Made by a program: the position numbers and the translations under genes. 64,000 nt of DNA from Conchocele bisecta (Eukaryota; Mollusca; Bivalvia; Lucinida; Thyasiridae). Of the stretch, positions 1 to 64,000 are shown one piece after another. Below the pieces are notes generated by a model that was not told the origin of the DNA, searched no databases, and saw only the letters and a list, made by a program, of their open reading frames with translations. The stretch lies in the NCBI GenBank assembly GCA_029237695.1, contig CM055273.1, forward strand, positions 55,417,968 through 55,481,967, read 5' to 3'. Numbering within the stretch: position 1 is the first letter of the stretch; every line of letters begins with the position of its first letter.

Positions 1-83
1 TGGAATTGTCAGGTTAGAGGTCTGTGCAGAGCTCCAGATAAGCATTGAATACATATTTCAGAAACCCTAACATCACTACAGAT

Positions 84-395
84 CAGTAGCCCATTTCACC
101 AACATTGCAAAGTATTCTTTACTAGCAAAGTATACTTTGAGGGAGAAATTTTAAATTGTTTGAAAAATTTATTAATTTTTATTATACTGAATTTATTACA
201 TTATCACAGCCATTTAATGGCTGTGATAATGTAATAAATTCAGTATAATAATTCTGCATACTTTTAATCATGATATATATGCATTTGTTAGTTGTATATG
301 AAATAATGCATTTCAGGAAAAATAAATGATTTCTCCCTCAAAGTATACTTTGGTAGTAAAGTATACTTTGCAATGTTGATGAAAACTGCTACAGA
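84..395. mobile_element. Palindromic MITE, ATTTCATCAACATTGC family (copy 1)
   Basis: Near-perfect palindrome. Its arms carry CAACATTGCAAAGTAT and repeated AAAGTATACTTT words and meet at an AT-rich centre around GCCATTTAATGGC. It lies inside the hAT-like element at 27-735. Other copies: 21619, 36296, 48110. Confidence 0.75.
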
Positions 396-531
396 TAAGC
401 TTTGTGTCTAAAGCGTACTATACCCCCCTGATTTCAAAATCAATGAGTGTTTTACCTTTACAAATGGGTTACTGATTTTCTTCATTACTAAATAGGGAAC
501 AAATGATAAGAAATATAACACATTTACACAT

Positions 532-582
532 TCACTTATTTGAGCTGCAAACTGTTTGCTTTTTGCAGCTCAACTAAGTGAA
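532..582. repeat. Short hairpin
   Basis: CACTTATTTGAGCTGCAAA pairs with TTTGCAGCTCAACTAAGTG across a short loop. It lies inside the hAT-like element. No function is apparent. Confidence 0.5.
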
Positions 583-785
583 TTTTCAACTTGATGACTA
601 TTTTTTTCACTACTCAATTTGAAAATCAATGCGTATTTTCACATTGCTGTGCATATTTTGTACTTCCACTTTTGATAATTGATGCGTATTCAGATAAAAT
701 AATTGCGCAAAATACCCTCCTTATCTGGAGCTCTGGTCTGTGGTGATGGTAGGGTTACTGAAATATGTATTCAATGGCTGAAACA

Positions 786-1655
786 TATCCAATTTGAGAT
801 TATTTTATTTTCATTAAATTTCGATAAGTTTCGACCCCCATGCAATAAGTGCTATTTACTATTCACATCATTTGGAGAGAAACAATATGTTACAAACTAT
901 TGTTTGTTTGATAAGTGCTATTTTATGTGATATAACTGCTGTTTGACATACATGACAGGAAGTGCTATGTGGCAAAGTAAGTGCTATTTGATCAGCTAAG
1001 TGCTATATGACATAATATGTGCTCGTGTTGAATATGTAACATGCTGAATGGAAATATCGGCGGTCGTTTATGTACAAATTACATGTTCTCCAAGAACATT
1101 TTGAGTTGTCCGACAACTTTAAAATGCCAGTTTTGCATTTCATGTTATTCCATTATAATTCTGTGATTTCATGATACATGTATATATTTATTGTTACATA
1201 TATACATATATATATTTAAACTACATTGTACAATACTTGATTCTGCCTCGGTCTCGCCAATTTGTAATAATACAAGTATATCTAATGGATATATCTGTTG
1301 GTGCCTTAAGTGTGAATTGCAAACTATTTAAATTTTCCCTGTTCATGTCTTTCTGTTCATTGGCCAGTGCTACCTTTAAAAACAAATGCCATTTTCCTTT
1401 TAAATAAGTAAATGGTAAAATCAATGTAGACTGGCCAATCTTTGAATTTGTACTAGAAATATGATGTATTATGTATTTCAACAGTGATTCACATATTGAA
1501 GCAAAATCAAGTTATATTCTTTTCAAAAATCGTTTTCAAATAGAGTATATTTTGAAGCACACATGGTTTGTTACAAAAACGAGAAGCATTTTGCATGGAA
1601 ATATTTGTTGTGTCTGAATCATTTGAGAATGTAGTATAAATATGTGTATTGTACT
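786..1655. other. No gene; irregular AAGTGCTAT repeats
   Basis: The word AAGTGCTAT recurs five times near 847, 911, 960, 980 and 998. The rest is AT-rich and shows no coding signal or terminal repeats. Confidence 0.45.
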
Positions 1656-1659
1656 TAAT

Positions 1660-1699
1660 GAGCCAGTGAATGAGATGTGAGCCAGTGAATGAGATGCGC
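1660..1699 (+). repeat. Two-copy tandem repeat of about 20 bp
   Basis: GAGCCAGTGAATGAGATG occurs twice in direct succession with one base between the copies. Confidence 0.7.
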
Positions 1700-1767
1700 T
1701 GTCTGTCAATAAGTATCACATTTGAAATGTTGACAGGAAAAAAAATCGAAATTGATCCAACTACATC

Positions 1768-1891
1768 ATGTTGACATACCACAAACCACAATAACAAAGT
1801 GTTCCGGTTTTTGTATTATAACACGCATGTCATGCTGTTATAATACAAAAACCGGAACACTTTGTTTTTGTGGTTTGTGGTATGTCAACAT
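1768..1891. mobile_element. Palindrome with ATGTTGACATACCACAAACC arms
   Basis: Two ~57-bp arms, nearly identical in inverted order, surround a short GCATGTCATGC-like centre. It is probably a miniature foldback element. No second copy was seen in the window. Confidence 0.65.
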
Positions 1892-2034
1892 TTCTCCAAA
1901 CCTACTATATGTATTTTCACATCATTTTTGAAAAATATGCACACTAGTAGACAGATGGTAATGATTTTGGATAAGGCACACATTCTCATGTTCTGGCTTG
2001 GCATTATGTGAATAGTTCTTGAATTCTCTCGTCA

Positions 2035-2105
2035 ATATGCAGTGCGGTTGGTTAATTCTGAGTAAATGATCATTTGTTCAGCGTGAACCAACCACACTGC
2101 ATATG
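2035..2105. repeat. Hairpin with 18-bp arms
   Basis: ATGCAGTGCGGTTGGTT pairs with AACCAACCACACTGCAT around a 35-bp loop. Confidence 0.55.
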
Positions 2106-2362
2106 ATCAAGTTTAACTGTGCACTATATAGATGAACTATATATAACAGGAGGGCAATTAACGATGTTTGTATAGTTTGTATGTTGTGTTGTCAGATTGT
2201 TGTTTAAAGTTCCAATAGTGTTCATAATTTCAAAAAAGTATAAAAAAATATTGAAGAAAAAGTAATAAAATAATGAAATGTTACCGATGTTGTTTTAATT
2301 TTTCTGGCCAGCTACTTAACCAATCGCAGACTAAGAGTAAAGTTTCTCACTGAAGGTATGTT

Positions 2363-2667
2363 CAAGATGCATGATCACGTGGTTGGCACAACAACAACGT
2401 CGCCCACTCCAAAGTAAGTATTCTTTGATATTTTCCTTAATATGCAACGGATTTTGATGAAATATGGCGCAGCACGGAAATCGATTCTTCGCAAGAACGA
2501 CAGAAGTTTGGGCGAAAATAAAGAGTCCTCCAAATGAAGCTTAACAAGACGCGTTTGATGCGCCATATTTCATCAAAATCCGTTGCATAATAAGGATACT
2601 ATAAAAGAATACGTACTTTGAATCGGTACTTGTTGTTGTTGTTAGTACCACGTGATCATACACTTTG
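2363..2667 (+). mobile_element. Palindromic element with 5-bp target duplication (copy 1)
   Basis: Ends are CAAGATGCATGATCACGTGG and its near inverse. ATGTT lies on both sides (2358-2362 and 2668-2672). Inside the ends lie (AAC)n and (GTT)n tracts, then arms containing ACGGATTTTGATGAAATATGG and a central hairpin around CGATTCTTCGCAA. The right arm holds a TATA-like CTATAAAAGAATACG. No ORF is credible. Confidence 0.85.
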
Positions 2668-2671
2668 ATGT

Positions 2672-2732
2672 TGTATTATACGGTGTATTATATACATGTA
2701 TTTATAATTATAATACACCAAGTGTAATACAT
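2672..2732. repeat. Short AT-rich hairpin
   Basis: TGTATTATACGGTGTATTAT pairs imperfectly with TAATACACCAAGTGTAATAC. Confidence 0.4.
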
Positions 2733-3099
2733 ACGCAAATGAGACGCATGTAGAAGACACAATAGGTGATCAGTACAACCCCAATGGCTGATGTTTGACT
2801 CGTGTCTGAATTTCTTTGAAGCGATACAATTCTTTCAAAATACCATATTAAACTATCACTAGTGTAAGTTTCTCCATGGTAGCGTGCTCAAAACAAACCC
2901 GAGTGCATGGTTTGTGTTGTGCTATCAAAATGCAGACCGTTTCTATGAAGTCGTCCGCCAGCATGAAGTCTTCCGCCAGCATTAGACCTTTCTGTTCTAA
3001 ACGGACATCGCATGCCGTGCACTCGTTCAGCATGTCCACGAAGAGGTGCACCAGTGGTGTACATAGTGTGTACTCAAGTGGACCATGTTCTTACATTAA

Positions 3100-3300
3100 C
3101 CCTTACTACGTTGAATTAAATGTCGTCTGCTGGAAATATTTTATTTTCAATATTTCTCGACAAAAACCTGGTTTTGACAGCACGTGAGAATCGTCTCCAG
3201 TGGAGACGTTTCTCGTGTGCTGTCAAAACTTGTTTTATTAATTAAGAATTAAAGCAAAAATGAAAAACAGCAGACGGCAATTTCCGTCAACAGCGTAGGG
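3100..3300. mobile_element. TTAA-target MITE, type 1 (copy 1)
   Basis: TTAA lies on both sides (3096-3099, 3301-3304) and the ends read CCCTTACTACG and CGTAGGG. The interior holds inverted GTCGTCTGCTG / CAGCAGACGGC words and a TTTTGACAGCACGTGAGAA hairpin. TTAA duplication with CCC ends is typical of piggyBac-superfamily elements; no transposase is present. Confidence 0.8.
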
Positions 3301-3304
3301 TTAA

Positions 3305-4041
3305 TGGTCACTGATGTGTTTCAAGCCTGAAGGATGAAGCGATGTATATTGAACATACTATATGATGGTAATTGCTTCATAATTTGGTAGTGCGAGGGGC
3401 TTACCCGTATGAATTATTTAATATGATACGTTTTAAACCGAAGTAAATTATGTGATTCACCGAAATATCTGTATTATGTATCGTAGATATACCACCATTA
3501 TTGGAAGGGAATTTTACTACCTTCTTTTTTCTGCAACATTTGCATCCGGGATCGGAGTGAATGACGTCAATCACCCGCTATCTGGCTGATTTATCTGAAA
3601 TCAATGTTCAACAATCGATTTGGGTATAAACCGTCGAGCTGAGTTCCTGGATCACAAAACTACCCGACGGTTATTAATTCTGACTGCTGCACAATATCAA
3701 GGAAGGGCACAATTTAATATGAAGGACAATGTTGTATTATACATGTATATACACTGCCAGGCGCGTAGCTGCATTAAGGCACTGCAGGCCCGGGCGAGCG
3801 GGGTCTACAGTACAAACCATTCTCCGTGTTCATCCATATATATAATGCTAATGTTTTAAAAAAACTGGCGGCAATACTCCTGATTGCACGGCAAACAGCA
3901 TAGCCCTTGATCAGACTGAGCGGATGCTGGTCGCACGTGCCCTAATTGTTCTAAACCAGACATTCAAAACAATTGTCAATTTATTCATGAAATACGTGTG
4001 TAGAGTTATTTTGTTATGAATTATTACTTGCGCTACAATAT
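3305..4041. other. No gene or repeat recognised
   Basis: The stretch has several short open frames with no recognisable domain and no terminal repeats that I could pair. Confidence 0.4.
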
Positions 4042-5214
4042 ATAATGAGCAAAAAAAGAAACGTCCCTCCCTGTTTAAGTGAAGATTGCCAGATACCCAA
4101 AAGAGTTACAGTAATAAATTCGAGATAAAAATGAAGCTCATTCAATTATGGATCGATACCAGTTCATTAGGTGTTGCTAGCCTTGACGGTTTCGGAGCAA
4201 TACGTCGGCGAGGTGGAAAGGGGTCAAAATGAAAAATCCTGAACGTATTGACATGCTTGAAATAATGTTATAAAATGACACATAATCGTTTGCAAATACC
4301 GTTTTACATTATTCGTCTTGCGTGACCTCAATTTCTGTGCATTTATACTGTAATTCATGAGTAAATGACGTAACGTAACGTAGACGTGTGGCGTTAGACA
4401 AATTCCTCTATCAGCGCTACAGCGGTTGCGAAAATTATGGTTGTGGGAATTTTTGGCTATTCATTCTCACTTTACGATCTGCCACTTAAAACGATGACTA
4501 ATTGGTTAGAGAGTTGGTTCCTCTACTTGAAATGACGCCGAGAAGGACCACAACAGCGGGTAACGCGGGGTGAATTGTGTCCATTATTGGGTGCTTTATT
4601 TGCGCCGTTCAATAATTTTCTAGGCATAGCGTCTCAGAAGTTTATGCATCGGCTATCTACACGCCATCAGAGTTCATGACAATCGACGTTGACGTAAGTT
4701 AACGTGATTTAAGGTTCTCGTCTTCTGTTCGTCACAGCAGATTTAAAAGACACATATTGTCACACATCACATGCATACCGGAATTATGTGACATATCACT
4801 GAATATTCTTTTAAAAACGTTCGAAGTCAGTGTTGTTTGTCTTAACCTCCATCGCAGACGTTAACGTTCCAATAAACTGACTTTTCTGGTTTTTGGGCAG
4901 TCGTCACGCCATGGAAATGGTGAAAAATTAAAAATTAAAACTTTATGCAAGTTTTCAATAGTCCGATATCACATGAATGGTTTAACGTGAGCTGAAGAAA
5001 TTTAGTTTCCATGTATATAGCTCGCACGAGCTAAATGTGTAAATTAGCATCCTGGTTGCTAAGTAACGTTTACACCGCAAACATGGAATAAACTGTGAAT
5101 GATCGTATGCCCATCGTTCCCTGTGTATCAGATATATGCACATTGCACATATTATACATACATGGGTTAAGTTACATGAGCTTTAAAAGAGGGACGTTTC
5201 TTTTTCTGCCGAGT
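4042..5214. mobile_element. Mariner-like non-autonomous element of about 1.17 kb
   Basis: The left end AAAAAAAGAAACGTCCCTC and right end GAGGGACGTTTCTTTTTCTG are inverted, with TATA/TA words outside. The right end reads inward as CTCGGCAGAAAAAGAAACG, a form I associate with Tc1/mariner elements in invertebrates. No transposase frame survives. The interior is rich in ACGT words, for example GACGTAACGTAACGTAGACG near 4366. Confidence 0.7.
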
Positions 5215-5407
5215 ATAGTTTTATAACATGGAGCACTATGTACATGTATATGTTGTATTGACGATCATACTTGCAAAAACACCATTATTTCGAGCTACCA
5301 TAAAACGCAAATTTGGAACCACTACTTTGTCATAATGCACAGTACTGTATTGTAATTAAAGGTATGCACTCGGAACAAGGTCTAGATTTGTTTTCTGACA
5401 TTAAACC

Positions 5408-5468
5408 TACAGTGGAACCTCTCTAAACCGGGTGTCCCAGGTGTCCGGTTTAGAGAGGATTCACTGTA
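5408..5468. mobile_element. Pogo/Tigger-like miniature palindrome
   Basis: CAGTGGAACCTCTCTAAACC and its inverse are bounded by TA. CAGTGGAACCTC ends with TA targets are characteristic of pogo/Tigger Tc1-mariner elements. This copy is only 61 bp, so the two arms are nearly adjacent. Confidence 0.75.
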
Positions 5469-5534
5469 CTTAATCACTCGAGGAACAGTTTTTGTCATTT
5501 TAAATCATAAAACGACATGACAATTTAAGAATTG

Positions 5535-5604
5535 ACAGTGAAACCCGTCTAAATTAAACTCAATGGGGTCACAAGGGTGTCTGATTTAGAGGGTTTCTGC
5601 TGTA
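5535..5604. mobile_element. Diverged pogo-like miniature palindrome
   Basis: Ends CAGTGAAACCCGTCTAAAT and TTAGAGGGTTTCTGCTG are a mutated version of the pogo-like arms. Confidence 0.6.
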
Positions 5605-5655
5605 TTTCAATGACTCGATCCCCTTGTGTTATTCTGGTACATCGCTGTTGGCCCC

Positions 5656-5723
5656 CATTGTAATCACAGGCATTCGGCGTGTTTCGGCTTTCATACCGAT
5701 GAAAGCCGAATGCCTGTGATTGT
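5656..5723. repeat. Hairpin with AATCACAGGCATTCGGC arms
   Basis: AATCACAGGCATTCGGC pairs with GCCGAATGCCTGTGATT, and an inner TTTCGGCTTTCAT / ATGAAAGCCGAA pair adds a second stem. Confidence 0.6.
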
Positions 5724-5961
5724 AATGCGCTATTTGTCAACCAAATTCATGTTATCGCACATCCATTTGCACAAGCAGTCTAAATAGATAGCGCGTGCCC
5801 TATTTAAATAAAGGTCATTGCCACATAACTATACTGGGTCTTCTTTACCGCCAGTTATATTTTTATCAGGTTGGACATGCACCCCGTCTTCATGTAGCCA
5901 GTTATCTGCCAAGTTTATCTGGTTTGCCAAAGTAAACTAGTTATTTATAACAGTATGAATG

Positions 5962-6315
5962 TACGTAGCCCCGCAGGGGACGTAGATTTTTTTTTTTATT
6001 AATTCGTTCCCACGAAATAACAATTCGTTCCTTCAATTTAACGAATTAACAATTCGTTCCCACAATTTAACAATTCGTCGGAACGAATTGTTATATAGTG
6101 GGAACGAATTGTTAATTCGAGGGAACGAATTGTTAAATTGAGGGAGCAAATTTTCTTTTCGTGGGAACGAATTTTTAAATCGATGGAACGAATTGTTATA
6201 TCGTGGGAACGAATTGTTAATTCGAGGGAACGAATTGTTAAATTAAGGGAACGAATTGTTATTTCGTGGGAACGAATGAATACAAAAAAAAACGTGTCCC
6301 ATGTGGGGCTCCGTA
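5962..6315. mobile_element. Minisatellite foldback, type a, with 6-bp target duplication
   Basis: The left end TACGTAGCCCCGCAGGGGAC and right end GGGGCTCCGTA are inverted. TGAATG flanks both sides (5956-5961 and 6316-6321). Inside, a short arm of TTCGTTCCC-type units faces a longer inverted arm of 21-bp units such as GGGAACGAATTGTTAAATTG. Because 21 is divisible by three, both strands stay open as artificial repeat peptides; these are not genes. The arms could fold into a long hairpin. Related copies: 30921, 48664, 54047. Confidence 0.9.
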
Positions 6316-6558
6316 TGAATGACCTGGCTGGGTCATTCGAATCTCGGCGTTCTACAGCGCTGGAATGACGTTGCACAACAACTAAGACATTCTACAGTTC
6401 GTTTATCTGGTGGTATTATCTGATTATCATGAGTGTCTGCCGCCAAGTACATGTTATAGGTCGCTGAGCCTGGGTTTATTTTGTCGAATACACTTTCGCG
6501 TAGTTGTCGATGTTATTTTTGTTCTCGTGTTATACAAACCTCTTCACAATCGTATTAC

Positions 6559-6596
6559 TTGTCCAGTGTAACCTCTCTAAACCGGACACTCGAGAA
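6559..6596 (+). mobile_element. Pogo-like end fragment
   Basis: CAGTGTAACCTCTCTAAACC followed by GGACAC is one isolated arm of the pogo-like family. Confidence 0.55.
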
Positions 6597-6673
6597 AATG
6601 CAGATGTTTGCCTTAGATGTGTTTCGCTGTTATGTATCTCTGATTAGAATGACTTTTCAAGATTGCGAAACAC

Positions 6674-6961
6674 TATTTATCCCGTCAACACAGTGAAACA
6701 CCGTGCCATGAAACATTTTTGATTTCCTGTTAATCACTGCTTATGAACATGTGCGGTGGCTGGGGTTATTTGTATTGCATTGTAAAGCTATTTGTAGGTG
6801 TTGACGGGATAAATAGAATAGTAGGTTAGTGCCGTGAATGGGAAAAAATATCTGGCGCGGCACGGAAACGGGATGTGCTCGGCAGAGCCTCGCCCATCCC
6901 GTTTCCTGAGCCTTGCCATATATTTGTTCCCATTCACGGCACTAACCTACCATTCTCTATA
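6674..6961 (+). mobile_element. Two-module element (copy 1)
   Basis: Module 1 runs from TATCCCGTCAACACAGTG to GTGTTGACGGGATA. Module 2 follows at once: a palindrome from ATAGTAGGTTAGTGCCGTGA to its inverse, with a loop GGAAACGGGATGTGCTCGGC facing GAGCCTCGCCCATCCCG. The same fixed pairing recurs at 18719, 19410, 30008, 38737, 42290, 52801 and 53413, so both modules move as one unit. Confidence 0.8.
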
Positions 6962-6991
6962 ATGTGTCATGAAGTGCTCACATGTTTTATT

Positions 6992-7090
6992 TACAGTGGA
7001 ACATCTAAAAACCGGACACCCTGGGGGCCTCTCAGTGTCACATGTACTGGGGGCCTCCCAGGGTGTCCGGCTTGGAGAGGTTCCACTGTA
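6992..7090. mobile_element. Pogo-like palindrome with one internal spacer unit
   Basis: TA-bounded CAGTGGAACATC and GAGAGGTTCCACTG ends enclose one internal unit containing TGTCACATGTACTGGGGG. The sister copy at 8674 has several such units in tandem. Confidence 0.75.
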
Positions 7091-7124
7091 TATGTATTTT
7101 GCGAAACAACTACATTTGTGACAT

Positions 7125-7226
7125 ACAGTGGGGTCAGCGTGTAAGTGCACACACAAACGAACACGACAGGTTGGAACCAACCTGTCGTGTTCGTTCGTGT
7201 GTGCACTTACCCGCTGACCCCACCGT
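7125..7226. mobile_element. Near-perfect palindrome with TA-bounded CAGTGGGGTCAGCG ends
   Basis: Arms of about 48 bp run from CAGTGGGGTCAGCG inward to CGACAGGTTGG and back out. TA lies at each edge, as expected of a Tc1/mariner-type MITE. Confidence 0.75.
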
Positions 7227-7667
7227 ATCCTCAATCTACAATCGCTTTATTACAAAGATTTCATAAAATGGATTACACTAGTGTAATAAATATGCAAACT
7301 ACATACATAGAGGATATTCATATATTCGTTGCAAAAATATGAATATTCTATTTATTATATACCGCTCCATGGAAATTAGCAGTTTTTTAGACTGTATACG
7401 GTAATGGATGTGTATTTGCAGCCTATTTGCAGTCCGGCACTGCAGGTGCGCGTTATGAATATAGATAACGGAAGTAGTCGTATTTTCACCTGAATATGTT
7501 TATTTCATCGATGAGAACATATGACTTTTCATGGGTAGGTATATAATAAAATATGTTAGGTTATCAGTACAACTTAATAATGATGATGTGCTTATGCAAT
7601 ACATTAATATAACATTTATGTTGATTTCATATGTTATTTAATGCAATTAACTTTCCTTGTTGACAGA
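7227..7667. other. No gene recognised
   Basis: AT-rich sequence with no domain-bearing frame. It ends at the foldback remnant that starts near 7668. Confidence 0.4.
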
Positions 7668-7955
7668 TTTCATAAGAAAATTCAAGAAAAGAATTTGAAA
7701 ATTCAAGAAATTCAAGAAAATAACTTGAAAATTCAATAAAATATCTTGAAATCTTGAATATTTAAGTTCTTTTCTTGAATTTTCAAGATTTGTTCTTGAA
7801 TTTTCAAGAAAAGATCTTGAAAATTCAAGAAAAGATCTCGAAAATTCAAGAAAAGATCTCAAAAATTCAAGAAAGTATCTTGAAAATTCAAGAAAAGATC
7901 TCGTAAATTCAAGAAAAGATAAACAAAAGTGAAGTGGCCCTAATGGGCTTCCGTA
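7668..7955. mobile_element. Minisatellite foldback, type b, left end missing
   Basis: Inverted arms of 21-bp units such as TTCAAGAAAAGATCTTGAAA end in GGCCCTAATGGGCTTCCGTA at 7955. No matching left end is present, so this is a truncated copy. Full copies: 43254, 47358. Confidence 0.8.
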
Positions 7956-8061
7956 AGCATCCCCAATTTAACAGGTCATTGTTCATTTCTGACCATATTA
8001 TAGCACTTGTACTGATCACATAAATCCCGCAACCAGTTAACGTACTGCTGAAATTCAGCAG

Positions 8062-8260
8062 TACAGTAGAACCTGACTAAACCGGACACGCATTCAGTCT
8101 GTTTAGCCTTAATTGCCTGTGTGTATATTTAGGATGGTACTGTATAGTATGTTCAAGTTCGCAAAGCACAGCCGCATACCTTGGCATAGTCATATGTCTG
8201 ACTTGCAGTGAAACATCTCTAAACAGGACACCCTGTCCGGTTTAAAGAGGTTCCGCTGTA
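8062..8260. mobile_element. Pogo-like compound element
   Basis: The outer ends are CAGTAGAACCTGACTAAACC and GAGGTTCCGCTG. A third, internal CAGTGAAACATCTCTAAAC arm sits near 8206, so the right end is itself a small palindrome. This three-arm layout recurs throughout the window. Confidence 0.7.
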
Positions 8261-8496
8261 TTTTAACTGGTTGCAGGATTGCTGCATGTGTGCATGTGGT
8301 ATATTAGAACCTCTCTGAACCGGACACCCATACCATCGATTTCTGCTTAATTGTGTTTGGTTACCGTTGATAACGTCTATAAACTATTTTCATGCTGGGA
8401 ATTTTGTGGGCTATAAATAGTTCAAATATAGCAAATGACAATTCATTATATTTTCGTTAATTTCTCCTTATAAATGTCATGAATATGTCTTGGTAT

Positions 8497-8562
8497 TTCA
8501 TTAGAATTGTGTCCGGAGGAGGACACAATTCTAATGAAATTTCAAGACATATTTACAGAGGG
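8497..8562. repeat. Isolated central hairpin of the CAGAGCTCC hAT-like family
   Basis: TTGGTATTTCATTAGAATTG and its inverse surround a GGAGGA centre. The same hairpin is at the middle of the elements at 61090 and 63073. Confidence 0.65.
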
Positions 8563-8673
8563 AAATAAAACATATACTCTTAATTCGTTTGGCGGATATT
8601 TTCGCCGCTAGCATGCAAAGAGTTAATGATCGTAAACCACATATAACTGTTTTGCGGTGCCCATATGCCTGAT

Positions 8674-8852
8674 TTACAATGGAGCCCCTCTAAACCGGAC
8701 ACCCTGGGGACGTCCCAATGTCACATGTACTGGGGACCTCCCAGTGTCACATGTACTGGGGACCTCCCAGTGTCACATGTACTGGGGACCTCCCAGTGTC
8801 ACATGTACTGGGGACCTCCCAGGGTGTCCGGTTTAGAGGGGTTCCATTGTAT
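8674..8852. mobile_element. Pogo-like element with expanded internal tandem array
   Basis: TA-bounded ends CAATGGAGCCCCTCTAAACC and GAGGGGTTCCATTG enclose at least four copies of a 26-bp unit containing CCTCCCAGTGTCACATGTAC. The copy at 6992 has one unit, so the array has expanded or contracted since the copies diverged. Confidence 0.8.
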
Positions 8853-8951
8853 ATGTTCTAAAACGATCAGCACGTGAATTCACTTCTTAGAGTCGTTTCC
8901 CTGTCAAATTATCCTGTGCCGAGCCGAGGATAGAATTGCCGTACTATATTA

Positions 8952-9115
8952 TATGTGACTGTAAAAATGGGGCTTGTGGAGTTTGTGCCCAGTGTAGCTC
9001 CTGATCGAATAGCTCACCCCCATAGCAGGGGGCACAGGCTGATCTGGATATACACTGATCGCAAATCCCGTAAGCCCCATTTCTCCAGTCACAACCACTT
9101 ATCAAGATGTGGTTT
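8952..9115. mobile_element. TA-target MITE, TGTGGCTGTGACTGG family (copy 1)
   Basis: TGTGACTGTAAAAATGGGGC on the left faces GCCCCATTTCTCCAGTCACA on the right, with TA adjacent. Inner segments ATCTGGATATACACTGATCG and GGCACAGGCTGATC are shared with the other copies. Confidence 0.75.
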
Positions 9116-9189
9116 ATGTACAGCTTAGACACGAGTAAAAGAGTATTTATCTAAATATATAAATTCACCGCCTATTTGTACCTTCCATA

Positions 9190-9505
9190 TATATGAAACT
9201 ACGTACATGTAGTATAGTTACACTTGTACATGTACGGTGAATGACCCGATACATGTGAAATACTTTTCTATATTCAATGTTCATGGGTTTTGGTTTGTAC
9301 GCTGAGCACGCTTACTGTATGAAACTACGTAGTTTACGATCAATGTCCCGATAAAATTCGATGTTCGTATGTTGATGAAATTCAAATACCTATCTATAAT
9401 ATATGCAATTTCCATGTGTTTTTCTCTGTACACTGAGCACATTTAATATGAAACTACGCAGTATTCGGGCAATGGCCCAATACAATTTAATATGCGCTGT
9501 ATGCT
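9190..9505 (+). repeat. Tandem repeat, ~130-bp units, units 1-3
   Basis: ATGAAACTACG starts recur at 9190, 9319 and 9449, spacing 129-130 bp. Each unit contains a GCAATGGCCCGATA-like word and TGTACACTGAGCAC. The array continues at 9881-9905 and 15216-15335 after several insertions. Confidence 0.8.
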
Positions 9506-9506
9506 A

Positions 9507-9878
9507 CAGTGCAACCTCTCTACAACAGCCACCCATGGGAAGACGCAAAACTGGCTGTTGTAGAGAGGTGGCTGTTGTAGGGAGGTTAATGCTGAATTAA
9601 ATGTTGTCGTCCGCTGTTTATCTATTTTCTTCGATAATTTTCATCAAAAACATGCTTTGGCAACATTTTAGAATCATTTCCAATGGAAATGATTCTAAAA
9701 TGCTGTCAAAACATGTTTTTGTTGAGAAAGAAGGCAATAACAACAGCAGACGACAATTTTCGTGCTCATCAGTCTAAGGGTTAGATACAGAAGAAATCAT
9801 CCATTTGGGATATAAAACAGCGGCTGTTATAGAGTGGGTGTTGTTGTAGAGTGGTGGCCGTTCGGGGAGGTTCGACTG
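9507..9878. mobile_element. Pogo-like element with ACAACAGCCAC subterminal words, interrupted
   Basis: Ends CAGTGCAACCTCTCTACAAC and GGGGAGGTTCGACTG are flanked by TA (9505-9506, 9879-9880). It sits inside a tandem-repeat unit whose uninterrupted sequence is seen near 15264. A TTAA MITE is nested at 9590-9780. A related uninterrupted copy is at 39325. Confidence 0.75.
9590..9780. mobile_element. TTAA-target MITE, type 1 (copy 2), nested
   Basis: TTAA lies at 9586-9589. The left end has lost its CCCTTA start and begins TGCTGAATTAAATG; the right end is CAGTCTAAGGG followed by TTAG. Central AATCATTTCC / GGAAATGATT hairpin. Confidence 0.7.
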
Positions 9879-9935
9879 TATGTTCATGTGTTTTCGTTTG
9901 TACACTGGTAGTAGAGGATCTAAGCCCACAAAAAC

Positions 9936-10151
9936 CACAGGTTGAAGTAACGGACCGAGGTCTATAAATACATTACATATGCCTAAAAGCATCAATAAAT
10001 GAAGAAAAAAAAAGTTTTGTTTACCCCCTCCATCTAATCATTATAATGATTAGATGGAGGGGGTAAACAAATATTTTCTTTTCTTCATTTATTGATGCTT
10101 TTAGGCATATTTAATGTATTTATAGACCTCGGTCCGTTACTCCAACCTGTG
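9936..10151. mobile_element. hAT-type palindromic MITE with perfect 8-bp target duplication
   Basis: Ends CACAGGTTGAAGTAACGG and CCGTTACTCCAACCTGTG are inverted. ACAAAAAC occurs at 9928-9935 and 10152-10159. Arms of about 105 bp meet at a TCTAATCATTATAATGATTA centre. An 8-bp duplication and CA...TG ends fit hAT. It is nested in the left end of the 5-kb element. Confidence 0.9.
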
Positions 10152-11426
10152 ACAAAAACAAGGGTAGTGTGCACTTTGTGATACAAGTGTGAAATTTGGC
10201 ACAAATCAACTTTGATATATCCTATACCATAAAAGCCCAGGACACAAGCGATTTATCACCTTGAATCCAATATGGCCGCCAAAATTAAAGATGGCCGCCT
10301 AAATTATTAATATCCCTCTTTCTCATCTTCTAGAAGTGACAATGAGGCAGACTTTGTGTCTGTAGTATGGTTTTCAGGAATAAGGACACAGACTATATAT
10401 AGTAAATGTATTTTTAATGGCTTCTAATATTCAAAATGGCCATCAAAATCATATTATTCATATTGTTCAGCGACCTGTAGTGCCTATACATGTATGTGTT
10501 ATGATTTACTTTGGTTAAGTTCACTAACTATGTGCATTGGCAGATAATTGGCAGTTAGCTAGCTATCACAGTTCAAAATGGCCACCAAAATAATGACAGT
10601 TAAATATATATATACCTATGGTTGTGGTACAAGTAAATGGCACTATGTTTGAAATCAGTAAAATGGAAAACAAATTATTGTATTCAATCAAAAGATACAT
10701 TCTATATGAACACCATTATGGTATTATCACAATAGGGAACATACAGCTAACAAAATGTGATGTATTCCCCTAATGGGATAAGTAGCTTAGTTAGTTTAGA
10801 TTGCTTTATAATAGTTCCTGGCGCTAGATGCTCACATTATATATATAACTATACAAAATCATTGAATACCATAATTTAGTTTATACTTGAGTGGGGTCTG
10901 ATACCACAGCCATAGGTATATCTATTTAAGGCGAATGGTGTATCTAGTACAGATTGACATGCATGTATATATGCTGTCTATTTATGGTTTACAGCCAATG
11001 GAATGTGCATACTATTATGTGTGGTACAGTACATGTGAAATGTTGATAATATATGAGCAATGACATACACAACACAAATATGGGTCATTATTGTTCCAGG
11101 TCGTGTATACCAACATAAGTCAGCATATATGTGCAGTCTTGTCATGGTCTTCACTTCTTACAATCGAGTAGGCGAAACCCTGAACAGGCGATACGAAATC
11201 AATTTAGTTGCATGCCTATCTTGGTCTAAATAGGACAATAATATTTGCTTTTGTCAGGTCACTGCTCATAAAATATTAGTCGCTAAGCATTATGGTACCA
11301 CCTGGTTATATGTGTACTTATATACTATAACTGTATGTTGCATTACAGGGAAACTTGATGTCCATTATCATTATGGCGTAGTCACTCATGGCATTGGTGT
11401 TCTGCATGTAACCAGAATCTACCATC

Positions 11427-13560
11427 TTACTCGTGGCATCCGCCCTGACAAGTACACAGATTGGTACATGCCAATTCATTACGTTTGCATTTGCAGAGGC
11501 CTCTGCATGCCTTTTTGCATCCACATTTTATCAGCTCCTGGCACATCTTAGCTGATTCAGAACGAGATGTCCAGAATGGATGCCAGCCATCACCAATATC
11601 CTCCCATCCCCAATCTGCAGGCGTGGGAATGTCAGGGTCTTGGACAAGAGTTTGTCCCCAGACATAACCTCCTTGGTATATGGCCCGTTTGCAATGCTCT
11701 TGATGCTGCTTCTGTTGGCGGTATGTTGTCAATTGTTCTTGAACCTTGTGAGAACAATTGCTTCCTTGCACAGTTAACGTTACTCTGACCAGATGTTCTG
11801 CTGTACAAGAGCACCACGAATCGCTGAATGGTGTTGAAGCCATCAGCAGACATTTGCACAGGGTATTTGCAAGACTCATCAAAGTATCTGTCAACTGTGG
11901 AAGGACTTTCCATACAAACCAACATGATTTCTTCCCATGCCCAGCAAAGAAGGAGACTATATCACAGCCTGTGAGGCTGTGGAACATTGGCAATGCCTTT
12001 GCCTTCTGCGTACCAATATTTGATAATATGGTATGGGAACTAATGTACCTGAATGCTTTCCCAGTACCGAAAGCTACCCACAACTCTTCAAGATCTAGAC
12101 GACACAGGATTGACACAGCTAGCACAACAACGTCTGTGTCTGTTGTGCGGATAGTGCTTTTGGTGTGTCCCTGTTTCACACAATCAGCAATGTGAACCAT
12201 GATTCAAGAATCGGCCTCCTCATGGCTGCATGGTTATAGATGTGTGTCTAGTTCGGGATCAGAGCACATCACACTTGTGTCAGCTGTCGTTTCTAAGATA
12301 TTCTCGTGCTGCACCTCCTTGATTAAATACTCAGCAAGGAAGGAAAACAATTCAGCTTTGTTACTGTCCACCTGAAGGAAGGACTGCCAGTTCGAGGGAA
12401 TAGGTGCTGTAGCCAGAACATGTCTATGCTCACCTGTACCCCCCTTGTTCCGTGTGGATTTCTTAAGACTGTTTGCAATGTACCTATCCCAAACAATGTC
12501 CAGTCTCTGTACGTGTTTGATACGTCTCAGGATATATGGAGCGAATAAATCTGCTGCATATTCTTTGAATGTGTTTGGAACTCTGGTTCCATCCTTTTCT
12601 GGGGGGTGGGTAGCATATGTACAATGGCAGCACCATTAAGTACTTCTTCTTCAACTGTTGGTAACAGTGTTACATCTACCGCAACTCTGTCAGGGGTAGA
12701 CTAGTTGATTGTAGGACCATTACCAAGTCAGCCTTTGAGCCAGTACGCATCTCGCCAATGTATGTCAATGATTGGGGACATGCCTGGTTTTCATACTGAA
12801 AACAATCAGAAATATTACTATTACGTGACTGGCAGGCAATAAACAATCTGTTTGAGAGATGATATCTGGTTTTTGGTTTGGGTAAGTGTTTTCTTCGTAG
12901 GTGTTTTGAACAATGTAATCTTGTTCTTTGAAATGGTGTCTGTCATCGGTTTTGGACACATCAGTAATCTGCCAGTGACATACCCTTCATACTGTTTGTT
13001 GCCAATCTCCTCTACTGTTTGGACCTGTTGCACCACAGATTCATCCATCACTGATTCATCCATCACTACCTTTGTGTGAACGGCTATGAGCTCTGACCCA
13101 GGATAAAGAAATGGGTTATCAATTTCTTTCAGAACTTTCACCATCTCATTCACATTGCCTTTCAACTCGTCTTGGATGTATTTGGATTGTTCATGGTGCT
13201 TTGTGTCTCCTGTGCGGTTCGTGTTATCAAATTAATTGATAACTCGCGCGATTTCTGGTCCAGCGATCATCCATCTCAGGAGAGCACTTGGATTTTCTGT
13301 CAATCCAACAGCACCACCATCACCCTTTATAAGCAGATTCAGCTGCTCATGGTTGTGGTCCATTGCAATGGAAGAGAACTGATGGATGCTCTTCTGCAAT
13401 GTGAAGTGCCCTGACATGAACTCATGGTACACAGTGAAATGCCACAGATAATGGACGCACACCAGAACATCATAGCTAAATTTATACTGAACTCTGCAAG
13501 AGGGTTAAAATATACTGATATGAAGATATGTAAGTGCGCTTTTACGGCACGGAACATACG
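11427..13560 (-). pseudogene. Decayed transposon-borne gene: FEN/PIN-like nuclease signature plus CXC cysteine tail
   Basis: Reading the minus strand from about 13560, pieces of one protein recur in changing frames: FRAV; a LIKGDGGAVGLTENPSALLR block (13462-13232); an NPFLYPGSELIAVHTK block (13165-12821); GTRVPNTFKEYAADLFAPYI; NWQSFLQVD; PCSHEEAD. The longest open stretch, 12200-11427 (257 codons), has DTDVVVLAV at residues 21-29 and TGCDIVSFFAGHGKK near 77-91, then a C-terminal cluster rich in CxC pairs (about 225-255). The D-x-D-V and GCD...G-x-GK pattern resembles acidic and H3TH motifs of FEN/PIN nucleases; the tail resembles tesmin/TSO1-type CXC domains. In-frame stops are at 12204-12206 and 12234-12236, with frameshifts near 12600 and 12670. 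I recall similar proteins as repetitive families in cnidarians and molluscs. Enzymatic role is inferred. ATG 12200 is an internal Met, not the real start. Confidence 0.75.
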
Positions 13561-13941
13561 GCCTTATTATACAATAAATGTACCCCAGTTGAGAAGAGAC
13601 CTGATTCAGTTTACCTTTTACGACCTGCTTAGTCTCAGACTGGTCTGCGCATATATTGACGTCTGATCATGGCATACATGCCATACTGGCCTTCAATCTA
13701 TGTTTTCAATGACGAGGGATATAGGGCTTTGGGTTATTTACCAGCATTCTGGTGTAACATTCAGTCTGCTCTCCCATCTCCCGCCCCTACCTCCCACCCA
13801 CCCCCACCCGCTATCTCCCACCTCCTGCCCCGCTCTTCAGTTATAATTACAAGGTGATGTATCACTTTATTTTGATTTGGTAGTTTGGTGTCATCTCAGG
13901 GACCACTGCAAAAAGCATATGCAGTATTCACCATTTTAATG

Positions 13942-14142
13942 AATCAGTGGCGTAGCCATATGGGGTAAATTTGGTTATGTGTGTATTTGTACATTATATT
14001 TTTCTGTGGGAAGTACGTGCAATATATGTTGTAAATTTGTGAATTCAATATTGTTTTGGGGAAGAAACACAGGGAAGGAAGGCTACACACAATCCCCTCC
14101 CCAAACCCCCTCGGCAAGAATCTGGCTATGCCACCATTGTTT
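13942..14142. mobile_element. MITE-like inverted pair CAGTGGCGTAGCCA
   Basis: AATCAGTGGCGTAGCCATAT on the left faces CTGGCTATGCCACCATTG on the right. It lies within the right half of the 5-kb element. Similar GTGGCGTAGCC ends are widespread in invertebrate DNA transposons. Confidence 0.55.
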
Positions 14143-14305
14143 AATGTCATTTGCTGGCGAATGAATGTTCAATGTTCCAATATCTCTCAAATGACACCAG
14201 CACCTACGCACATACTATAACAAGGCCATGGGCACCAATTCATGCCGGTAGTGGGGTCTTGGACCTGCGTTTGATATTGATTTTGCTCATTCACATGGCA
14301 AGTAT

Positions 14306-14330
14306 TGTTGTTGTTGTTGTTGTTGTTATT
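14306..14330 (+). repeat. GTT microsatellite
   Basis: About seven consecutive GTT units. Confidence 0.8.
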
Positions 14331-15005
14331 GCTGCTGTTCCTAGACTAACATCCCACACTACCTTTCTGTGACACCAACATAGATTGAACATTCTGATAA
14401 CTTGAATCAACATAATTATATTGCACAATTATATATATATATTGATCTGTATCATCAGGGTCATATGATTTGAAGATGTGTTCATGTAATACATACGACG
14501 GCCATTTTTAACATTGGCGGCCATTTTGAACCACACGATATTTTTCAAAGGTGTCCTTTATTTTATACACAATCAAGTAACTCTTTTTTTAAAAATAATT
14601 GCCATCAAACGTGTGTCTCTATGGCATCTATAAACAAAGATGTGTTCATTTAATGCATACGGCGGCCATTTTTAATATTGGCGGCCATCTTGGACCGCAG
14701 GGCATATTTAATTTATGTCCTGGGCTTTTCTTATTGTATACATAATAAATGTAACTTGGTAAAAATAACAAATAGCCATCAACTATGTGTCTCTATGTCA
14801 TTTGTAAGCAGAGATGTGTTCATTTTTATGCGTACGGTGGCCATTTGTAATATTGGCGGCCATCTTGGACCAGAGGGCACATTTCACTTGTGTCCTGAGC
14901 TTTTTTTATTGCATACACAATAAAGTAACTCTGTGCAAAATTTCATGCTTGTATCACAAAGTGCACACCTCATGTGCTTAGCTCCTCTACTATGGGTACA
15001 TTTAA

Positions 15006-15211
15006 CCCTTACTACGCTGAATTAAATGTTGTCGTCTGCTGGAAATGTTTTATTTTCAATAGTTCTCGAGAAAAACTTGGTTTTGACAGCACATGAGTAT
15101 CGTCTCCAGTGGAGTCGATTCTCATGTGCTGTCAAAACCAGTTTTTTGTTAAGAATTTATGCAAAAATGAAAAACAGCAGACGGCAATTTCCGTCAACAG
15201 CGTAGGAAGGG
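15006..15211. mobile_element. TTAA-target MITE, type 1 (copy 3), with empty site visible
   Basis: TTAA at 15002-15005 and 15212-15215 flank CCCTTACTACGCTG and CAGCGTAGGAAGGG ends. The host unit reads ACATTTAATATGAAAC uninterrupted at 9439, showing that TTAA is single in the empty site and was duplicated on insertion. Confidence 0.9.
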
Positions 15212-15215
15212 TTAA

Positions 15216-15335
15216 TATATGAAAACTACGCAGCAATCGAGCAATGGCCGGATAAAATTAAATATGCGCTGTATACAATGTTCATGTGTTGTCGTTTGTA
15301 CACCGACTCATGATTAACCTTGTCCTAGTTGTTGT
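15216..15335 (+). repeat. Tandem repeat, ~130-bp units, distal unit
   Basis: TATGAAAACTACGCAGCAAT through TTCATGTGTTGTCGTTTGTA continues the array from 9190-9505. It is separated from it by nested transposons. Confidence 0.75.
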
Positions 15336-16060
15336 ACATGTAGTACCGCGTGGCTATATCGGTCGCTAACTGATATGCGAAACGTATGGCATGTGGATAC
15401 TGTACAAAGGCGTGATTGCACAGTATAAGCGCAGTATAACATGCTTCCCGGGAAATGTTTGAAATCTAAGAGACGTGAAACGCCATTTACTGCATTCTCA
15501 GCAAATTTGAGGATGAGAATGTGTGCTTTATAATATAAGTTACATGGGGCGGGGGGGCGCCCCCTGTGTATGGTAGAGGATTAATAAATATGCAAATGAA
15601 ATGAAATGAGACCGCTGCAATGCAGGGGTGGTCCGCCCCAGCCCCCCCCCCCACCCCCCCCCCCCCCCCTTTCAGGCTTCCAAATTTCTTTCTTGCAATT
15701 GAGACTCTATAAAATAAAACATGATAGCACTGTCAATTAAGGGTGATTTTATCAGATCAAGACACATATATTATAGCCAGCCCGTTCAGAAGATATTACC
15801 ACAATGTGCCTTATCACATGAGCATTATGTACTAAAAATTAGTCGTTCAAATTTCAACTCCCCCCGCTCCCCCCCGCCCCCCGCCCCCGCCCCCACGCCC
15901 CCATCCATCCCCTTACAAACATGCATGCCCCCTCTATGCTTCCGTATAAGACATACACGTGATACGTTTGTTTATAATTATAACTGCAAGTGCATGTTGA
16001 CATAGTTACACTTGTCCTCGAAAACATTTGTCATTTGTTTCCTGTCGGCAACGATATCTC
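15336..16060. other. No gene; poly-C and C-rich tracts
   Basis: Long C runs lie near 15641-15669 and 15858-15905. No domain-bearing frame. The G/C runs could be assembly-sensitive. Confidence 0.5.
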
Positions 16061-16253
16061 GGTTAATCATACAAGTATTATGTAATCGAGACGACAGCTG
16101 TGCGCATTTCTTATGTCCCCGTTCTAGGCATATGTATACATGTACTATTTTGACTGTATGTCTGCGTGTGTGCGTGTGTGCGTGTGTGTGTGTATGTGTG
16201 CGTGTGTGCGTGTGCGTGTGTGTGTGTGTGTGTATGCATGTGTGGTGCGATTC
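16061..16253 (+). repeat. Local duplication, copy 1, with GT microsatellite
   Basis: AATCATACAAGTATTATGTA continuing to ATCGAGACGA is repeated at 16444, and a GTGGTGCGATTCAGAAG word is repeated near 16624. A GT/GC-rich microsatellite (about 16160-16242) has expanded between them in this copy. Confidence 0.65.
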
Positions 16254-16256
16254 AGA

Positions 16257-16441
16257 AGAAATTATGATAGTCTGTAAATTTCACATCAGCAATATTATCT
16301 TGTAAACAATTATTGGATTTACATTTATTGAGCATAGGCTGCATATGCAGCCTATGCTCAATAAATGTAAATCCATCAATTGAAACTTCCAGACGATCCT
16401 AAATTTGCACTTACGAACAGTTTAGTCGTACGAAGTTTAGT
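16257..16441. mobile_element. GGCCGTTTCACTAAAC palindrome family (copy 1), left end missing
   Basis: Begins inside the left arm at ATTATGATAGTCTGTAAATT and ends with ACAGTTTAGTCGTACGAAGT. The centre is AGGCTGCATATGCAGCCT. It adjoins duplication copy 1. Confidence 0.8.
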
Positions 16442-16642
16442 AAATCATACAAGTATTATGTAATCGAGACGATTCGACATTCTGGGTTTCTATCTTCGCC
16501 TCAGTGCAGTGTTGGCAGCTGTAGAAAGTCTTCCCGTGCATTCTTCCACATTTCAGTGTTGTTACTATTTTCCCGATCCTTGCTGGTCGTTGAGCACGGC
16601 TGTCATTTCGACATTTCTTGTGTGTGGTCCGATTCAGAAGTT
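16442..16642 (+). repeat. Local duplication, copy 2
   Basis: Second copy of the flanking words described for 16061-16253, with different sequence between them. Confidence 0.6.
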
Positions 16643-16740
16643 TCTCCAATCTGCAATTGCGGTGTGCCGACAGGCCACCTTTTCTGGTTGTCGCGCCAAC
16701 TGGCGGACAGCGCGATATAGTCGGAACTTTGCCGTATGTA

Positions 16741-17837
16741 CGAGGGGTCTTCATAAAATATCAGGACAAGTTCTGTAAAACCAATGTTTGTTAGGTTAAC
16801 TGTTGAAAATTCACATACATGATGATTGATAAATGCTGCAACTGATCATAAATATATCATGGACACTTCTATCGTTACCCACGCAACGTCATCACGCGAG
16901 ATGCGGCACAATGTCAAAATGACGTTATGTAAATGCTATGCTCCTCATTGTTGTGCATGCCCATGATTTTATTTCATGCTCGCACAAGGAGTTATTATTT
17001 TTCAAACTAAACACAACGGTACTGAATGCACTCCCGACAACAGAAAAGTCAATAAATGTACTTTTGTTGAAACATAGCACCTGACATACCGGCAGTAACA
17101 TTCTTGACTGCTGACGTCGCCGAAGTGGGTTCCCTGGTGAAGACATATTGGTACGATATATTGAACGTTTGACTCGATATAAAGACATACTGGTATAATA
17201 TATTGAACGTTTGACGCAATATTAAGACATAATGATATAATATATTTGCATTTTGACACGATATATACACATAATGAGCTCATATATTGACGTTAGTATT
17301 GCATAAAATACTTTATTGTCATATAAGACAGCCATGGCGTTCCATAACTGTCTATCCGACTATATATCTAGTAAATTGTCACCCATATTGTTCGCTTTCA
17401 CCATATACATCTCTCATCATCAACAACTCGTCTTGATTTATGCGTTTAGATGAACAATTTAATAGCAAATATTGGTTCTTCCAGTATGTTGTCATCGACA
17501 GAGCAGACAGTTGTTAAATTACGTCACATTTTTCACGTTAAATAATGTCGCTATTATTTCTTAAAATGTATATGACCCAACAACAAACACACGGAAACGC
17601 CAGCACTTCTCATTCAGCCTTCTTTCAAAAATATGCATACACAATTACGTTACTTGAGTCGCAATCCAAAGCATGACGTTACCATAGCAACTGCAAAACG
17701 AACCATAAACATTATGTTCATACTTTGTCTTGGGGAAATGGAAAACAATTGGCCAGGCTACAATATATCCAAGTTTGGTTGAAATGCGATAGAAGATGAC
17801 GATTGGACTTATCCGGGTATTTTATGAACACCCCTCG
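16741..17837. mobile_element. Mariner-like element of 1.1 kb without transposase
   Basis: The left end CGAGGGGTCTTCATAAAATA and the inverted right end CGAGGGGTGTTCATAAAATA match closely, with TA at 16739-16740 and 17838-17839. CGAGGGG...TTCA ends are typical of mariner. No D,D(D) transposase frame survives. A ~43-bp tandem repeat lies inside at 17130-17290. Confidence 0.85.
17130..17290 (+). repeat. Tandem repeat of ~43 bp inside the mariner-like element
   Basis: AAGACATACTGGTATAATAT-like units start near 17137, 17181, 17224 and 17266, about 3.5 diverging copies. Confidence 0.7.
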
Positions 17838-18196
17838 TACGTATGTGCGGTTAAAGTGTTTGGTTACAGTTTGCGGTATACGATCAAAGCCTCGGCGGAC
17901 GCGACATATGGGCCGCGGCCATCTAGTTTTGGTATTGTGATCCATTTGCATCGAGGTTCGCCGATGTTGGTGCTAGGAGGCGTTTTTGTCGTGCACTATA
18001 CCAGTATTGACACAGTCCGTGATGGAACGGAACAAGTGCATAAGAAACACACATTCGCAGTGTATACGTGTGTCCGGGAGTCGTGTTCGGCGATTAGCAT
18101 GGATCTCTTAACTTTGTCCTGTAATTTCAGGACAAGTTTTGCCGTATCAATTCGCATGGTCAGGATTAATAAGCCTTCACACCATATGTAACCTGG

Positions 18197-18436
18197 GGGC
18201 CGTTTCACTAAACTTCGTACGACTAAAATGTTCGTAAGTGCTAATTATGATAGTCGGTAAATTTCACATTAGCAATATTGTCTTGTAAACAATTATTGGA
18301 TTTACATTTATTAAGCATAGGCTGCATATGCAGCCTATACTCGATACATGTAAATCCATCAATTGAAATTTCTAGACGATCCTAAATTTGCACTTACGAA
18401 CATTGTAGTCGTACGAAGTTTAGTGAAACTGGCCCC
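18197..18436. mobile_element. GGCCGTTTCACTAAAC palindrome family (copy 2)
   Basis: Ends GGGGGCCGTTTCACTAAACT and AGTTTAGTGAAACTGGCCCC. Arms contain TTCGTACGACTAAAATGTTC and GTTCGTAAGTGC words. The centre is GGCTGCATATGCAGCC. Confidence 0.85.
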
Positions 18437-18571
18437 AGGTGTCCGGGTTTCTAGAATCGGTTGGCATACTAATAGAGTGTAGCTAACACTGTCGAAACTA
18501 GCTACCTCTTTCCTAACCATTTGTGCAGATGTACTTAGCTGTTCCCGAATTTAGATCAATAATTACTGCTA

Positions 18572-18718
18572 GCTCTAAATAATAGAGCTATCATTAAATA
18601 TTTAGAGCTAGCTCCGGATGATTTAGATAGCTCTTCAAATGATTTGGAGCTAACTCTAAATATTTAATGCTAGCTCTAATTATTTAGAGCTAGCATTAAG
18701 TATTGGAGTTTATGTAGA
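18572..18718. repeat. AGCTCTAAAT foldback repeat, partial copy
   Basis: Repeated ATTTAGAGCTAGC and GCTAGCTCTAAATA words at roughly 21-22-bp spacing end in GAGTTTATGTAGAT. Full copies are at 38042 and 38263. This one is cut off by the two-module element at 18719. Confidence 0.65.
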
Positions 18719-19019
18719 TATAGAGAATAGTAGGTTAGTTCCGTGAATGGGAAAACATATCTGGCAATACTTAGGAAACGGGATGAGCGAGGCTCTGCCG
18801 AGCACATCCCGTTTCCGTGCCAGATATTTTTCCCATTCACGGCACTAACCTACTATTCTATTTATCCCGTCAACACCTACTAATGGCTTAAAAATGCAGA
18901 AACATAACCCCAGTCACCGCACATATTCATACGCAGTGATTAGGTCGTATTGACAGGATATCAAAAATGTTTCACGGCACCGTGTACACGGCACATACGC
19001 ACTGTGTTGACGGGATAAT
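18719..19019 (-). mobile_element. Two-module element (copy 2)
   Basis: Hairpin module first, then the TATCCCGTCAACACC module. It is part of a tandem duplication, so it is paralogous to 19410-19712 by duplication and not by separate insertion. Confidence 0.8.
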
Positions 19020-19051
19020 TGGCGTTCCACAGACAGCAGAGAGCATACGAC

Positions 19052-19110
19052 TGTAGAACCCCCTATTGTTCACCCTCCCCTATTGTTACCCAGGTAACAA
19101 TAGTTCTACA
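19052..19110. mobile_element. 59-bp insertion with 6-bp target duplication
   Basis: TGTAGAACC starts it and GTTCTACA ends it. TACGAC lies on both sides (19046-19051, 19111-19116). The sister duplicate reads CATACGACATGCC with one TACGAC, so this is a clean insertion younger than the duplication. Confidence 0.85.
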
Positions 19111-19409
19111 TACGACATGCCCTGAGTGCACCGGCTATCAATGAAACAAGCAGCCACCGCATTCCACAGTTGCAGTATAGAGACAAAACACGATCCGACA
19201 AAACATGGCTAATTTCACTGTAGACCAGTGTATAACCTGCACAGCATATACATGAAGTTACACTGCTGTGTTCCGTTCACCGAGCGACTAGCGAACAGTG
19301 AAGACCCTGATCAGCAGTCTGGTCTGTTTCTTCACTGTCCGCGAAGACAAGCCCGGTTTTGTCCTATCGCGGTCGAAATCGCACTGTGTATGTGCAACAG
19401 CAACGCACA

Positions 19410-19712
19410 GACATAGAGAATAGTAGGTTTAAGTGCCGTGAAAGGAAAAACATATCTGGCAAGGCCTAGGAAACGGGATGAGCGAGGCTCTGCCGAGCAC
19501 ATCCCGTTTCCGTGCCGCGCCAGATATCCATTCACGGCACTAACCTACTATTCTATTTATTCCCTAAACACCTGCAAATGGCTTTAAAATGCCAACACAT
19601 AACCCCAGTCACCGCACATATTCATACGCAGTGATTAGGTAGTATTGACAGGATATCTAAAATGTTTCACGGCATCGTGTTTCACGGCACATACGTACTC
19701 TGTTGACGGGAT
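19410..19712 (-). mobile_element. Two-module element (copy 3)
   Basis: Same structure as copy 2 and part of the second tandem duplicate. One hairpin arm is shortened near 19526. Confidence 0.8.
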
Positions 19713-20215
19713 AGTTGGCGTTCCATAGACATGATAGACAGCAAAGAGCATACGACATGCCCTGAGTGCACCGGCTATCAATGAAACAAGCAGCCACCGC
19801 ATTCCACAGTTGCAGTATAGAGACAAAACACGATCCGACAAAACATGGCTAATTTCACTCTAGACCAGTGTATATCTTGCACATCATATACATGAAGTTA
19901 CACTGCTGTGTTCCACGAGAGCGACTAGCGAACAGTGAAGACCCTGATCAGCAGTCTAGTCGGTTTCTTCACTGGCCGCGAAGACAAGTCCGGTTTTATC
20001 AGATCTCGGTCGAAATCTCACTGTATGTGCAGCAGCAACGCACGATAAAGGGACGTTTGAGACCGATGTAGGTCCAGATCAGTTACTGTTTCGTACATTA
20101 TTACCTGGTGATTAACTTTGTGGCCATACCAAATTTGGTTTTATCGAATTTTCGATCAGTGTAGCCCCATATCAGCCATATATATATATATGACTACAAT
20201 GAGCATATGCATTAA

Positions 20216-20452
20216 CCCTTTGAACCCGAAAGCCCGCTATAGCGGTTTATGCAAACAGTGCAGATCCAGATGAACGGCTCGTAGCGAGCCGTCTCAACAG
20301 GATCTGAACTTTTTGCAAGTAATTTTCATATTTCTGAGAACAAAAACACCCCCTTTCATAAATGGAAGAATCAGAAAATCATTTTGTGACCATTGGATTG
20401 ATCGGAACATTAGCATATCACAGTCCATTCCAGTTCCTTAGGGTTGAAAGGG
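20216..20452. mobile_element. TTAA-target MITE, type 3 (copy 1)
   Basis: TTAA flanks (20212-20215, 20453-20456) with ends CCCTTTGAACCC and GGTTGAAAGGG. The inner hairpin is CGGCTCGTAGCGAGCCG. Same insertion rule as type 1 but a different body. Confidence 0.8.
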
Positions 20453-20633
20453 TTAACAATCACACCACCCAACCCACGTACAGTACTCTACTTATCTTAG
20501 TAACAATTGAATGGGGTCAATGGAAGAACGGGGCTAAATCCATTATGGAAAGATATGTCATGGCGGGTAACTACATAATAGCCCATTTCGCCATCTTGAA
20601 ACTCGGTAGCATTCTGCACCTCGTGGGAGACAT

Positions 20634-20847
20634 ATGTGGCTGTGACTGGAGAAATGGAGATTATGGTTTTGCGACCAGTGTGGATCCAGATAAGGATCTG
20701 CACTATTCGCCATTATATCAATGAAACATGCATCAAACAAACAAGCAATATAGATAGCTAGCAGGATACACGAGTGTGCTATTTAATCAGGAGCTACATT
20801 GGTCACAAATCCCATTAGCCCCATTTTCTCCAGTCACAGCCACATAT
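20634..20847. mobile_element. TA-target MITE, TGTGGCTGTGACTGG family (copy 2)
   Basis: TATGTGGCTGTGACTGGAGA on the left and CTCCAGTCACAGCCACATA on the right. TA bounds both ends. The body contains TGGATCCAGATAAGGATCTG. Confidence 0.85.
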
Positions 20848-21092
20848 CAGCAGTGAAAACCTGGCGTTATCAGATAGACGATTGAAAAGGTATTTCGGGT
20901 AATGCTGCTATGCAGCAAAAAGCGATGAAATACCTGTTCGTGACGTAGTTTATTGTATATGCGCTCATCCGTCCATGAAGTCTATGAATGAGAATACATT
21001 CACTACGTCTATGGTAAAACAAAACGGGATAGTATTCGTCGCCATTAATTATCTCCTGATATGTGGGCACAACTGGATACACAGAGAATACC

Positions 21093-21202
21093 AGGGCCCG
21101 GTTGCTCAAAGCGACTGTTAGCTTAACAGACTGTTAAATCCTTAGCATTGCTAAGGATTTAACAGTCTGTTAAGCTAACAGAGGTTTTGAGCAACCGGGC
21201 CC
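21093..21202. mobile_element. GGGCCCGGTTGCTCAAA palindrome
   Basis: A 110-bp palindrome with ends AGGGCCCGGTTGCTCAAA and TTTGAGCAACCGGGCCC; arms meet at ATCCTTAGCATTGCTAAGGAT. An end fragment (GCCCGGTTGTTCAAAA) is also present at 30355. Confidence 0.8.
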
Positions 21203-21206
21203 AGGC

Positions 21207-21600
21207 TAGTGTCTTTTGATATCAAATTTATCAGGCGAGGCTAGGAAATGCATAGGAATTCCGAGGCTCGCCGAGGAATTCCTACCGTTTCCGAGCCGAG
21301 CCTGATAAATTTGATATAAAAATACATTAACCTGGTATTCTATTTATCAGGTAACGTTTTATGCTTGAAAATGACCATATATGACGTCGTTATTTATGGA
21401 CAGAACGCGAACTTGTTTACGTTGCGTCATTACATAAACGCCATTCGGTAACGTCATGTGACTTCATCCGACCAATGGAACGTCAGTTTTCACTTCGTTG
21501 TACCCCGGATGTCTGTATCAGGTCAATGCCTGCTACAGAAAAATGTTATCAGTCAGTACGTATACGGTCAATACAGGGCAGGTTACCTGATAAATGCGTC
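21207..21600 (-). mobile_element. Two-module element, second type
   Basis: A palindrome with TTTTGATATCAAATTTATCA arms and loop GGAAATGCATAGGAATTCC is followed by TTAACCTGGTATTCTATTTA and a module bounded by TATCAGGTAACG and GGTTACCTGATA. The layout and joining sequence match the TATCCCGTCAACAC elements while the ends differ. Confidence 0.7.
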
Positions 21601-21618
21601 GTATGGCCAATCTGGCTC

Positions 21619-21863
21619 CAGTAGCCGATTTCATCAACATTGCAAAGTATACTTTACTAGCAAAGTAACTTTGAGGGAGTAATCATTTATGTTTCCTGAA
21701 ATGCATTATGTCATAGAGAACTAACAACTGCATAATGTCTGTGATAATGTATAAATTCAGTATAATAAAAAATAATAAATTTATCATAAAATTGAAAATT
21801 TCTCCCTCAAAATATACTTTGCTACTAAAGTATACTTTGCAATGTTGATGAAATAGGCTACTG
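21619..21863. mobile_element. ATTTCATCAACATTGC palindrome (copy 2)
   Basis: CAGTAGCCGATTTCATCAAC on the left and GTTGATGAAATAGGCTACTG on the right. One arm has lost part of the centre. Confidence 0.8.
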
Positions 21864-22020
21864 ATACACTAGCACATTCCGGCAGCCCAATGGCGATCTA
21901 TACTGTTTGTCAGGATCATGTCGGATGTTGCAGAGAATGGTGAGCAGTGTACGAATACCCTATCAACATCCATAGGCAAGAGAAACATCGGTTTAGTATC
22001 CATACCGTTATCGGTATAAT

Positions 22021-22374
22021 CAAGGTGCATGATCACGTGGTTATAACAACAACAACAGTGGATGAAAGTGTTGAAATCTTGAAAGTATTATTTGGTGGTC
22101 GAGGGAGTTTGGCACAGACATATGTCGTTTTTGAGAAGAATCGATTCCCGTGTCGGAGACACGGACATCGATTCTTCGCAAAAACGACAAAGGTTTGGGC
22201 GAAAATACAGAGACCACCAAATGCAGCTTAACAAGACGCGTTTGATGCGCCATATTTCATCAAAATCCGTTACGTAATAAGGACACTATAAAAGAATACG
22301 TACTTTGAATCAGATGGATTCTGGAAATTTCAGTACTTGTTGTTGTTGTTAGTACCACGTGATCATACACCTTG
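22021..22374 (+). mobile_element. Palindromic element with 5-bp target duplication (copy 2)
   Basis: Ends CAAGGTGCATGATCACGTGG and CCACGTGATCATACACCTTG. ATAAT lies at 22016-22020 and 22375-22379. The central hairpin is CGTGTCGGAGACACG. Confidence 0.9.
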
Positions 22375-22676
22375 ATAATTCTCTGGTAACAAACAAATAC
22401 TGTGATACTCTGTCAATGCCCGTTCCCACAGGTAGAAGGGGATGGCGGGATGGTTCCTTACTCCCGGAATGAAATATGTGTCTAATTCCCGATGGTGATA
22501 ACATATTCTACTTTGACGAGAGCATTGTGGACATCAAATTGACTAATACCCATCCACAGGGATCGTTTGTATCAGTTTCCCGCCTCTGTGTTCTTTCATT
22601 TGCCGTGCATTCCCACCGCCTCGCACCCGCCTCCCTATCCGCCTTTTCTCATCGGACCGGAAGACATTGCTATATA

Positions 22677-22892
22677 CAGTGGGTCCTCTCTAAACCGGAC
22701 ACCCTGAGAGGTCCCCATGGTGTCCGCTTTATCGAGGTTCCACTGTAAATCGGGCATATGACCACCCAAAGACACGTGTTTATGCTTTGCGATTACTAAC
22801 AGATATTACTATCTGAGATAAATGACAAAGGAACCCACAAATATTACCAACACAGTGATTTACAGGGTGTCCGGTTTAGAGAGGTTTCACTG
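22677..22892. mobile_element. Pogo-like compound element
   Basis: TA-bounded outer ends CAGTGGGTCCTCTCTAAACC and GGTTTAGAGAGGTTTCACTG, with an internal GAGGTTCCACTGTAAATC arm near 22733. The left third is itself a palindrome. Confidence 0.8.
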
Positions 22893-23082
22893 TAATTGCA
22901 TACATGCTAATGTAGTTAAATGCAGTTATAGGCGGCCCAGATGTGTAGGATCATAGCCTTAATGCATCCAATTTGTACTCTATATATGCATTCATGCGAT
23001 GTATACATATAAAGTACCTTTCCATGATGATAAGAAATCCCGGCTGGCAAAATTGACCGGCTGATCCAGCTTAATTTAACGA

Positions 23083-23165
23083 TGGCGTCAAGCGTAGCCC
23101 CTAATCAGACCGCGCTTCAGCGCGGTCTGATCAGAGGCTACACTGGTCGGCATTGAGTCAATGAA
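23083..23165. repeat. Fragment of the TGTGGCTGTGACTGG family with strong hairpin
   Basis: TCAGACCGCGCTTCAGCGCG repeats inverted, then TGATCAGAGGCTACACTGGT and CAATGAAACATC, words shared with the interior of that MITE family. Confidence 0.55.
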
Positions 23166-23746
23166 ACATCTAGACAATATCGTATAATGTTGAACCTATG
23201 TGAGAGTGAAATGGATGAGGATCTTTACTGGTCTATAACGTGATAATGTCCATTTTGTTGTTCGGCTCTCCGTATTATGAAGTGCGTCACCGATGGAATA
23301 CACGTTGTGATCTTGGCGTTTGAATAGATACTGTATTTGGAAATATAATGAAGCCGCTCCATACCAATTGGATGTTTTTGTAGGATATTTGCGTCACGAA
23401 ACACACACTAGTTGTTAGTGAACTTACTTTAAAGGTACATGCCCACTCAGTGAGCACACACTGGTATTTATATCAGAGACATCATCTGATACATTTTCTG
23501 GCAAAATAAACATTAATTCACCATTACCCCATGTATTGATTGACATTATTATACATTTTATATTTAATTTAACTTTCCACACTGATATCAGGGGCGATAA
23601 CCGTGTTTCCTTAAAATTGTAACGGACATTATTATTTATACTCTGTATTTATTTTTAGATGTGCCATTATCATGCTTTATAAACTGTCGAAAATATTATT
23701 TGTCCAGGTGACGCATTTAATTGTTATAAATAATTATGGCCCTATA

Positions 23747-26054
23747 TCGCTCACCTGTGCAATGTCAAAAAACTGAAGCAAATACTGGTATGTAAAGTTG
23801 TCACTACATGCCCGCCGAGGCATTTAATGGTATGTTTAAAAACTTTAACGCAGATTTCGGACGGACGGACGCACGGACGCACGGACTCCCGGACGTCATT
23901 GTGATCACTATGTCTCGCTTTCCGCAAGCGGGCTCGACAAAAATAAGCCCATGACAGGCACAAAATGTCAATGTGACAAACTTGAGAAGTCACCAGGGTA
24001 GGAGTTGTCTCGCGATATGTACATATATATCTTAAACAACTGTGAGAGGTTTGGAGATCACAAGAGGATGCTTCTAGCCTTCTTTTTATTGCAATCCTTA
24101 GATTTTATGTATTATATAACCATATTCCGTAAACGAGTTGACCCCTATTTGACACCCTGGCCATGCCCATTTTTGACCCAGATGTCATTATACATCGATC
24201 AATTCTGTCAAGTTTCGTCGAAATCGGTTTGGTGGTTCGTGATTTTTTAAGAATTTATGCTATTTTTAGACGGCGGCCATCTTGGATTAACGACGACCGC
24301 CATTTTAGCAAAACTGAAAAGGCTTTACCAATGAACCATAACTCGAAGCTTGACCACCAATGGCCAAGCGGTTTGTATGAAGAAGACATTTTAAATCTCT
24401 AATAAAATAACGACCTTTTGACCTTTCGGCGGCCATCTTGGTTGATGTAATCATCCGATTCGATGAAAAAAAACAACACATCGATCGCCTCATCAATACC
24501 TTTGATTTGATATACTGGTGGTTCGGGAGAAGAAGATTTTTTAAAATGTTGTGCTATTTTTAGACGGCCGCCATCTTGGATTAACGATGACCGCCATTTT
24601 AACAAAACTGAAAAGGTATCACCAATGGACCATTACTGCGAGGTTTGCTACCAATGGCCAAGCGGTTTGTATGAAGAAGACGTTTGAAATCTCTAATAAA
24701 AGAACGACCTTTTGACATTTCGGCGGCCATCTTGGATGATGTAATTATCTGATTTCGACAAAAAAATCTCATAGGTGATCAAATATCATTTCGAAAGTAT
24801 GGACGAAACGTCCATACTTTCGAAATGATATTCGGTCAAATGTGAAATTTGACCCCTACTTGACCCTTCTTGCCCCACCCATTTTTGACCCGGGGGCCAC
24901 CATTTGAAGGAATCTGAAACATCGTTAACTATCGATCATTCATATCAAGCTTCGTCGAAATCGGCCTGGCGGTTCGTGAGAAGAAGATTTTTTGAGAATT
25001 TGACCTACTTTTCAACGGCGGCCATCTTGGATTTCGTGTTGACCACCATTTTGACAAAAATGAAAAGGCTTTACACAGTGACCATTACCGTGAAGTTTAG
25101 CCAATATCGGCCAAGCGGTTCACGAGAACAAGCCGTTTGAAATCTTGGATGACATGACCATCCAATTTCGACAAAACATGTACCAGAGCGATCGCCTCTT
25201 TGATACCTTCGATTTGATATAGATATGACCATATTTAGTTCAAAATATAATTTCACCCCAATTTGACCCCACGCGCCACGCACATTTTTGACCCCAAGGT
25301 CACTTTTAAGAAGTTTGAAAGAGCATTGTACATCGATCATTCCTACCAAGTTTCGTCGAAATCCGGCTAGCGGTTCACGAGAAGAAGATTTTTTTCAGAA
25401 TTCATGCTATTTTTAGACGGCTGCCATCTTGGATTAGCGATGACCTCCATTTTCACACATCTGAAAGGCTTACCCATGGACCATAACTTTTAAGTTTGGC
25501 TACCATGGGCCAAGCGGTTCATGTGAAGAAGAATTTTGAAATCTCTAATAAAAGAACGACCTATTGACCTTTCAGCGGCCATCTTGGATGACATAACCAT
25601 CCGATTTCGACAAAAAATACACCAGAGTGATCGCCTCGTTGCTACCTTCGATTTGATATAGAACATGACCATATTCGGTCAAAAATAAAATTTGACCCAA
25701 ATTTGACCCCACGGGCCACGCCCATTTTTGACCCCGAGGACACGATTTTAACAAATTTGAAAGAGCATTGTACATCGATCTTTCCTACCAAGATTTGTCG
25801 AAATCCGGTTGGCGGTTCTTGAGAATAAGATTTTTAAAGAATTTGTGCTACGGCGGCCATCTTGGATTACGCAATGACGTCATTTTAACAATTTTGCAAT
25901 CCCCCTACCTAAGGACCATGACCATGAAGTTTGGTGACTAATAGGCCCAATGGTTACCGAGGAGAAGATGTTTGAAAATGTTCATGGACGGACGGCGAAC
26001 GACGGACACATTGCGGTAACAATAGCTCACATGAGCTTCGCTCAGGTGAGCTAA
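23747..26054. mobile_element. Inserted 2.3-kb element with degenerate ~150/300-bp tandem repeats
   Basis: Left end CGCTCACCTGTGC; the right end is a hairpin AGCTCACATGAGC / GCTCAGGTGAGCT. The interior repeats GGCGGCCATCTTGGA-like words near 24265, 24425, 24563, 24722, 25017, 25420, 25575 and 25850, alternating with CAAGTTTCGTCGAAATC and GAGAAGAAGATTTT. GGAC-rich tracts lie near both ends. Noncoding. The hairpin followed by CTAA could suggest a Helitron-type end, but this is weak. Confidence 0.75.
24783..24832. repeat. Hairpin inside the 2.3-kb element
   Basis: ATATCATTTCGAAAGTATGG and its exact inverse enclose a short ACGAAACGT centre. Confidence 0.7.
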
Positions 26055-26287
26055 AATACCATGACTCATTTGCATATAAAAATAGCCTTATACCAAACGC
26101 GCGTCACTATCAGTAAAATAAATATTACAAAATGGTTATATCGGTATAGTGGCCCTCGTAATCTTTAGAACTGGTGGAATAGTGACACAATTATACACTT
26201 ATTTAATTCATATAAAAACAATGTGTGCCTACTGAGTGGGCATGTACCTTTAATTTAGCCCATGCTTTTATGTGAATTTTGTGTTAT

Positions 26288-26666
26288 CAAGGTATATGAT
26301 CACGTGTTACTAACAACAACAACAAGCACCGATTCAAAGTACGTAGTCTTTTATAGTGTCCTTATTACGTAACGGATTTTGATGAAATATGGCGCATCAA
26401 ACGCTTCTTGTTAAGCTGCATTTGGTGGTCTCTGTATTTTCGCCCAAACTTCTGTTGTTTTTGCGAAGAATCACGGAAATCGATTAAACGCAAAAACGAC
26501 ATATGTCTGTGCCAAACTCCCTAGACCACAAAATGCAGCTCATGAAGACGCGTTTGCTGTTCCATATTTCACCAAAATCCGTTGCATATTAATACAAATA
26601 TCAAATAATACTTACTTTGGAGTGGGCGACATTGTTGTTGTTGTAACCACGTTATCATGCCCTTTG
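26288..26666 (-). mobile_element. Palindromic element with 5-bp target duplication (copy 3)
   Basis: Ends CAAGGTATATGATCACGTG and the inverse CATGCCCTTTG. GTTAT lies at 26283-26287 and 26667-26671. Confidence 0.88.
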
Positions 26667-26671
26667 GTTAT

Positions 26672-28230
26672 TATATGTCATGAAGTAGTGCTGAGGTTTT
26701 GTTGAATACGTCACGACATTTCGTCCGTCTGTCCATTTTTAAATATGAATGTTCCAAGCGTGTATACATATAATAAAACAAAATTTTATATAGGCTTCCA
26801 ACGTCATGTCGCGAAGTCATATACTAATTGGAGTTTCTAATGTATATGGTCATGGTGCACGTCATTAGTTTGAGCTGGCGATCAACTATCGGCCAAATAT
26901 GAGCGATAATCCACGCCGGACGGCATCCGATTCTGTGTGAGAATATTTCGTACACGCAAATTTCGCTTTGGATGGGGTATGCAAAATGCGAATAACTGAA
27001 TAAATGCAGGAAACAGCGATTTGAAGTGAGTATATTCACACACCTAATACCTTTTTCGATTGCCAGAGACAGAAGTCATACATTTAATCGATGGTTTTTG
27101 TGTTTGTGCGAGTCGGAAAAGAGATGTCTCTTTCTATAATAGCCATATTGCTTATCACCTTTCTATAAATAGAAGATGGTACTGTACGAGACCAAGTGGG
27201 GTAATGGGATTTTTTTTAATAGGCATTTTTTTTGGTGTCATAGATCCAAGTCTTCCACCTGTGAGAACAGATAGTGAATTGCATGGACTATCGTGAATGC
27301 ACCAGGAATAAATTGTTTAATGTCCCAATGACAAGCTACCTTTAAATAGCCAGGACGAAGTTTCGCCCTTGTCAATTCCGCTACAAGAGTAATGAACTGT
27401 GAGTGAAAATATTGTCATGTCGTGACACAAATACAAGACTGTGCGCACTAGCAATTGATATGGTTCTTCTAGTACTGTTCGACCATTATCAAGGATATCT
27501 TGACTTGGGGTATTGTTATTATTTTATATCCCCACCCTCCCCCCCCCCTCATTTCTTCGTACTTTGGGACCCTCGCATTTTGAGTTGAGTCTCCCAAAGA
27601 CAAACTGCTACCGTAACACTCCCAAAACAAACACAAGTCGGTGGTAGGACAAGCTGATCACAAGCTGTGGTAACAAATGTCTCAAATATGTTACCATAGC
27701 CATTTTGTCCATGTGGCAGATTTCCACGCGCTACCCTTGAAGGTGGTATAGTCTCCCACTAGGTGAGTGAGAGACTGCGATGGAGTAGACATTACATGTA
27801 AGCGATACAGGCTTTTGTTCTCATGCTATTCGAGTGGCTGTGAACTGTACATAGTACGCATGGAAGTAAGGGTGCCTGTCATCAGACATGAACACTGCCT
27901 TTCAGAGCAAACAGTTATTTATACACTTTTAAAAAAAAACAAATGGATATATTGTTTACGTCACGGGTTCCCATCCGTCTGTCCGTCAGTCACGTTTCTC
28001 GTAAGAAGTAAAACGTTTTAACCGTAATAGGTAGGGACTTGAAACTTGGTGTGTGCCTTCCTTATGGTGTGTAGATGCGCAGTGAATTTCGATTTTGGAT
28101 TCGACCCCCGGTCATGAATTATCTCCCCCTTTTCAACTTCGCATTTGGGAAACGTGGGTATATTGCGATGGCGCGTCATCGACTGTGCTATAGTTTTAAT
28201 GTAATTTAATGTTGAACGTATTGTTCTCCC
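26672..28230. other. No gene or repeat family recognised
   Basis: Short frames only, none with a recognisable domain. A C-run lies near 27540. No paired terminal repeats were found. This is one of the least repetitive stretches and could hold host intron or spacer. Confidence 0.4.
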
Positions 28231-28280
28231 CGTATGCATATGTTGAACTAAACGGTCGTATATGTTGAACTAAACGGTCA
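28231..28280 (+). repeat. Two-copy tandem repeat of ~22 bp
   Basis: TATGTTGAACTAAACGGTC occurs twice in succession. Confidence 0.7.
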
Positions 28281-30007
28281 ACCAATCAGTTAATCAATAT
28301 ACTTCCGTGGTTTTCTACAATCATAAATTGTTAAAACGCTCAGTAAACACGTCAAAATGAAGAAATCAGCATACCTAATTCGCGTACCCGCGAACGTTCA
28401 TACTTGCTGGTACATGAACTTGCCGGTTTGAGTGTTTCGCTTTGCACATTCATGTGCTAACAAAAGACTCAAGCTCATCCGTCTTTACATTCATTATTCA
28501 TGGCCAACATGCTTCTAGTTCGATTATTTCAACTTGCAAACTGTTGAAAATGTTGGCGTATACTCCATGTGTAACGGTAGATACTGTAACGTCATTTAAT
28601 GTCGCTTCACTTCGCTTTTATGTGGCGTCTCTTTTGCTCAAACGACCTGTATAGTGGTATTGTATAAACTATAATATCGTAGTGCATATTGCAGATATCA
28701 GATACCATTGTCATAGTAACAAAATGTCATATTGACCAAACAATTCCTGCCCGAATACAGGTTTTCGCGGCTCATATATAAGAAGCAAGTGTTTATGTAT
28801 GTTTATGATATGTTGCTTAAAATATACTTTGAGACAAACCAAGACGTTAGGATAAGGATTTCTAATAGTTGGTGAAATCGAATACGTGGCGATGTTACAT
28901 TTACATGAAAACATATTAGACATGAAAAACGTTATGATGTTCGGGTTTCACTTGCCTGGAAAATAGTTCCGCGTGCCTTGCAATAGTCCTACGTGCCTGG
29001 GCAATAGGAAAAAACTATTTCACCCCTGAATGACATTCAATGTAATTTAGATCGGTCTGTCGATGCACCCCACGCCAAATTTATATTCCTTATGTCGTAT
29101 ACACTGTTACAGGTTGAATAATAAAACATGAATTTGATGGTCATTCTGAGATCAGTCTCGGTCTCAGGCAATAGTGCAATGGGTCGTCCACAACACCTCT
29201 GGGCAATAGTTTTGACTGTGTCCCCGAATGACCGTGAAATAACTGTATAATGGCAGGTTTATTAATTATTGCACATGCTGAAATAATAAGATCTATGAAT
29301 TTTGCCATTATTGGTATTTTCCAATAAAGTTCAAAATATAAGATTTACGCAAATGTGTACACATGGTGCATTCCAAGACAATTTGATACTCATCTTCTAT
29401 GATTGAACAACATGAGCAAATAAGATGTTCTGCTGGTGTCCTATTGATTTTATTTTCCATTTACCAGATTCTATTTCTAGACGGTGTGATGATGTTCGTA
29501 ACTGTGTCATCATAAGCGGACACCATAGACAATATCTGGTTTAATAAAATGGGGCGATATTTTGGAATGTCATACAACACGACTGTCACGGTCAGCACTC
29601 TATTGACCTTCCTGTCTCTGACTTTCTGCTGCTTTCTAATCAAAATATAGGAAATTTGTTGATTCTCCCGTGTATAATTTGCCGATAGATAGGTACAAAT
29701 TTATTTTATTGAAAATAATTTCACTAGGGTATATCATGAACATTTCTTTCTAAACGTCGTACAGTATGATCATTTCGCACTAAAATAAATTGAACAACGT
29801 TTCCTACAGGTACATGCTGAGTGAAACTGGCAAATTATGCCAAACCAAATTATCTTCCCTGTTTATCGCAGCTTCTGATACACGTAGTATGTACATGTAC
29901 TTGGATATAACGCAAGTTTTTGGAAATTGCATGAACTACATGGTGCGATTGATTAATATCAATTATGTCATGTACTATGAAAGAAGCGAACAACACATTC
30001 ATGTATT
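28281..30007. other. No gene recognised
   Basis: No domain-bearing frame. GGGCAATAG-like words recur near 28998 and 29209. Nothing else stands out. Confidence 0.4.
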
Positions 30008-30274
30008 TTTTATCCCGTCAACACAGTGCGTATGTGCCGTGAAACACAGTGCCGTGAAATATTTTTGATATCCAGTCAATACTATTGTTTGCATTTTAAA
30101 GCCATTTTTAGGTGTTGACGGGATAAATAGAACAGTAGGTTAGTGCCGTGAATGGGAAAACATATCTGGCGAGGCACGGAAACGGGATGTGCTCGGCAGA
30201 GCCTCGCCCATCCCGTTTTCTGTGCCTTGCCAGATATTTTTCCCATTCACGGCACTAACCTACTATTCTCTATA
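30008..30274 (+). mobile_element. Two-module element (copy 4)
   Basis: TATCCCGTCAACACAGTGCG module followed by the ATAGTAGGTTAGTGCCGTGA-type palindrome (the first base differs here: AACAGTAGG). Part of the first module is deleted. Confidence 0.8.
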
Positions 30275-30436
30275 TATACGAGGCATCATCTGAGACACAG
30301 TACCTTTAATGCCTTTAGTGCAAATAGATAACGCCACGCAGCTGTATGCCTGTGCCCGGTTGTTCAAAACATGAATGGTTAAAATCTCTGTTTAATGAAT
30401 AGGCGTCCCACTGGTCAACACACCTTTATTTGTAGT

Positions 30437-30625
30437 CCAAACCCTTTCAACACTACATACCTCTATAGCAGTGTTTGCAAACAGTGTGGATAAAAATGAG
30501 CCGGCTCGTAACGAGCCTGCCCAACTGGATATACACTTTTCTAAGCAAATGTCAATTTATTTTACAAAATAAATCCCCGTTTTTTATAAATGGACTAGTC
30601 TAAATATCATTTTGTGACGACTAGA
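30437..30625. mobile_element. TTAA-target MITE, type 3, degraded copy
   Basis: AACCCTTTCAACACTACA, the GCCGGCTCGTAACGAGCC hairpin and ATAAATGGACTAGTCTAAAT match the type-3 body, but flanking TTAA sites are lost. Confidence 0.6.
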
Positions 30626-30920
30626 GAGGTCGGAAAATATATGTCACCGTATTTAATGTGAACCAGTATGGATTATTATGTAGAATCTATTTAATAGATA
30701 CGTGCAACATCATTTAACATGGGATCATTAATAATCTGTGCAACATTGTAATAGGGATAGTGAAATACATTTTAACAAGTTATATTCGGAATACGGGAAC
30801 TATTTGTTTTTATTCCTTTTATTTGTCTGAAAAGTATGTATTGTGATCACTCATTTTTTTGTGGGGTTTTGACTGGAGAAATGGAGCCAATCCTCATAGA
30901 TAGTACCTGATTTAATAGCG

Positions 30921-31193
30921 TACTACCACCGCAGGGGACATGGATTTCTTTCATTAATTTATTCCCACGAAATAACAATTCGTTCAATCAATTTAACAAT
31001 TCAATTCCCTCAATTTAACAATTCGTTCCCACGATTTAACAATTCGTTCCCGTGGGAACGAATTGTTATTTCGTGGGAACGAATTGTTAAATTGAGGGAA
31101 CGAATTGTTAATTCGTGGGAACGAATTGGTAAATTGAGGGAATGAATTGTTATTTCGTGGGAACGATTTCTACGTCCCCTGCGTGGCTCCGTA
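30921..31193. mobile_element. Minisatellite foldback, type a (copy 2)
   Basis: Degenerate left end TACTACCACCGCAGGGGACA and right end CCCCTGCGTGGCTCCGTA. Two inverted arms of 21-bp GGGAACGAATTGTTA-type units meet near 31049. No flanking 6-bp duplication is recognisable, unlike the other intact copies. Confidence 0.8.
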
Positions 31194-31227
31194 TACTAGT
31201 ACATGCTACGGATATACATATTTATAT

Positions 31228-31313
31228 CACGGTTCGTCCGCCTGTACGAGGAGATAATCCGCGATTACGATGAGCGGATTGTCGCCCGTACAAGCGGACA
31301 GCCGTGCTCTAAG
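31228..31313. mobile_element. Small palindrome with CACGGTTCGTCCGCCTGTAC arms
   Basis: TCACGGTTCGTCCGCCTGTA pairs with TACAAGCGGACAGCCGTGCT, with inner ATCCGCGATT / GAGCGGATT. A second copy at 42239-42568 is split by an insertion. Confidence 0.65.
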
Positions 31314-32082
31314 TTATTTATCTCACATACATACCCGTACTATGGCTGGTTGTGATATTATCTAAACACTGGGAATATGGGTCGTGTGGGGTAATGTTTC
31401 ATTAGAGTATTATTACCAGTTAATACTGTGTCAGGTCACAAGCTATGCATTTACAGAATACATACAGCCTGATAACAAATATGTCGCATCCTGGGTAAAC
31501 TGCATTCATATATCCGCGTCACAGCCAATTAAAAACTGACGTTCCTTTCGTCGAACAACGTCGCCTACTACTGGACAGTGTACACCTATCTATCTGGCAC
31601 ACGCTACCTCACTATACAGTGTAGAGCCGAGCGGAGGTCTATGATATAAAACTGTAATGTCTGCCTTGTAACGGGGACGCCTGTCCAAATCACAGACATC
31701 GAACACTGAGTATACAAGACAATTGGGTTGAAAACTACCAAGAGTTGGTGACCCGGAAGCAATGTGTCACCAAGCAGATATTAAATAATAAATACTTTTC
31801 CTTGTGGCTACCTTGCATGTTGCTTAGACCAATGATGCATGCAAATGATTATTACAATGATTGGTTTGAGAACAATATAATCAGGACATCATTTTAATAA
31901 GAATCAACAACATTCTTTGATTTTACAGAAATAAAATAATTATTTATTATTAGGAATAACGATTACCTAAAATACTTCAAACTGATTTCGTGCTTTCCTC
32001 AAGACTGGAGAACACGAGTTAAAAATGAATGAATAAACATGGTAAATACAAAGATACTAATAATAGGACAAATAAAAACCAC
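31314..32082. other. No gene recognised
   Basis: No recognised domain or paired repeats. TTATTTATTATTAGG-like AT-rich sequence lies near 31939. Confidence 0.4.
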
Positions 32083-32227
32083 GTTGAATTTTCGAGATCT
32101 TTTCTTGAATTTTCAAGAATTCAAGAAAAGTTCTTGAAAAATCAAGAAAAGAACTTGAAAATTCAAGAAAACATCTTGAATAAATGGAAATTAAAAAAAA
32201 CTAAAATGGCCCTAATGGGCTTCCGTA
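32083..32227. mobile_element. Minisatellite foldback, type b, truncated
   Basis: A short pair of inverted TTCAAGAAAAG arms ends in GGCCCTAATGGGCTTCCGTA. The left end is absent. Confidence 0.75.
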
Positions 32228-32305
32228 GGATGGGGAACTGTGATAATATTGTAACGTCTTGAATGGTGAATATTCCTTCCAGTCTTTGCATTAAACGAAC
32301 ACATA

Positions 32306-32383
32306 TCGATGGTCTAGTAACATAAGGTCGTAACTGCTATGCTAAAGCATAGCAGTTACGACCTTATGTTACTAGACCATCGA
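32306..32383. repeat. Perfect 78-bp palindrome
   Basis: CGATGGTCTAGTAACATAAG through GCTATGCTAAAGCATAGC and back. It abuts the MITE starting at 32386. Confidence 0.75.
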
Positions 32384-32385
32384 AA

Positions 32386-32839
32386 TGTGGCTGTGACTGG
32401 CGAGATGGGAGTATGTGTTTTGATCAGTGTAGATTCAGATCAGCCTGTGCGTCCGCACAGTGTGATCAGGATCTGAACAGTTCGCCATTTCATCAATGAA
32501 ACACCCATCATGCTTTACTTCTAACAAACAATTATATCGTTTAGCAGGCTACATGAGTCTGTTGTATGATTAGGGGGTCTTTTCACTACGCTTCGTACGA
32601 CTAAAATGTTCGTAAGTGCAAAATTGTGATAGTTTGTAAATTTCACATTAACAATATTTTCTTGTAAACAATTATTGGATTTAAATTTATTGAGCATAAT
32701 TCATCAATTGAAATTTCCAGACGATCTTAAATTTGCACTTACGAACATTTTAGTCGTACGAAGTTTAGTAAAAACGAGCCCCTGGAGCTAAAATGATCAC
32801 AAATCCAATTAGCCCCATTTCGCCAGTTACGGCCACGTA
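32386..32839. mobile_element. TA-target MITE, TGTGGCTGTGACTGG family (copy 3), interrupted
   Basis: Starts TGTGGCTGTGACTGGCGAGA and ends CGCCAGTTACGGCCACGTA. A GGCCGTTTCACTAAAC palindrome is inserted at 32571-32783. Confidence 0.8.
32571..32783. mobile_element. GGCCGTTTCACTAAAC palindrome family (copy 3), nested
   Basis: Starts GGGGGTCTTTTCACTACGCT and ends AGTTTAGTAAAAACGAGCCC. The central ATATGCAGCC loop has been lost. Confidence 0.8.
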
Positions 32840-32868
32840 GTTATGTAGCATGCAATAACCTTTATTAA

Positions 32869-33109
32869 CCCTTGGACCGCTACTCACAACAATTGTTGTC
32901 TGCTGTTGCTTTTATATATTTCCTTATTTCTCAATAAAACGTGGTTTGACAGCACATCAGAATCATTCCCAATGGAAATGATTGTGAAGTGCTGTCAAAA
33001 CATGTTGTAAATTATTCTAAAGTGCTGTTAAAGCATGTTTTTGATGATAAAAATGGAAAATAGAAAATTAACAGCAGATGACAAAAAAAATAAGATAGCG
33101 GTGTAAGGG
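32869..33109. mobile_element. TTAA-target MITE, type 1 (copy 4)
   Basis: TTAA at 32865-32868 and 33110-33113; ends CCCTTGGACCGC and GCGGTGTAAGGG. The central AATCATTCCCAATGGAAATG hairpin is followed by a partial arm duplication (CATGTTGTAAATTATTCTAA). Confidence 0.85.
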
Positions 33110-33264
33110 TTAATACAAACTGAACTAAAGAATGGTAATTATATACAGGTAGGATACATGTACATTCATAATATGTGACACACCACGAATTTATGATCAG
33201 TGTAGCCACAAATCTATTAAACATCATCGCAGTCTCACAAGAAGAAGGATTCAGAACGTGTCTT

Positions 33265-33450
33265 ACAAAAGTGGAATTTATCGGGGTATAAACTTAGAAA
33301 AGTCGCGGGAATACTGGGCGAAGCGAAAACAAATTACAATTTTCAAAAAATTTTTTTTTTTTTTTTTTCGAAAATTGTAATTTTTTAAGGCCTCGTCCAG
33401 TATTCCTGCGACTTTTCCAAGTTTATATCCCCGATAAATTCCACAAAAAG
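33265..33450. mobile_element. Palindrome with TGGAATTTATCGGGG arms
   Basis: GTGGAATTTATCGGGGTATA pairs with TATATCCCCGATAAATTCCA. Arms continue through GTCGCGGGAATACTGG to a T-run centre at about 33350. Confidence 0.7.
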
Positions 33451-34302
33451 GCCATTCATTCCTTATAATTCCAGCATTTGAAATAAATTCATCAAAAAAA
33501 TGTGTTTATTTTCCGTTTTCTTAAGAATTATTTTAACTGCGCCTCACGGTTACGGAAAGTAGTTCGGCGTGGGAGTTTACTGGGATATAAATTTTGGACA
33601 GAGACTTGCTACGGGCCAATCAAATGTTAGGGAATTGTGTAAATATTTTTGTGCTGGAATTATATCCTTATGGTATTAGTTATGCTTTTGCAAGACACGT
33701 CTTGACTGTATGATTGCACCGGAACGTCTTATCTAATAGATAGCTAATATCACTGATGTTGCGCACCGCATCGGCGTAAATTGTTTCTAGCCGAAATAGG
33801 CGCATGATTCCTCACAAATTCCAATTAAGCTACATGCAATATACGGCATAAACACGTGTTCTTCTCGTAACTGACGATTTGCGCCGGTTGCTAGACGAAA
33901 ACGCGTTTATGCCATAGCTCCAATTAGTAGAGCCGAGTGGCATCTCGTCAGGAAACCGGTGCATTTTTCGACGTGAAACATTTTACGCCGGCGCGGAGTG
34001 CGGCACCAGGGACTATGGTAAAAGAAAAGAAGCTGATATGCCAACCTAGGCCCCTTTTGTAATAGTGGGTCTTGTAATATATGCGATGCAAATGTTAATC
34101 ATATTTGATCACTGCCAGTCGCAGTGCATAAACAGGTCGAACACAATTAGAAGGTCATGGTAATAGGTTATGAAATCCTTCTGAATATCGTAAATAGTCG
34201 TGTTTTGTGTTTACCTAGCCACTCTAAAACGGGAATTTACATATTTCAATTGAGTATGTTATCGCACGCACGTAATTCTGTTTACGAATTGCTAACTGGT
34301 AT
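33451..34302. other. No gene recognised
   Basis: Short frames only and no paired terminal repeats. Words such as GCGTAAATTG and GACGATTTGCGCCGG are not repeated elsewhere in the window. Confidence 0.4.
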
Positions 34303-34303
34303 A

Positions 34304-34510
34304 CAGTGGGACCCCTCTAAACCGGACACCCTGGGGGGTCCCCAGGGTGTCCGGTTTAGAGAGGTTCCACAATAAAACAGACATATGAATACTTCAATAC
34401 TGCCTAGCGATCATGAACAGACATTATTATCGGAGGTAAATGACAGTGTAACATATCTAAATTAAGCTCAACTAGCGTTCCTCTGTGTTCGGTTCAGAGG
34501 GGTTCTACTG
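34304..34510. mobile_element. Pogo-like compound element
   Basis: TA-bounded; the left part is a palindrome CAGTGGGACCCCTCTAAACC / GGTTTAGAGAGGTTCCACA. The right outer arm GGTTCAGAGGGGTTCTACTG ends at 34510. Confidence 0.8.
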
Positions 34511-34639
34511 TATACCATTCCACAGCAACTTTTCAATAGCTTCATAATAGCTGGGTAAGGGCTGTAACTAATGTTGTGAGAACTTGCAGCCCATGGCATG
34601 TCAAACGTTGCTGTATTACATATCTATTTTATTATTATT

Positions 34640-34845
34640 GTATGTTTGTTATTCAATGTTGCGTTATTGTTATTCTATACTTCGTTATTGTCATTGTATG
34701 TTCGATATTCTTATTCAATGTTTCGTTATTGTTATTCAATGTTTCGTTATTCATATTTCAATGTTTCGTTATTGTTATTGTAAAACTTGTCATTCGTATT
34801 GTATGTCATGTGATTGTATAATTATCTTGTTATTCTTATTCGATG
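34640..34845 (+). repeat. Minisatellite, TTCGTTATTGTTATTCAATG units
   Basis: About eight diverged ~20-bp units of this sequence. The overlapping open frames are a by-product of the repeat. Confidence 0.75.
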
Positions 34846-34856
34846 TGTGCTAGTTT

Positions 34857-35316
34857 TATCCTTCGGAATGATGTAATGCGTTGCCCTTTGTAACAAGGCA
34901 TTTCATTGGCTTGTCATAAACGAACGTAGAGCGCGTGTATTCCGAATCGAGGTTACAGAAAATGCTACCACAATATTGTCAAGAACAATAATGTCACATT
35001 TTCTCTTAGTTTACTACAGTTTTGGTAAGTACAAACATGTTCCGAATATGTATTATGTCTCCCCATCATGGGCCAGGGGATTTGCCTTCGCCGAGTGTGC
35101 GTACACCTTTGGTGCAGTATAGTGGTTCCGGAACATGTTTGTACATACCAAAACTGTCGTAAACTAAGAGAAAGTGACATTCCTTGTTCTTGACAATATT
35201 GTGGTAGCATTTTCTGTAACCTCGATTCGGAATACACGCGCTCTGCGTTCGTTTATGACAAGCCAATGAAATGCCTTGTTACACAGGGAAACGTATTACA
35301 TCATTCCGAAGGATAA
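34857..35316. mobile_element. 460-bp imperfect palindrome
   Basis: TCCTTCGGAATGATGTAATG pairs with TTACATCATTCCGAAGGAT. Arms continue through CATTTCATTGGCTTGTCATA, TTCCGAATCGAGGTTACAGA and GTTTTGGTA and meet near 35090. A foldback element with no sister copy in the window. Confidence 0.75.
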
Positions 35317-35587
35317 TCAAAGTACTGAAAGTACTGACTGGCGGGAGACAAGTAGCCACTTGTGAATTTGCATACTCAGAAATTCCTTGACATAATATTA
35401 TGTGAAATCTTTTCAAAATTATGGCTGGGCGTAGGCCTACATACGTGTATGCTGCATGAACGGCAAAATGTTTTCATGAATTTTGTTTCGCTCACCCAGA
35501 TGGTAATTTTTCGAAAATCGCCCGTAAACCGCAATATGAAAAATAAATGGCCTTCGACGTCGCATTGCGACTGCGTGGTACACGATA

Positions 35588-35778
35588 CGGGGGGCGTCTC
35601 AATAACAGCAATTTGTTCTCTTCAAAAGTAAAGTTGGGCATGCCAACTATTTTACACATAATGTTGAGCATTGCCGTTGCTATTAATAACTTGCTTTCAG
35701 TTCACTCGCTGACTTTAAATGTCACCTGGCTGTTGTTAATTGCGAACGCAAATTGAGCCTATTGAGACGTCCCCCGAT
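35588..35778. mobile_element. Small TIR element with GGGGGCGTCTCAATA ends
   Basis: GGGGGCGTCTCAATAACAGC on the left faces TATTGAGACGTCCCCC on the right; AATTTG / CAAATT continues the arms. Confidence 0.6.
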
Positions 35779-36107
35779 GAAGAGAGAGCCACTTCCGAAA
35801 GTAGACCCGTGCAAACGGCCAGAATCACGATCCCAATAGCGTGGAGACAGTATGTCTCCCGCCAATAAAAACTACATTTCGTAAAATGAAAATTTCTCTG
35901 CTAAAATAAATAAAATTTCGCATAATATATCGATGTCTGGAGGGCTCTAGAAGCCAGCATTTGCGTTCTTTATAAAACAAAAAATTCCCCGGACGCCCTA
36001 GACAATTCGCGGCTGGCGCCGCTCAAGGCGCACCCCCTCAGCAAGATCTTGGTTACGCGCCTGAGCTCATGGAGTTACCACCTGGGCCATATCTTAGCAT
36101 GGAGAAG

Positions 36108-36194
36108 CGTTACGTAATAAGGACACTATAAAAGAATACGTACTTTGAATCGGTACTTGTTGTTGTTGTTAGTACCACGTGATCATACACCTTG
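36108..36194 (-). mobile_element. Half copy of the 5-bp-duplication palindromic element
   Basis: Only the right arm is present: CGTTACGTAATAAGGACACT through CCACGTGATCATACACCTTG. Confidence 0.8.
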
Positions 36195-36295
36195 ACCAAG
36201 CGACCTCAGTTGAGTCCCTGGAGACAACCAGAGCACCTGTAGATTCTGTTATTATCTTATTACAAAACAATACCAAGAAAGTACGTAATAGTTCC

Positions 36296-36499
36296 TGTAG
36301 CCGATTTCATCAAAATTGCAATGTATACTTATGTAGCAAAGTATACTTTGAGGGAGTAATCATTTATTTTTCCCGAAATGCATTATTTCATATAGACTGC
36401 ATATATTTGATGATTAAAAGTATGCAGAATTATTATAAAAATTAACAAAATATTGAAAATGTCTCCGCCAAGATACTGAATGTTTGTGAAATAGGCTAC
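36296..36499. mobile_element. ATTTCATCAACATTGC palindrome (copy 3), degraded
   Basis: GTAGCCGATTTCATCAAAAT on the left and GTGAAATAGGCTAC on the right. The right arm is mostly eroded. Confidence 0.7.
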
Positions 36500-36939
36500 A
36501 TATAGTAATAAAATAAAATTCACAAGCCGCTCGGCTATATCTACGCTACCTCGCGGGGGGGGAGGGGGGGGGGGGGGGGGGCGTACTCTGGTCCGTTTGC
36601 TGGGCAGCTTACGGGCTGGACGTTACAATATGTAGCCCAATTCAATACCAAGTCTGATTTCGGACGAGATAAATGCGATAACAAATTTTAAACACAGAAA
36701 TCTCTACAATGACTATCGATAGTGCACAGTCATACAGGCTATATTACCTGTACACAGACTATTCACCATCAATACAGTTACTGAATGTAGTGCAGTAAGG
36801 AATATTGCTTTCATAAATGTGTTGCTAGCAGACTATATGTGGCGTGACCTGCTGATTTACACAGTGTAACATGGCCATCTAATATGGCAAACCTAAATGG
36901 CCCTCGGACTACATGCCCAGAAATGCGTGGTGTTGTAGG
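36500..36939. other. No gene; G-run
   Basis: A poly-G tract lies at about 36554-36581. Nothing else was recognised. Confidence 0.45.
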
Positions 36940-36944
36940 AATAT

Positions 36945-37361
36945 CAAGGTGCATGATCACGTGGTCACAACAACAACAACGTCGCCCACTCCGAAGTAAG
37001 TATTATTTGATATTTTCCTTAATATGCAACGGATTTTGATGAAATATGGCACAGCAAACGCGTCTTCGTGAGCTGCATTTGGTGGTCCAGGGAGTTTGGC
37101 ACAGACTTCTGTCGTTTTTTCGAATAATCGATTTCCGTGTCGGAGACACGGACATAGATTCTTCGCAAAAACGACAGAGGTTTGGGCGAAAATACAGAGA
37201 CCACCACATGCAGCTTAACAAGACGCGTTTGATGCGCCATATTGCATCAAAATCCGTTAGGTAATAAGAACACTATAAAAGAATACGTACTTTGAATCAG
37301 ATGGATTCTGGAAATTTCAGTACTTGTTGTTGTTGTTAGTACCACGTGATCATACGCCTTG
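36945..37361 (+). mobile_element. Palindromic element with 5-bp target duplication (copy 4)
   Basis: Ends CAAGGTGCATGATCACGTGG and CCACGTGATCATACGCCTTG. AATAT lies at 36940-36944 and 37362-37366. Longest intact copy (417 bp), with arms meeting at CGTGTCGGAGACACG. Confidence 0.9.
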
Positions 37362-37366
37362 AATAT

Positions 37367-38041
37367 ATTACTGATGAATACTTCAACGCGTCAGATAGCT
37401 TGATGACTCTATTCGGTACGCATTCCTATCTGCTGAGTAAATGTGCGTATATGCACTCTGTATGCTTTTAATAACCACGCACACATTCCATATACAGTAA
37501 TATATAAATAGCGCGTATTGCATTTCCAACCAAGTGGGTATCCACGCAGTCTGTTCAGGGTTCTCGATCGTTGTTCGCAATTATTAAGCAGATACATGTA
37601 TATCGCCAATTAAACATCAAACGGACAACGTGGAGTAGTATTATTCCGCATGCATGCACCACTGATCGGTGACTACATAATCATTGGATATAAGTGTAAT
37701 AGTCCCTGTTTATCAGACCGTGCCCAATATCACGAATACCGCTCGGCAGTATGCAACCTAGAAAAGACAATATATAGTCGGAACGTCGCCTATTCGCTGT
37801 ATCCATGGGTGCATTGATCAAGATGACCTCACGGGAGAAACATGTTAACATATAGTTTGTTTTTGTATGCGCGTGGTAACAGCTGAACCCAACCAACACA
37901 AATAATTGCATACTAATGTTATGATATACGGCGTCTTATCGACCATGTATGTCATACAATAATCATTGGATCGCTTGGTTATTGAAACCATTTGTGAAAC
38001 GTGTCAATACATTGATATTGCCGCCCGCCGGTAGTATGGAA
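37367..38041. other. No gene recognised
   Basis: No domain-bearing frame and no paired terminal repeats. Confidence 0.4.
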
Positions 38042-38250
38042 CGCCAACTCTACATAAACTCAAATAATTTAGTGCTAGCTCTAAATACTTAGAGGTAGCA
38101 TCAATTATTTAGAGCTGGCTCCAAATCATTTGAAGAGCTCTCAAAATCAGTTGGAGCTAGCCCTAAATATGTAATGCTAGCTATAATTATTTAATTTAGA
38201 GCTTGCAATACTTATTTGAGTTTATGTAGATTTGGCGTTCCAGGAACATG
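38042..38250. mobile_element. AGCTCTAAAT foldback (copy 1 of a pair)
   Basis: Ends GGAACGCCAACTCTACATAA and ATGTAGATTTGGCGTTCC. The body is reiterated GCTAGCTCTAAATA / TATTTAGAGCTAGC words at about 21-22 bp. A 12-bp linker separates it from the next copy. Confidence 0.75.
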
Positions 38251-38262
38251 ATCACGTGGTTC

Positions 38263-38379
38263 CATGAACGCCAAATCTACATAAACTCAAACAATTAATA
38301 CTAGCTCTAACTATTTAATGCCAGCTCTACATATTTTATGCTAGCAATAATTATTTGAGTTTATGTAGATTTGGCGTTC
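38263..38379. mobile_element. AGCTCTAAAT foldback (copy 2 of a pair)
   Basis: Ends TGAACGCCAAATCTACATAA and ATGTAGATTTGGCGTTCA. A shorter body of the same repeat words. Confidence 0.75.
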
Positions 38380-38736
38380 AATATGGGTGGGAGTTTTGTG
38401 GCAACGGGTATACGCCTTATGCACATCAATTTTATTCTAGCCCGGTGAGGTGGGCGGGTAGGGGAGAGGTCGGATTCATGTATCCAGGAATTACATGTAA
38501 TTAAGTGGGGCTTACATGTGTGTCATTTTCAGTAGATCTGGGGTCCATTTAACTTAGCTTCGTACGGTAAAACTGTTCATACAAATATATTTTCTAATAC
38601 TACCATTTTTCACCCATATGTGCAACTCATTTAAAAATGCGAACACATCTACTAATAATTTGACAACAGTGACTGTCAGTGCTAAAACTTGCCCGTGCTA
38701 AAACTGGTAACCGTTAATGTACACTTATATACTTAT

Positions 38737-39033
38737 ACACCGTCAACACAGTGCGTATGTGCCGTGAAACACGGTGCCGTAAAACATTTTTGATATCCTG
38801 TCAATACGACATAATCACAGCGTATGAATATGTGCGGTGGCTGGGGTTATTTGTTTGCCTTTTAAAGCCATTTTAGGTGTTGACGGGATAAATAGAATAG
38901 TAGGTTAGTGCTGTGAATGGGAAAATATATCTGGCGCGGCACGGAAACGGGATGTGCTCGACAGAGCCTCGCCCATCCTAAGCCTTGCCAAATATGTTTT
39001 CCCATTCACGGCACTAACCTACTATTCTCTATA
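38737..39033 (+). mobile_element. Two-module element (copy 5)
   Basis: CCGTCAACACAGTGCGTATG module, then GTGTTGACGGGATAAATAGA and the GTAGGTTAGTGCTGTGAATG palindrome. The hairpin has lost part of the CCCGTTTCC arm. Confidence 0.8.
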
Positions 39034-39045
39034 TACACTTCTTAG

Positions 39046-39292
39046 CCAGTGGCCCGTTTCGCTAAACTTCGTACTACAAAAATGTTCGTAAATGCAACTT
39101 TATGATAGTCTGTACAGTGCACATTAACACTGTTTTCTTGTAAACAATTATTGGATTTACATTTATTGAGCATAGGCTGCATATGCAGCCTATGCTCAAT
39201 AAATGTAAATCCATCAATTTCATTTTCCACACATTTCTAAATTTGCACTTACGAACATTTTAGTCGTACGAAGTTTAGTGAAACGGACCCAG
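39046..39292. mobile_element. GGCCGTTTCACTAAAC palindrome family (copy 4)
   Basis: Starts GGCCCGTTTCGCTAAACTTC, ends AAGTTTAGTGAAACGGACCC. The central AGGCTGCATATGCAGCCT hairpin is intact. Confidence 0.85.
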
Positions 39293-39324
39293 ATATGCAA
39301 GCGCACTATGTCAGCCTGATATGG

Positions 39325-39458
39325 ACAGTTCAACCTCTCTACAACAGCCACTCACGGGAAGACACGAAAGAAATTATCCAATTAGGAAACAAACTATTGG
39401 CTGTTAAAGGGCGTGGGCTGTTGTAGAGAGGTGGTAGCCATTCATAGAGGTTCCAATG
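39325..39458. mobile_element. Pogo-like element, ACAACAGCCAC type
   Basis: Ends CAGTTCAACCTCTCTACAAC and TAGAGGTTCCAATG. It contains GAAATTATCCAATTAGGAAA, matching the part of the 9507 copy that lies beyond its nested MITE. It shares its right TA with the next element. Confidence 0.75.
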
Positions 39459-39460
39459 TA

Positions 39461-39649
39461 CAGTGAAACCTCCCAGGGTGTCCGGTTTGGAGAGGTTTTA
39501 CTGTAAATCAGGCATTTGGTCACTCTGAGCCACAGTTGTGTGGTATGCGATCATGAACAGACATTATCACCTGAGATAATTCACCAAGAAAGTCATCAAA
39601 TTAAGATCATAGATGTTTTCTTAGTGTCCGGTTTAGAGATGTTCCACTG
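39461..39649. mobile_element. Pogo-like compound element
   Basis: Starts CAGTGAAACCTCCCAGGGTG, has an internal GAGAGGTTTTACTG arm near 39490, and ends GGTTTAGAGATGTTCCACTG. Confidence 0.75.
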
Positions 39650-39784
39650 TATATGGTTGCTAACGACCTGGTGTATGTTTCACCGACAACTGGCGATCAC
39701 AGGTGCTTGAAGAACGGTTAATATTTCTGTGTTTTATCGGTTATTTCGGGTGATTTGGGTACATAGTTACCGACATACAATTTA

Positions 39785-39866
39785 CGTCATCTCCGGCGCG
39801 GGGTGATCTGGGACTTCACTGATCGCAAATGTCATAACCCCCATTTCACCCGACACAGCCACGTAC
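39785..39866. mobile_element. TA-target MITE fragment, TGTGGCTGTGACTGG family
   Basis: The right end CCCCCATTTCACCCGACACA followed by GCCACGTA, preceded by GACTTCACTGATCGCAAAT. Confidence 0.6.
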
Positions 39867-39892
39867 ATTTCCGTCGGTAGAACACTCAATCG

Positions 39893-40175
39893 TATGGAAG
39901 CCCTGGAGGGACTTCCGACTTCTTTACTTCCGACTTCCGACTTCATCACTTCTGACTTCATTACTTCAGACTTCATCACTTCTGACTTGGAAGTAATGAA
40001 GTCGGAAGTCGGAAGTAATGAAGTCGGAAGTGATGAAGTCAGAAGTGATGGAGTCGGAAGTCAGAAGTAATGAAGTCGGAAGTAATGAAGTCAGAAGTGA
40101 TGAAGTTAGAAGTCGGAAGTAATGAAGTCGGAAGTCGGAAGTAAAGAAGTCGGAAGTCCCTCCAGGGCTTCCATA
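39893..40175. mobile_element. Minisatellite foldback, type c, with perfect 6-bp target duplication
   Basis: Ends TATGGAAGCCCTGGAGGGAC and its exact inverse. CAATCG lies at 39887-39892 and 40176-40181. The body is a short arm of TTCCGACTTCATTACTTC units and a long inverted arm of GAAGTAATGAAGTCG (15 bp) mixed with GAAGTCG. The ends match types a and b in pattern though the body is unrelated. Confidence 0.9.
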
Positions 40176-40376
40176 CAATCGTGATACCGTTTAGACAAAC
40201 ATATCATTACGAGAAACATGTCCGGAAAGTAGTTCAGCGTTAGGAAGCACGGTAACATTGACCTTAAAATTGCGGTTTATGTACACATTGCAGATCATTA
40301 CAAACGGCACTGTTCGAATAGTTCAGCCACGTGTTTTGAAAGTATGACACGTTGACACAACCTGGATATATATGAA

Positions 40377-40589
40377 CAGTGAAACCTCTCTAAACCGGAC
40401 ACCCTGGGAGGTCCCCAGTGTGCCCGGCTAAGAGACATTTCACTGTAAATCAGGCATTTGATCACGCTGAGTCATATTTGTGTGCTATGCGATCACGAAC
40501 AGACATTATCACCTGAGATAAATGACCAAGAAACTCATCTAAAAGATCATATGTGTTGTATAGGTGTCCGGTTTAGAGAGGCTCCACTG
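40377..40589. mobile_element. Pogo-like compound element
   Basis: Left palindrome CAGTGAAACCTCTCTAAACC / GCTAAGAGACATTTCACTG, then a ~115-bp spacer with GATCACGAACAGACATTATC, then GGTTTAGAGAGGCTCCACTG. Confidence 0.8.
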
Positions 40590-40696
40590 TATACGTATGT
40601 TTTACCAAGAAAAGTCATTAAAAATATGCATACCGTCATACGTTCACAGAGTATATAAAAGTCTGGCGGTATCTAACTTTATTAACCAGACCAAAT

Positions 40697-41096
40697 CAAT
40701 GTGTATGATAACGTTGTTATAACAACAACAACAACAAGTACTGAAACTTCCAGAAGCCCTCCGATTCAAAGCCCACGTATTATTGTATTTTTTCCTTATT
40801 ATGTAACGGATTGTGATGAAATATGGCGCATCCAACGCGTTGCTGCATTTGCTGGTCTCGGTACTTTGGCCCAAACGTCTGACACGGAAATCGATTCTTC
40901 GCAAAAACGACATAAGTATGTGCCGAACTCCTGAACCATCAAATACAGCTCATGAAGACGCGTTTGCTGTGCCATATTTCATCAAAATCCGTTGCATATG
41001 AAGGAAAATATAAAATAGTACTTATTTTGGAGTGGCGCGCTTTCAACACTTTCAGCCATTGTTGTTGTTGTTGCAACCACGTGATCATGCACCTTG
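40697..41096 (-). mobile_element. Palindromic element with 5-bp target duplication (copy 5)
   Basis: Ends CAATGTGTATGATAACG and CCACGTGATCATGCACCTTG. CAAAT lies at 40692-40696 and 41097-41101. The subterminal (AAC)n and (GTT)n tracts are intact. Confidence 0.88.
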
Positions 41097-41214
41097 CAAA
41101 TGCAATTCAGTAAACTGAACACACAGACAATATTATTGTGTTTCGTTGTGTCTGATTATAATGTATGTCCTTGATTGCAAAGGATTTCATTGCAGTGGTC
41201 ATATGCCTGAATTA

Positions 41215-41247
41215 CAGGCTGTCCGGTTTAGAGAGGTTCCACCATAG
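41215..41247 (+). mobile_element. Pogo-like end fragment
   Basis: A single arm, GTCCGGTTTAGAGAGGTTCC followed by ACCATA. Confidence 0.55.
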
Positions 41248-41597
41248 TTTAATTCCGTGTTTTTATTTCGTCTACTAGTCGACTGTTTTTGAGGGGAAAT
41301 TAATTCCTTTTTAGAACTTGGTCACCCCTGGCGCGAAGGTTCAACTCGCACCGAGTCGTTGTCAGTGGTTAGGAAGTGTAAACGTGCTTTCGGATGGACG
41401 AAAGGACGTCATTATCCTGACAAGTTCCGTTTAGTTGATAATGAAAGGAAGAGAATGTTATTTAATATCCGTAGTCGGCTTGATGTTTATTGATAGCTGT
41501 AGCATATGTTCCTTACAAAGTCAATGCCCTGTTGTATCAGTGGTATATATCTATATGTGATACAAGGTACCTTGTGATGTTTGATTCCGATGTCAGC
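41248..41597. other. No gene recognised
   Basis: No recognisable domain or paired repeats. Confidence 0.4.
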
Positions 41598-41827
41598 CTT
41601 AAACTTCGTACGACTAAAATGTTCGTAAGTGCAAATTTAGGATCGTTTGGAAATTTCAATTGATGAATTTACATTTATTGAGCATAGGCTGCATATGCAG
41701 CCTATGCTCAATAAATGTAAATCCAATAATTGTTTACAAGAAAACGTTGTTAATGTTGAATGTACAGACTATCATAATTTTGCACTTACGAACATTTTAG
41801 TCTTACGAAGTTTAGCGAAACGGCCCC
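41598..41827. mobile_element. GGCCGTTTCACTAAAC palindrome family (copy 5)
   Basis: The left end is eroded to CCTTAAACTTCGTACGAC; the right end is AGTTTAGCGAAACGGCCCCC. Central hairpin intact. Inverted relative to copy 2. Confidence 0.82.
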
Positions 41828-42238
41828 CTGCGCCGGCTGCTCTGGGCATGCACTGATCATTAATACGTCGCAAGGAAACAATATTAGAATCTGGTTTAAC
41901 AATGCGATCGTGTAGCATGATCAGCATCCATGCTGGTCGTCAAGTATCTTCAATCGGCTTTGTCGCTAGTGGCATATTTCATGAACCGACAGCTGAGAAA
42001 AGAGACATGGTGGCGTTTGTCACCAGCGTAGGTCCAGACCAGACTGCGCGTCAGTCTGATCAGGTTATACGATGTTTGCCATTCCACCACTGCAGTGTAT
42101 GACTATATATAGAATCGCAAGAAATAATTTCTAGCGCGATAAAACTGATCAACGTAGGAAACACTGATATTTCAAGTAAGCTACGTTCTGATGTGCAGTG
42201 ATATCTGACACGGAACGCTACATTGTACCTATAAGCTT

Positions 42239-42568
42239 AGAGCACGGTTCATCCGCGTGATCGAGGCTAATACGCGGTATGTATCAAGCCGTCAACACAG
42301 GGCGTATGTGCCGTGAAACACGGTGCCGTGAAACATTTTTAATATCCTGTCAATACTACCTAATCACTGCGTGATAAATAAAATAGTAGGTTAGTGCCGT
42401 GAATGGGAAAAATATCTAGTGCGGCACGGAAACGGGATGTGCTCGGCAGAACCTCATCCATCCCGTTTCCTAAGCCTTGCCAGATATTTTCCCCATTCAC
42501 GGCACTAACCTACTTTTCTCTATTTAGCGAGCGGAGTATCGATCGTACAGGCGGACAACCATACAATG
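42239..42568. mobile_element. CACGGTTCGTCCGC palindrome (copy 2), interrupted
   Basis: The left arm GAGCACGGTTCATCCGCGTG (42239) and right arm GATCGTACAGGCGGACAACC (42549) are separated by a two-module element at 42290-42524. The intact copy is at 31228. Confidence 0.65.
42290..42524 (+). mobile_element. Two-module element (copy 6), nested
   Basis: GCCGTCAACACAGGGCGTAT module, shortened, then the GTAGGTTAGTGCCGTGAATG palindrome ending CACTAACCTACTTTTCTCTA. Confidence 0.8.
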
Positions 42569-42585
42569 TTATTTACCCCACCCTT

Positions 42586-42770
42586 ATATGTGGCTGTGAC
42601 TGGACAACTGGGACTAATGAGGTTTTGCGACCAGTATAGATCCAGATCAGCCTGTGCATCTGCAGTCTGATCAAGATCTGCACTGTCCGCAATTCCATTT
42701 GCACCAGGACGATTACATAGTGAACAGTGTTGACCCTGATTACAATGAGTAGGTTGATTTGTGAGTAACA
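42586..42770. mobile_element. TA-target MITE, TGTGGCTGTGACTGG family, right end lost
   Basis: TATGTGGCTGTGACTGGACA then AGATCCAGATCAGCCTGTGC and TCTGATCAAGATCTGCACTG. The right inverted end is not found. Confidence 0.7.
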
Positions 42771-43213
42771 CCGGTCGTAAAATACCAATAAACCATTTTT
42801 GTCACGACGAGTTGATTCAAAACGACTTGTAGCATCGGCGGTCGACATGGTGATAGGATGGTATACTGTACTGTTTTACTTATATAGAAAACAAAAAAAC
42901 ACATTAATTTTTGTAGTCAATGTTTAATCACTAAACAATAACTACGTTTGTGTTCTTTTCTACATATCAACTCGTATATTACACCATTCTGTCACCATGC
43001 CGACGGTGTGTGGTTTGTAATTGGCGGGATTTTGTTTGGGATTATTTCATGTATATAGCATATGGGTAAAAACTGCATTTCCATATATAGATGCTGAATT
43101 ATGATAAGGTTACTGAAATATACTTATATTTAGTAAACAGAATGTATTTTACATGTTAAATGATTATAATTATTCAAACTTATTTGTCATGAAATAATAT
43201 AACATTTTGTAAG

Positions 43214-43910
43214 GCGCGCGATTATAAATATTTCCGATCACGCATCTCGTTCCTATGGAAGTCCATCAGGGCCACTTCACTTTTTTTTAATTTATTCAAG
43301 ATGTTTTCTTGAATTTTCAAGTTCTTTTCTTGAATTTTCAAGATCTTTTCTTGAATTTTGTTTTCAAGTTCTTTTCTTGAATTTTCAAGTTCTTTTCTTG
43401 AATTTTCAAGATCTTTTCTTGAATTTTCAAGATGTTTTCTTGAATTTTCTTTCTTGAATTTTCAAGATGTTTTCTTGAATTTTCAAGATCAAGAAAAGAT
43501 CTTGAAAATTCAAGAAAACATCTTGAAAATTCAAGAAAAGATCTCGAAAATTCAAGAAAAGATAAAAAAAAAAGTGAAGTGGCCCTAATGGGCTTGTACG
43601 TTCCCGCTCAGGCACAACCAATCCCCCATCTCGACCTCGCGTACACGCCCCGAGTACGTGTTCAGAAAGCTTTATAAGCGCGGGTCTAGCTCTTCGTGTT
43701 CTGTAATTTGGATATACTAATATAACATGTTGTATGACGCGCGATTATAAATATTTCCGATCACGCATCTCGTTCTAATGACCAAAGTCGGGAAGCGAGA
43801 TCAGCCGGTGCTGTGCTGTGCTCAGTCACGACCAATCACCCATCTCGACCTCGCGTACACATCCCGAGTACGTGCTCAGAAAGCTCTATAAGTGCGGGCC
43901 TAGCTCTTCG
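43214..43910 (+). repeat. Tandem duplication split by a foldback insertion
   Basis: Copy 1 is 43214-43253 plus 43599-43706; copy 2 is 43735-43910. Shared words are CGCGCGATTATAAATATTTC, CCGATCACGCATCTCGTT, CATCTCGACCTCGCGTACAC and CTATAAGTGCGGGCCTAGCT. Copy 2 lacks the foldback element and so acts as an empty site. Confidence 0.8.
43254..43598. mobile_element. Minisatellite foldback, type b, with 6-bp target duplication
   Basis: The left end TATGGAAGTCCATCAGGGCC and right end GGCCCTAATGGGCTTGTA. CGTTCC lies at 43248-43253 and 43599-43604. The inverted arms are 21-bp units alternating TTCAAGAAAAGATCTTGAAA and variants with GAAC or ACATC in the middle. Inserted into one copy of a local duplication. 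Confidence 0.9.
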
Positions 43911-44745
43911 ATGTCTGGAATGAGGATGGACTATCTATTCAATGACATAGTGAGAGAATTACGCAAATTAAAAGCTTGTTGTAAATATTTGCACAGTTTT
44001 GTAACACTATGCATATATACTCTGTTTTATTTCCCCATGTTGCATGTTATTCACTGTAATGGGATGTAAATAAAGATATGTTGAGTTGAGTTGATTTTGC
44101 TTCCTAACATTATGTAGCAGCAATGTAAGTTTGTACACACTCGGGTGAGTGGTATACAATCTGCTAATGTACTGTCGTCGTATTTCACTGTATATCGGAC
44201 ATGTAAGTACAAAGTGAAACTCATCTTCCAAGTCATTTGTACCACATAACAAACAGTATCTTAAATGACGATCTACTCTTTGATGACCATAACGTCCAGT
44301 TTCAATACGTAAATTATGTGCAGATAAACGTAATCTAGTCATGAACATGAATGCCCGTAACTTTTTGTTAGGAATCATATCCAAATACTTTTCATACTGA
44401 AATGTATTTTTGATATGTTTGTACAACACTAACACTCTATTTGTATCCATGTCATTGTGCCACTTTTGTACGAATGAGTCTACTAGTCTTTGTTTAAACA
44501 TACTAATAAATATCGTTGGTGTAACACGTTCAGGATCTTCCCACACATTACCAAAACCATACTCATACAACAACTGTTTTACGTCGGCTGTCCAGTTCAG
44601 CATACCGTTATTGCAGTCAATCAACGAACTAGTGTAGATCCTGCGCATTGCGAATTATCTGTATGTACGACATGTAACCAATATTTGATAATACGAACAT
44701 AGCGTGTGATATAAAGCGGAAATCTGGCGAGCTCACTATATTGTA
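43905..44745 (-). mobile_element. 5'-truncated LINE: C-terminal end of the reverse transcriptase ORF
   Basis: A 213-codon open stretch (44648-44007) holds KQRLVDSFVQKWHNDMD and a zinc-finger-like C-x2-C-x9-H-x4-C (CLLCGTNDLEDEFHFVLTC), as found after the RT domain in ORF2 of several non-LTR families. Upstream in another frame, ELARFPLYITRYVRIIKYWL (44730-44670) continues the protein, so a frameshift lies near 44655. Downstream, KLCKYLQQAFNLRN (about 43990-43945) is the usual C-terminal motif in a third frame. The RT catalytic region and endonuclease are absent. Dead fragment; clade not assigned. Confidence 0.8.
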
Positions 44746-44839
44746 TATGTATCTCAATTCGTTATCAGTAACTAGGAAACTAATATCAGTCGCTGTATGA
44801 GATTGATTGCGTATGTGAATTGTCGGACTTTGATGACCA

Positions 44840-45074
44840 GGGGGTCGTTTCACTAAACGTATTACGACTAAAATGTTCGTAAGTGCAAATTTAGGATCGC
44901 CTGGAAATATCAATTGATGTATTTACATTTATTGAGCATAGGCTGCTTATGCAGCCTATGCTCAATAAATGTAAATCCAATAATTGTTTACAAGAAAACA
45001 GTGTTAATGTGAAACTTACAGACTATCATAATTTTGCACTTACGAACATTTTAGTCGTACAAAGTTTAGTGAAA
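44840..45074. mobile_element. GGCCGTTTCACTAAAC palindrome family (copy 6)
   Basis: Starts GGGGGTCGTTTCACTAAACG, ends AGTTTAGTGAAACGGGCCCC. The centre is AGGCTGCTTATGCAGCCT. Confidence 0.85.
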
Positions 45075-45121
45075 CGGGCCCCAGACGGTATTTGCGATGT
45101 CTTCGGTGTATGTGGGTGTGC

Positions 45122-45240
45122 CTGTGGCTGTGACTGGAAAAATGTATTCAGATCAGCCTGTGCATCTGCACAGTCTGATCACGATCTGCACTGGTCGCCA
45201 TTACTTCAATGAAACACACGTCATGCTTCAAACAAGCAAT
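45122..45240. mobile_element. TA-target MITE, TGTGGCTGTGACTGG family, right end lost
   Basis: TGTGGCTGTGACTGGAAAAA, then CAGCCTGTGCATCTGCACAG and TTCAATGAAACACACGTCAT. Confidence 0.65.
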
Positions 45241-45247
45241 ATTATAA

Positions 45248-45302
45248 GTTGACGAACTGTTCATAGCGAATTTATTTCCGCATTTGCTGTGAACAGTTCA
45301 TC
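45248..45302. repeat. Hairpin with GAACTGTTCA arms
   Basis: GACGAACTGTTCATAGCGAA pairs imperfectly with TTGCTGTGAACAGTTCATC. Confidence 0.55.
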
Positions 45303-45404
45303 CACTTTCTACATAAACTTTGTAAATATTTTCACGGAATATCGCATATCTGCTTAGGTACAAAATCACATGACTTGCCTCATACTAGACACGCCATGGT
45401 AAAT

Positions 45405-45531
45405 GGAGTCAAAAGTTGACATCAATTTCAGAGTACATGCGGAATTATATTACTCTGTGAAAATGTATACATTTATATTTTGTTAACTAATTGATGGAGT
45501 ACTCTGAAATTTTTTTTAACTTTTGACGCCA
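45405..45531. mobile_element. Small palindrome with GGAGTCAAAAGTTGAC arms
   Basis: ATGGAGTCAAAAGTTGACAT to CAGAGTAC pairs with GTACTCTGAAATTTTTTTTA to TTTTGACGCCAT. A third direct copy of GTACTCTGAAAATTTTGTAA follows at 45533. Confidence 0.6.
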
Positions 45532-45886
45532 TTGTACTCTGAAAATTTTGTAAACTTTTGACTTTATTTACGGTTGTAAACGTATTTCATGAAATTACGC
45601 AGATGCCTGAAGGTACAAAATCGCATGGCGTGTCTCTGCTATTATTACAATGAAGTGGATAACAATTGCATGTCGCTGTGACTGTTCTATAAATAGTTAA
45701 GTCGTCTAGTCGTATTAATGCGTATAGTAAACGCACCGACTGTACTCGTAGTAAATAATATTTTCATGATAACGTATTGACAACAAACTCACACAGTTGG
45801 TAGTTATTTTTGTAAATAGTCTCATGTTACCAGTACTATAGGACGCATTTGTATGTGTACATAAAACTACTGCTGAGGTCAATTAA

Positions 45887-46109
45887 CCCATTAAAGACGG
45901 GCTACCATTATAGCAGTATGAAACCTTTATGAGAAACAGTTCCTTATTTTCTTTATATCATCTCGAATGTATATGGTGTTACCACTCGTTTGAACCATCT
46001 CGACGAGACGGTTCAAATTAGTGGTAACATCATATACCTTCATGTAGAAATAAACAAAATAATGAGATTTATTTTTACAAAAATTATCGTATCCTTAGAC
46101 TGAAATGGG
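45887..46109. mobile_element. TTAA-target MITE, type 2
   Basis: TTAA at 45883-45886 and 46110-46113 with ends CCCATTAAAGACG and CTGAAATGGG. The central hairpin TTTGAACCATCTCGACGAGA is shared with the fragment at 53283. Confidence 0.82.
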
Positions 46110-46113
46110 TTAA

Positions 46114-46686
46114 GACGTCAGGAAAATCGGTCAGATTGTAAACAGTAAACAGTAAGGAATACGAGAGTTATATCTCGGTTACAGCATTACATCATCGACA
46201 TGTCCATGAAGATCGACATAATTAGTTCCCATGAAGATATAATTAGTTTGTCCGTCCGTCCGTCCGTCCGTCCGTTTGTTTATTCATGTGTTCGTTCGCT
46301 CGTTTTCTCTTGTTGGAGGTGCTCTATGCGTCAGGCGGCATAACAGTGCGTGTTCATTGTTCATGGAACAGTAACATTTGAGTCAGCTTTTTAACAGCCA
46401 ACAGCATACATTTACAGCATGCACAGCACACATTTATCAATCGAGATATATACCTTGGAATGTGTATTGCTTAATATATTGTAGATATACATTTTTCTTA
46501 TTTTCGCCAGTATTTTCACAAGTGAAGTCACCGAACTCACGGTCAAAATCCGACGTCTTTCATTGTTCCAGTTTAAACCCATACCAGCTTGCCATTCATC
46601 TATAATAATTCGCTATTCGGTTAGCAAACTGTCTGTTGAACATTGAGCAATAACTAAAATGCATGTAGTATCTGATTCCACCAGTA
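46114..46686. other. No gene; TCCG microsatellite
   Basis: A (TCCG)n tract of about six units lies at 46251-46275. The remainder shows no recognisable feature. Confidence 0.5.
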
Positions 46687-46752
46687 TGCAAGGTAACCAG
46701 GATCTACACCGATCACAAATGTGTGATCGGTGTAGATCCTGATTGCCTTGCA
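46687..46752. repeat. 66-bp hairpin
   Basis: TGCAAGGTAACCAGGATCTA pairs with TAGATCCTGATTGCCTTGCA; the centre is GATCACAAATGTGTGATC. Confidence 0.7.
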
Positions 46753-47064
46753 CAAGGCAGTACATCTATTTCGTCTGGTCGTGGTCAATATCGTTTTTTT
46801 TGGACGCTTGGTGATTGCTCACCAATCTCCGACTGAGTGGAAATTGTTTCGTTGTGGTGGATGGAATAGCAATGACGAATGACGTATTGATTGGCTAATT
46901 CTGGGTGGGAAATTATTTAACTGTGCCTTAACAAACGGGGCGTACAGTATCCGTGGCCAGACTAGCTGCCGAGTTGGTGGCGTACTCTCGAACGGTAAAA
47001 GTATGTCAACGCGAGCGAAATTGCGTGCCTGCAGCCAGATAACGGTACAGTAAAAACTGCTGTA

Positions 47065-47168
47065 TGTTTTTAAATCATGAACAGACATCATCGTCAGAGT
47101 AAAATGACAATGAGACCCACGAGAGTGTTTTTTCTTAGTGTTCCGTTTAGAGAGGGTCTACTACTGTA
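47065..47168 (+). mobile_element. Pogo-like element, right part only
   Basis: AATCATGAACAGACATCATC spacer, then GTTCCGTTTAGAGAGGGTCT and ACTACTGTA. The left palindrome is missing. Confidence 0.6.
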
Positions 47169-47199
47169 TATGATGTTTGTTAAAAAATCGACAGGTGTT

Positions 47200-47313
47200 T
47201 CACTGACGGAATGGCGAACAGTGAAGACCCTGATCAGACTGCGCGGATGCGCAGGCTGATCGGGGTCTACACTGGTCGCAAATACCTATGATCAACATTC
47301 CCCCAGCCACGTA
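47200..47313. mobile_element. TA-target MITE fragment, TGTGGCTGTGACTGG family
   Basis: AGACCCTGATCAGACTGCGC, GGGTCTACACTGGTCGCAAA and CCCCCAGCCACGTA are interior and right-end words of that family. Confidence 0.6.
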
Positions 47314-47357
47314 ATATTAGAGAGACAAGTCAACAATACGGCAGACACTCAGTCAAG

Positions 47358-47850
47358 TACGGAAGCCCATTAGGGTCGCTTCACTTTTTTTTATTTCCAT
47401 TTATTCAAGATCTTTTCTTGAATTTTCAAGATCTTTTCTTGAATGTTCAAGTTCTTTTCTTGAATTTTCGAGATATTTTCTTGAATTTTCAAGATGTTTT
47501 CTTGATGTTTTCTTGAATTTTCAAGTTCTTTTCTTGAATTTTCGAGATCTTTTCTTGAATTGTCAAGAATTCTGCATGTACTCTGTATGCGAGAAAGTAT
47601 CTTGAAAATTCAAGAAAAGATCTTGAAAATTCAAGAAAAGAACTTGAAAATTGAAAATTCAAGAAAAGAACTTGAAAATTCAAGAAAATATCTTGAAAAT
47701 TCGAGAAAAGAACTTGAAGATTCAAGAAAAGATCTTGAAAATTCAAGAAAGTATCTTGAAAATTCAATAAAAGATCTCGAAAATTCAAGAAAAGATCTTG
47801 AATGAATGGAAAACAAAAAAGAAGCGAAGTGGCCCTAATGGGCTTCCGTA
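47358..47850. mobile_element. Minisatellite foldback, type b, longest copy, with 6-bp target duplication
   Basis: Left end TACGGAAGCCCATTAGGGTC, right end GGCCCTAATGGGCTTCCGTA. GTCAAG lies at 47352-47357 and 47851-47856. Each arm has roughly nine or ten 21-bp TTCAAGAAAAGATCTTGAAA units. A short non-repeat island (GCATGTACTCTGTATGCGAG) interrupts near 47575. The ORFs seen here are repeat peptides only. Confidence 0.92.
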
Positions 47851-48109
47851 GTCAAGCACTCGCTATATCGGTTAATATATTCACCCTTCGTGTGACCGCC
47901 CATGCAACTACGTGTATTGGGAAAGTACATGTAAATATGTTTATTACATGAAGCGTGTTCACATATACAGAATACCAGATGTTTATTATTGTGGAAAATC
48001 AACATTTCTACCGCTGTCTCACCAGAAAATGCATATTCGGTTGCACATGGTGACATTAGTACAAGGCTATGCAGTCGTATATGTGTGCATCATGAACACA
48101 GTGCGGTAT

Positions 48110-48419
48110 CTGATGCCTATTTCATCAACATTGCAAAGTATACTTTAGTAGCAAAGTATACTTTGAGGGAGAAATTTTCAATTTTATGATAAATTTATTA
48201 ATTTTTATTATACTGAATTTATTACATTATCACAGCCAATTTGGCTGTGATAATGTAATAAATTCAGTATAATAATTCTGCATACTTTTAATCATGAAAT
48301 ATATGCATTTGTTAGTTCTATATGAAATAATGCATTTCAGGAAAAATACATGATTACTCCCTCAAAGTATACTTTGCTAGTAAAGTATACTTTGCAATGT
48401 TGATGAAATAGGCTACTGA
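48110..48419. mobile_element. ATTTCATCAACATTGC palindrome (copy 4), best preserved
   Basis: GCCTATTTCATCAACATTGC and GCAATGTTGATGAAATAGGC ends. Arms include ACTTTGAGGGAGAAATTTTC and meet at CACAGCCAATTTGGCTGTG. Confidence 0.85.
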
Positions 48420-48663
48420 TAAGTGTGGACGGTCATGTTACAAAGTGAAGATGTGTCAACTTGCATCATTTCTCATGCACTACTTCACACGCGGAGGATA
48501 TCATTTGCGCGAAGGAAACCAAAGTAGTCCCTTGTGAAGAAAATATGCTTCACCGCATTGGCAAACATGTATAATTTGTAGATGATACTGAACGTTGGCG
48601 ATACGAATTAATTGTAGCATTGCAGTGTCCATCGCTTTTGTCTTTCGTTTTTACTGGTGATCG

Positions 48664-48941
48664 TAAGGAGCCCCGCAGGGGACGTAGAATTCTTTTTTTA
48701 TTAATTCGTTCGCACGAAATAACAATTCGTTCCCTCAAATTAACAATTCGTTCTCACGAAATAACAATTCATTACCTCAATTTAACAATTCGTTCCCTCG
48801 AATTAACAATTCGTTCCCACGATATAATAATTCGTTCCCACGAATTAACAATTCGTTCGTGGGAATGAATTGTTAAATTGAGGGAGCAAATTGTTAATTC
48901 GTGGGAACGAATTGTTAAATTGAGGGAACGAATTGTTATTG
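48664..48941. mobile_element. Minisatellite foldback, type a, right end missing
   Basis: Left end TAAGGAGCCCCGCAGGGGAC, then inverted arms of 21-bp TTCGTTCCCTCAATTTAACA-type units. It stops at GAATTGTTATTGCTGG without the expected right terminal. Confidence 0.8.
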
Positions 48942-49077
48942 CTGGAAACTTAATAAAAAGGAGCTACACTGGCCACATTTCTCCAATCACAGACACATCA
49001 CTTCATGCATTACCAGTATAACCTCTCTAGACCGTACACTGCCCTATGTTTAATTTAGATGAGTTTCATTGTAAACT

Positions 49078-49637
49078 ATAGTCTGTTTCACCAAAAGCTG
49101 CCCAAATTTTACGGCTATATAGACAATTCAAAAACAATATTATTTTCGACAATATTAAATTAAAGGAAAATTTGAGAATGAGCCTTCTTTTCATTTCGTG
49201 AAATTCGGTCAAATATTGATTTTATTACGAAAAATTGATTTGTCTATGGGAATTTAACATGGGGAAAAAAGTGGTAAGGAACTGTGGCAGGAGTCAAAAA
49301 ACGAAAAAGTTTGGAAACCTGACTAAATAGCTTTGATATGATCTAACTAAGAAAACAAAAGTTAAATTTTAAAAATCGGTCCAGTATTTCTAAAATTCAA
49401 AAATATTTCACCATATTAAATCCCCATAGACATCTTCACTCCGTGAAGATGTCTATGGGGATTTAACATGGGGAAAAATTGTTTTTTCGCAATAATCAAT
49501 ATTTGACCAAATTTCACGAAATAAAAAGAAGGCTCATTCTTAAATTTTCCTTTAATTTAATATTATCGAAAAAAATATGGTTTTTGAATTGTTTATATGG
49601 CCGTAAAATTTGGGCAGCTTTCGTGAAACAGACTATA
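49078..49637. mobile_element. 560-bp inverted-repeat element, AGTCTGTTTCAC family (copy 1)
   Basis: ATAGTCTGTTTCACCAAAAG pairs with CTTTCGTGAAACAGACTAT. Arms run through GAATGAGCCTTCTTTTCATT to a centre CATAGACATCTTCACTCCGT. Related elements: 56910, 61649. Confidence 0.8.
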
Positions 49638-49647
49638 AGTGTAATTA

Positions 49648-49715
49648 CAGTGGTTCCCTCTAAACAGGACACTCTGGGGACCTCCCAGGGTGTCCGGTTT
49701 AGAGAGGTTCAACTG
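49648..49715. mobile_element. Pogo-like miniature palindrome
   Basis: TA-bounded CAGTGGTTCCCTCTAAACAG and TTTAGAGAGGTTCAACTG. Confidence 0.78.
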
Positions 49716-49909
49716 TATCTCTGTTACTGCTCGGACAGATCAACAGTGATGTTGACTGTCCCGTAGGGTCCAGCTGGTACGCGCATTTATGGTGACTGTG
49801 TGGAACGGAATGCGGACAAGGAAACCAGGTTGTAAATAAACAGCGCGTGACGCCCAACAAACAACGCTGTTTACGCGTGCTTCATGCTCCAGCGAATGCT
49901 GTGCAAGTA

Positions 49910-50088
49910 CAGTGAAACCTCTCTAAACCGGACACCCTAGGAGGTCCCCTGGGTGTCCGGCTTACAGAGGTTTCATTGTAAATCAGGTATTTCATCATTA
50001 CTAGACATAGGTGTGTGCCATGTGATCAGGAACAGACATTATCACCTGGGATAAATGGCGTGTGTTTTCTTATGGACCGGTTACACTG
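49910..50088. mobile_element. Pogo-like compound element
   Basis: CAGTGAAACCTCTCTAAACC left palindrome, spacer with GATCAGGAACAGACATTATC, and an eroded right arm GGACCGGTTACACTG. Confidence 0.78.
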
Positions 50089-50819
50089 TACTGTAAGCTG
50101 TACGGGCCGGTATGATAAGACATCCATAAGACGGCGGACGGTAAAACACGTTAAAGATAAGTGCTTCAATTTTATTCTGTTTTCCCCTTTAAAACTAGCA
50201 AAAATCACGAACTAAACTTGGTAATCATGTGTACAACTGTTGTCTCAACCCTCGGTTGCTCTTGTCAGGGTCCATCTCTCGCTAATATAAGCAGGAATGA
50301 CCAAACAACGTGAACATTTTGTAAATGAAGCGAGAGAACGGTCTTTACCGAGCTCGCATACGGCCATTTCTGCATGGATTTTGAATTTGTCACTTGATCT
50401 GACATCATTGATTGATGCTCTTTCCGAATATGTGCCCCTCGTTTCCACACTCTAATTGCAAATATGTCAAAAATGACTTAGACAAAAATCACCACTGGAC
50501 AACATTGTATAAGGTTGTCCCGCCGACCACCAGAGAAAAATTATTTATTTCTAATACACTACCTTCAAACGACATCAATTTTATATATGACACTTTATAC
50601 AATATACATGCCTTCCACAAATCCTTTGGAACCCGCTGCAATAATAACATCGAAACATCACCCCGTGTCGATTGGGAAGCTGAAACGAAAGGAAACATTG
50701 TAGGCAAGGCAAACGAACATTACTACCAAACATAACCAGACACTGATGGGTGTACCCCATACAACATCTACGCACAAACAAAACTTGAACCAAACTTCTA
50801 ACTAATTTGACATTGACCT
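50089..50819. other. No gene recognised
   Basis: The largest frame is 107 codons (50412-50735, plus strand) with no domain I recognise and no repeat support either way. Confidence 0.4.
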
Positions 50820-51510
50820 TGAGCACAGGGCCGCATGAGTGGGCCACGTAATGAAAGTATGGATAATGACGAATACGTATATGATTGCTTTATTGATTGA
50901 TTGGTGTGTAACGGCCTATCAACAACTAAGGTCAGTTAAGGCCGGGCCAACGGGTTCGATACCGTATATAATCAGCGGCATTAGGGGGAAAATCCCCAAA
51001 TCACAGCATGAAAGCAGACTATCAGAGCAATGGGTGTGTGAAATATCAAGCAGATCCATGCAAGGAAACAGACATTATGCACCAATATCAGCATTGAGAC
51101 TGGGCTTAGCGGGGGCAGGACGATCGTGGATTATTCACAGAGCGGTATAGCAATGTGGGTGTGAAATATCAAGTAGATCCGTGCAAGAAAACAAAAATTA
51201 TAAGACATTTATCTGAGCGTTAAGGCTCCAAATGCACCAAGTATGTGACATTGACCATGAGCTTAACAGGGGCGGGACGATCGTGGATTTTTCGCAGGGC
51301 GGTAGAGGACCGTTATAGCAATGCGTGTGTTAAATATCAAGCAGATCCGTGTAAGGAAATTATAAGACATTTACTCGAGCTTAAGGTTTCGGGACGTACG
51401 TACGTACGGACAGATGGATGAACGGGATGTACGGACGCCGGTAATACTATATGACGCCCCCCCCCCACCCCCCTCTCACCGTTCTTCTGTGGCGGGGGCA
51501 TAAAAAGCGC
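50820..51510 (+). repeat. Degenerate ~160-bp tandem repeats ending in a GGAC-rich and poly-C tract
   Basis: GAAATATCAAGCAGATCC-like words at about 51040, 51168 and 51331 and GGACGATCGTGGATT at 51118 and 51276 mark diverged units. ACGTACGTACGTACGGACAG near 51395 and a C-run at 51457 close it. Similar in plan to the element at 23747. Confidence 0.6.
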
Positions 51511-51949
51511 AACAATAGTTCACATTTATAAAAGTGATGGGCCGTGGCCTAGGGGATAATTAAGTCATTGAACGTCAGCACCCTAGGCGTGAAACATTCT
51601 TACATAGGATTTACATCCCACAGGTATGTCGGATGAAACTTTAAAGGGTGGCCCCGTCTCTATATGACCTTAACTTTCACATTTATAGATAATAGCGGGA
51701 CACATAGTTTACGTTGCACCACCCATATCTATGCTTTCACAAGACACGTTTATATCTTATTGTCTTAAATGTCATGTCAAATATACGGAATATATTTCCA
51801 TAACTATTTACATGCATACAAAACATCAGATAATTTGAAGTCGAACATCGGTCTCAAAGTAACCGGGGGTCAACAATGTGTCTCTGGACTACCTGTCCAG
51901 CGCGCGCTGTATGCGGTGCATATGATCTTTAATGTTTCATGTGCACGGT

Positions 51950-52030
51950 TTGCGAACGGTAACTCTTGAAATCTACTCCCGTACCGTCCGAGGACGGTAC
52001 GGGAGTAGATTGCAAGAGTTACCGTTCGCA
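51950..52030. mobile_element. Palindrome with GCGAACGGTAACTCTTG arms (copy 1)
   Basis: TGCGAACGGTAACTCTTGAA pairs with TGCAAGAGTTACCGTTCGCA; the centre is CCGTACCGTCCGAGGACGGT. Copy 2 is at 60501. Confidence 0.8.
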
Positions 52031-52070
52031 TCCTGAAGCGTTGTTCACATTCATTGAAACTACATGATTA

Positions 52071-52288
52071 ATAAACCTCTCTAAACCGGACAACCTGGGA
52101 GGGCCCCAGGGTGTCCGGCTTAGAGAGGTTTCACTGCAAATCAGGAATTTGAATTTGATCATTCTGAGTGTGCGCTAGTGCTATGCGATCACGAACAGGC
52201 ATTATTAACGAGATAAATGATTAAGAAACTCATCAAAAATAAGATCATAGTGTGTTTAGTTGGTGTCCGGTTTAGAGAGGTTCCACTG
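52071..52288. mobile_element. Pogo-like compound element
   Basis: Eroded left end TAAACCTCTCTAAACCGGAC, internal arm GGCTTAGAGAGGTTTCACTG, right arm GGTTTAGAGAGGTTCCACTG. Confidence 0.78.
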
Positions 52289-52289
52289 T

Positions 52290-52800
52290 ATTGTATTGTC
52301 GCGTTGATCAATAACTAATTTTAAAAACATGGAGAGCAATAGGCGTAGCGTTCACCATTTAAAATTTCTTCACAATTGTCTACATTCTTCTGGGATCAAT
52401 GGTACTGGTCACAAAACGTTCAAAAATAATAAATCGCCCGTGCCTACATCACCGGTCTTTTTGACAAATGGACAATAGGCGTTGGTGAATATTAGACGGC
52501 TCCACTATGCAGGACGCCGAACTCAATGACAACGTAAACCCATCGTAATCAGCATGTCCGCTCTGACCTAGCCATAACCTCTAACAGCACAACTATGCTA
52601 TTTTCAGCGAAATTGGGATGTTATCAGTATTTATATTACATGTATTTGCATGTATTATTAAATAAGACCGAGCGGAAACACGAAATGCGTTGATATTATG
52701 GATTTTCAAATACACCCTTTAACTCTATAACTACACATAGTCATTATGTTTTCAAGGGTCGTCAGCATTCAATCAATCTTGTGCATGGCTACATTTCATA
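52290..52800. other. No gene recognised
   Basis: No domain-bearing frame or paired repeats. Confidence 0.4.
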
Positions 52801-53120
52801 TAGAGAATAGTAGGTTAGCCATATCTGGCAAGGCTTAGGAAACAGGATGAGCGAGGCTCTGCATAGCCCATCCCGCTTCCGTGCCGCGTAAAATATGTTT
52901 TCCCATTCTCGGCACTAGCCTACTATTCTATTTATCCCGTCAACACTACAAATAGCTTTAAAATACAAAATAATAACCCCAGCCGCATCCTCAAAATCGG
53001 AGAATCGACTAGTGTGATAACCGCACATGATTATGCAGTGATTATGTCGTATTGATAGGATATCAAAAAAAGTTTCACGGCACCGTGTTTCACGGCACAT
53101 ACGCACTGTGTTGACGGGAT
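52801..53120 (-). mobile_element. Two-module element (copy 7)
   Basis: TAGAGAATAGTAGGTTAGCC hairpin with part of one arm deleted, then TATCCCGTCAACACTACAAA to GTGTTGACGGGATAAATA. About 45 bp of extra sequence (around CCGCATCCTCAAAATCGGAG) lies inside the second module. Confidence 0.8.
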
Positions 53121-53235
53121 AAATATAATTACTGTATATTTTAAACACCATTGCAACACGTGCAATGAGCTTTCCATTTTTCCACCACGTTTATAACTTT
53201 ATTATTTGTATATGTCACAACTGTCCTAAACCACA

Positions 53236-53411
53236 CTTATAGAGAATAGTAGGTTAGTGCCGTGAATGGGAAAAAATATCCGGCAAGGCTCAATAATTTC
53301 TTTATTTCTCATCAGAAGTATATGTTGTGACCACTCATTTGAACCGTCTCGCCGAGACGGTTCAAATGAGTGGTCACAACATATACTTTGGTTCAGAAAT
53401 AAGGAAAATAG
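53236..53411. mobile_element. Chimeric fragment: partial two-module end joined to a TTAA type-2 hairpin
   Basis: 53236-53288 is the first ~50 bp of a two-module element (GAGAATAGTAGGTTAGTGCC). It breaks into CTTTATTTCTCATCAGAAGT and a perfect hairpin CATTTGAACCGTCTCGCCGA, part of the TTAA type-2 body, then a complete two-module element starts at 53413. Confidence 0.65.
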
Positions 53412-53412
53412 G

Positions 53413-53678
53413 TAGAGAATAGTAGGTTAGTGCCGTGAATGGGAAAAAATATCTGGCAAGGCTCAGGAAACGGGATGGGAGAGGCTCTGCCGAGCACATC
53501 CCGTTTCCGTGCCGCGCCAGATATGTTTTACCATTCACGACACTAACCTACTATTCTATTTATCCCGTCAACACCTAAAAATGGCTGTAAAATGCAAAAA
53601 TAATATTGACTGGATATCAAAAATATTTCACGGCACCGTGTTTCACGGCACATACGCACTGTGTTGACGGGATAAATG
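53413..53678 (-). mobile_element. Two-module element (copy 8)
   Basis: TAGAGAATAGTAGGTTAGTG hairpin with loop GGGATGGGAGAGGCTCTGCC, then TATCCCGTCAACACCTAAAA to GTGTTGACGGGATAAAT. Confidence 0.82.
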
Positions 53679-53690
53679 GTCATACATGTA

Positions 53691-53903
53691 TGTGGTTGTG
53701 ACTGGAGAAAGTGTACTTATAATTTCGCTCCCAGTATGGATCCAAATCAGCCTGATCAGGATCTAGACTGTTCGCCATTTCATCAATGAAACACCCGTCG
53801 TAATTGTAACAAACAAAACAAAAAGAACGTTATCAGATAACATGAGTGTGTTATTCGATCACAAGTCCCATACGGCCCATTTCTCCAGTCACCGCCACAT
53901 ACT
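53691..53903. mobile_element. TA-target MITE, TGTGGCTGTGACTGG family, full copy
   Basis: TATGTGGTTGTGACTGGAGA and CTCCAGTCACCGCCACATA bound it, each with TA. Body words ATGGATCCAAATCAGCCTGA and TCAATGAAACACCCGTCG. Confidence 0.82.
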
Positions 53904-54046
53904 GTACCTACATTATCATACAGGATCTCATCAAACGGATTAGTACACTTGATTTATGTTCACTGTCGGGTCAAAAGTTCAACGCTGACACGAAACCACA
54001 TACAACTGTTGTAACGTGATGCAACATCGGACCACTATTGGTCGTG

Positions 54047-54383
54047 TACGGAGCCCCGCAGTGGACATGGATTTTTTTTATTAATTCGTTCCCACGAAAT
54101 AACAATCCGTTCCCTTAATTTAACAATTCGTTCCCTCGAATTAGCAATTCGTTCCCACGATATAACAATTCGTTCCCACGAATTAGCAATTCGTTCCCGC
54201 GGGAACGAATTGTTAATTCGTGGGAACAAATTGTTAAATTGAGGGAACGAATTGTCAATTCGTGGGAACGAATTGTTAATTCGAGGGAACGAATTGTTAA
54301 ATTGAGGGAAAGAATTGTTAATTCGTGGGAACGAATTAATGAAAAAAAAGAATTCTACGTCCCGCGGCTTGCGGGGCTCCGTA
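54047..54383. mobile_element. Minisatellite foldback, type a, with imperfect 6-bp target duplication
   Basis: Left end TACGGAGCCCCGCAGTGGAC, right end TGCGGGGCTCCGTA. Flanks are GTCGTG (54041-54046) and GTCATG (54384-54389), five of six identical. Inverted arms of 21-bp GGGAACGAATTGTTAAATTG units meet near 54197. Confidence 0.88.
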
Positions 54384-54683
54384 GTCATGCTCGTGGTCTA
54401 CTTGATTTTGGAAGTGGATTGTGGCAATGGCAAACACACAACTTGTAAAACCCATTGCCGTTTTTGTGCTATTGAGAGAATTTGCATGAAGGCGTCCAGT
54501 ATCTATATGTGCGTATTGTGCGCAATGCGTCAGATCTTCAGGTAATCTTCAGTTAATCGTAAAGCATAGACACCTCCTGGCGGGACGTGTATAGCAGTTG
54601 AATGCACATATTTCACAACCAATACTTGGCAACGGTGGATAAAAGTGACCTTGTGACGTCCCATGTCAGTATAGGGATACGAT

Positions 54684-54892
54684 AAATGGGGCTTATGGGA
54701 TTTGTGGATATTCAAACTTCTGATCATCTAGCGTACTCTTGAAAAATCAAAACTATAAGTTATCAGCATTACGGGTGTGTCATTGACTGAATGACGAACC
54801 GGATCAGACTGCGTGGATGCGCAGATTGATCTGGGGCTACGCTGGTTGTAAGACACATAAGCCCCATTTCTCCAGTCACAGCCACATGTTTG
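54684..54892. mobile_element. TA-target MITE, TGTGGCTGTGACTGG family
   Basis: The right end CCCCATTTCTCCAGTCACAG then CCACAT. The left end is eroded to AAATGGGGCTTATGGG. Body has GATCAGACTGCGTGGATGCG. Confidence 0.72.
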
Positions 54893-54922
54893 CTGAAAGA
54901 GTTGTGTGTATTGATCCATAAA

Positions 54923-55331
54923 CAAGGTGTATGATCACGTGGTACTAACAAAAACAACAAGTACTGAAACTTCCAGAATCCATCTGATTCAAAGTACGTA
55001 TTCTTTTATATTGCCCTTACTACGTAACAGATTTTGATGAAATATGGCGCATCAAACGCGTCTTGTTAAGCTGCATTTGGTGGTCTCTGTATTTTCTCCC
55101 AAACTTCTGTCGTTTTTGCGAAGAATCGATTTCCGTGTCGGAATTCGATTCTTCGCAAAAACGATTTAAATCTGTGCCTAACTCCATGGACCACCAAATG
55201 CAGGTCTTGAAGACGCGTTTGCTGCGCCATATTTCATCAAAATCCATTACATATTAAGGAAAATATCAAATAATACTTACTTTGGAGTGGGCGACCTTGT
55301 TGTTGTTGTAACCACGTGATCATGCACCTTG
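54923..55331 (-). mobile_element. Palindromic element with 5-bp target duplication (copy 6)
   Basis: Ends CAAGGTGTATGATCACGTGG and CCACGTGATCATGCACCTTG. Flanks are ATAAA (54918-54922) and ATACA (55332-55336), four of five identical. Confidence 0.85.
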
Positions 55332-55363
55332 ATACAGGTATATAGAGGATATTCCATCGTACA

Positions 55364-55492
55364 TTTTGAATAGCGGGACATAATACACGAGTGTGCGTCG
55401 GCTTCCGCGTAAGCAACGAGTGAGCGTAGCGAACGAGTTGCTTGCACGGACGCCGACGGGCACGAGTGTATTATTTCCGCTATTCAAACATG
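55364..55492. mobile_element. Palindrome with TTTGAATAGCGG arms
   Basis: TTTTGAATAGCGGGACATAA pairs with TTATTTCCGCTATTCAAACA. Inner ACACGAGTGTGCGTCGGC / GCCGACGGGCACGAGTGT and AGCAACGAGTGAGCG / CGAACGAGTTGCTTG continue the stem. Confidence 0.75.
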
Positions 55493-56030
55493 TACCATGA
55501 AGTATCTTATTTATTACACTTCCACGACGGATTCAAATGCAGATTTAGTCTATTTTTGAGATTATAATCAATTAATTGTGATGTGCTCATGAATAGTTAT
55601 ACAATGACGTGTTTTCCCGCGTTTTGACGTTATGTTGTGTGACGTCAAATGTGACGTCATGTAAGTAAACTTTTTGAAATCCAAATTACGCAGCTGTTTC
55701 TATGAACCATATATATTTGAGCGCATGTTTGGAATGTGTTCAATCACATTAACATTCTAGATTAGTCGAGACCCTTTCCACATGTTCAAATAACTTTATT
55801 TTGACTGTAATACAAATTTAACATTTTGCATGGTAGCTCGTGGTTTCCAAGAAAACAGGCGCACAATTACGGGTGTTCTCTTCACGGTGTATTATTTGTA
55901 AGGAGTTGATTACGGGTTTTCCCTCACAGCGAAACCCGTGCAAATAATTTGCAAGAGTGTAATACATGTTACATCTTTCTAGATAAAATAAATAAAATAT
56001 GCATTTTTCTCTCTCAAAAGTTTGATACTA
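55493..56030. other. No gene; one hairpin
   Basis: CGGTGTATTATTTGTAAGGA near 55887 pairs loosely with AAATAATTTGCAAGAGTGTA, with an inner ACGGGTTTTC / GAAACCCGT. TGACGT words lie near 55600-55660. Otherwise nothing recognised. Confidence 0.4.
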
Positions 56031-56066
56031 CAGTGGAACCTCTATACCGGACACCCTGGGGACTAC
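56031..56066 (+). mobile_element. Pogo-like left-end fragment
   Basis: CAGTGGAACCTCTATACCGG then ACACCCTGGGGA. It stops where the next element begins. Confidence 0.6.
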
Positions 56067-56067
56067 C

Positions 56068-56598
56068 AAAAACTGCAGTAAAGAGAACACAATTTTCTAG
56101 TCAATTCCCCCCCCCCCCCGTTAACCTGTTCAACACCACAGGCCTGTATAGTGGTATTGGCAAAAAGTGTAGATCCAGATGAGCCGGCTCGTGACGAGCC
56201 GTCTCATCAGGATCTGCACATTTTGCAAGTAATTTTCATAATTTTGAGAACAAAAACACCTCATGTTCATAAATGAACTGGTCTGAAAATCATTTTGTGA
56301 TGATTGGAATGGGTTGCAAAATTAACATATCAAAATCCATTCCAGTTATATAGGGGTGAAATGGTTAATCTGCCGAGGTCTGTCCGTGAAAGTGCAAAAA
56401 AACAATGTTTAGCCCTTCGCGCCGTCGATAACGCACCCCCCTAAATTAATTCCTGCGTACGGGCCTGCACTATGTACTGAATATGGTCAAGTTATCATTG
56501 TGATCACTGTAGGCGATCCATACTCTGGATTAAGCTCTGGATAATCAATATTGACTACGAAAGTTTCCAAATTGTGTTCTCTTTACTGCAGTTTTTTA
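56068..56598. mobile_element. TIR element with AAAAACTGCAGTAAAGAG ends
   Basis: AAAAACTGCAGTAAAGAGAA and, inverted, TTCTCTTTACTGCAGTTTTT bound about 530 bp. A TTAA type-3 MITE is nested inside at 56125-56364. Interrupts a pogo-like element. Confidence 0.72.
56125..56364. mobile_element. TTAA-target MITE, type 3 (copy 2), nested
   Basis: TTAA at 56121-56124 and 56365-56368; ends CCTGTTCAAC and GGTGAAATGG. The hairpin is GAGCCGGCTCGTGACGAGCC. Confidence 0.8.
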
Positions 56599-56887
56599 AA
56601 TGAAGGGTGTTGTTGTCTTTTCATTGTTTACACACTCATTTTAAGCACGTGCATCTAATGTTTTGGTGCAGTAGCTGCAGCTTAGATTCAGCATTAAAAA
56701 ACAGTTTACATCAGATTTTTAAACATACTTGTTCACGAAATATAAACCAATTTGTATACTGTAAAGTTTCTGTTGGCCTTAAGTATATGTACTCTTGTGT
56801 AAGTACAAAGTCAGGATGACCTGGCAACCTAATGATTGTCTACTAGAGATTGGAACTGTTCGCGACTATTCGGGGCAATATGGGTGT

Positions 56888-57317
56888 TTCTTTTGATATC
56901 AAGTTTATCAGAATGAGCCTTCTTTTTCGTAAAATTTGGGCCAAAGATGTGGAGAACATGGAGGAGGAGTCGAAAAACGAAACAGTTTGGAAATTTACGC
57001 TCAAACCTGGCTAGATAGCTTGGAAATGATATAACCAAGAAAACAAAAGTTTAATTTTGAAAATCGGTCGACTATTTCTGAAATTGGAAAAAATATCCTC
57101 ATGTTTACTGACTACCCATAGACATCTTCACTATGGTGATTCAACACGGGGCACTTGTTTTTGGCAATAAAATCAATACTGGACCACATTCAACGAAATA
57201 AAAGAAGGCTCATTCTTAATTTTTTATAAATTGTAATATTATCGAAATAAATATTGTTTTTGCATTGTTTTTATAGCCATAACATTTGGACAGGCTTCGT
57301 GAAACAGACTGTTATTG
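56888..57317. mobile_element. AGTCTGTTTCAC family (copy 2), left end replaced
   Basis: 56888-56909 is a short TTTTGATATCAAGTTTATCA piece of the second two-module family. It joins directly to GAATGAGCCTTCTTTTTCGT, and the element ends GGCTTCGTGAAACAGACTG at 57311. Confidence 0.65.
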
Positions 57318-57349
57318 CAACTCGGATATCCGTATCTATACAACCCAGG

Positions 57350-57584
57350 GGTCCGTTGCACTAAACTTCGTACAACTAAAATGTTCGTAAGTGCAAATTT
57401 AGGATCGTCTGGAAATTTCAATTGATGGATTTACATTTATTGAGCATAGGCTGCAGCCTATGCTCAATAAATGTGAATCCAATAATTGTTTGCAAGAAAA
57501 CGTTGTTAATGTGACATTCACTGACTATCAGAATTATGCACTTACGAACATTTTAGTCGTACGAAGTTTAGTGAAACGGGCCCC
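57350..57584. mobile_element. GGCCGTTTCACTAAAC palindrome family (copy 7)
   Basis: Starts GGGGTCCGTTGCACTAAACT, ends AGTTTAGTGAAACGGGCCCC. The central hairpin is shortened to AGGCTGCAGCCT. Confidence 0.85.
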
Positions 57585-57819
57585 TTGAGACGATAATTTG
57601 CGATCAGTCAGCGTGTATTCGGTCAATGTATAGCGAGTTACCGGATACATTTACTATTGCCAACATCGATGTACGCATGCCCGTGTGTTTCTGCAGGCTA
57701 GTATAGTGCATACGGCGTGCTATGGTGTCCTTGACTGTTGAAGTACACGGTAGATTGTGGAAAATACGTCAAGGCCGGATAAAGCGAAATGGAGCTTCGA
57801 TTTATGATCTATAAATAGA

Positions 57820-58052
57820 GTTGTGACTGAACATATAAAGCTTATTGGTTTTGCAACCAGTGTAGATCCAGATCAGCCTGTGCATCCGCATAGTTTGACC
57901 AGGATCTGTACTGCTCGGCATTGCAGCGATGAAACACCGATCATGCTTCTAACAAGCAATATAGATATCTGGCTACCCAGAGTGTGCTATTTGATCACGA
58001 GCTACACTGGTCACAAATCCCATAAGCCACATTTCTTCAGTCACAGCCACAG
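57820..58052. mobile_element. TA-target MITE, TGTGGCTGTGACTGG family
   Basis: Left AGTTGTGACTGAACATATAA, right CATTTCTTCAGTCACAGCCA. Body GTAGATCCAGATCAGCCTGT and GCTACACTGGTCACAAATCC. Confidence 0.78.
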
Positions 58053-58129
58053 CAGACCACCGACTGACAAAGGGACCTTAAATGTAGATGCCACAACATG
58101 TTCTTTATTAATATTTAGTGTACTGATAT

Positions 58130-58330
58130 AGTGACTCGCGGTGGTATCAGGCTATTTTAATATGCAAATGAGTCGTGATATATTATTTATACTAATTAAA
58201 TGCGTCACCTCAAAAAATAATATTTTCTACAGATTATGGAGTTTGATAATTGCACATCAACAAATAAATACAGAGAATAGTAATGTCCGTTAACAATTTA
58301 AGGAAACACGGTTATCGCCCCTGATTTTGG
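58130..58330 (-). mobile_element. Uninterrupted relative of the 23429 element body
   Basis: Inverted, it reads GGGGCGATAACCGTGTTTCC, then AGGTGACGCATTTAATTAGT and on to GACTCATTTGCATATT without a break. In the 23.4-kb copy the last two segments are separated by a 2.3-kb insertion. Confidence 0.78.
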
Positions 58331-58407
58331 GACATACCTATGTCTTTTGCAATCATATACATGCATTATCAACTGAGATGCGTTGCCAAGAAGCGATCAC
58401 ATATATG

Positions 58408-58441
58408 TTCTTGGTGTCCGGTTTAGAGAGGTTCCACTGTA
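58408..58441 (+). mobile_element. Pogo-like right-end fragment
   Basis: GGTGTCCGGTTTAGAGAGGT then TCCACTGTA. The spacer before it is diverged. Confidence 0.6.
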
Positions 58442-58579
58442 TATGTAAACAGGTCGGCAAGGTACACATATATTCAGTAAGAATTGGGGTCACATGCTTA
58501 GATTTTACTAACCCGAATTCGCTGTCTGTAACGCGGGGCGACATTCAGCCCTAACTTACCGACAGAGCATTCGGGTTAA

Positions 58580-58807
58580 CCCTTAGACCGCTATTCACAA
58601 CAATTGTCGTCTGCTGTTGCTTTTATATATTGCCTTATTTCTCAATACACATGTTTTGACAGCACTTCAGAATCATTTCCAATTCTGAAGTGCTGTCAAA
58701 GCATGTTGTAAATTATTATAAAGTGTGTGTTTTGATGATACAAATGGAAAATAGAAAATAGAAAATAAACAGCAACCGACAAACAAAATAAGATAACTGT
58801 CTAAGGG
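58580..58807. mobile_element. TTAA-target MITE, type 1 (copy 5)
   Basis: TTAA at 58576-58579 and 58808-58811; ends CCCTTAGACCGC and CTGTCTAAGGG. Confidence 0.85.
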
Positions 58808-58896
58808 TTAATATAAGATTGTACATGCTTTTAACATACGTATGTTTCACGAATCGGTTGTACTACTCTTGATGAACCTGTATGAATACTAGTTAA

Positions 58897-59103
58897 CCCT
58901 TACACTGCCGAATTAAATGCTGTCGTCTGCTGTTTATTTTTTAGTTTCGATTTTTCTCATCAAAAACATGGTTTGACAGCATTTTAGAATCATTTCCAGT
59001 GGAAAAATGATTCTAAAGTGCTGTCAAACCATGTCTTTATTGAGAAAGAAGGCAAAATATAAAGCATCAGCAGACGACAATTTTCGTGCTCAGCGGTCTA
59101 AGG
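58897..59103. mobile_element. TTAA-target MITE, type 1 (copy 6)
   Basis: TTAA at 58893-58896 and 59104-59107; ends CCCTTACACTGCCG and CAGCGGTCTAAGG. Only about 90 bp from copy 5. Confidence 0.85.
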
Positions 59104-59250
59104 TTAATAATACTAGTTCAGTGTTTTCTTCGGTAGTTCACAAAAGTTACAGCTACGGTTAGTAAAGTGCGGATTGCATACAACAGGTTCAGGCGTCTTA
59201 ACACGCATAGGTATGTATAGCAGAGCTGTATATCTTGGCAAACTTCAAAT

Positions 59251-59362
59251 ATGGCTGTGACTGGAGAAATATGGCTTACGGGATACGTGACCAGTGTACT
59301 GATCGAGATCAACACTGGTCGCAAAACCCATGAGCGCCATTTCTCCATTCACAGCCACATTA
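59251..59362. mobile_element. TA-target MITE, TGTGGCTGTGACTGG family, internally deleted
   Basis: ATGGCTGTGACTGGAGAAAT and ATTTCTCCATTCACAGCCAC are only ~70 bp apart. The interior CAGTGTACTGATCGAGATCA forms a near palindrome. Confidence 0.75.
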
Positions 59363-59478
59363 TGTGAATATTTCTGTATTCCCGCCAATGTCTGTACGCT
59401 TCCAACTGTCACACACCAGAATGCATACCCGGTAGATTTTACCAGGGTATCCACAGACGTCCAGGGGCCGTGCTTATA

Positions 59479-59682
59479 CAGTGAAACCTCTCTAAACCGG
59501 ATCCCCAGAGTGTCCGGCTTAGAGAGGTTTCACTGTAAATCAGGCATTTGATAATTCTGAGCCATAGTTATGTGCTATGCGATCACGAACAGACATTATC
59601 ATATGATATAAATGACCAAGAAAGTAAACAAAAATCAGATCACATGTGTTGTATTGGTGTCCGGTTTAGAGAGGTACCACTG
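59479..59682. mobile_element. Pogo-like compound element
   Basis: CAGTGAAACCTCTCTAAACC, internal GGCTTAGAGAGGTTTCACTG, spacer with GATCACGAACAGACATTATC, right arm GGTTTAGAGAGGTACCACTG. Confidence 0.8.
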
Positions 59683-59888
59683 TACAATTTTCTGAGCATG
59701 CTCTCCTAATTTGCAATTGAAATCACGCAGTTTACGTGACCGAGAGTAAGCACATCTTAGATCAATCTTGAATCTTGATCTTGAATTTCACCATTATATC
59801 GGAGCGAGTACGTACGATTCAATATTATTAAAAGCACGTGTCCTGGATTATGACTGACCAAATAACCTTGACATCATGTTCATATACT

Positions 59889-60133
59889 GGGGGCCGTTTC
59901 ACTAAACTTCGTACGACTAAAATGTTCGTAAGTGCAAAATTATGATAGTCTGTAAATTTCACATTAACAATGTTTTCTTGTAAACAATTATTGGATTTAC
60001 ATTTATTGAGCATAGGCTGCATATGCAGCCTATGCTCAATACATGTAAATCCATAAATTGATATTTCCAGACGATCCTAAATTTGCACTTACGAACATTT
60101 TAGTCGTAAGAAGTTTAGTGAAACGGCCCCCAG
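59889..60133. mobile_element. GGCCGTTTCACTAAAC palindrome family (copy 8)
   Basis: Starts GGGGGCCGTTTCACTAAACT, ends AGTTTAGTGAAACGGCCCCC. Arms of ~115 bp and the AGGCTGCATATGCAGCCT centre are intact; the best-preserved copy. Confidence 0.88.
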
Positions 60134-60228
60134 GTACTTATGGTGTGCCACATCATCCGTATTACTAAGTTTGACCAGTGTTATATCAAGAGCCCTAGCT
60201 ATAGTATGGATAGCTCGAGGTGGTATTA

Positions 60229-60418
60229 CAGTGGAGGTCCCCAGGGTGTTCGGCTTAGATATATTCCACTGTAAATGAGGTATATGACCATTCTGAAATG
60301 TACTTGCGTGATTTGCAATCATGAATATACATTAACATCTGCGATAAATTATCAAAAATCCCATAAAAAATAAGACCACAGAGGTTGCCTTGCTGTCCGG
60401 TTTAGAGAGGTTCCACTG
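60229..60418. mobile_element. Pogo-like compound element, left palindrome deleted
   Basis: CAGTGGAGGTCCCCAGGGTG start, internal CGGCTTAGATATATTCCACT arm, and right arm GGTTTAGAGAGGTTCCACTG. Confidence 0.72.
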
Positions 60419-60500
60419 TACATGTTCGGACAAACATGAACAAGCACGTCAACAGGGGCGGATCCAGCATTCGGGAACGGGGGGGGGGGGGGCGTTGTCT

Positions 60501-60587
60501 AGTTGCGAAGGTAACTCTTGCAATCTACTCGCGTACCGTCCGTAGCTAGCTACGAGAGTAATTGCAAGAGTTACTGTTCGCAACTAG
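60501..60587. mobile_element. Palindrome with GCGAA-GGTAACTCTTG arms (copy 2)
   Basis: AGTTGCGAAGGTAACTCTTG pairs with CAAGAGTTACTGTTCGCAAC; the centre is GTAGCTAGCTAC. It follows a poly-G run at 60480-60492. Confidence 0.75.
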
Positions 60588-61089
60588 GGGGTTGTCCTAT
60601 TTTCGAGCTCTTCGAAATGCACTTTCCTGTGTTTTACGGCATTTAAATTCAGACTTAAACTGGTGGTATACTATACACATGCATTTAATGAAATCTCACA
60701 TATTAGCTGCATAGCATACGGACAGAAATAAAGCAATTAATTTGAATTGAACACAGAATCCTACTTAGTACATAGTCCCAAATCCCGTAACGTTCCTTTT
60801 CCCACGGATGATATAGCGGTACGTAGACTAGGATTGTTATGTTACCATGGTGTTTATATTTATCCTATCTCCTCCATGGCAACGTGAGTGTTGCCACTCG
60901 CAAGATGACCTCGTCTGGAGAAACGTAAACAACTTGACGATGGAACCTCTTAACCTCTTAAAGATATGATGCAATATGAGACAATCGTAGTGTGCCGTTT
61001 AGAGAGGTTCCACGGCATGGTAGGCATATGTGCACGCCATGGCGTGCATGTGGTGCAACATACACGTTATATGTTTATGAATGGACATC
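60588..61089. other. No gene; pogo-like fragment near 60995
   Basis: GCCGTTTAGAGAGGTTCCAC at 60993 is a pogo-like arm. CACGCCATGGCGTG at 61032 is a short palindrome. Otherwise nothing recognised. Confidence 0.4.
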
Positions 61090-61491
61090 CAGAGCTCCAG
61101 ATCAGCTGCGTATTTGCTTAAATACCCAATTAAAATTGCCAAAAACCCAATTGAAATCAGAAGTAGCGAGTATCAAAAAGCAATAAAAAAATTTGTGGTA
61201 CCTTTATCATGCTGCAGAAAACAATAAACAGACTACAAATATAGCATATTTTTCTTATTTTCCATGAAAACACATCTTGGTATTTCATTAGAATTGTCTC
61301 CCAGGAGACAATTCTAATGAAATGCCAATACATCTTTTCATGTCGAAGCAAACTATTCAATAATTGCTGTCTGTTGATGTGTAAACAGTAGTGTGATTTT
61401 ATTTCACCCAATTAAAATTTTGAAATGCCCAATTGCTTCAGAAATGATGGTGTGAAAATACTCAATTACTAATTCCTTATTTGGAGCCCTG
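61090..61491. mobile_element. hAT-like element with CAGAGCTCC ends (copy 2)
   Basis: CAGAGCTCCAGATCAGCTGC on the left and TTATTTGGAGCCCTG on the right. GACATC lies immediately outside both (61084-61089, 61492-61497). Central hairpin GGTATTTCATTAGAATTGTC. Noncoding. Confidence 0.7.
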
Positions 61492-61648
61492 GACATCATT
61501 AGATATATACTAGTTAGTCGAACTTTCTAACCGGTCACCTCCATATTATTCCATAGTACTGTTTTGCCAACATCTTTTTGAAATAATTAAAAACAAAGTA
61601 TAATGCATTGAATGAATGTTTTTTATTAGCAAAAATGACTTCTGGACC

Positions 61649-62147
61649 TACTGTCTGTTCCAAGTTTTTCTGCCGACGAACTTTTGGCTATTAAACACAT
61701 TAAATCTAAACAATATTTAAAAGTAAGTACATTTTTATCAATAACAAAAAAGTCACCCTCCCAAAAAAAATTTGATTTTATTGCGAAAAAACTATTTTCC
61801 TATGGGAATTTAACATGGGGGCTAAAAATAGATCTTTTTTAAATGTTTTTTTTATTTGTGGACCGATTTTCAAAAACTTTTGTTTTCTAAGTTACATCAT
61901 TTTCAAGCTATCTCGCCATGTTTCGGGGTCAATTTCCCAATTTTTTCGTTTTCTGATCCTTCATCGTTTTTTCGCATATAAAATCAACATTTCGGATGGA
62001 ATTTCATAAAATATTTTTTTTTGGGGAGGGTGACTTTTTTGTTATTGATGAAAAAGTACTTACTTTTAAATATTTATTAGATTTAATGTGTTTAACATGT
62101 TTAATGGCCAAAAGTTCATCGGCAGCAAAACGTGGAACAGACAGTAG
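61649..62147. mobile_element. 500-bp palindrome, CTACTGTCTGTTCCA ends
   Basis: CTACTGTCTGTTCCAAGTTT pairs with AACGTGGAACAGACAGTAG. Arms continue through AACTTTTGGC, TTAAATCTAA, GTAAGTACATTTTTATCAAT and AAAAAAGTCACCCTCCC. The interior GGGAATTTAACATGGGG is shared with the element at 49078. Confidence 0.78.
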
Positions 62148-62364
62148 TTTAATTATTGAAATTAATTGGTAGGGGTCAAAACTGAAAGTCACAACTTGGA
62201 TGGTTTGCCGGTATGCCATTTGGATTTTGGTCACCTCCATTATTTTCGAAAAATAGTGATGCATGCATGCATGAAATTATGTGCATGTTGCTCAGTTCCA
62301 TACTAATGGCCCATCGATAAGTGAACCTCATCAGCTGGACACACCGATGTTTTCTGGTTGTCTT

Positions 62365-62598
62365 GTTTAACTGGAATGGATATTGATATGGCATTTTTCC
62401 CGCCAATCCAATCGTCGCAAATTGATTTTCAGACTAGTCCATTTATGAAAAGGGGGTGTTTTTTGTTCTCAAAAATATGAAAATTACTTGCAAAAGTGAA
62501 ATTCCTGATGAGACGGCTCGTCACGAGCCGGCTCATCTGGATATACACTGTTTGCCAATGTCACTATACAGGTCTGTGGTTTTGAAAGTATTAAAGGT
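62365..62598 (-). mobile_element. TTAA-target MITE, type 3 (copy 3)
   Basis: Inverted copy: TTTAACTGGAATGGATATTG on the left, the hairpin GACGGCTCGTCACGAGCCGG, right end GTGGTTTTGAAAGTATTAA. One flanking TTAA is mutated to TTTAA. Confidence 0.7.
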
Positions 62599-62696
62599 AC
62601 ATATATACATGTACTGGGTTTCTGATACATGCATGTGCAGACATCGTATGGATAAGATTAGTAACATATATCATTTTGTATAGTTATAGGGTATCC

Positions 62697-62815
62697 GACT
62701 AGTGTCTTTTGATAGCAAGTTTAGCAAGCTCAACTCGGAAACGGTAGGAATTCCTCGGCCAGCCGATGAATTCCTACGCGTTCCTAGCCTTGTCTGATAA
62801 ACTTGAGGGCCAGAG
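62697..62815. mobile_element. Hairpin module of the second two-module family
   Basis: CTAGTGTCTTTTGATAGCAA, CGGAAACGGTAGGAATTCCT and its facing GAATTCCTACGCGTTCCTAG match the palindrome at 21207. The second module is absent. Confidence 0.65.
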
Positions 62816-63072
62816 ATAACTAGCTTTTTATTCTTTATTTGCGTCTCAAAATAATTGAAACTCATGTCAAGACAAAAGAGATAGGTGCACTAAGTTAACA
62901 TTAAGACGTACAGTGAAGCTTCTGGCAGCACCATTGGTACATGTACACTGTGATTGCCATAGAAACCTAATGTTTTTGCCGGAAAGATACACAGAAAACG
63001 TGACTACAGATATGTATTATCCTCATGGCTGATGTTTTATATCCCGACCTGTAAACAACATATTGATGGATG

Positions 63073-63468
63073 CAGAGCTCCAGATCAGCTGCGTATTTGC
63101 TTACATACCTCGGCAATTAAAATTGCCAAAAACTCATTTGAAATCATAAGTAGCGAGTATCAAAAAGCAATACAAAAATTGTGGTACCTTTATCATGCTG
63201 CGGAAAACAATAAACAGACCACACATATAGCATATTTTTCTTATTGTTCATGAAAACACATCTTGGTATTTCATTAGAATTGTCTCCTTGGAATTATAAT
63301 GAAATGCCAAGACATGTTTTCATTTCGAAGCAAACTATTCAATAATTGCGGTCTGCTGATGTGTAAACAGTAGTGTGATTTTATTTTACCCAATTAAAAT
63401 GTTGAAATATTGCTTCAGAAATGATGGATTGACAATAGTCAATTACTAATTCCGTATCGGGAGCCCTG
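63073..63468. mobile_element. hAT-like element with CAGAGCTCC ends (copy 3)
   Basis: CAGAGCTCCAGATCAGCTGC to CGTATCGGGAGCCCTG. About 90 percent similar by eye to copy 2. The central hairpin is partly deleted on the right. No clean flanking duplication. Confidence 0.7.
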
Positions 63469-63540
63469 TGCATGTTTTATAAATTAACGATGTCAGAGAG
63501 TCAACAAGAGTTCAAATGTTACGGATGATAGTTGGCTTAC

Positions 63541-63789
63541 AGGGGGCCGTTTCACTAAACTTAATTCGTACGACTAAAGTGTTCGTAAGTGCAAACTTAT
63601 GATAGTCTGTAAATGTTGCATTAACAACGTTTCCCTGCAAACAATTAATGGATTTACATGTATTGAACATAGGCTGCATATGCAGCCTATGCTCAATAAA
63701 TGTAAATCCATCAATTGAATTTCCAGACGATCCTAAATTTGCTCTTACGAACATTTTAATCGTAAGAAGTTTAGTGAAACGGCCCCCAG
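63541..63789. mobile_element. GGCCGTTTCACTAAAC palindrome family (copy 9)
   Basis: Starts AGGGGGCCGTTTCACTAAAC, ends AGTTTAGTGAAACGGCCCCC. The centre AGGCTGCATATGCAGCCT is intact. Confidence 0.87.
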
Positions 63790-64000
63790 GTTCAGAAGGA
63801 AATATAATGTATGTTATTAGATGTTGTTTATGACCACCAGCCTCGCTGTTTGACCAATCAAACGTCTCGATTTCGAACAGGAGACTGGAGTACGTAAGTG
63901 TTATTATCAATGATCAGTGTACCGTACAACATGTTTTCCCTGCATGCACTGGGAATGTGGGTGTGGGAATATGGGAATGTGGAGGTGGTGGGCATAGCCG

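What the first reader, a model, noticed from the sequence alone, without database searches (positions are those of the whole stretch)
5962..47850. A superfamily of foldback elements that keep their ends but have different minisatellite bodies
Seen: three repeat types with no body similarity share (1) ends TA(C/T)GGA(A)GCCC, (2) a short palindromic word just inside (CCCCGCAGGGG, GCCCATTAGGGC, CCCTGGAGGG), and (3) two inverted arms of short tandem units. Exact 6-bp flanking duplications occur at 5962-6315 (TGAATG), 39893-40175 (CAATCG), 43254-43598 (CGTTCC) and 47358-47850 (GTCAAG), and a 5/6 match at 54047-54383. Known: Drosophila FB elements also have arms of tandem subrepeats, but their ends and duplications differ. 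Inference: one transposase recognises only the ~11-bp end and the bodies are free to be replaced and amplified. From memory, a 6-bp duplication and TAY-type ends would point to IS3EU or Dada; this needs checking.
Basis: partly seen in the sequence, partly recalled or inferred. Interest (0 to 1): 0.9.

Follow-up and report, generated by a model that had tools for sequence, protein, structure and literature searches.

The report
Foldback transposons with lineage-specific repeat arms
Short hairpin-like mobile elements in what is likely a marine invertebrate's genome share one DNA end and a 6-base insertion footprint, and transposase genes elsewhere in the same genome sit behind the same kind of end and repeat arm, so the arms are likely part of the transposon's own machinery and not random filler.

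Summary
The window has nine copies of three short elements (A, B, C) with ends like TAYGGA(A)GCCC and arms of tandem units. Of six copies with both ends, four have exact 6-bp duplications, one 5/6, one none. In the 1.89-Gb genome the end word occurs 7,947 times against 349 for its reversed control. Of 80 fetched loci, 36 are another repeat with a constant flank, 22 have paired ends (14 exact 6-bp, two 5/6, six neither) and 22 no pair. Ends and duplication match published IS3EU. A transposase search gave 137 matches; in 18 of 30 loci held, the gene lies behind an inward TACGGA(A)GC end and a short-unit array whose type goes with the transposase lineage. One copy has B's end and 21-bp unit; another lineage is close to A. 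The IS3EU guess is supported. 'One transposase, freely replaced bodies' is not: the foldbacks look like internal deletions of transposons already carrying these arms. That the arms bind transposase is inferred; some lineages share a CGTN4ACG core.

The parts
5962..6315 (.). A1 foldback element; flanks TGAATG/TGAATG (5956-5961, 6316-6321); arms 6012-6075 and 6080-6277
30921..31193 (.). A2 element, both ends recognisable, left end degraded (TACTACCACC), no 6-bp duplication; arms 30973-31051 and 31051-31166
48664..48938 (.). A3 element, left end TAAGGAGCCCCGCAGGGG, right end lost; arms 48703-48858 and 48861-48938
54047..54383 (.). A4 element, flanks GTCGTG/GTCATG (5/6); arms 54083-54198 and 54201-54337
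7674..7955 (.). B1, left end lost (start taken from the tandem array); right end GGGCTTCCGTA at 7945-7955
32121..32227 (.). B2, left end lost (start taken from the tandem array); right end GGGCTTCCGTA at 32217-32227
43254..43598 (.). B3 foldback element, flanks CGTTCC/CGTTCC; 21-bp unit arms 43295-43490 and 43485-43571; right end lacks 2 bp
47358..47850 (.). B4 foldback element, flanks GTCAAG/GTCAAG; arms 47404-47568 and 47594-47802
39893..40175 (.). C1 foldback element, flanks CAATCG/CAATCG; arms 39910-39988 and 39989-40158, periods 15, 22 and 52

Best explanation
These are likely non-autonomous IS3EU-type cut-and-paste transposons that arose by loss of the inner gene from parents which already carried tandem-repeat arms, and which would be moved by transposases made elsewhere in the genome. 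Shown: the shared end, the 6-bp duplication, the tandem arms, and transposase genes behind the same end plus lineage-specific arrays, one with B's end and unit and one lineage close to A. Inferred: mobilisation in trans; internal deletion as the origin; that each lineage's transposase binds its own array (a conserved core of about 10-13 bp, often two helical turns apart) while cleavage needs the conserved end of about 22 bp; and that arms grow, shrink and diverge by slippage or unequal exchange, sometimes taking in the end itself (L018).
For: Four exact and one 5/6 6-bp duplications of six two-ended window copies. Genome word count 7,947 against 349 for the reversed control. Of 80 fetched loci, 22 paired, 14 exact (13 plus L018's outer pair), two 5/6. 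PMC12730594: IS3EU, 6-bp TSD, TAYGG..CCRTA (passages); PMC10045372: TA..TA termini, TSD usually 6 bp (passages). Open 285-aa frame behind a G end: Pfam rva_4 E=7e-25; NCBIfam best hits IS481 and IS3, both far below curated cut-off. Of 14 aligned members rva_4 matches 14, rve 4, HTH_21 1; D137 and E229 invariant, D196 in 13 of 14, missing in the B copy. 137 genome matches, a lower bound; 18 of 30 held loci have the inward end 0.13-0.93 kb before the gene match, and a tandem array follows in 18 of 18, short or decayed in L108 and L114. B copy L104: B end plus 26.6 copies of TTCAAGATCTTTTCTTGAATT. Nine labels need eight changes on the tree, the minimum; 0 of 200 shuffles as low. Core CGTN4ACG at 13.8-41.8 per kb in A, A', J, M, G arms against 27 in the whole 64-kb window, 20 of those in the four A copies.
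Against: No element with both ends, matching duplication and a transposase was seen at ordinary size; the one such pair (G) is 172.85 kb apart, mostly unread, with 500 N. The B transposase copy lacks the second catalytic aspartate. Copies within an arm type are near-identical, so the tree test is weak; label C rests on an array in L125 without its end, and label M for L117 mainly on lineage. 12 of 30 transposase loci showed no such end in the right place within the about 1.5 kb held. Dyad symmetry of units I chose reaches uncorrected p<0.06 in A, B, G, H, J, K, M but not in A', C, E, F, nor in A's alternative unit (p about 1), and pairing within families is no better than shuffled (0.581 against 0.585). 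Six of 22 paired loci lack the duplication, L050 despite two perfect B ends. 22 of 80 loci have no partner in the stretch fetched. No parent for A itself (only sister type A'), E or F, and for C only an array, was seen among the 30 loci held. CGTN4ACG is absent from B, C, F, H and K.
Confidence: 0.75

Rival explanations
1. One reading: one transposase recognises only the short end, and unrelated minisatellite bodies are captured and swapped between a common pair of ends.
For: The same kind of end sits on ten different bodies (A, A', B, C, E, F, G, H, J, K); L016 shows B ends around a large foreign insert with an exact 6-bp duplication, so cargo is tolerated.
Against: Arm types go with transposase lineages, and the B body is found on a B-ended transposase copy. 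Several bodies share the CGTN4ACG core.
Confidence: 0.15
2. The arrays are passive: ordinary minisatellites that expand near transposon ends because inverted repeats promote slippage, with no binding role.
For: Unequal arms, internal end copies in L018 and no within-family pair covariation fit neutral turnover.
Against: Arrays lie next to the end in 18 of 18 gene-bearing loci with an end; conservation inside units is uneven (B half-sites 0.945, loop 0.80, tail 0.77, units picked at 6 mismatches or fewer); 21-22-bp spacing recurs in A, A', B, H, J, K.
Confidence: 0.3
3. Another 6-bp-duplicating superfamily (Dada, or a Polinton/Maverick-related or hAT6 lineage) supplies the transposase.
For: 6-bp duplications are not unique to IS3EU (PMC10045372 lists Polinton; PMC12730594 mentions hAT6; passages).
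Against: The genes found behind these ends are rva_4 and IS3/IS481-like, and TAYGG..CCRTA are published IS3EU ends. No Rfam match at gathering scores in the window for a Dada-like RNA-gene target (Dada habit recalled).
Confidence: 0.06

Closest known systems
IS3EU / GingerRoot superfamily
   Same: TA..TA ends, TAYGG..CCRTA, 6-bp duplication, IS3/IS481-like DDE transposase (PMC12730594, PMC10045372, passages)
   Different: Passages seen describe TIRs longer than 30 bp, not tandem arms or foldbacks; no direct comparison with a named IS3EU transposase was possible
Galileo (P superfamily, Drosophila)
   Same: Long inverted ends with internal tandem repeats; those repeats contain transposase-binding sites (PMC3688188, abstract and passages)
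   Different: THAP-domain P-type transposase; another duplication length (recalled)
Tetris / DAIBAM (D. virilis)
   Same: Tetris is a foldback with tandem repeats in its inverted ends; it shares ends and likely a mobiliser with DAIBAM; its repeats resemble part of the end (PMC4079207, passages)
   Different: About 220-bp repeats, 8-10-bp duplications, suggested Mutator superfamily, autonomous copy not found
Drosophila FB and sea urchin TU foldbacks
   Same: Inverted arms made of short tandem subrepeats (recalled; sea urchin foldbacks are cited in PMC4079207)
   Different: Duplication length, ends and transposase differ (recalled)

Membership tests
IS3EU/GingerRoot | 6-bp target site duplication | tested here: met
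   4 exact + 1 five-of-six of 6 window copies; 14 exact + 2 five-of-six of 22 paired genome loci
IS3EU/GingerRoot | TAYGG..CCRTA (TA..TA) ends | tested here: met
   definition from PMC12730594 and PMC10045372
IS3EU/GingerRoot | IS3/IS481-like DDE transposase in autonomous members | tested here: met
   rva_4 14 of 14, rve 4 of 14, HTH_21 1 of 14; NCBIfam IS481 and IS3 are best hits, below cut-off. Met for the gene-bearing relatives; the window copies have none
IS3EU/GingerRoot | transposase clusters with named IS3EU sequences | not testable with these tools
   no named IS3EU protein was available here
IS3EU/GingerRoot | TIR longer than 30 bp (reported for rust-fungus families) | tested here: inconclusive
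   conserved end of about 22 bp, then arms of inverted tandem units
Foldback structural class | inverted arms of tandem subrepeats | tested here: met
   (window copies), L095/L096 both arms; only one arm was seen at most transposase loci
Drosophila FB family | FB ends and duplication length | tested here: not met
   6-bp duplication and TAYGG ends here; FB values are recalled
Dada | insertion into small RNA genes; Dada transposase | tested here: inconclusive
   no Rfam match in the window; transposases found are IS3/IS481-like; Dada features recalled

The most novel reading that the evidence does not exclude
A whole radiation of IS3EU transposons runs on a two-part code: an end shared by all lineages for cutting, and a lineage-specific array of dyad sites at two-helical-turn spacing for recognition. 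The array rewrites itself as each transposase's DNA-binding domain diverges, and foldbacks are the array stripped of its gene. The same ends may also bracket very large units (15.2 kb seen with an exact AGTTCC duplication; a 172.85-kb pair with exact CTATAA).
Probability: 0.35. Interest if true: 0.78.

Novelty: new variant of a known kind. Interest (0 to 1): 0.64.

Why it matters
Many foldback elements lack a known mobiliser (Tetris is one), and passages of PMC4079207 say most seem to belong to Mutator, with exceptions. This ties a large foldback group to IS3EU-type transposases and supplies gene-bearing relatives with the same arms. It gives a natural series in which one end is held nearly constant while the repeat arms change with the transposase, so the old question of what foldback arms are for can be tested by swapping domains and arrays. 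It also offers a route by which transposons seed dispersed minisatellites. In the open-licence library only one paper held both 'foldback' and 'IS3EU', an oyster satellite survey with one mention of foldback; Repbase was not searched.

Tried and rejected
Chance or artefact: rejected by the 6-bp specificity and genome counts. Taking all end-word hits as elements: rejected, since 36 of 80 loci belong to another repeat with a TCAATG-like flank, L015 and L032 share a TACCTC flank, and L068, L069 and L072 have B-like ends with near-constant ACCTCC/AGCTCC flanks. Pair covariation inside units: tested, not supported. Candidate elements at 56079-56585, 49110-49605 and 61718-62068: their 6-bp flanks are palindromic and I read them as part of longer inverted repeats. 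Five viral contigs patterns gave nothing. The prokaryote pattern gave six bacterial or archaeal contigs that I took as chance and did not follow. Protein search with the B ORF found nothing. PDB sequence searches gave nothing or one hit at E=0.37. Transposase core in the window: no hit that I could not read as arm translation or unrelated repeat.
Full report
OBSERVATION. The four exact 6-bp flanking duplications and the 5/6 case were reproduced, and among widths 3-9 only 6 matches well at these borders. Four more copies were added, one A with both ends, one truncated A and two truncated B, making nine. Of the six with both ends, four have an exact duplication, one 5/6 and one (30921-31193) none. 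The word TAYGGAAGCCC occurs six times exactly in the window, both strands counted, against a mean of 0.05 in 40 simulated windows, and each of the six is at an element border.

ENDS. Aligned inward, by reading, the ends start TAYGGA(A)GC, then a few free bases, then AGGKGMCA-like letters. In C the inner half (GGGACTTCC) is an inverted near-copy of the outer end (GGAAGCCC) and resembles the ACTTCC arm units, so C's arms may have grown from the end itself; no statistic was made. PMC4079207 reports a similar origin for Tetris repeats (passages).

GENOME TEST. The window lies in a 1.89-Gb assembly. The end word occurs 7,947 times against 349 for the reversed word. The answer listed the first 100 places, all on contig C1; I fetched 80 loci covering 99 of them, grouping neighbouring hits, and missed one (C1:34190341). 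By one rule (partner in the fetched stretch, mostly about 1.5 kb, at most 3 kb away, 4 edits or fewer in 18 nt), 22 loci have a pair, 36 are another repeat recognised by its TCAATG-like flank or body, and 22 have none. An 8.8-kb inverted pair in L015 falls outside the rule and has no direct duplication. Of the 22 pairs, 14 have an exact 6-bp duplication (13 plus the outer pair of L018), two have 5/6, and six do not match (L025, L033, L035, L050, L061, L080), although L050 and L080 have near-perfect B ends. In the swapped-flank control the mean was 0.52 exact matches (maximum 4 of 25 rows), about what rows drawing their own flank would give.

MORE BODIES. The sample added E (L017, 14/21-bp units and a gene-like interior), F (L018, 49-bp units with extra copies of the end inside the arms and a nested Tc1-like gene, by reading) and G. 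L016 has B ends around a large insert rich in a 444-bp repeat, with an exact CAAGTA duplication.

TRANSPOSASE. Two G ends at C1:30776623 and C1:30791827 lie 15,205 bp apart with AGTTCC on both sides, carry arms of a 52-53-bp unit, and the sequence between shows no transposase core. Another G end at C1:33972341 lies about 0.84 kb from an open 285-aa frame with an integrase core (rva_4, 7e-25) and best NCBIfam hits IS481 and IS3, both under the curated cut-off. The frame may be only the first exon (my reading of its end). Its outer flank matches a G end 172.85 kb away (CTATAA both sides, by reading); most of the stretch between was not read and the part read has 500 N, so whether this is one unit is open. 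A protein search gave 137 matches, a lower bound. Of the 30 loci held, 18 have an inward TACGGA(A)GC end before the gene, and in 18 of these 18 a short-unit array follows. The loose end pattern used also hits inside some genes. The other 12 loci show no such end in the right place within about 1.5 kb.

ARMS GO WITH LINEAGES. G: 52-bp unit with ATCTCGTAATTACGAGAT. H: CTGGCGGCCGCCACATAATAT. A': TCCGTTCCCACGATTTACTAA behind TACGGAGCCCCGGAGGGGACATGG, close to window A. B: the window B end and unit. J: TCGTTCCCACGAGATAGCATC. K: TATCTTGAGGGAACAAGATAA. On a tree of 28 transposase rows nine labels (one of them 'none', 8 rows) need eight changes, the minimum; two of the 30 loci gave no usable frame. 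Copies within a label are close, so this is weak as a test. The B row is a long branch, the C label (L125) has an array but no end in view, and M is labelled from L118's array.

WHAT THE ARMS MIGHT DO. Units show a conserved core and a looser linker. Dyad symmetry of unit strings that I chose is above shuffled (uncorrected p<0.04) in A, B, G, J, K and M, borderline in H (0.056), and not in A', C, E, F or A's alternative unit. Pairing inside families is not better than shuffled. CGTN4ACG recurs at 38.3, 41.8, 38.8 and 13.8 per kb in A', J, M and G (about 0.7-0.9 per unit) and 15.9 in A; the whole window has 27, of which 20 are in the four A copies. It is absent from B, C, F, H and K; K has the looser YGTN4ACR at 21.2 per kb. 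A, A', B, H, J and K repeat at 21-22 bp, about two helical turns. Together with Galileo, where tandem repeats in the inverted ends bind the transposase (PMC3688188, abstract and passages), a binding-array role is the best inference. No binding was tested, and HTH_21 was matched in one of 14 members only.

BEYOND THIS GENOME. A protein-database search with the open frame of A4 gave 10 proteins of 486 candidates. By reading, 8 of 10 carry an end-like stretch: six right (P0121, P0122, P0123, P0124, P0126, P0130) and three left (P0122, P0127, P0129). Back-translation suggests a TACRAAAGCCCTGAAGGGACATGG-like end (inferred). Sources are unnamed contigs. The B frame found nothing. The A4 frame is open because 21 bp is seven codons.

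VERDICT. Likely IS3EU-type foldbacks with gene-bearing relatives that carry the same arms. Novelty is a new variant: an IS3EU foldback radiation with lineage-specific arms. In the library one paper held both 'foldback' and 'IS3EU', and none of the 35 titles in the IS3EU listing is about this. Repbase itself was not searched.

Noticed in passing
L018 (G000:C1:20186900-20189400): F element whose arms contain several internal copies of the transposon end itself, so inner ends could serve as alternative borders; a Tc1/mariner-like gene is nested inside (my reading).
   Followed up: partly
G000:C1:33799491 and 33972341 (L097, L098): Two inward-facing G ends 172.85 kb apart with the same 6-bp flank CTATAA; either a giant unit, a nested arrangement or chance.
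   Followed up: partly
L107, L109, L110: The transposase open frame runs in frame back into the repeat arm (in L110 into the end itself), since 21 bp keeps the reading frame; it may be accidental.
   Followed up: no
L017 (G000:C1:1511900-1513400): E element interior has exon-like pieces (MATSEDEDEEYQ followed by a possible splice donor) inside AT-rich 14/21-bp arms (my reading).
   Followed up: no
L117, L118: An A-like right end with the same flank GTTTTC sits just before the transposase in both, as if an A-like element had inserted in their common ancestor.
   Followed up: no
16739-17839: 1.1-kb sequence with ends TACGAGGGGTNTTCATAAAATA and exact CGTATG on both sides; could be mariner-like with TA duplication or another 6-bp duplicator.
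   Followed up: partly
18568-18694 and 38059-38356: Other dispersed arrays of about 20-bp GCTAGCTCTAAATATTTA units; at 38 kb they are flanked by inverted GGCGTTC..CTACATAAACTCAAA-like ends, perhaps another foldback family.
   Followed up: no
11427-12203 (-): ORF of a widespread uncharacterised protein (157 matches, 120 listed; named hits in Mytilus, Porites, Chionoecetes, Merluccius), without Pfam match.
   Followed up: partly
G000:C1 sample (36 of 80 loci): An unrelated abundant repeat TCAATGTATGGAAGCCCAAACTTGTTAGAA contains the end word and inflates simple counts.
   Followed up: yes
PMC8268682, Table 1 (passage): Oyster satellites CgiSat35 and CgiSat47 are annotated DNA/IS3EU, hinting that IS3EU elements feed tandem repeats in bivalves too.
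   Followed up: no
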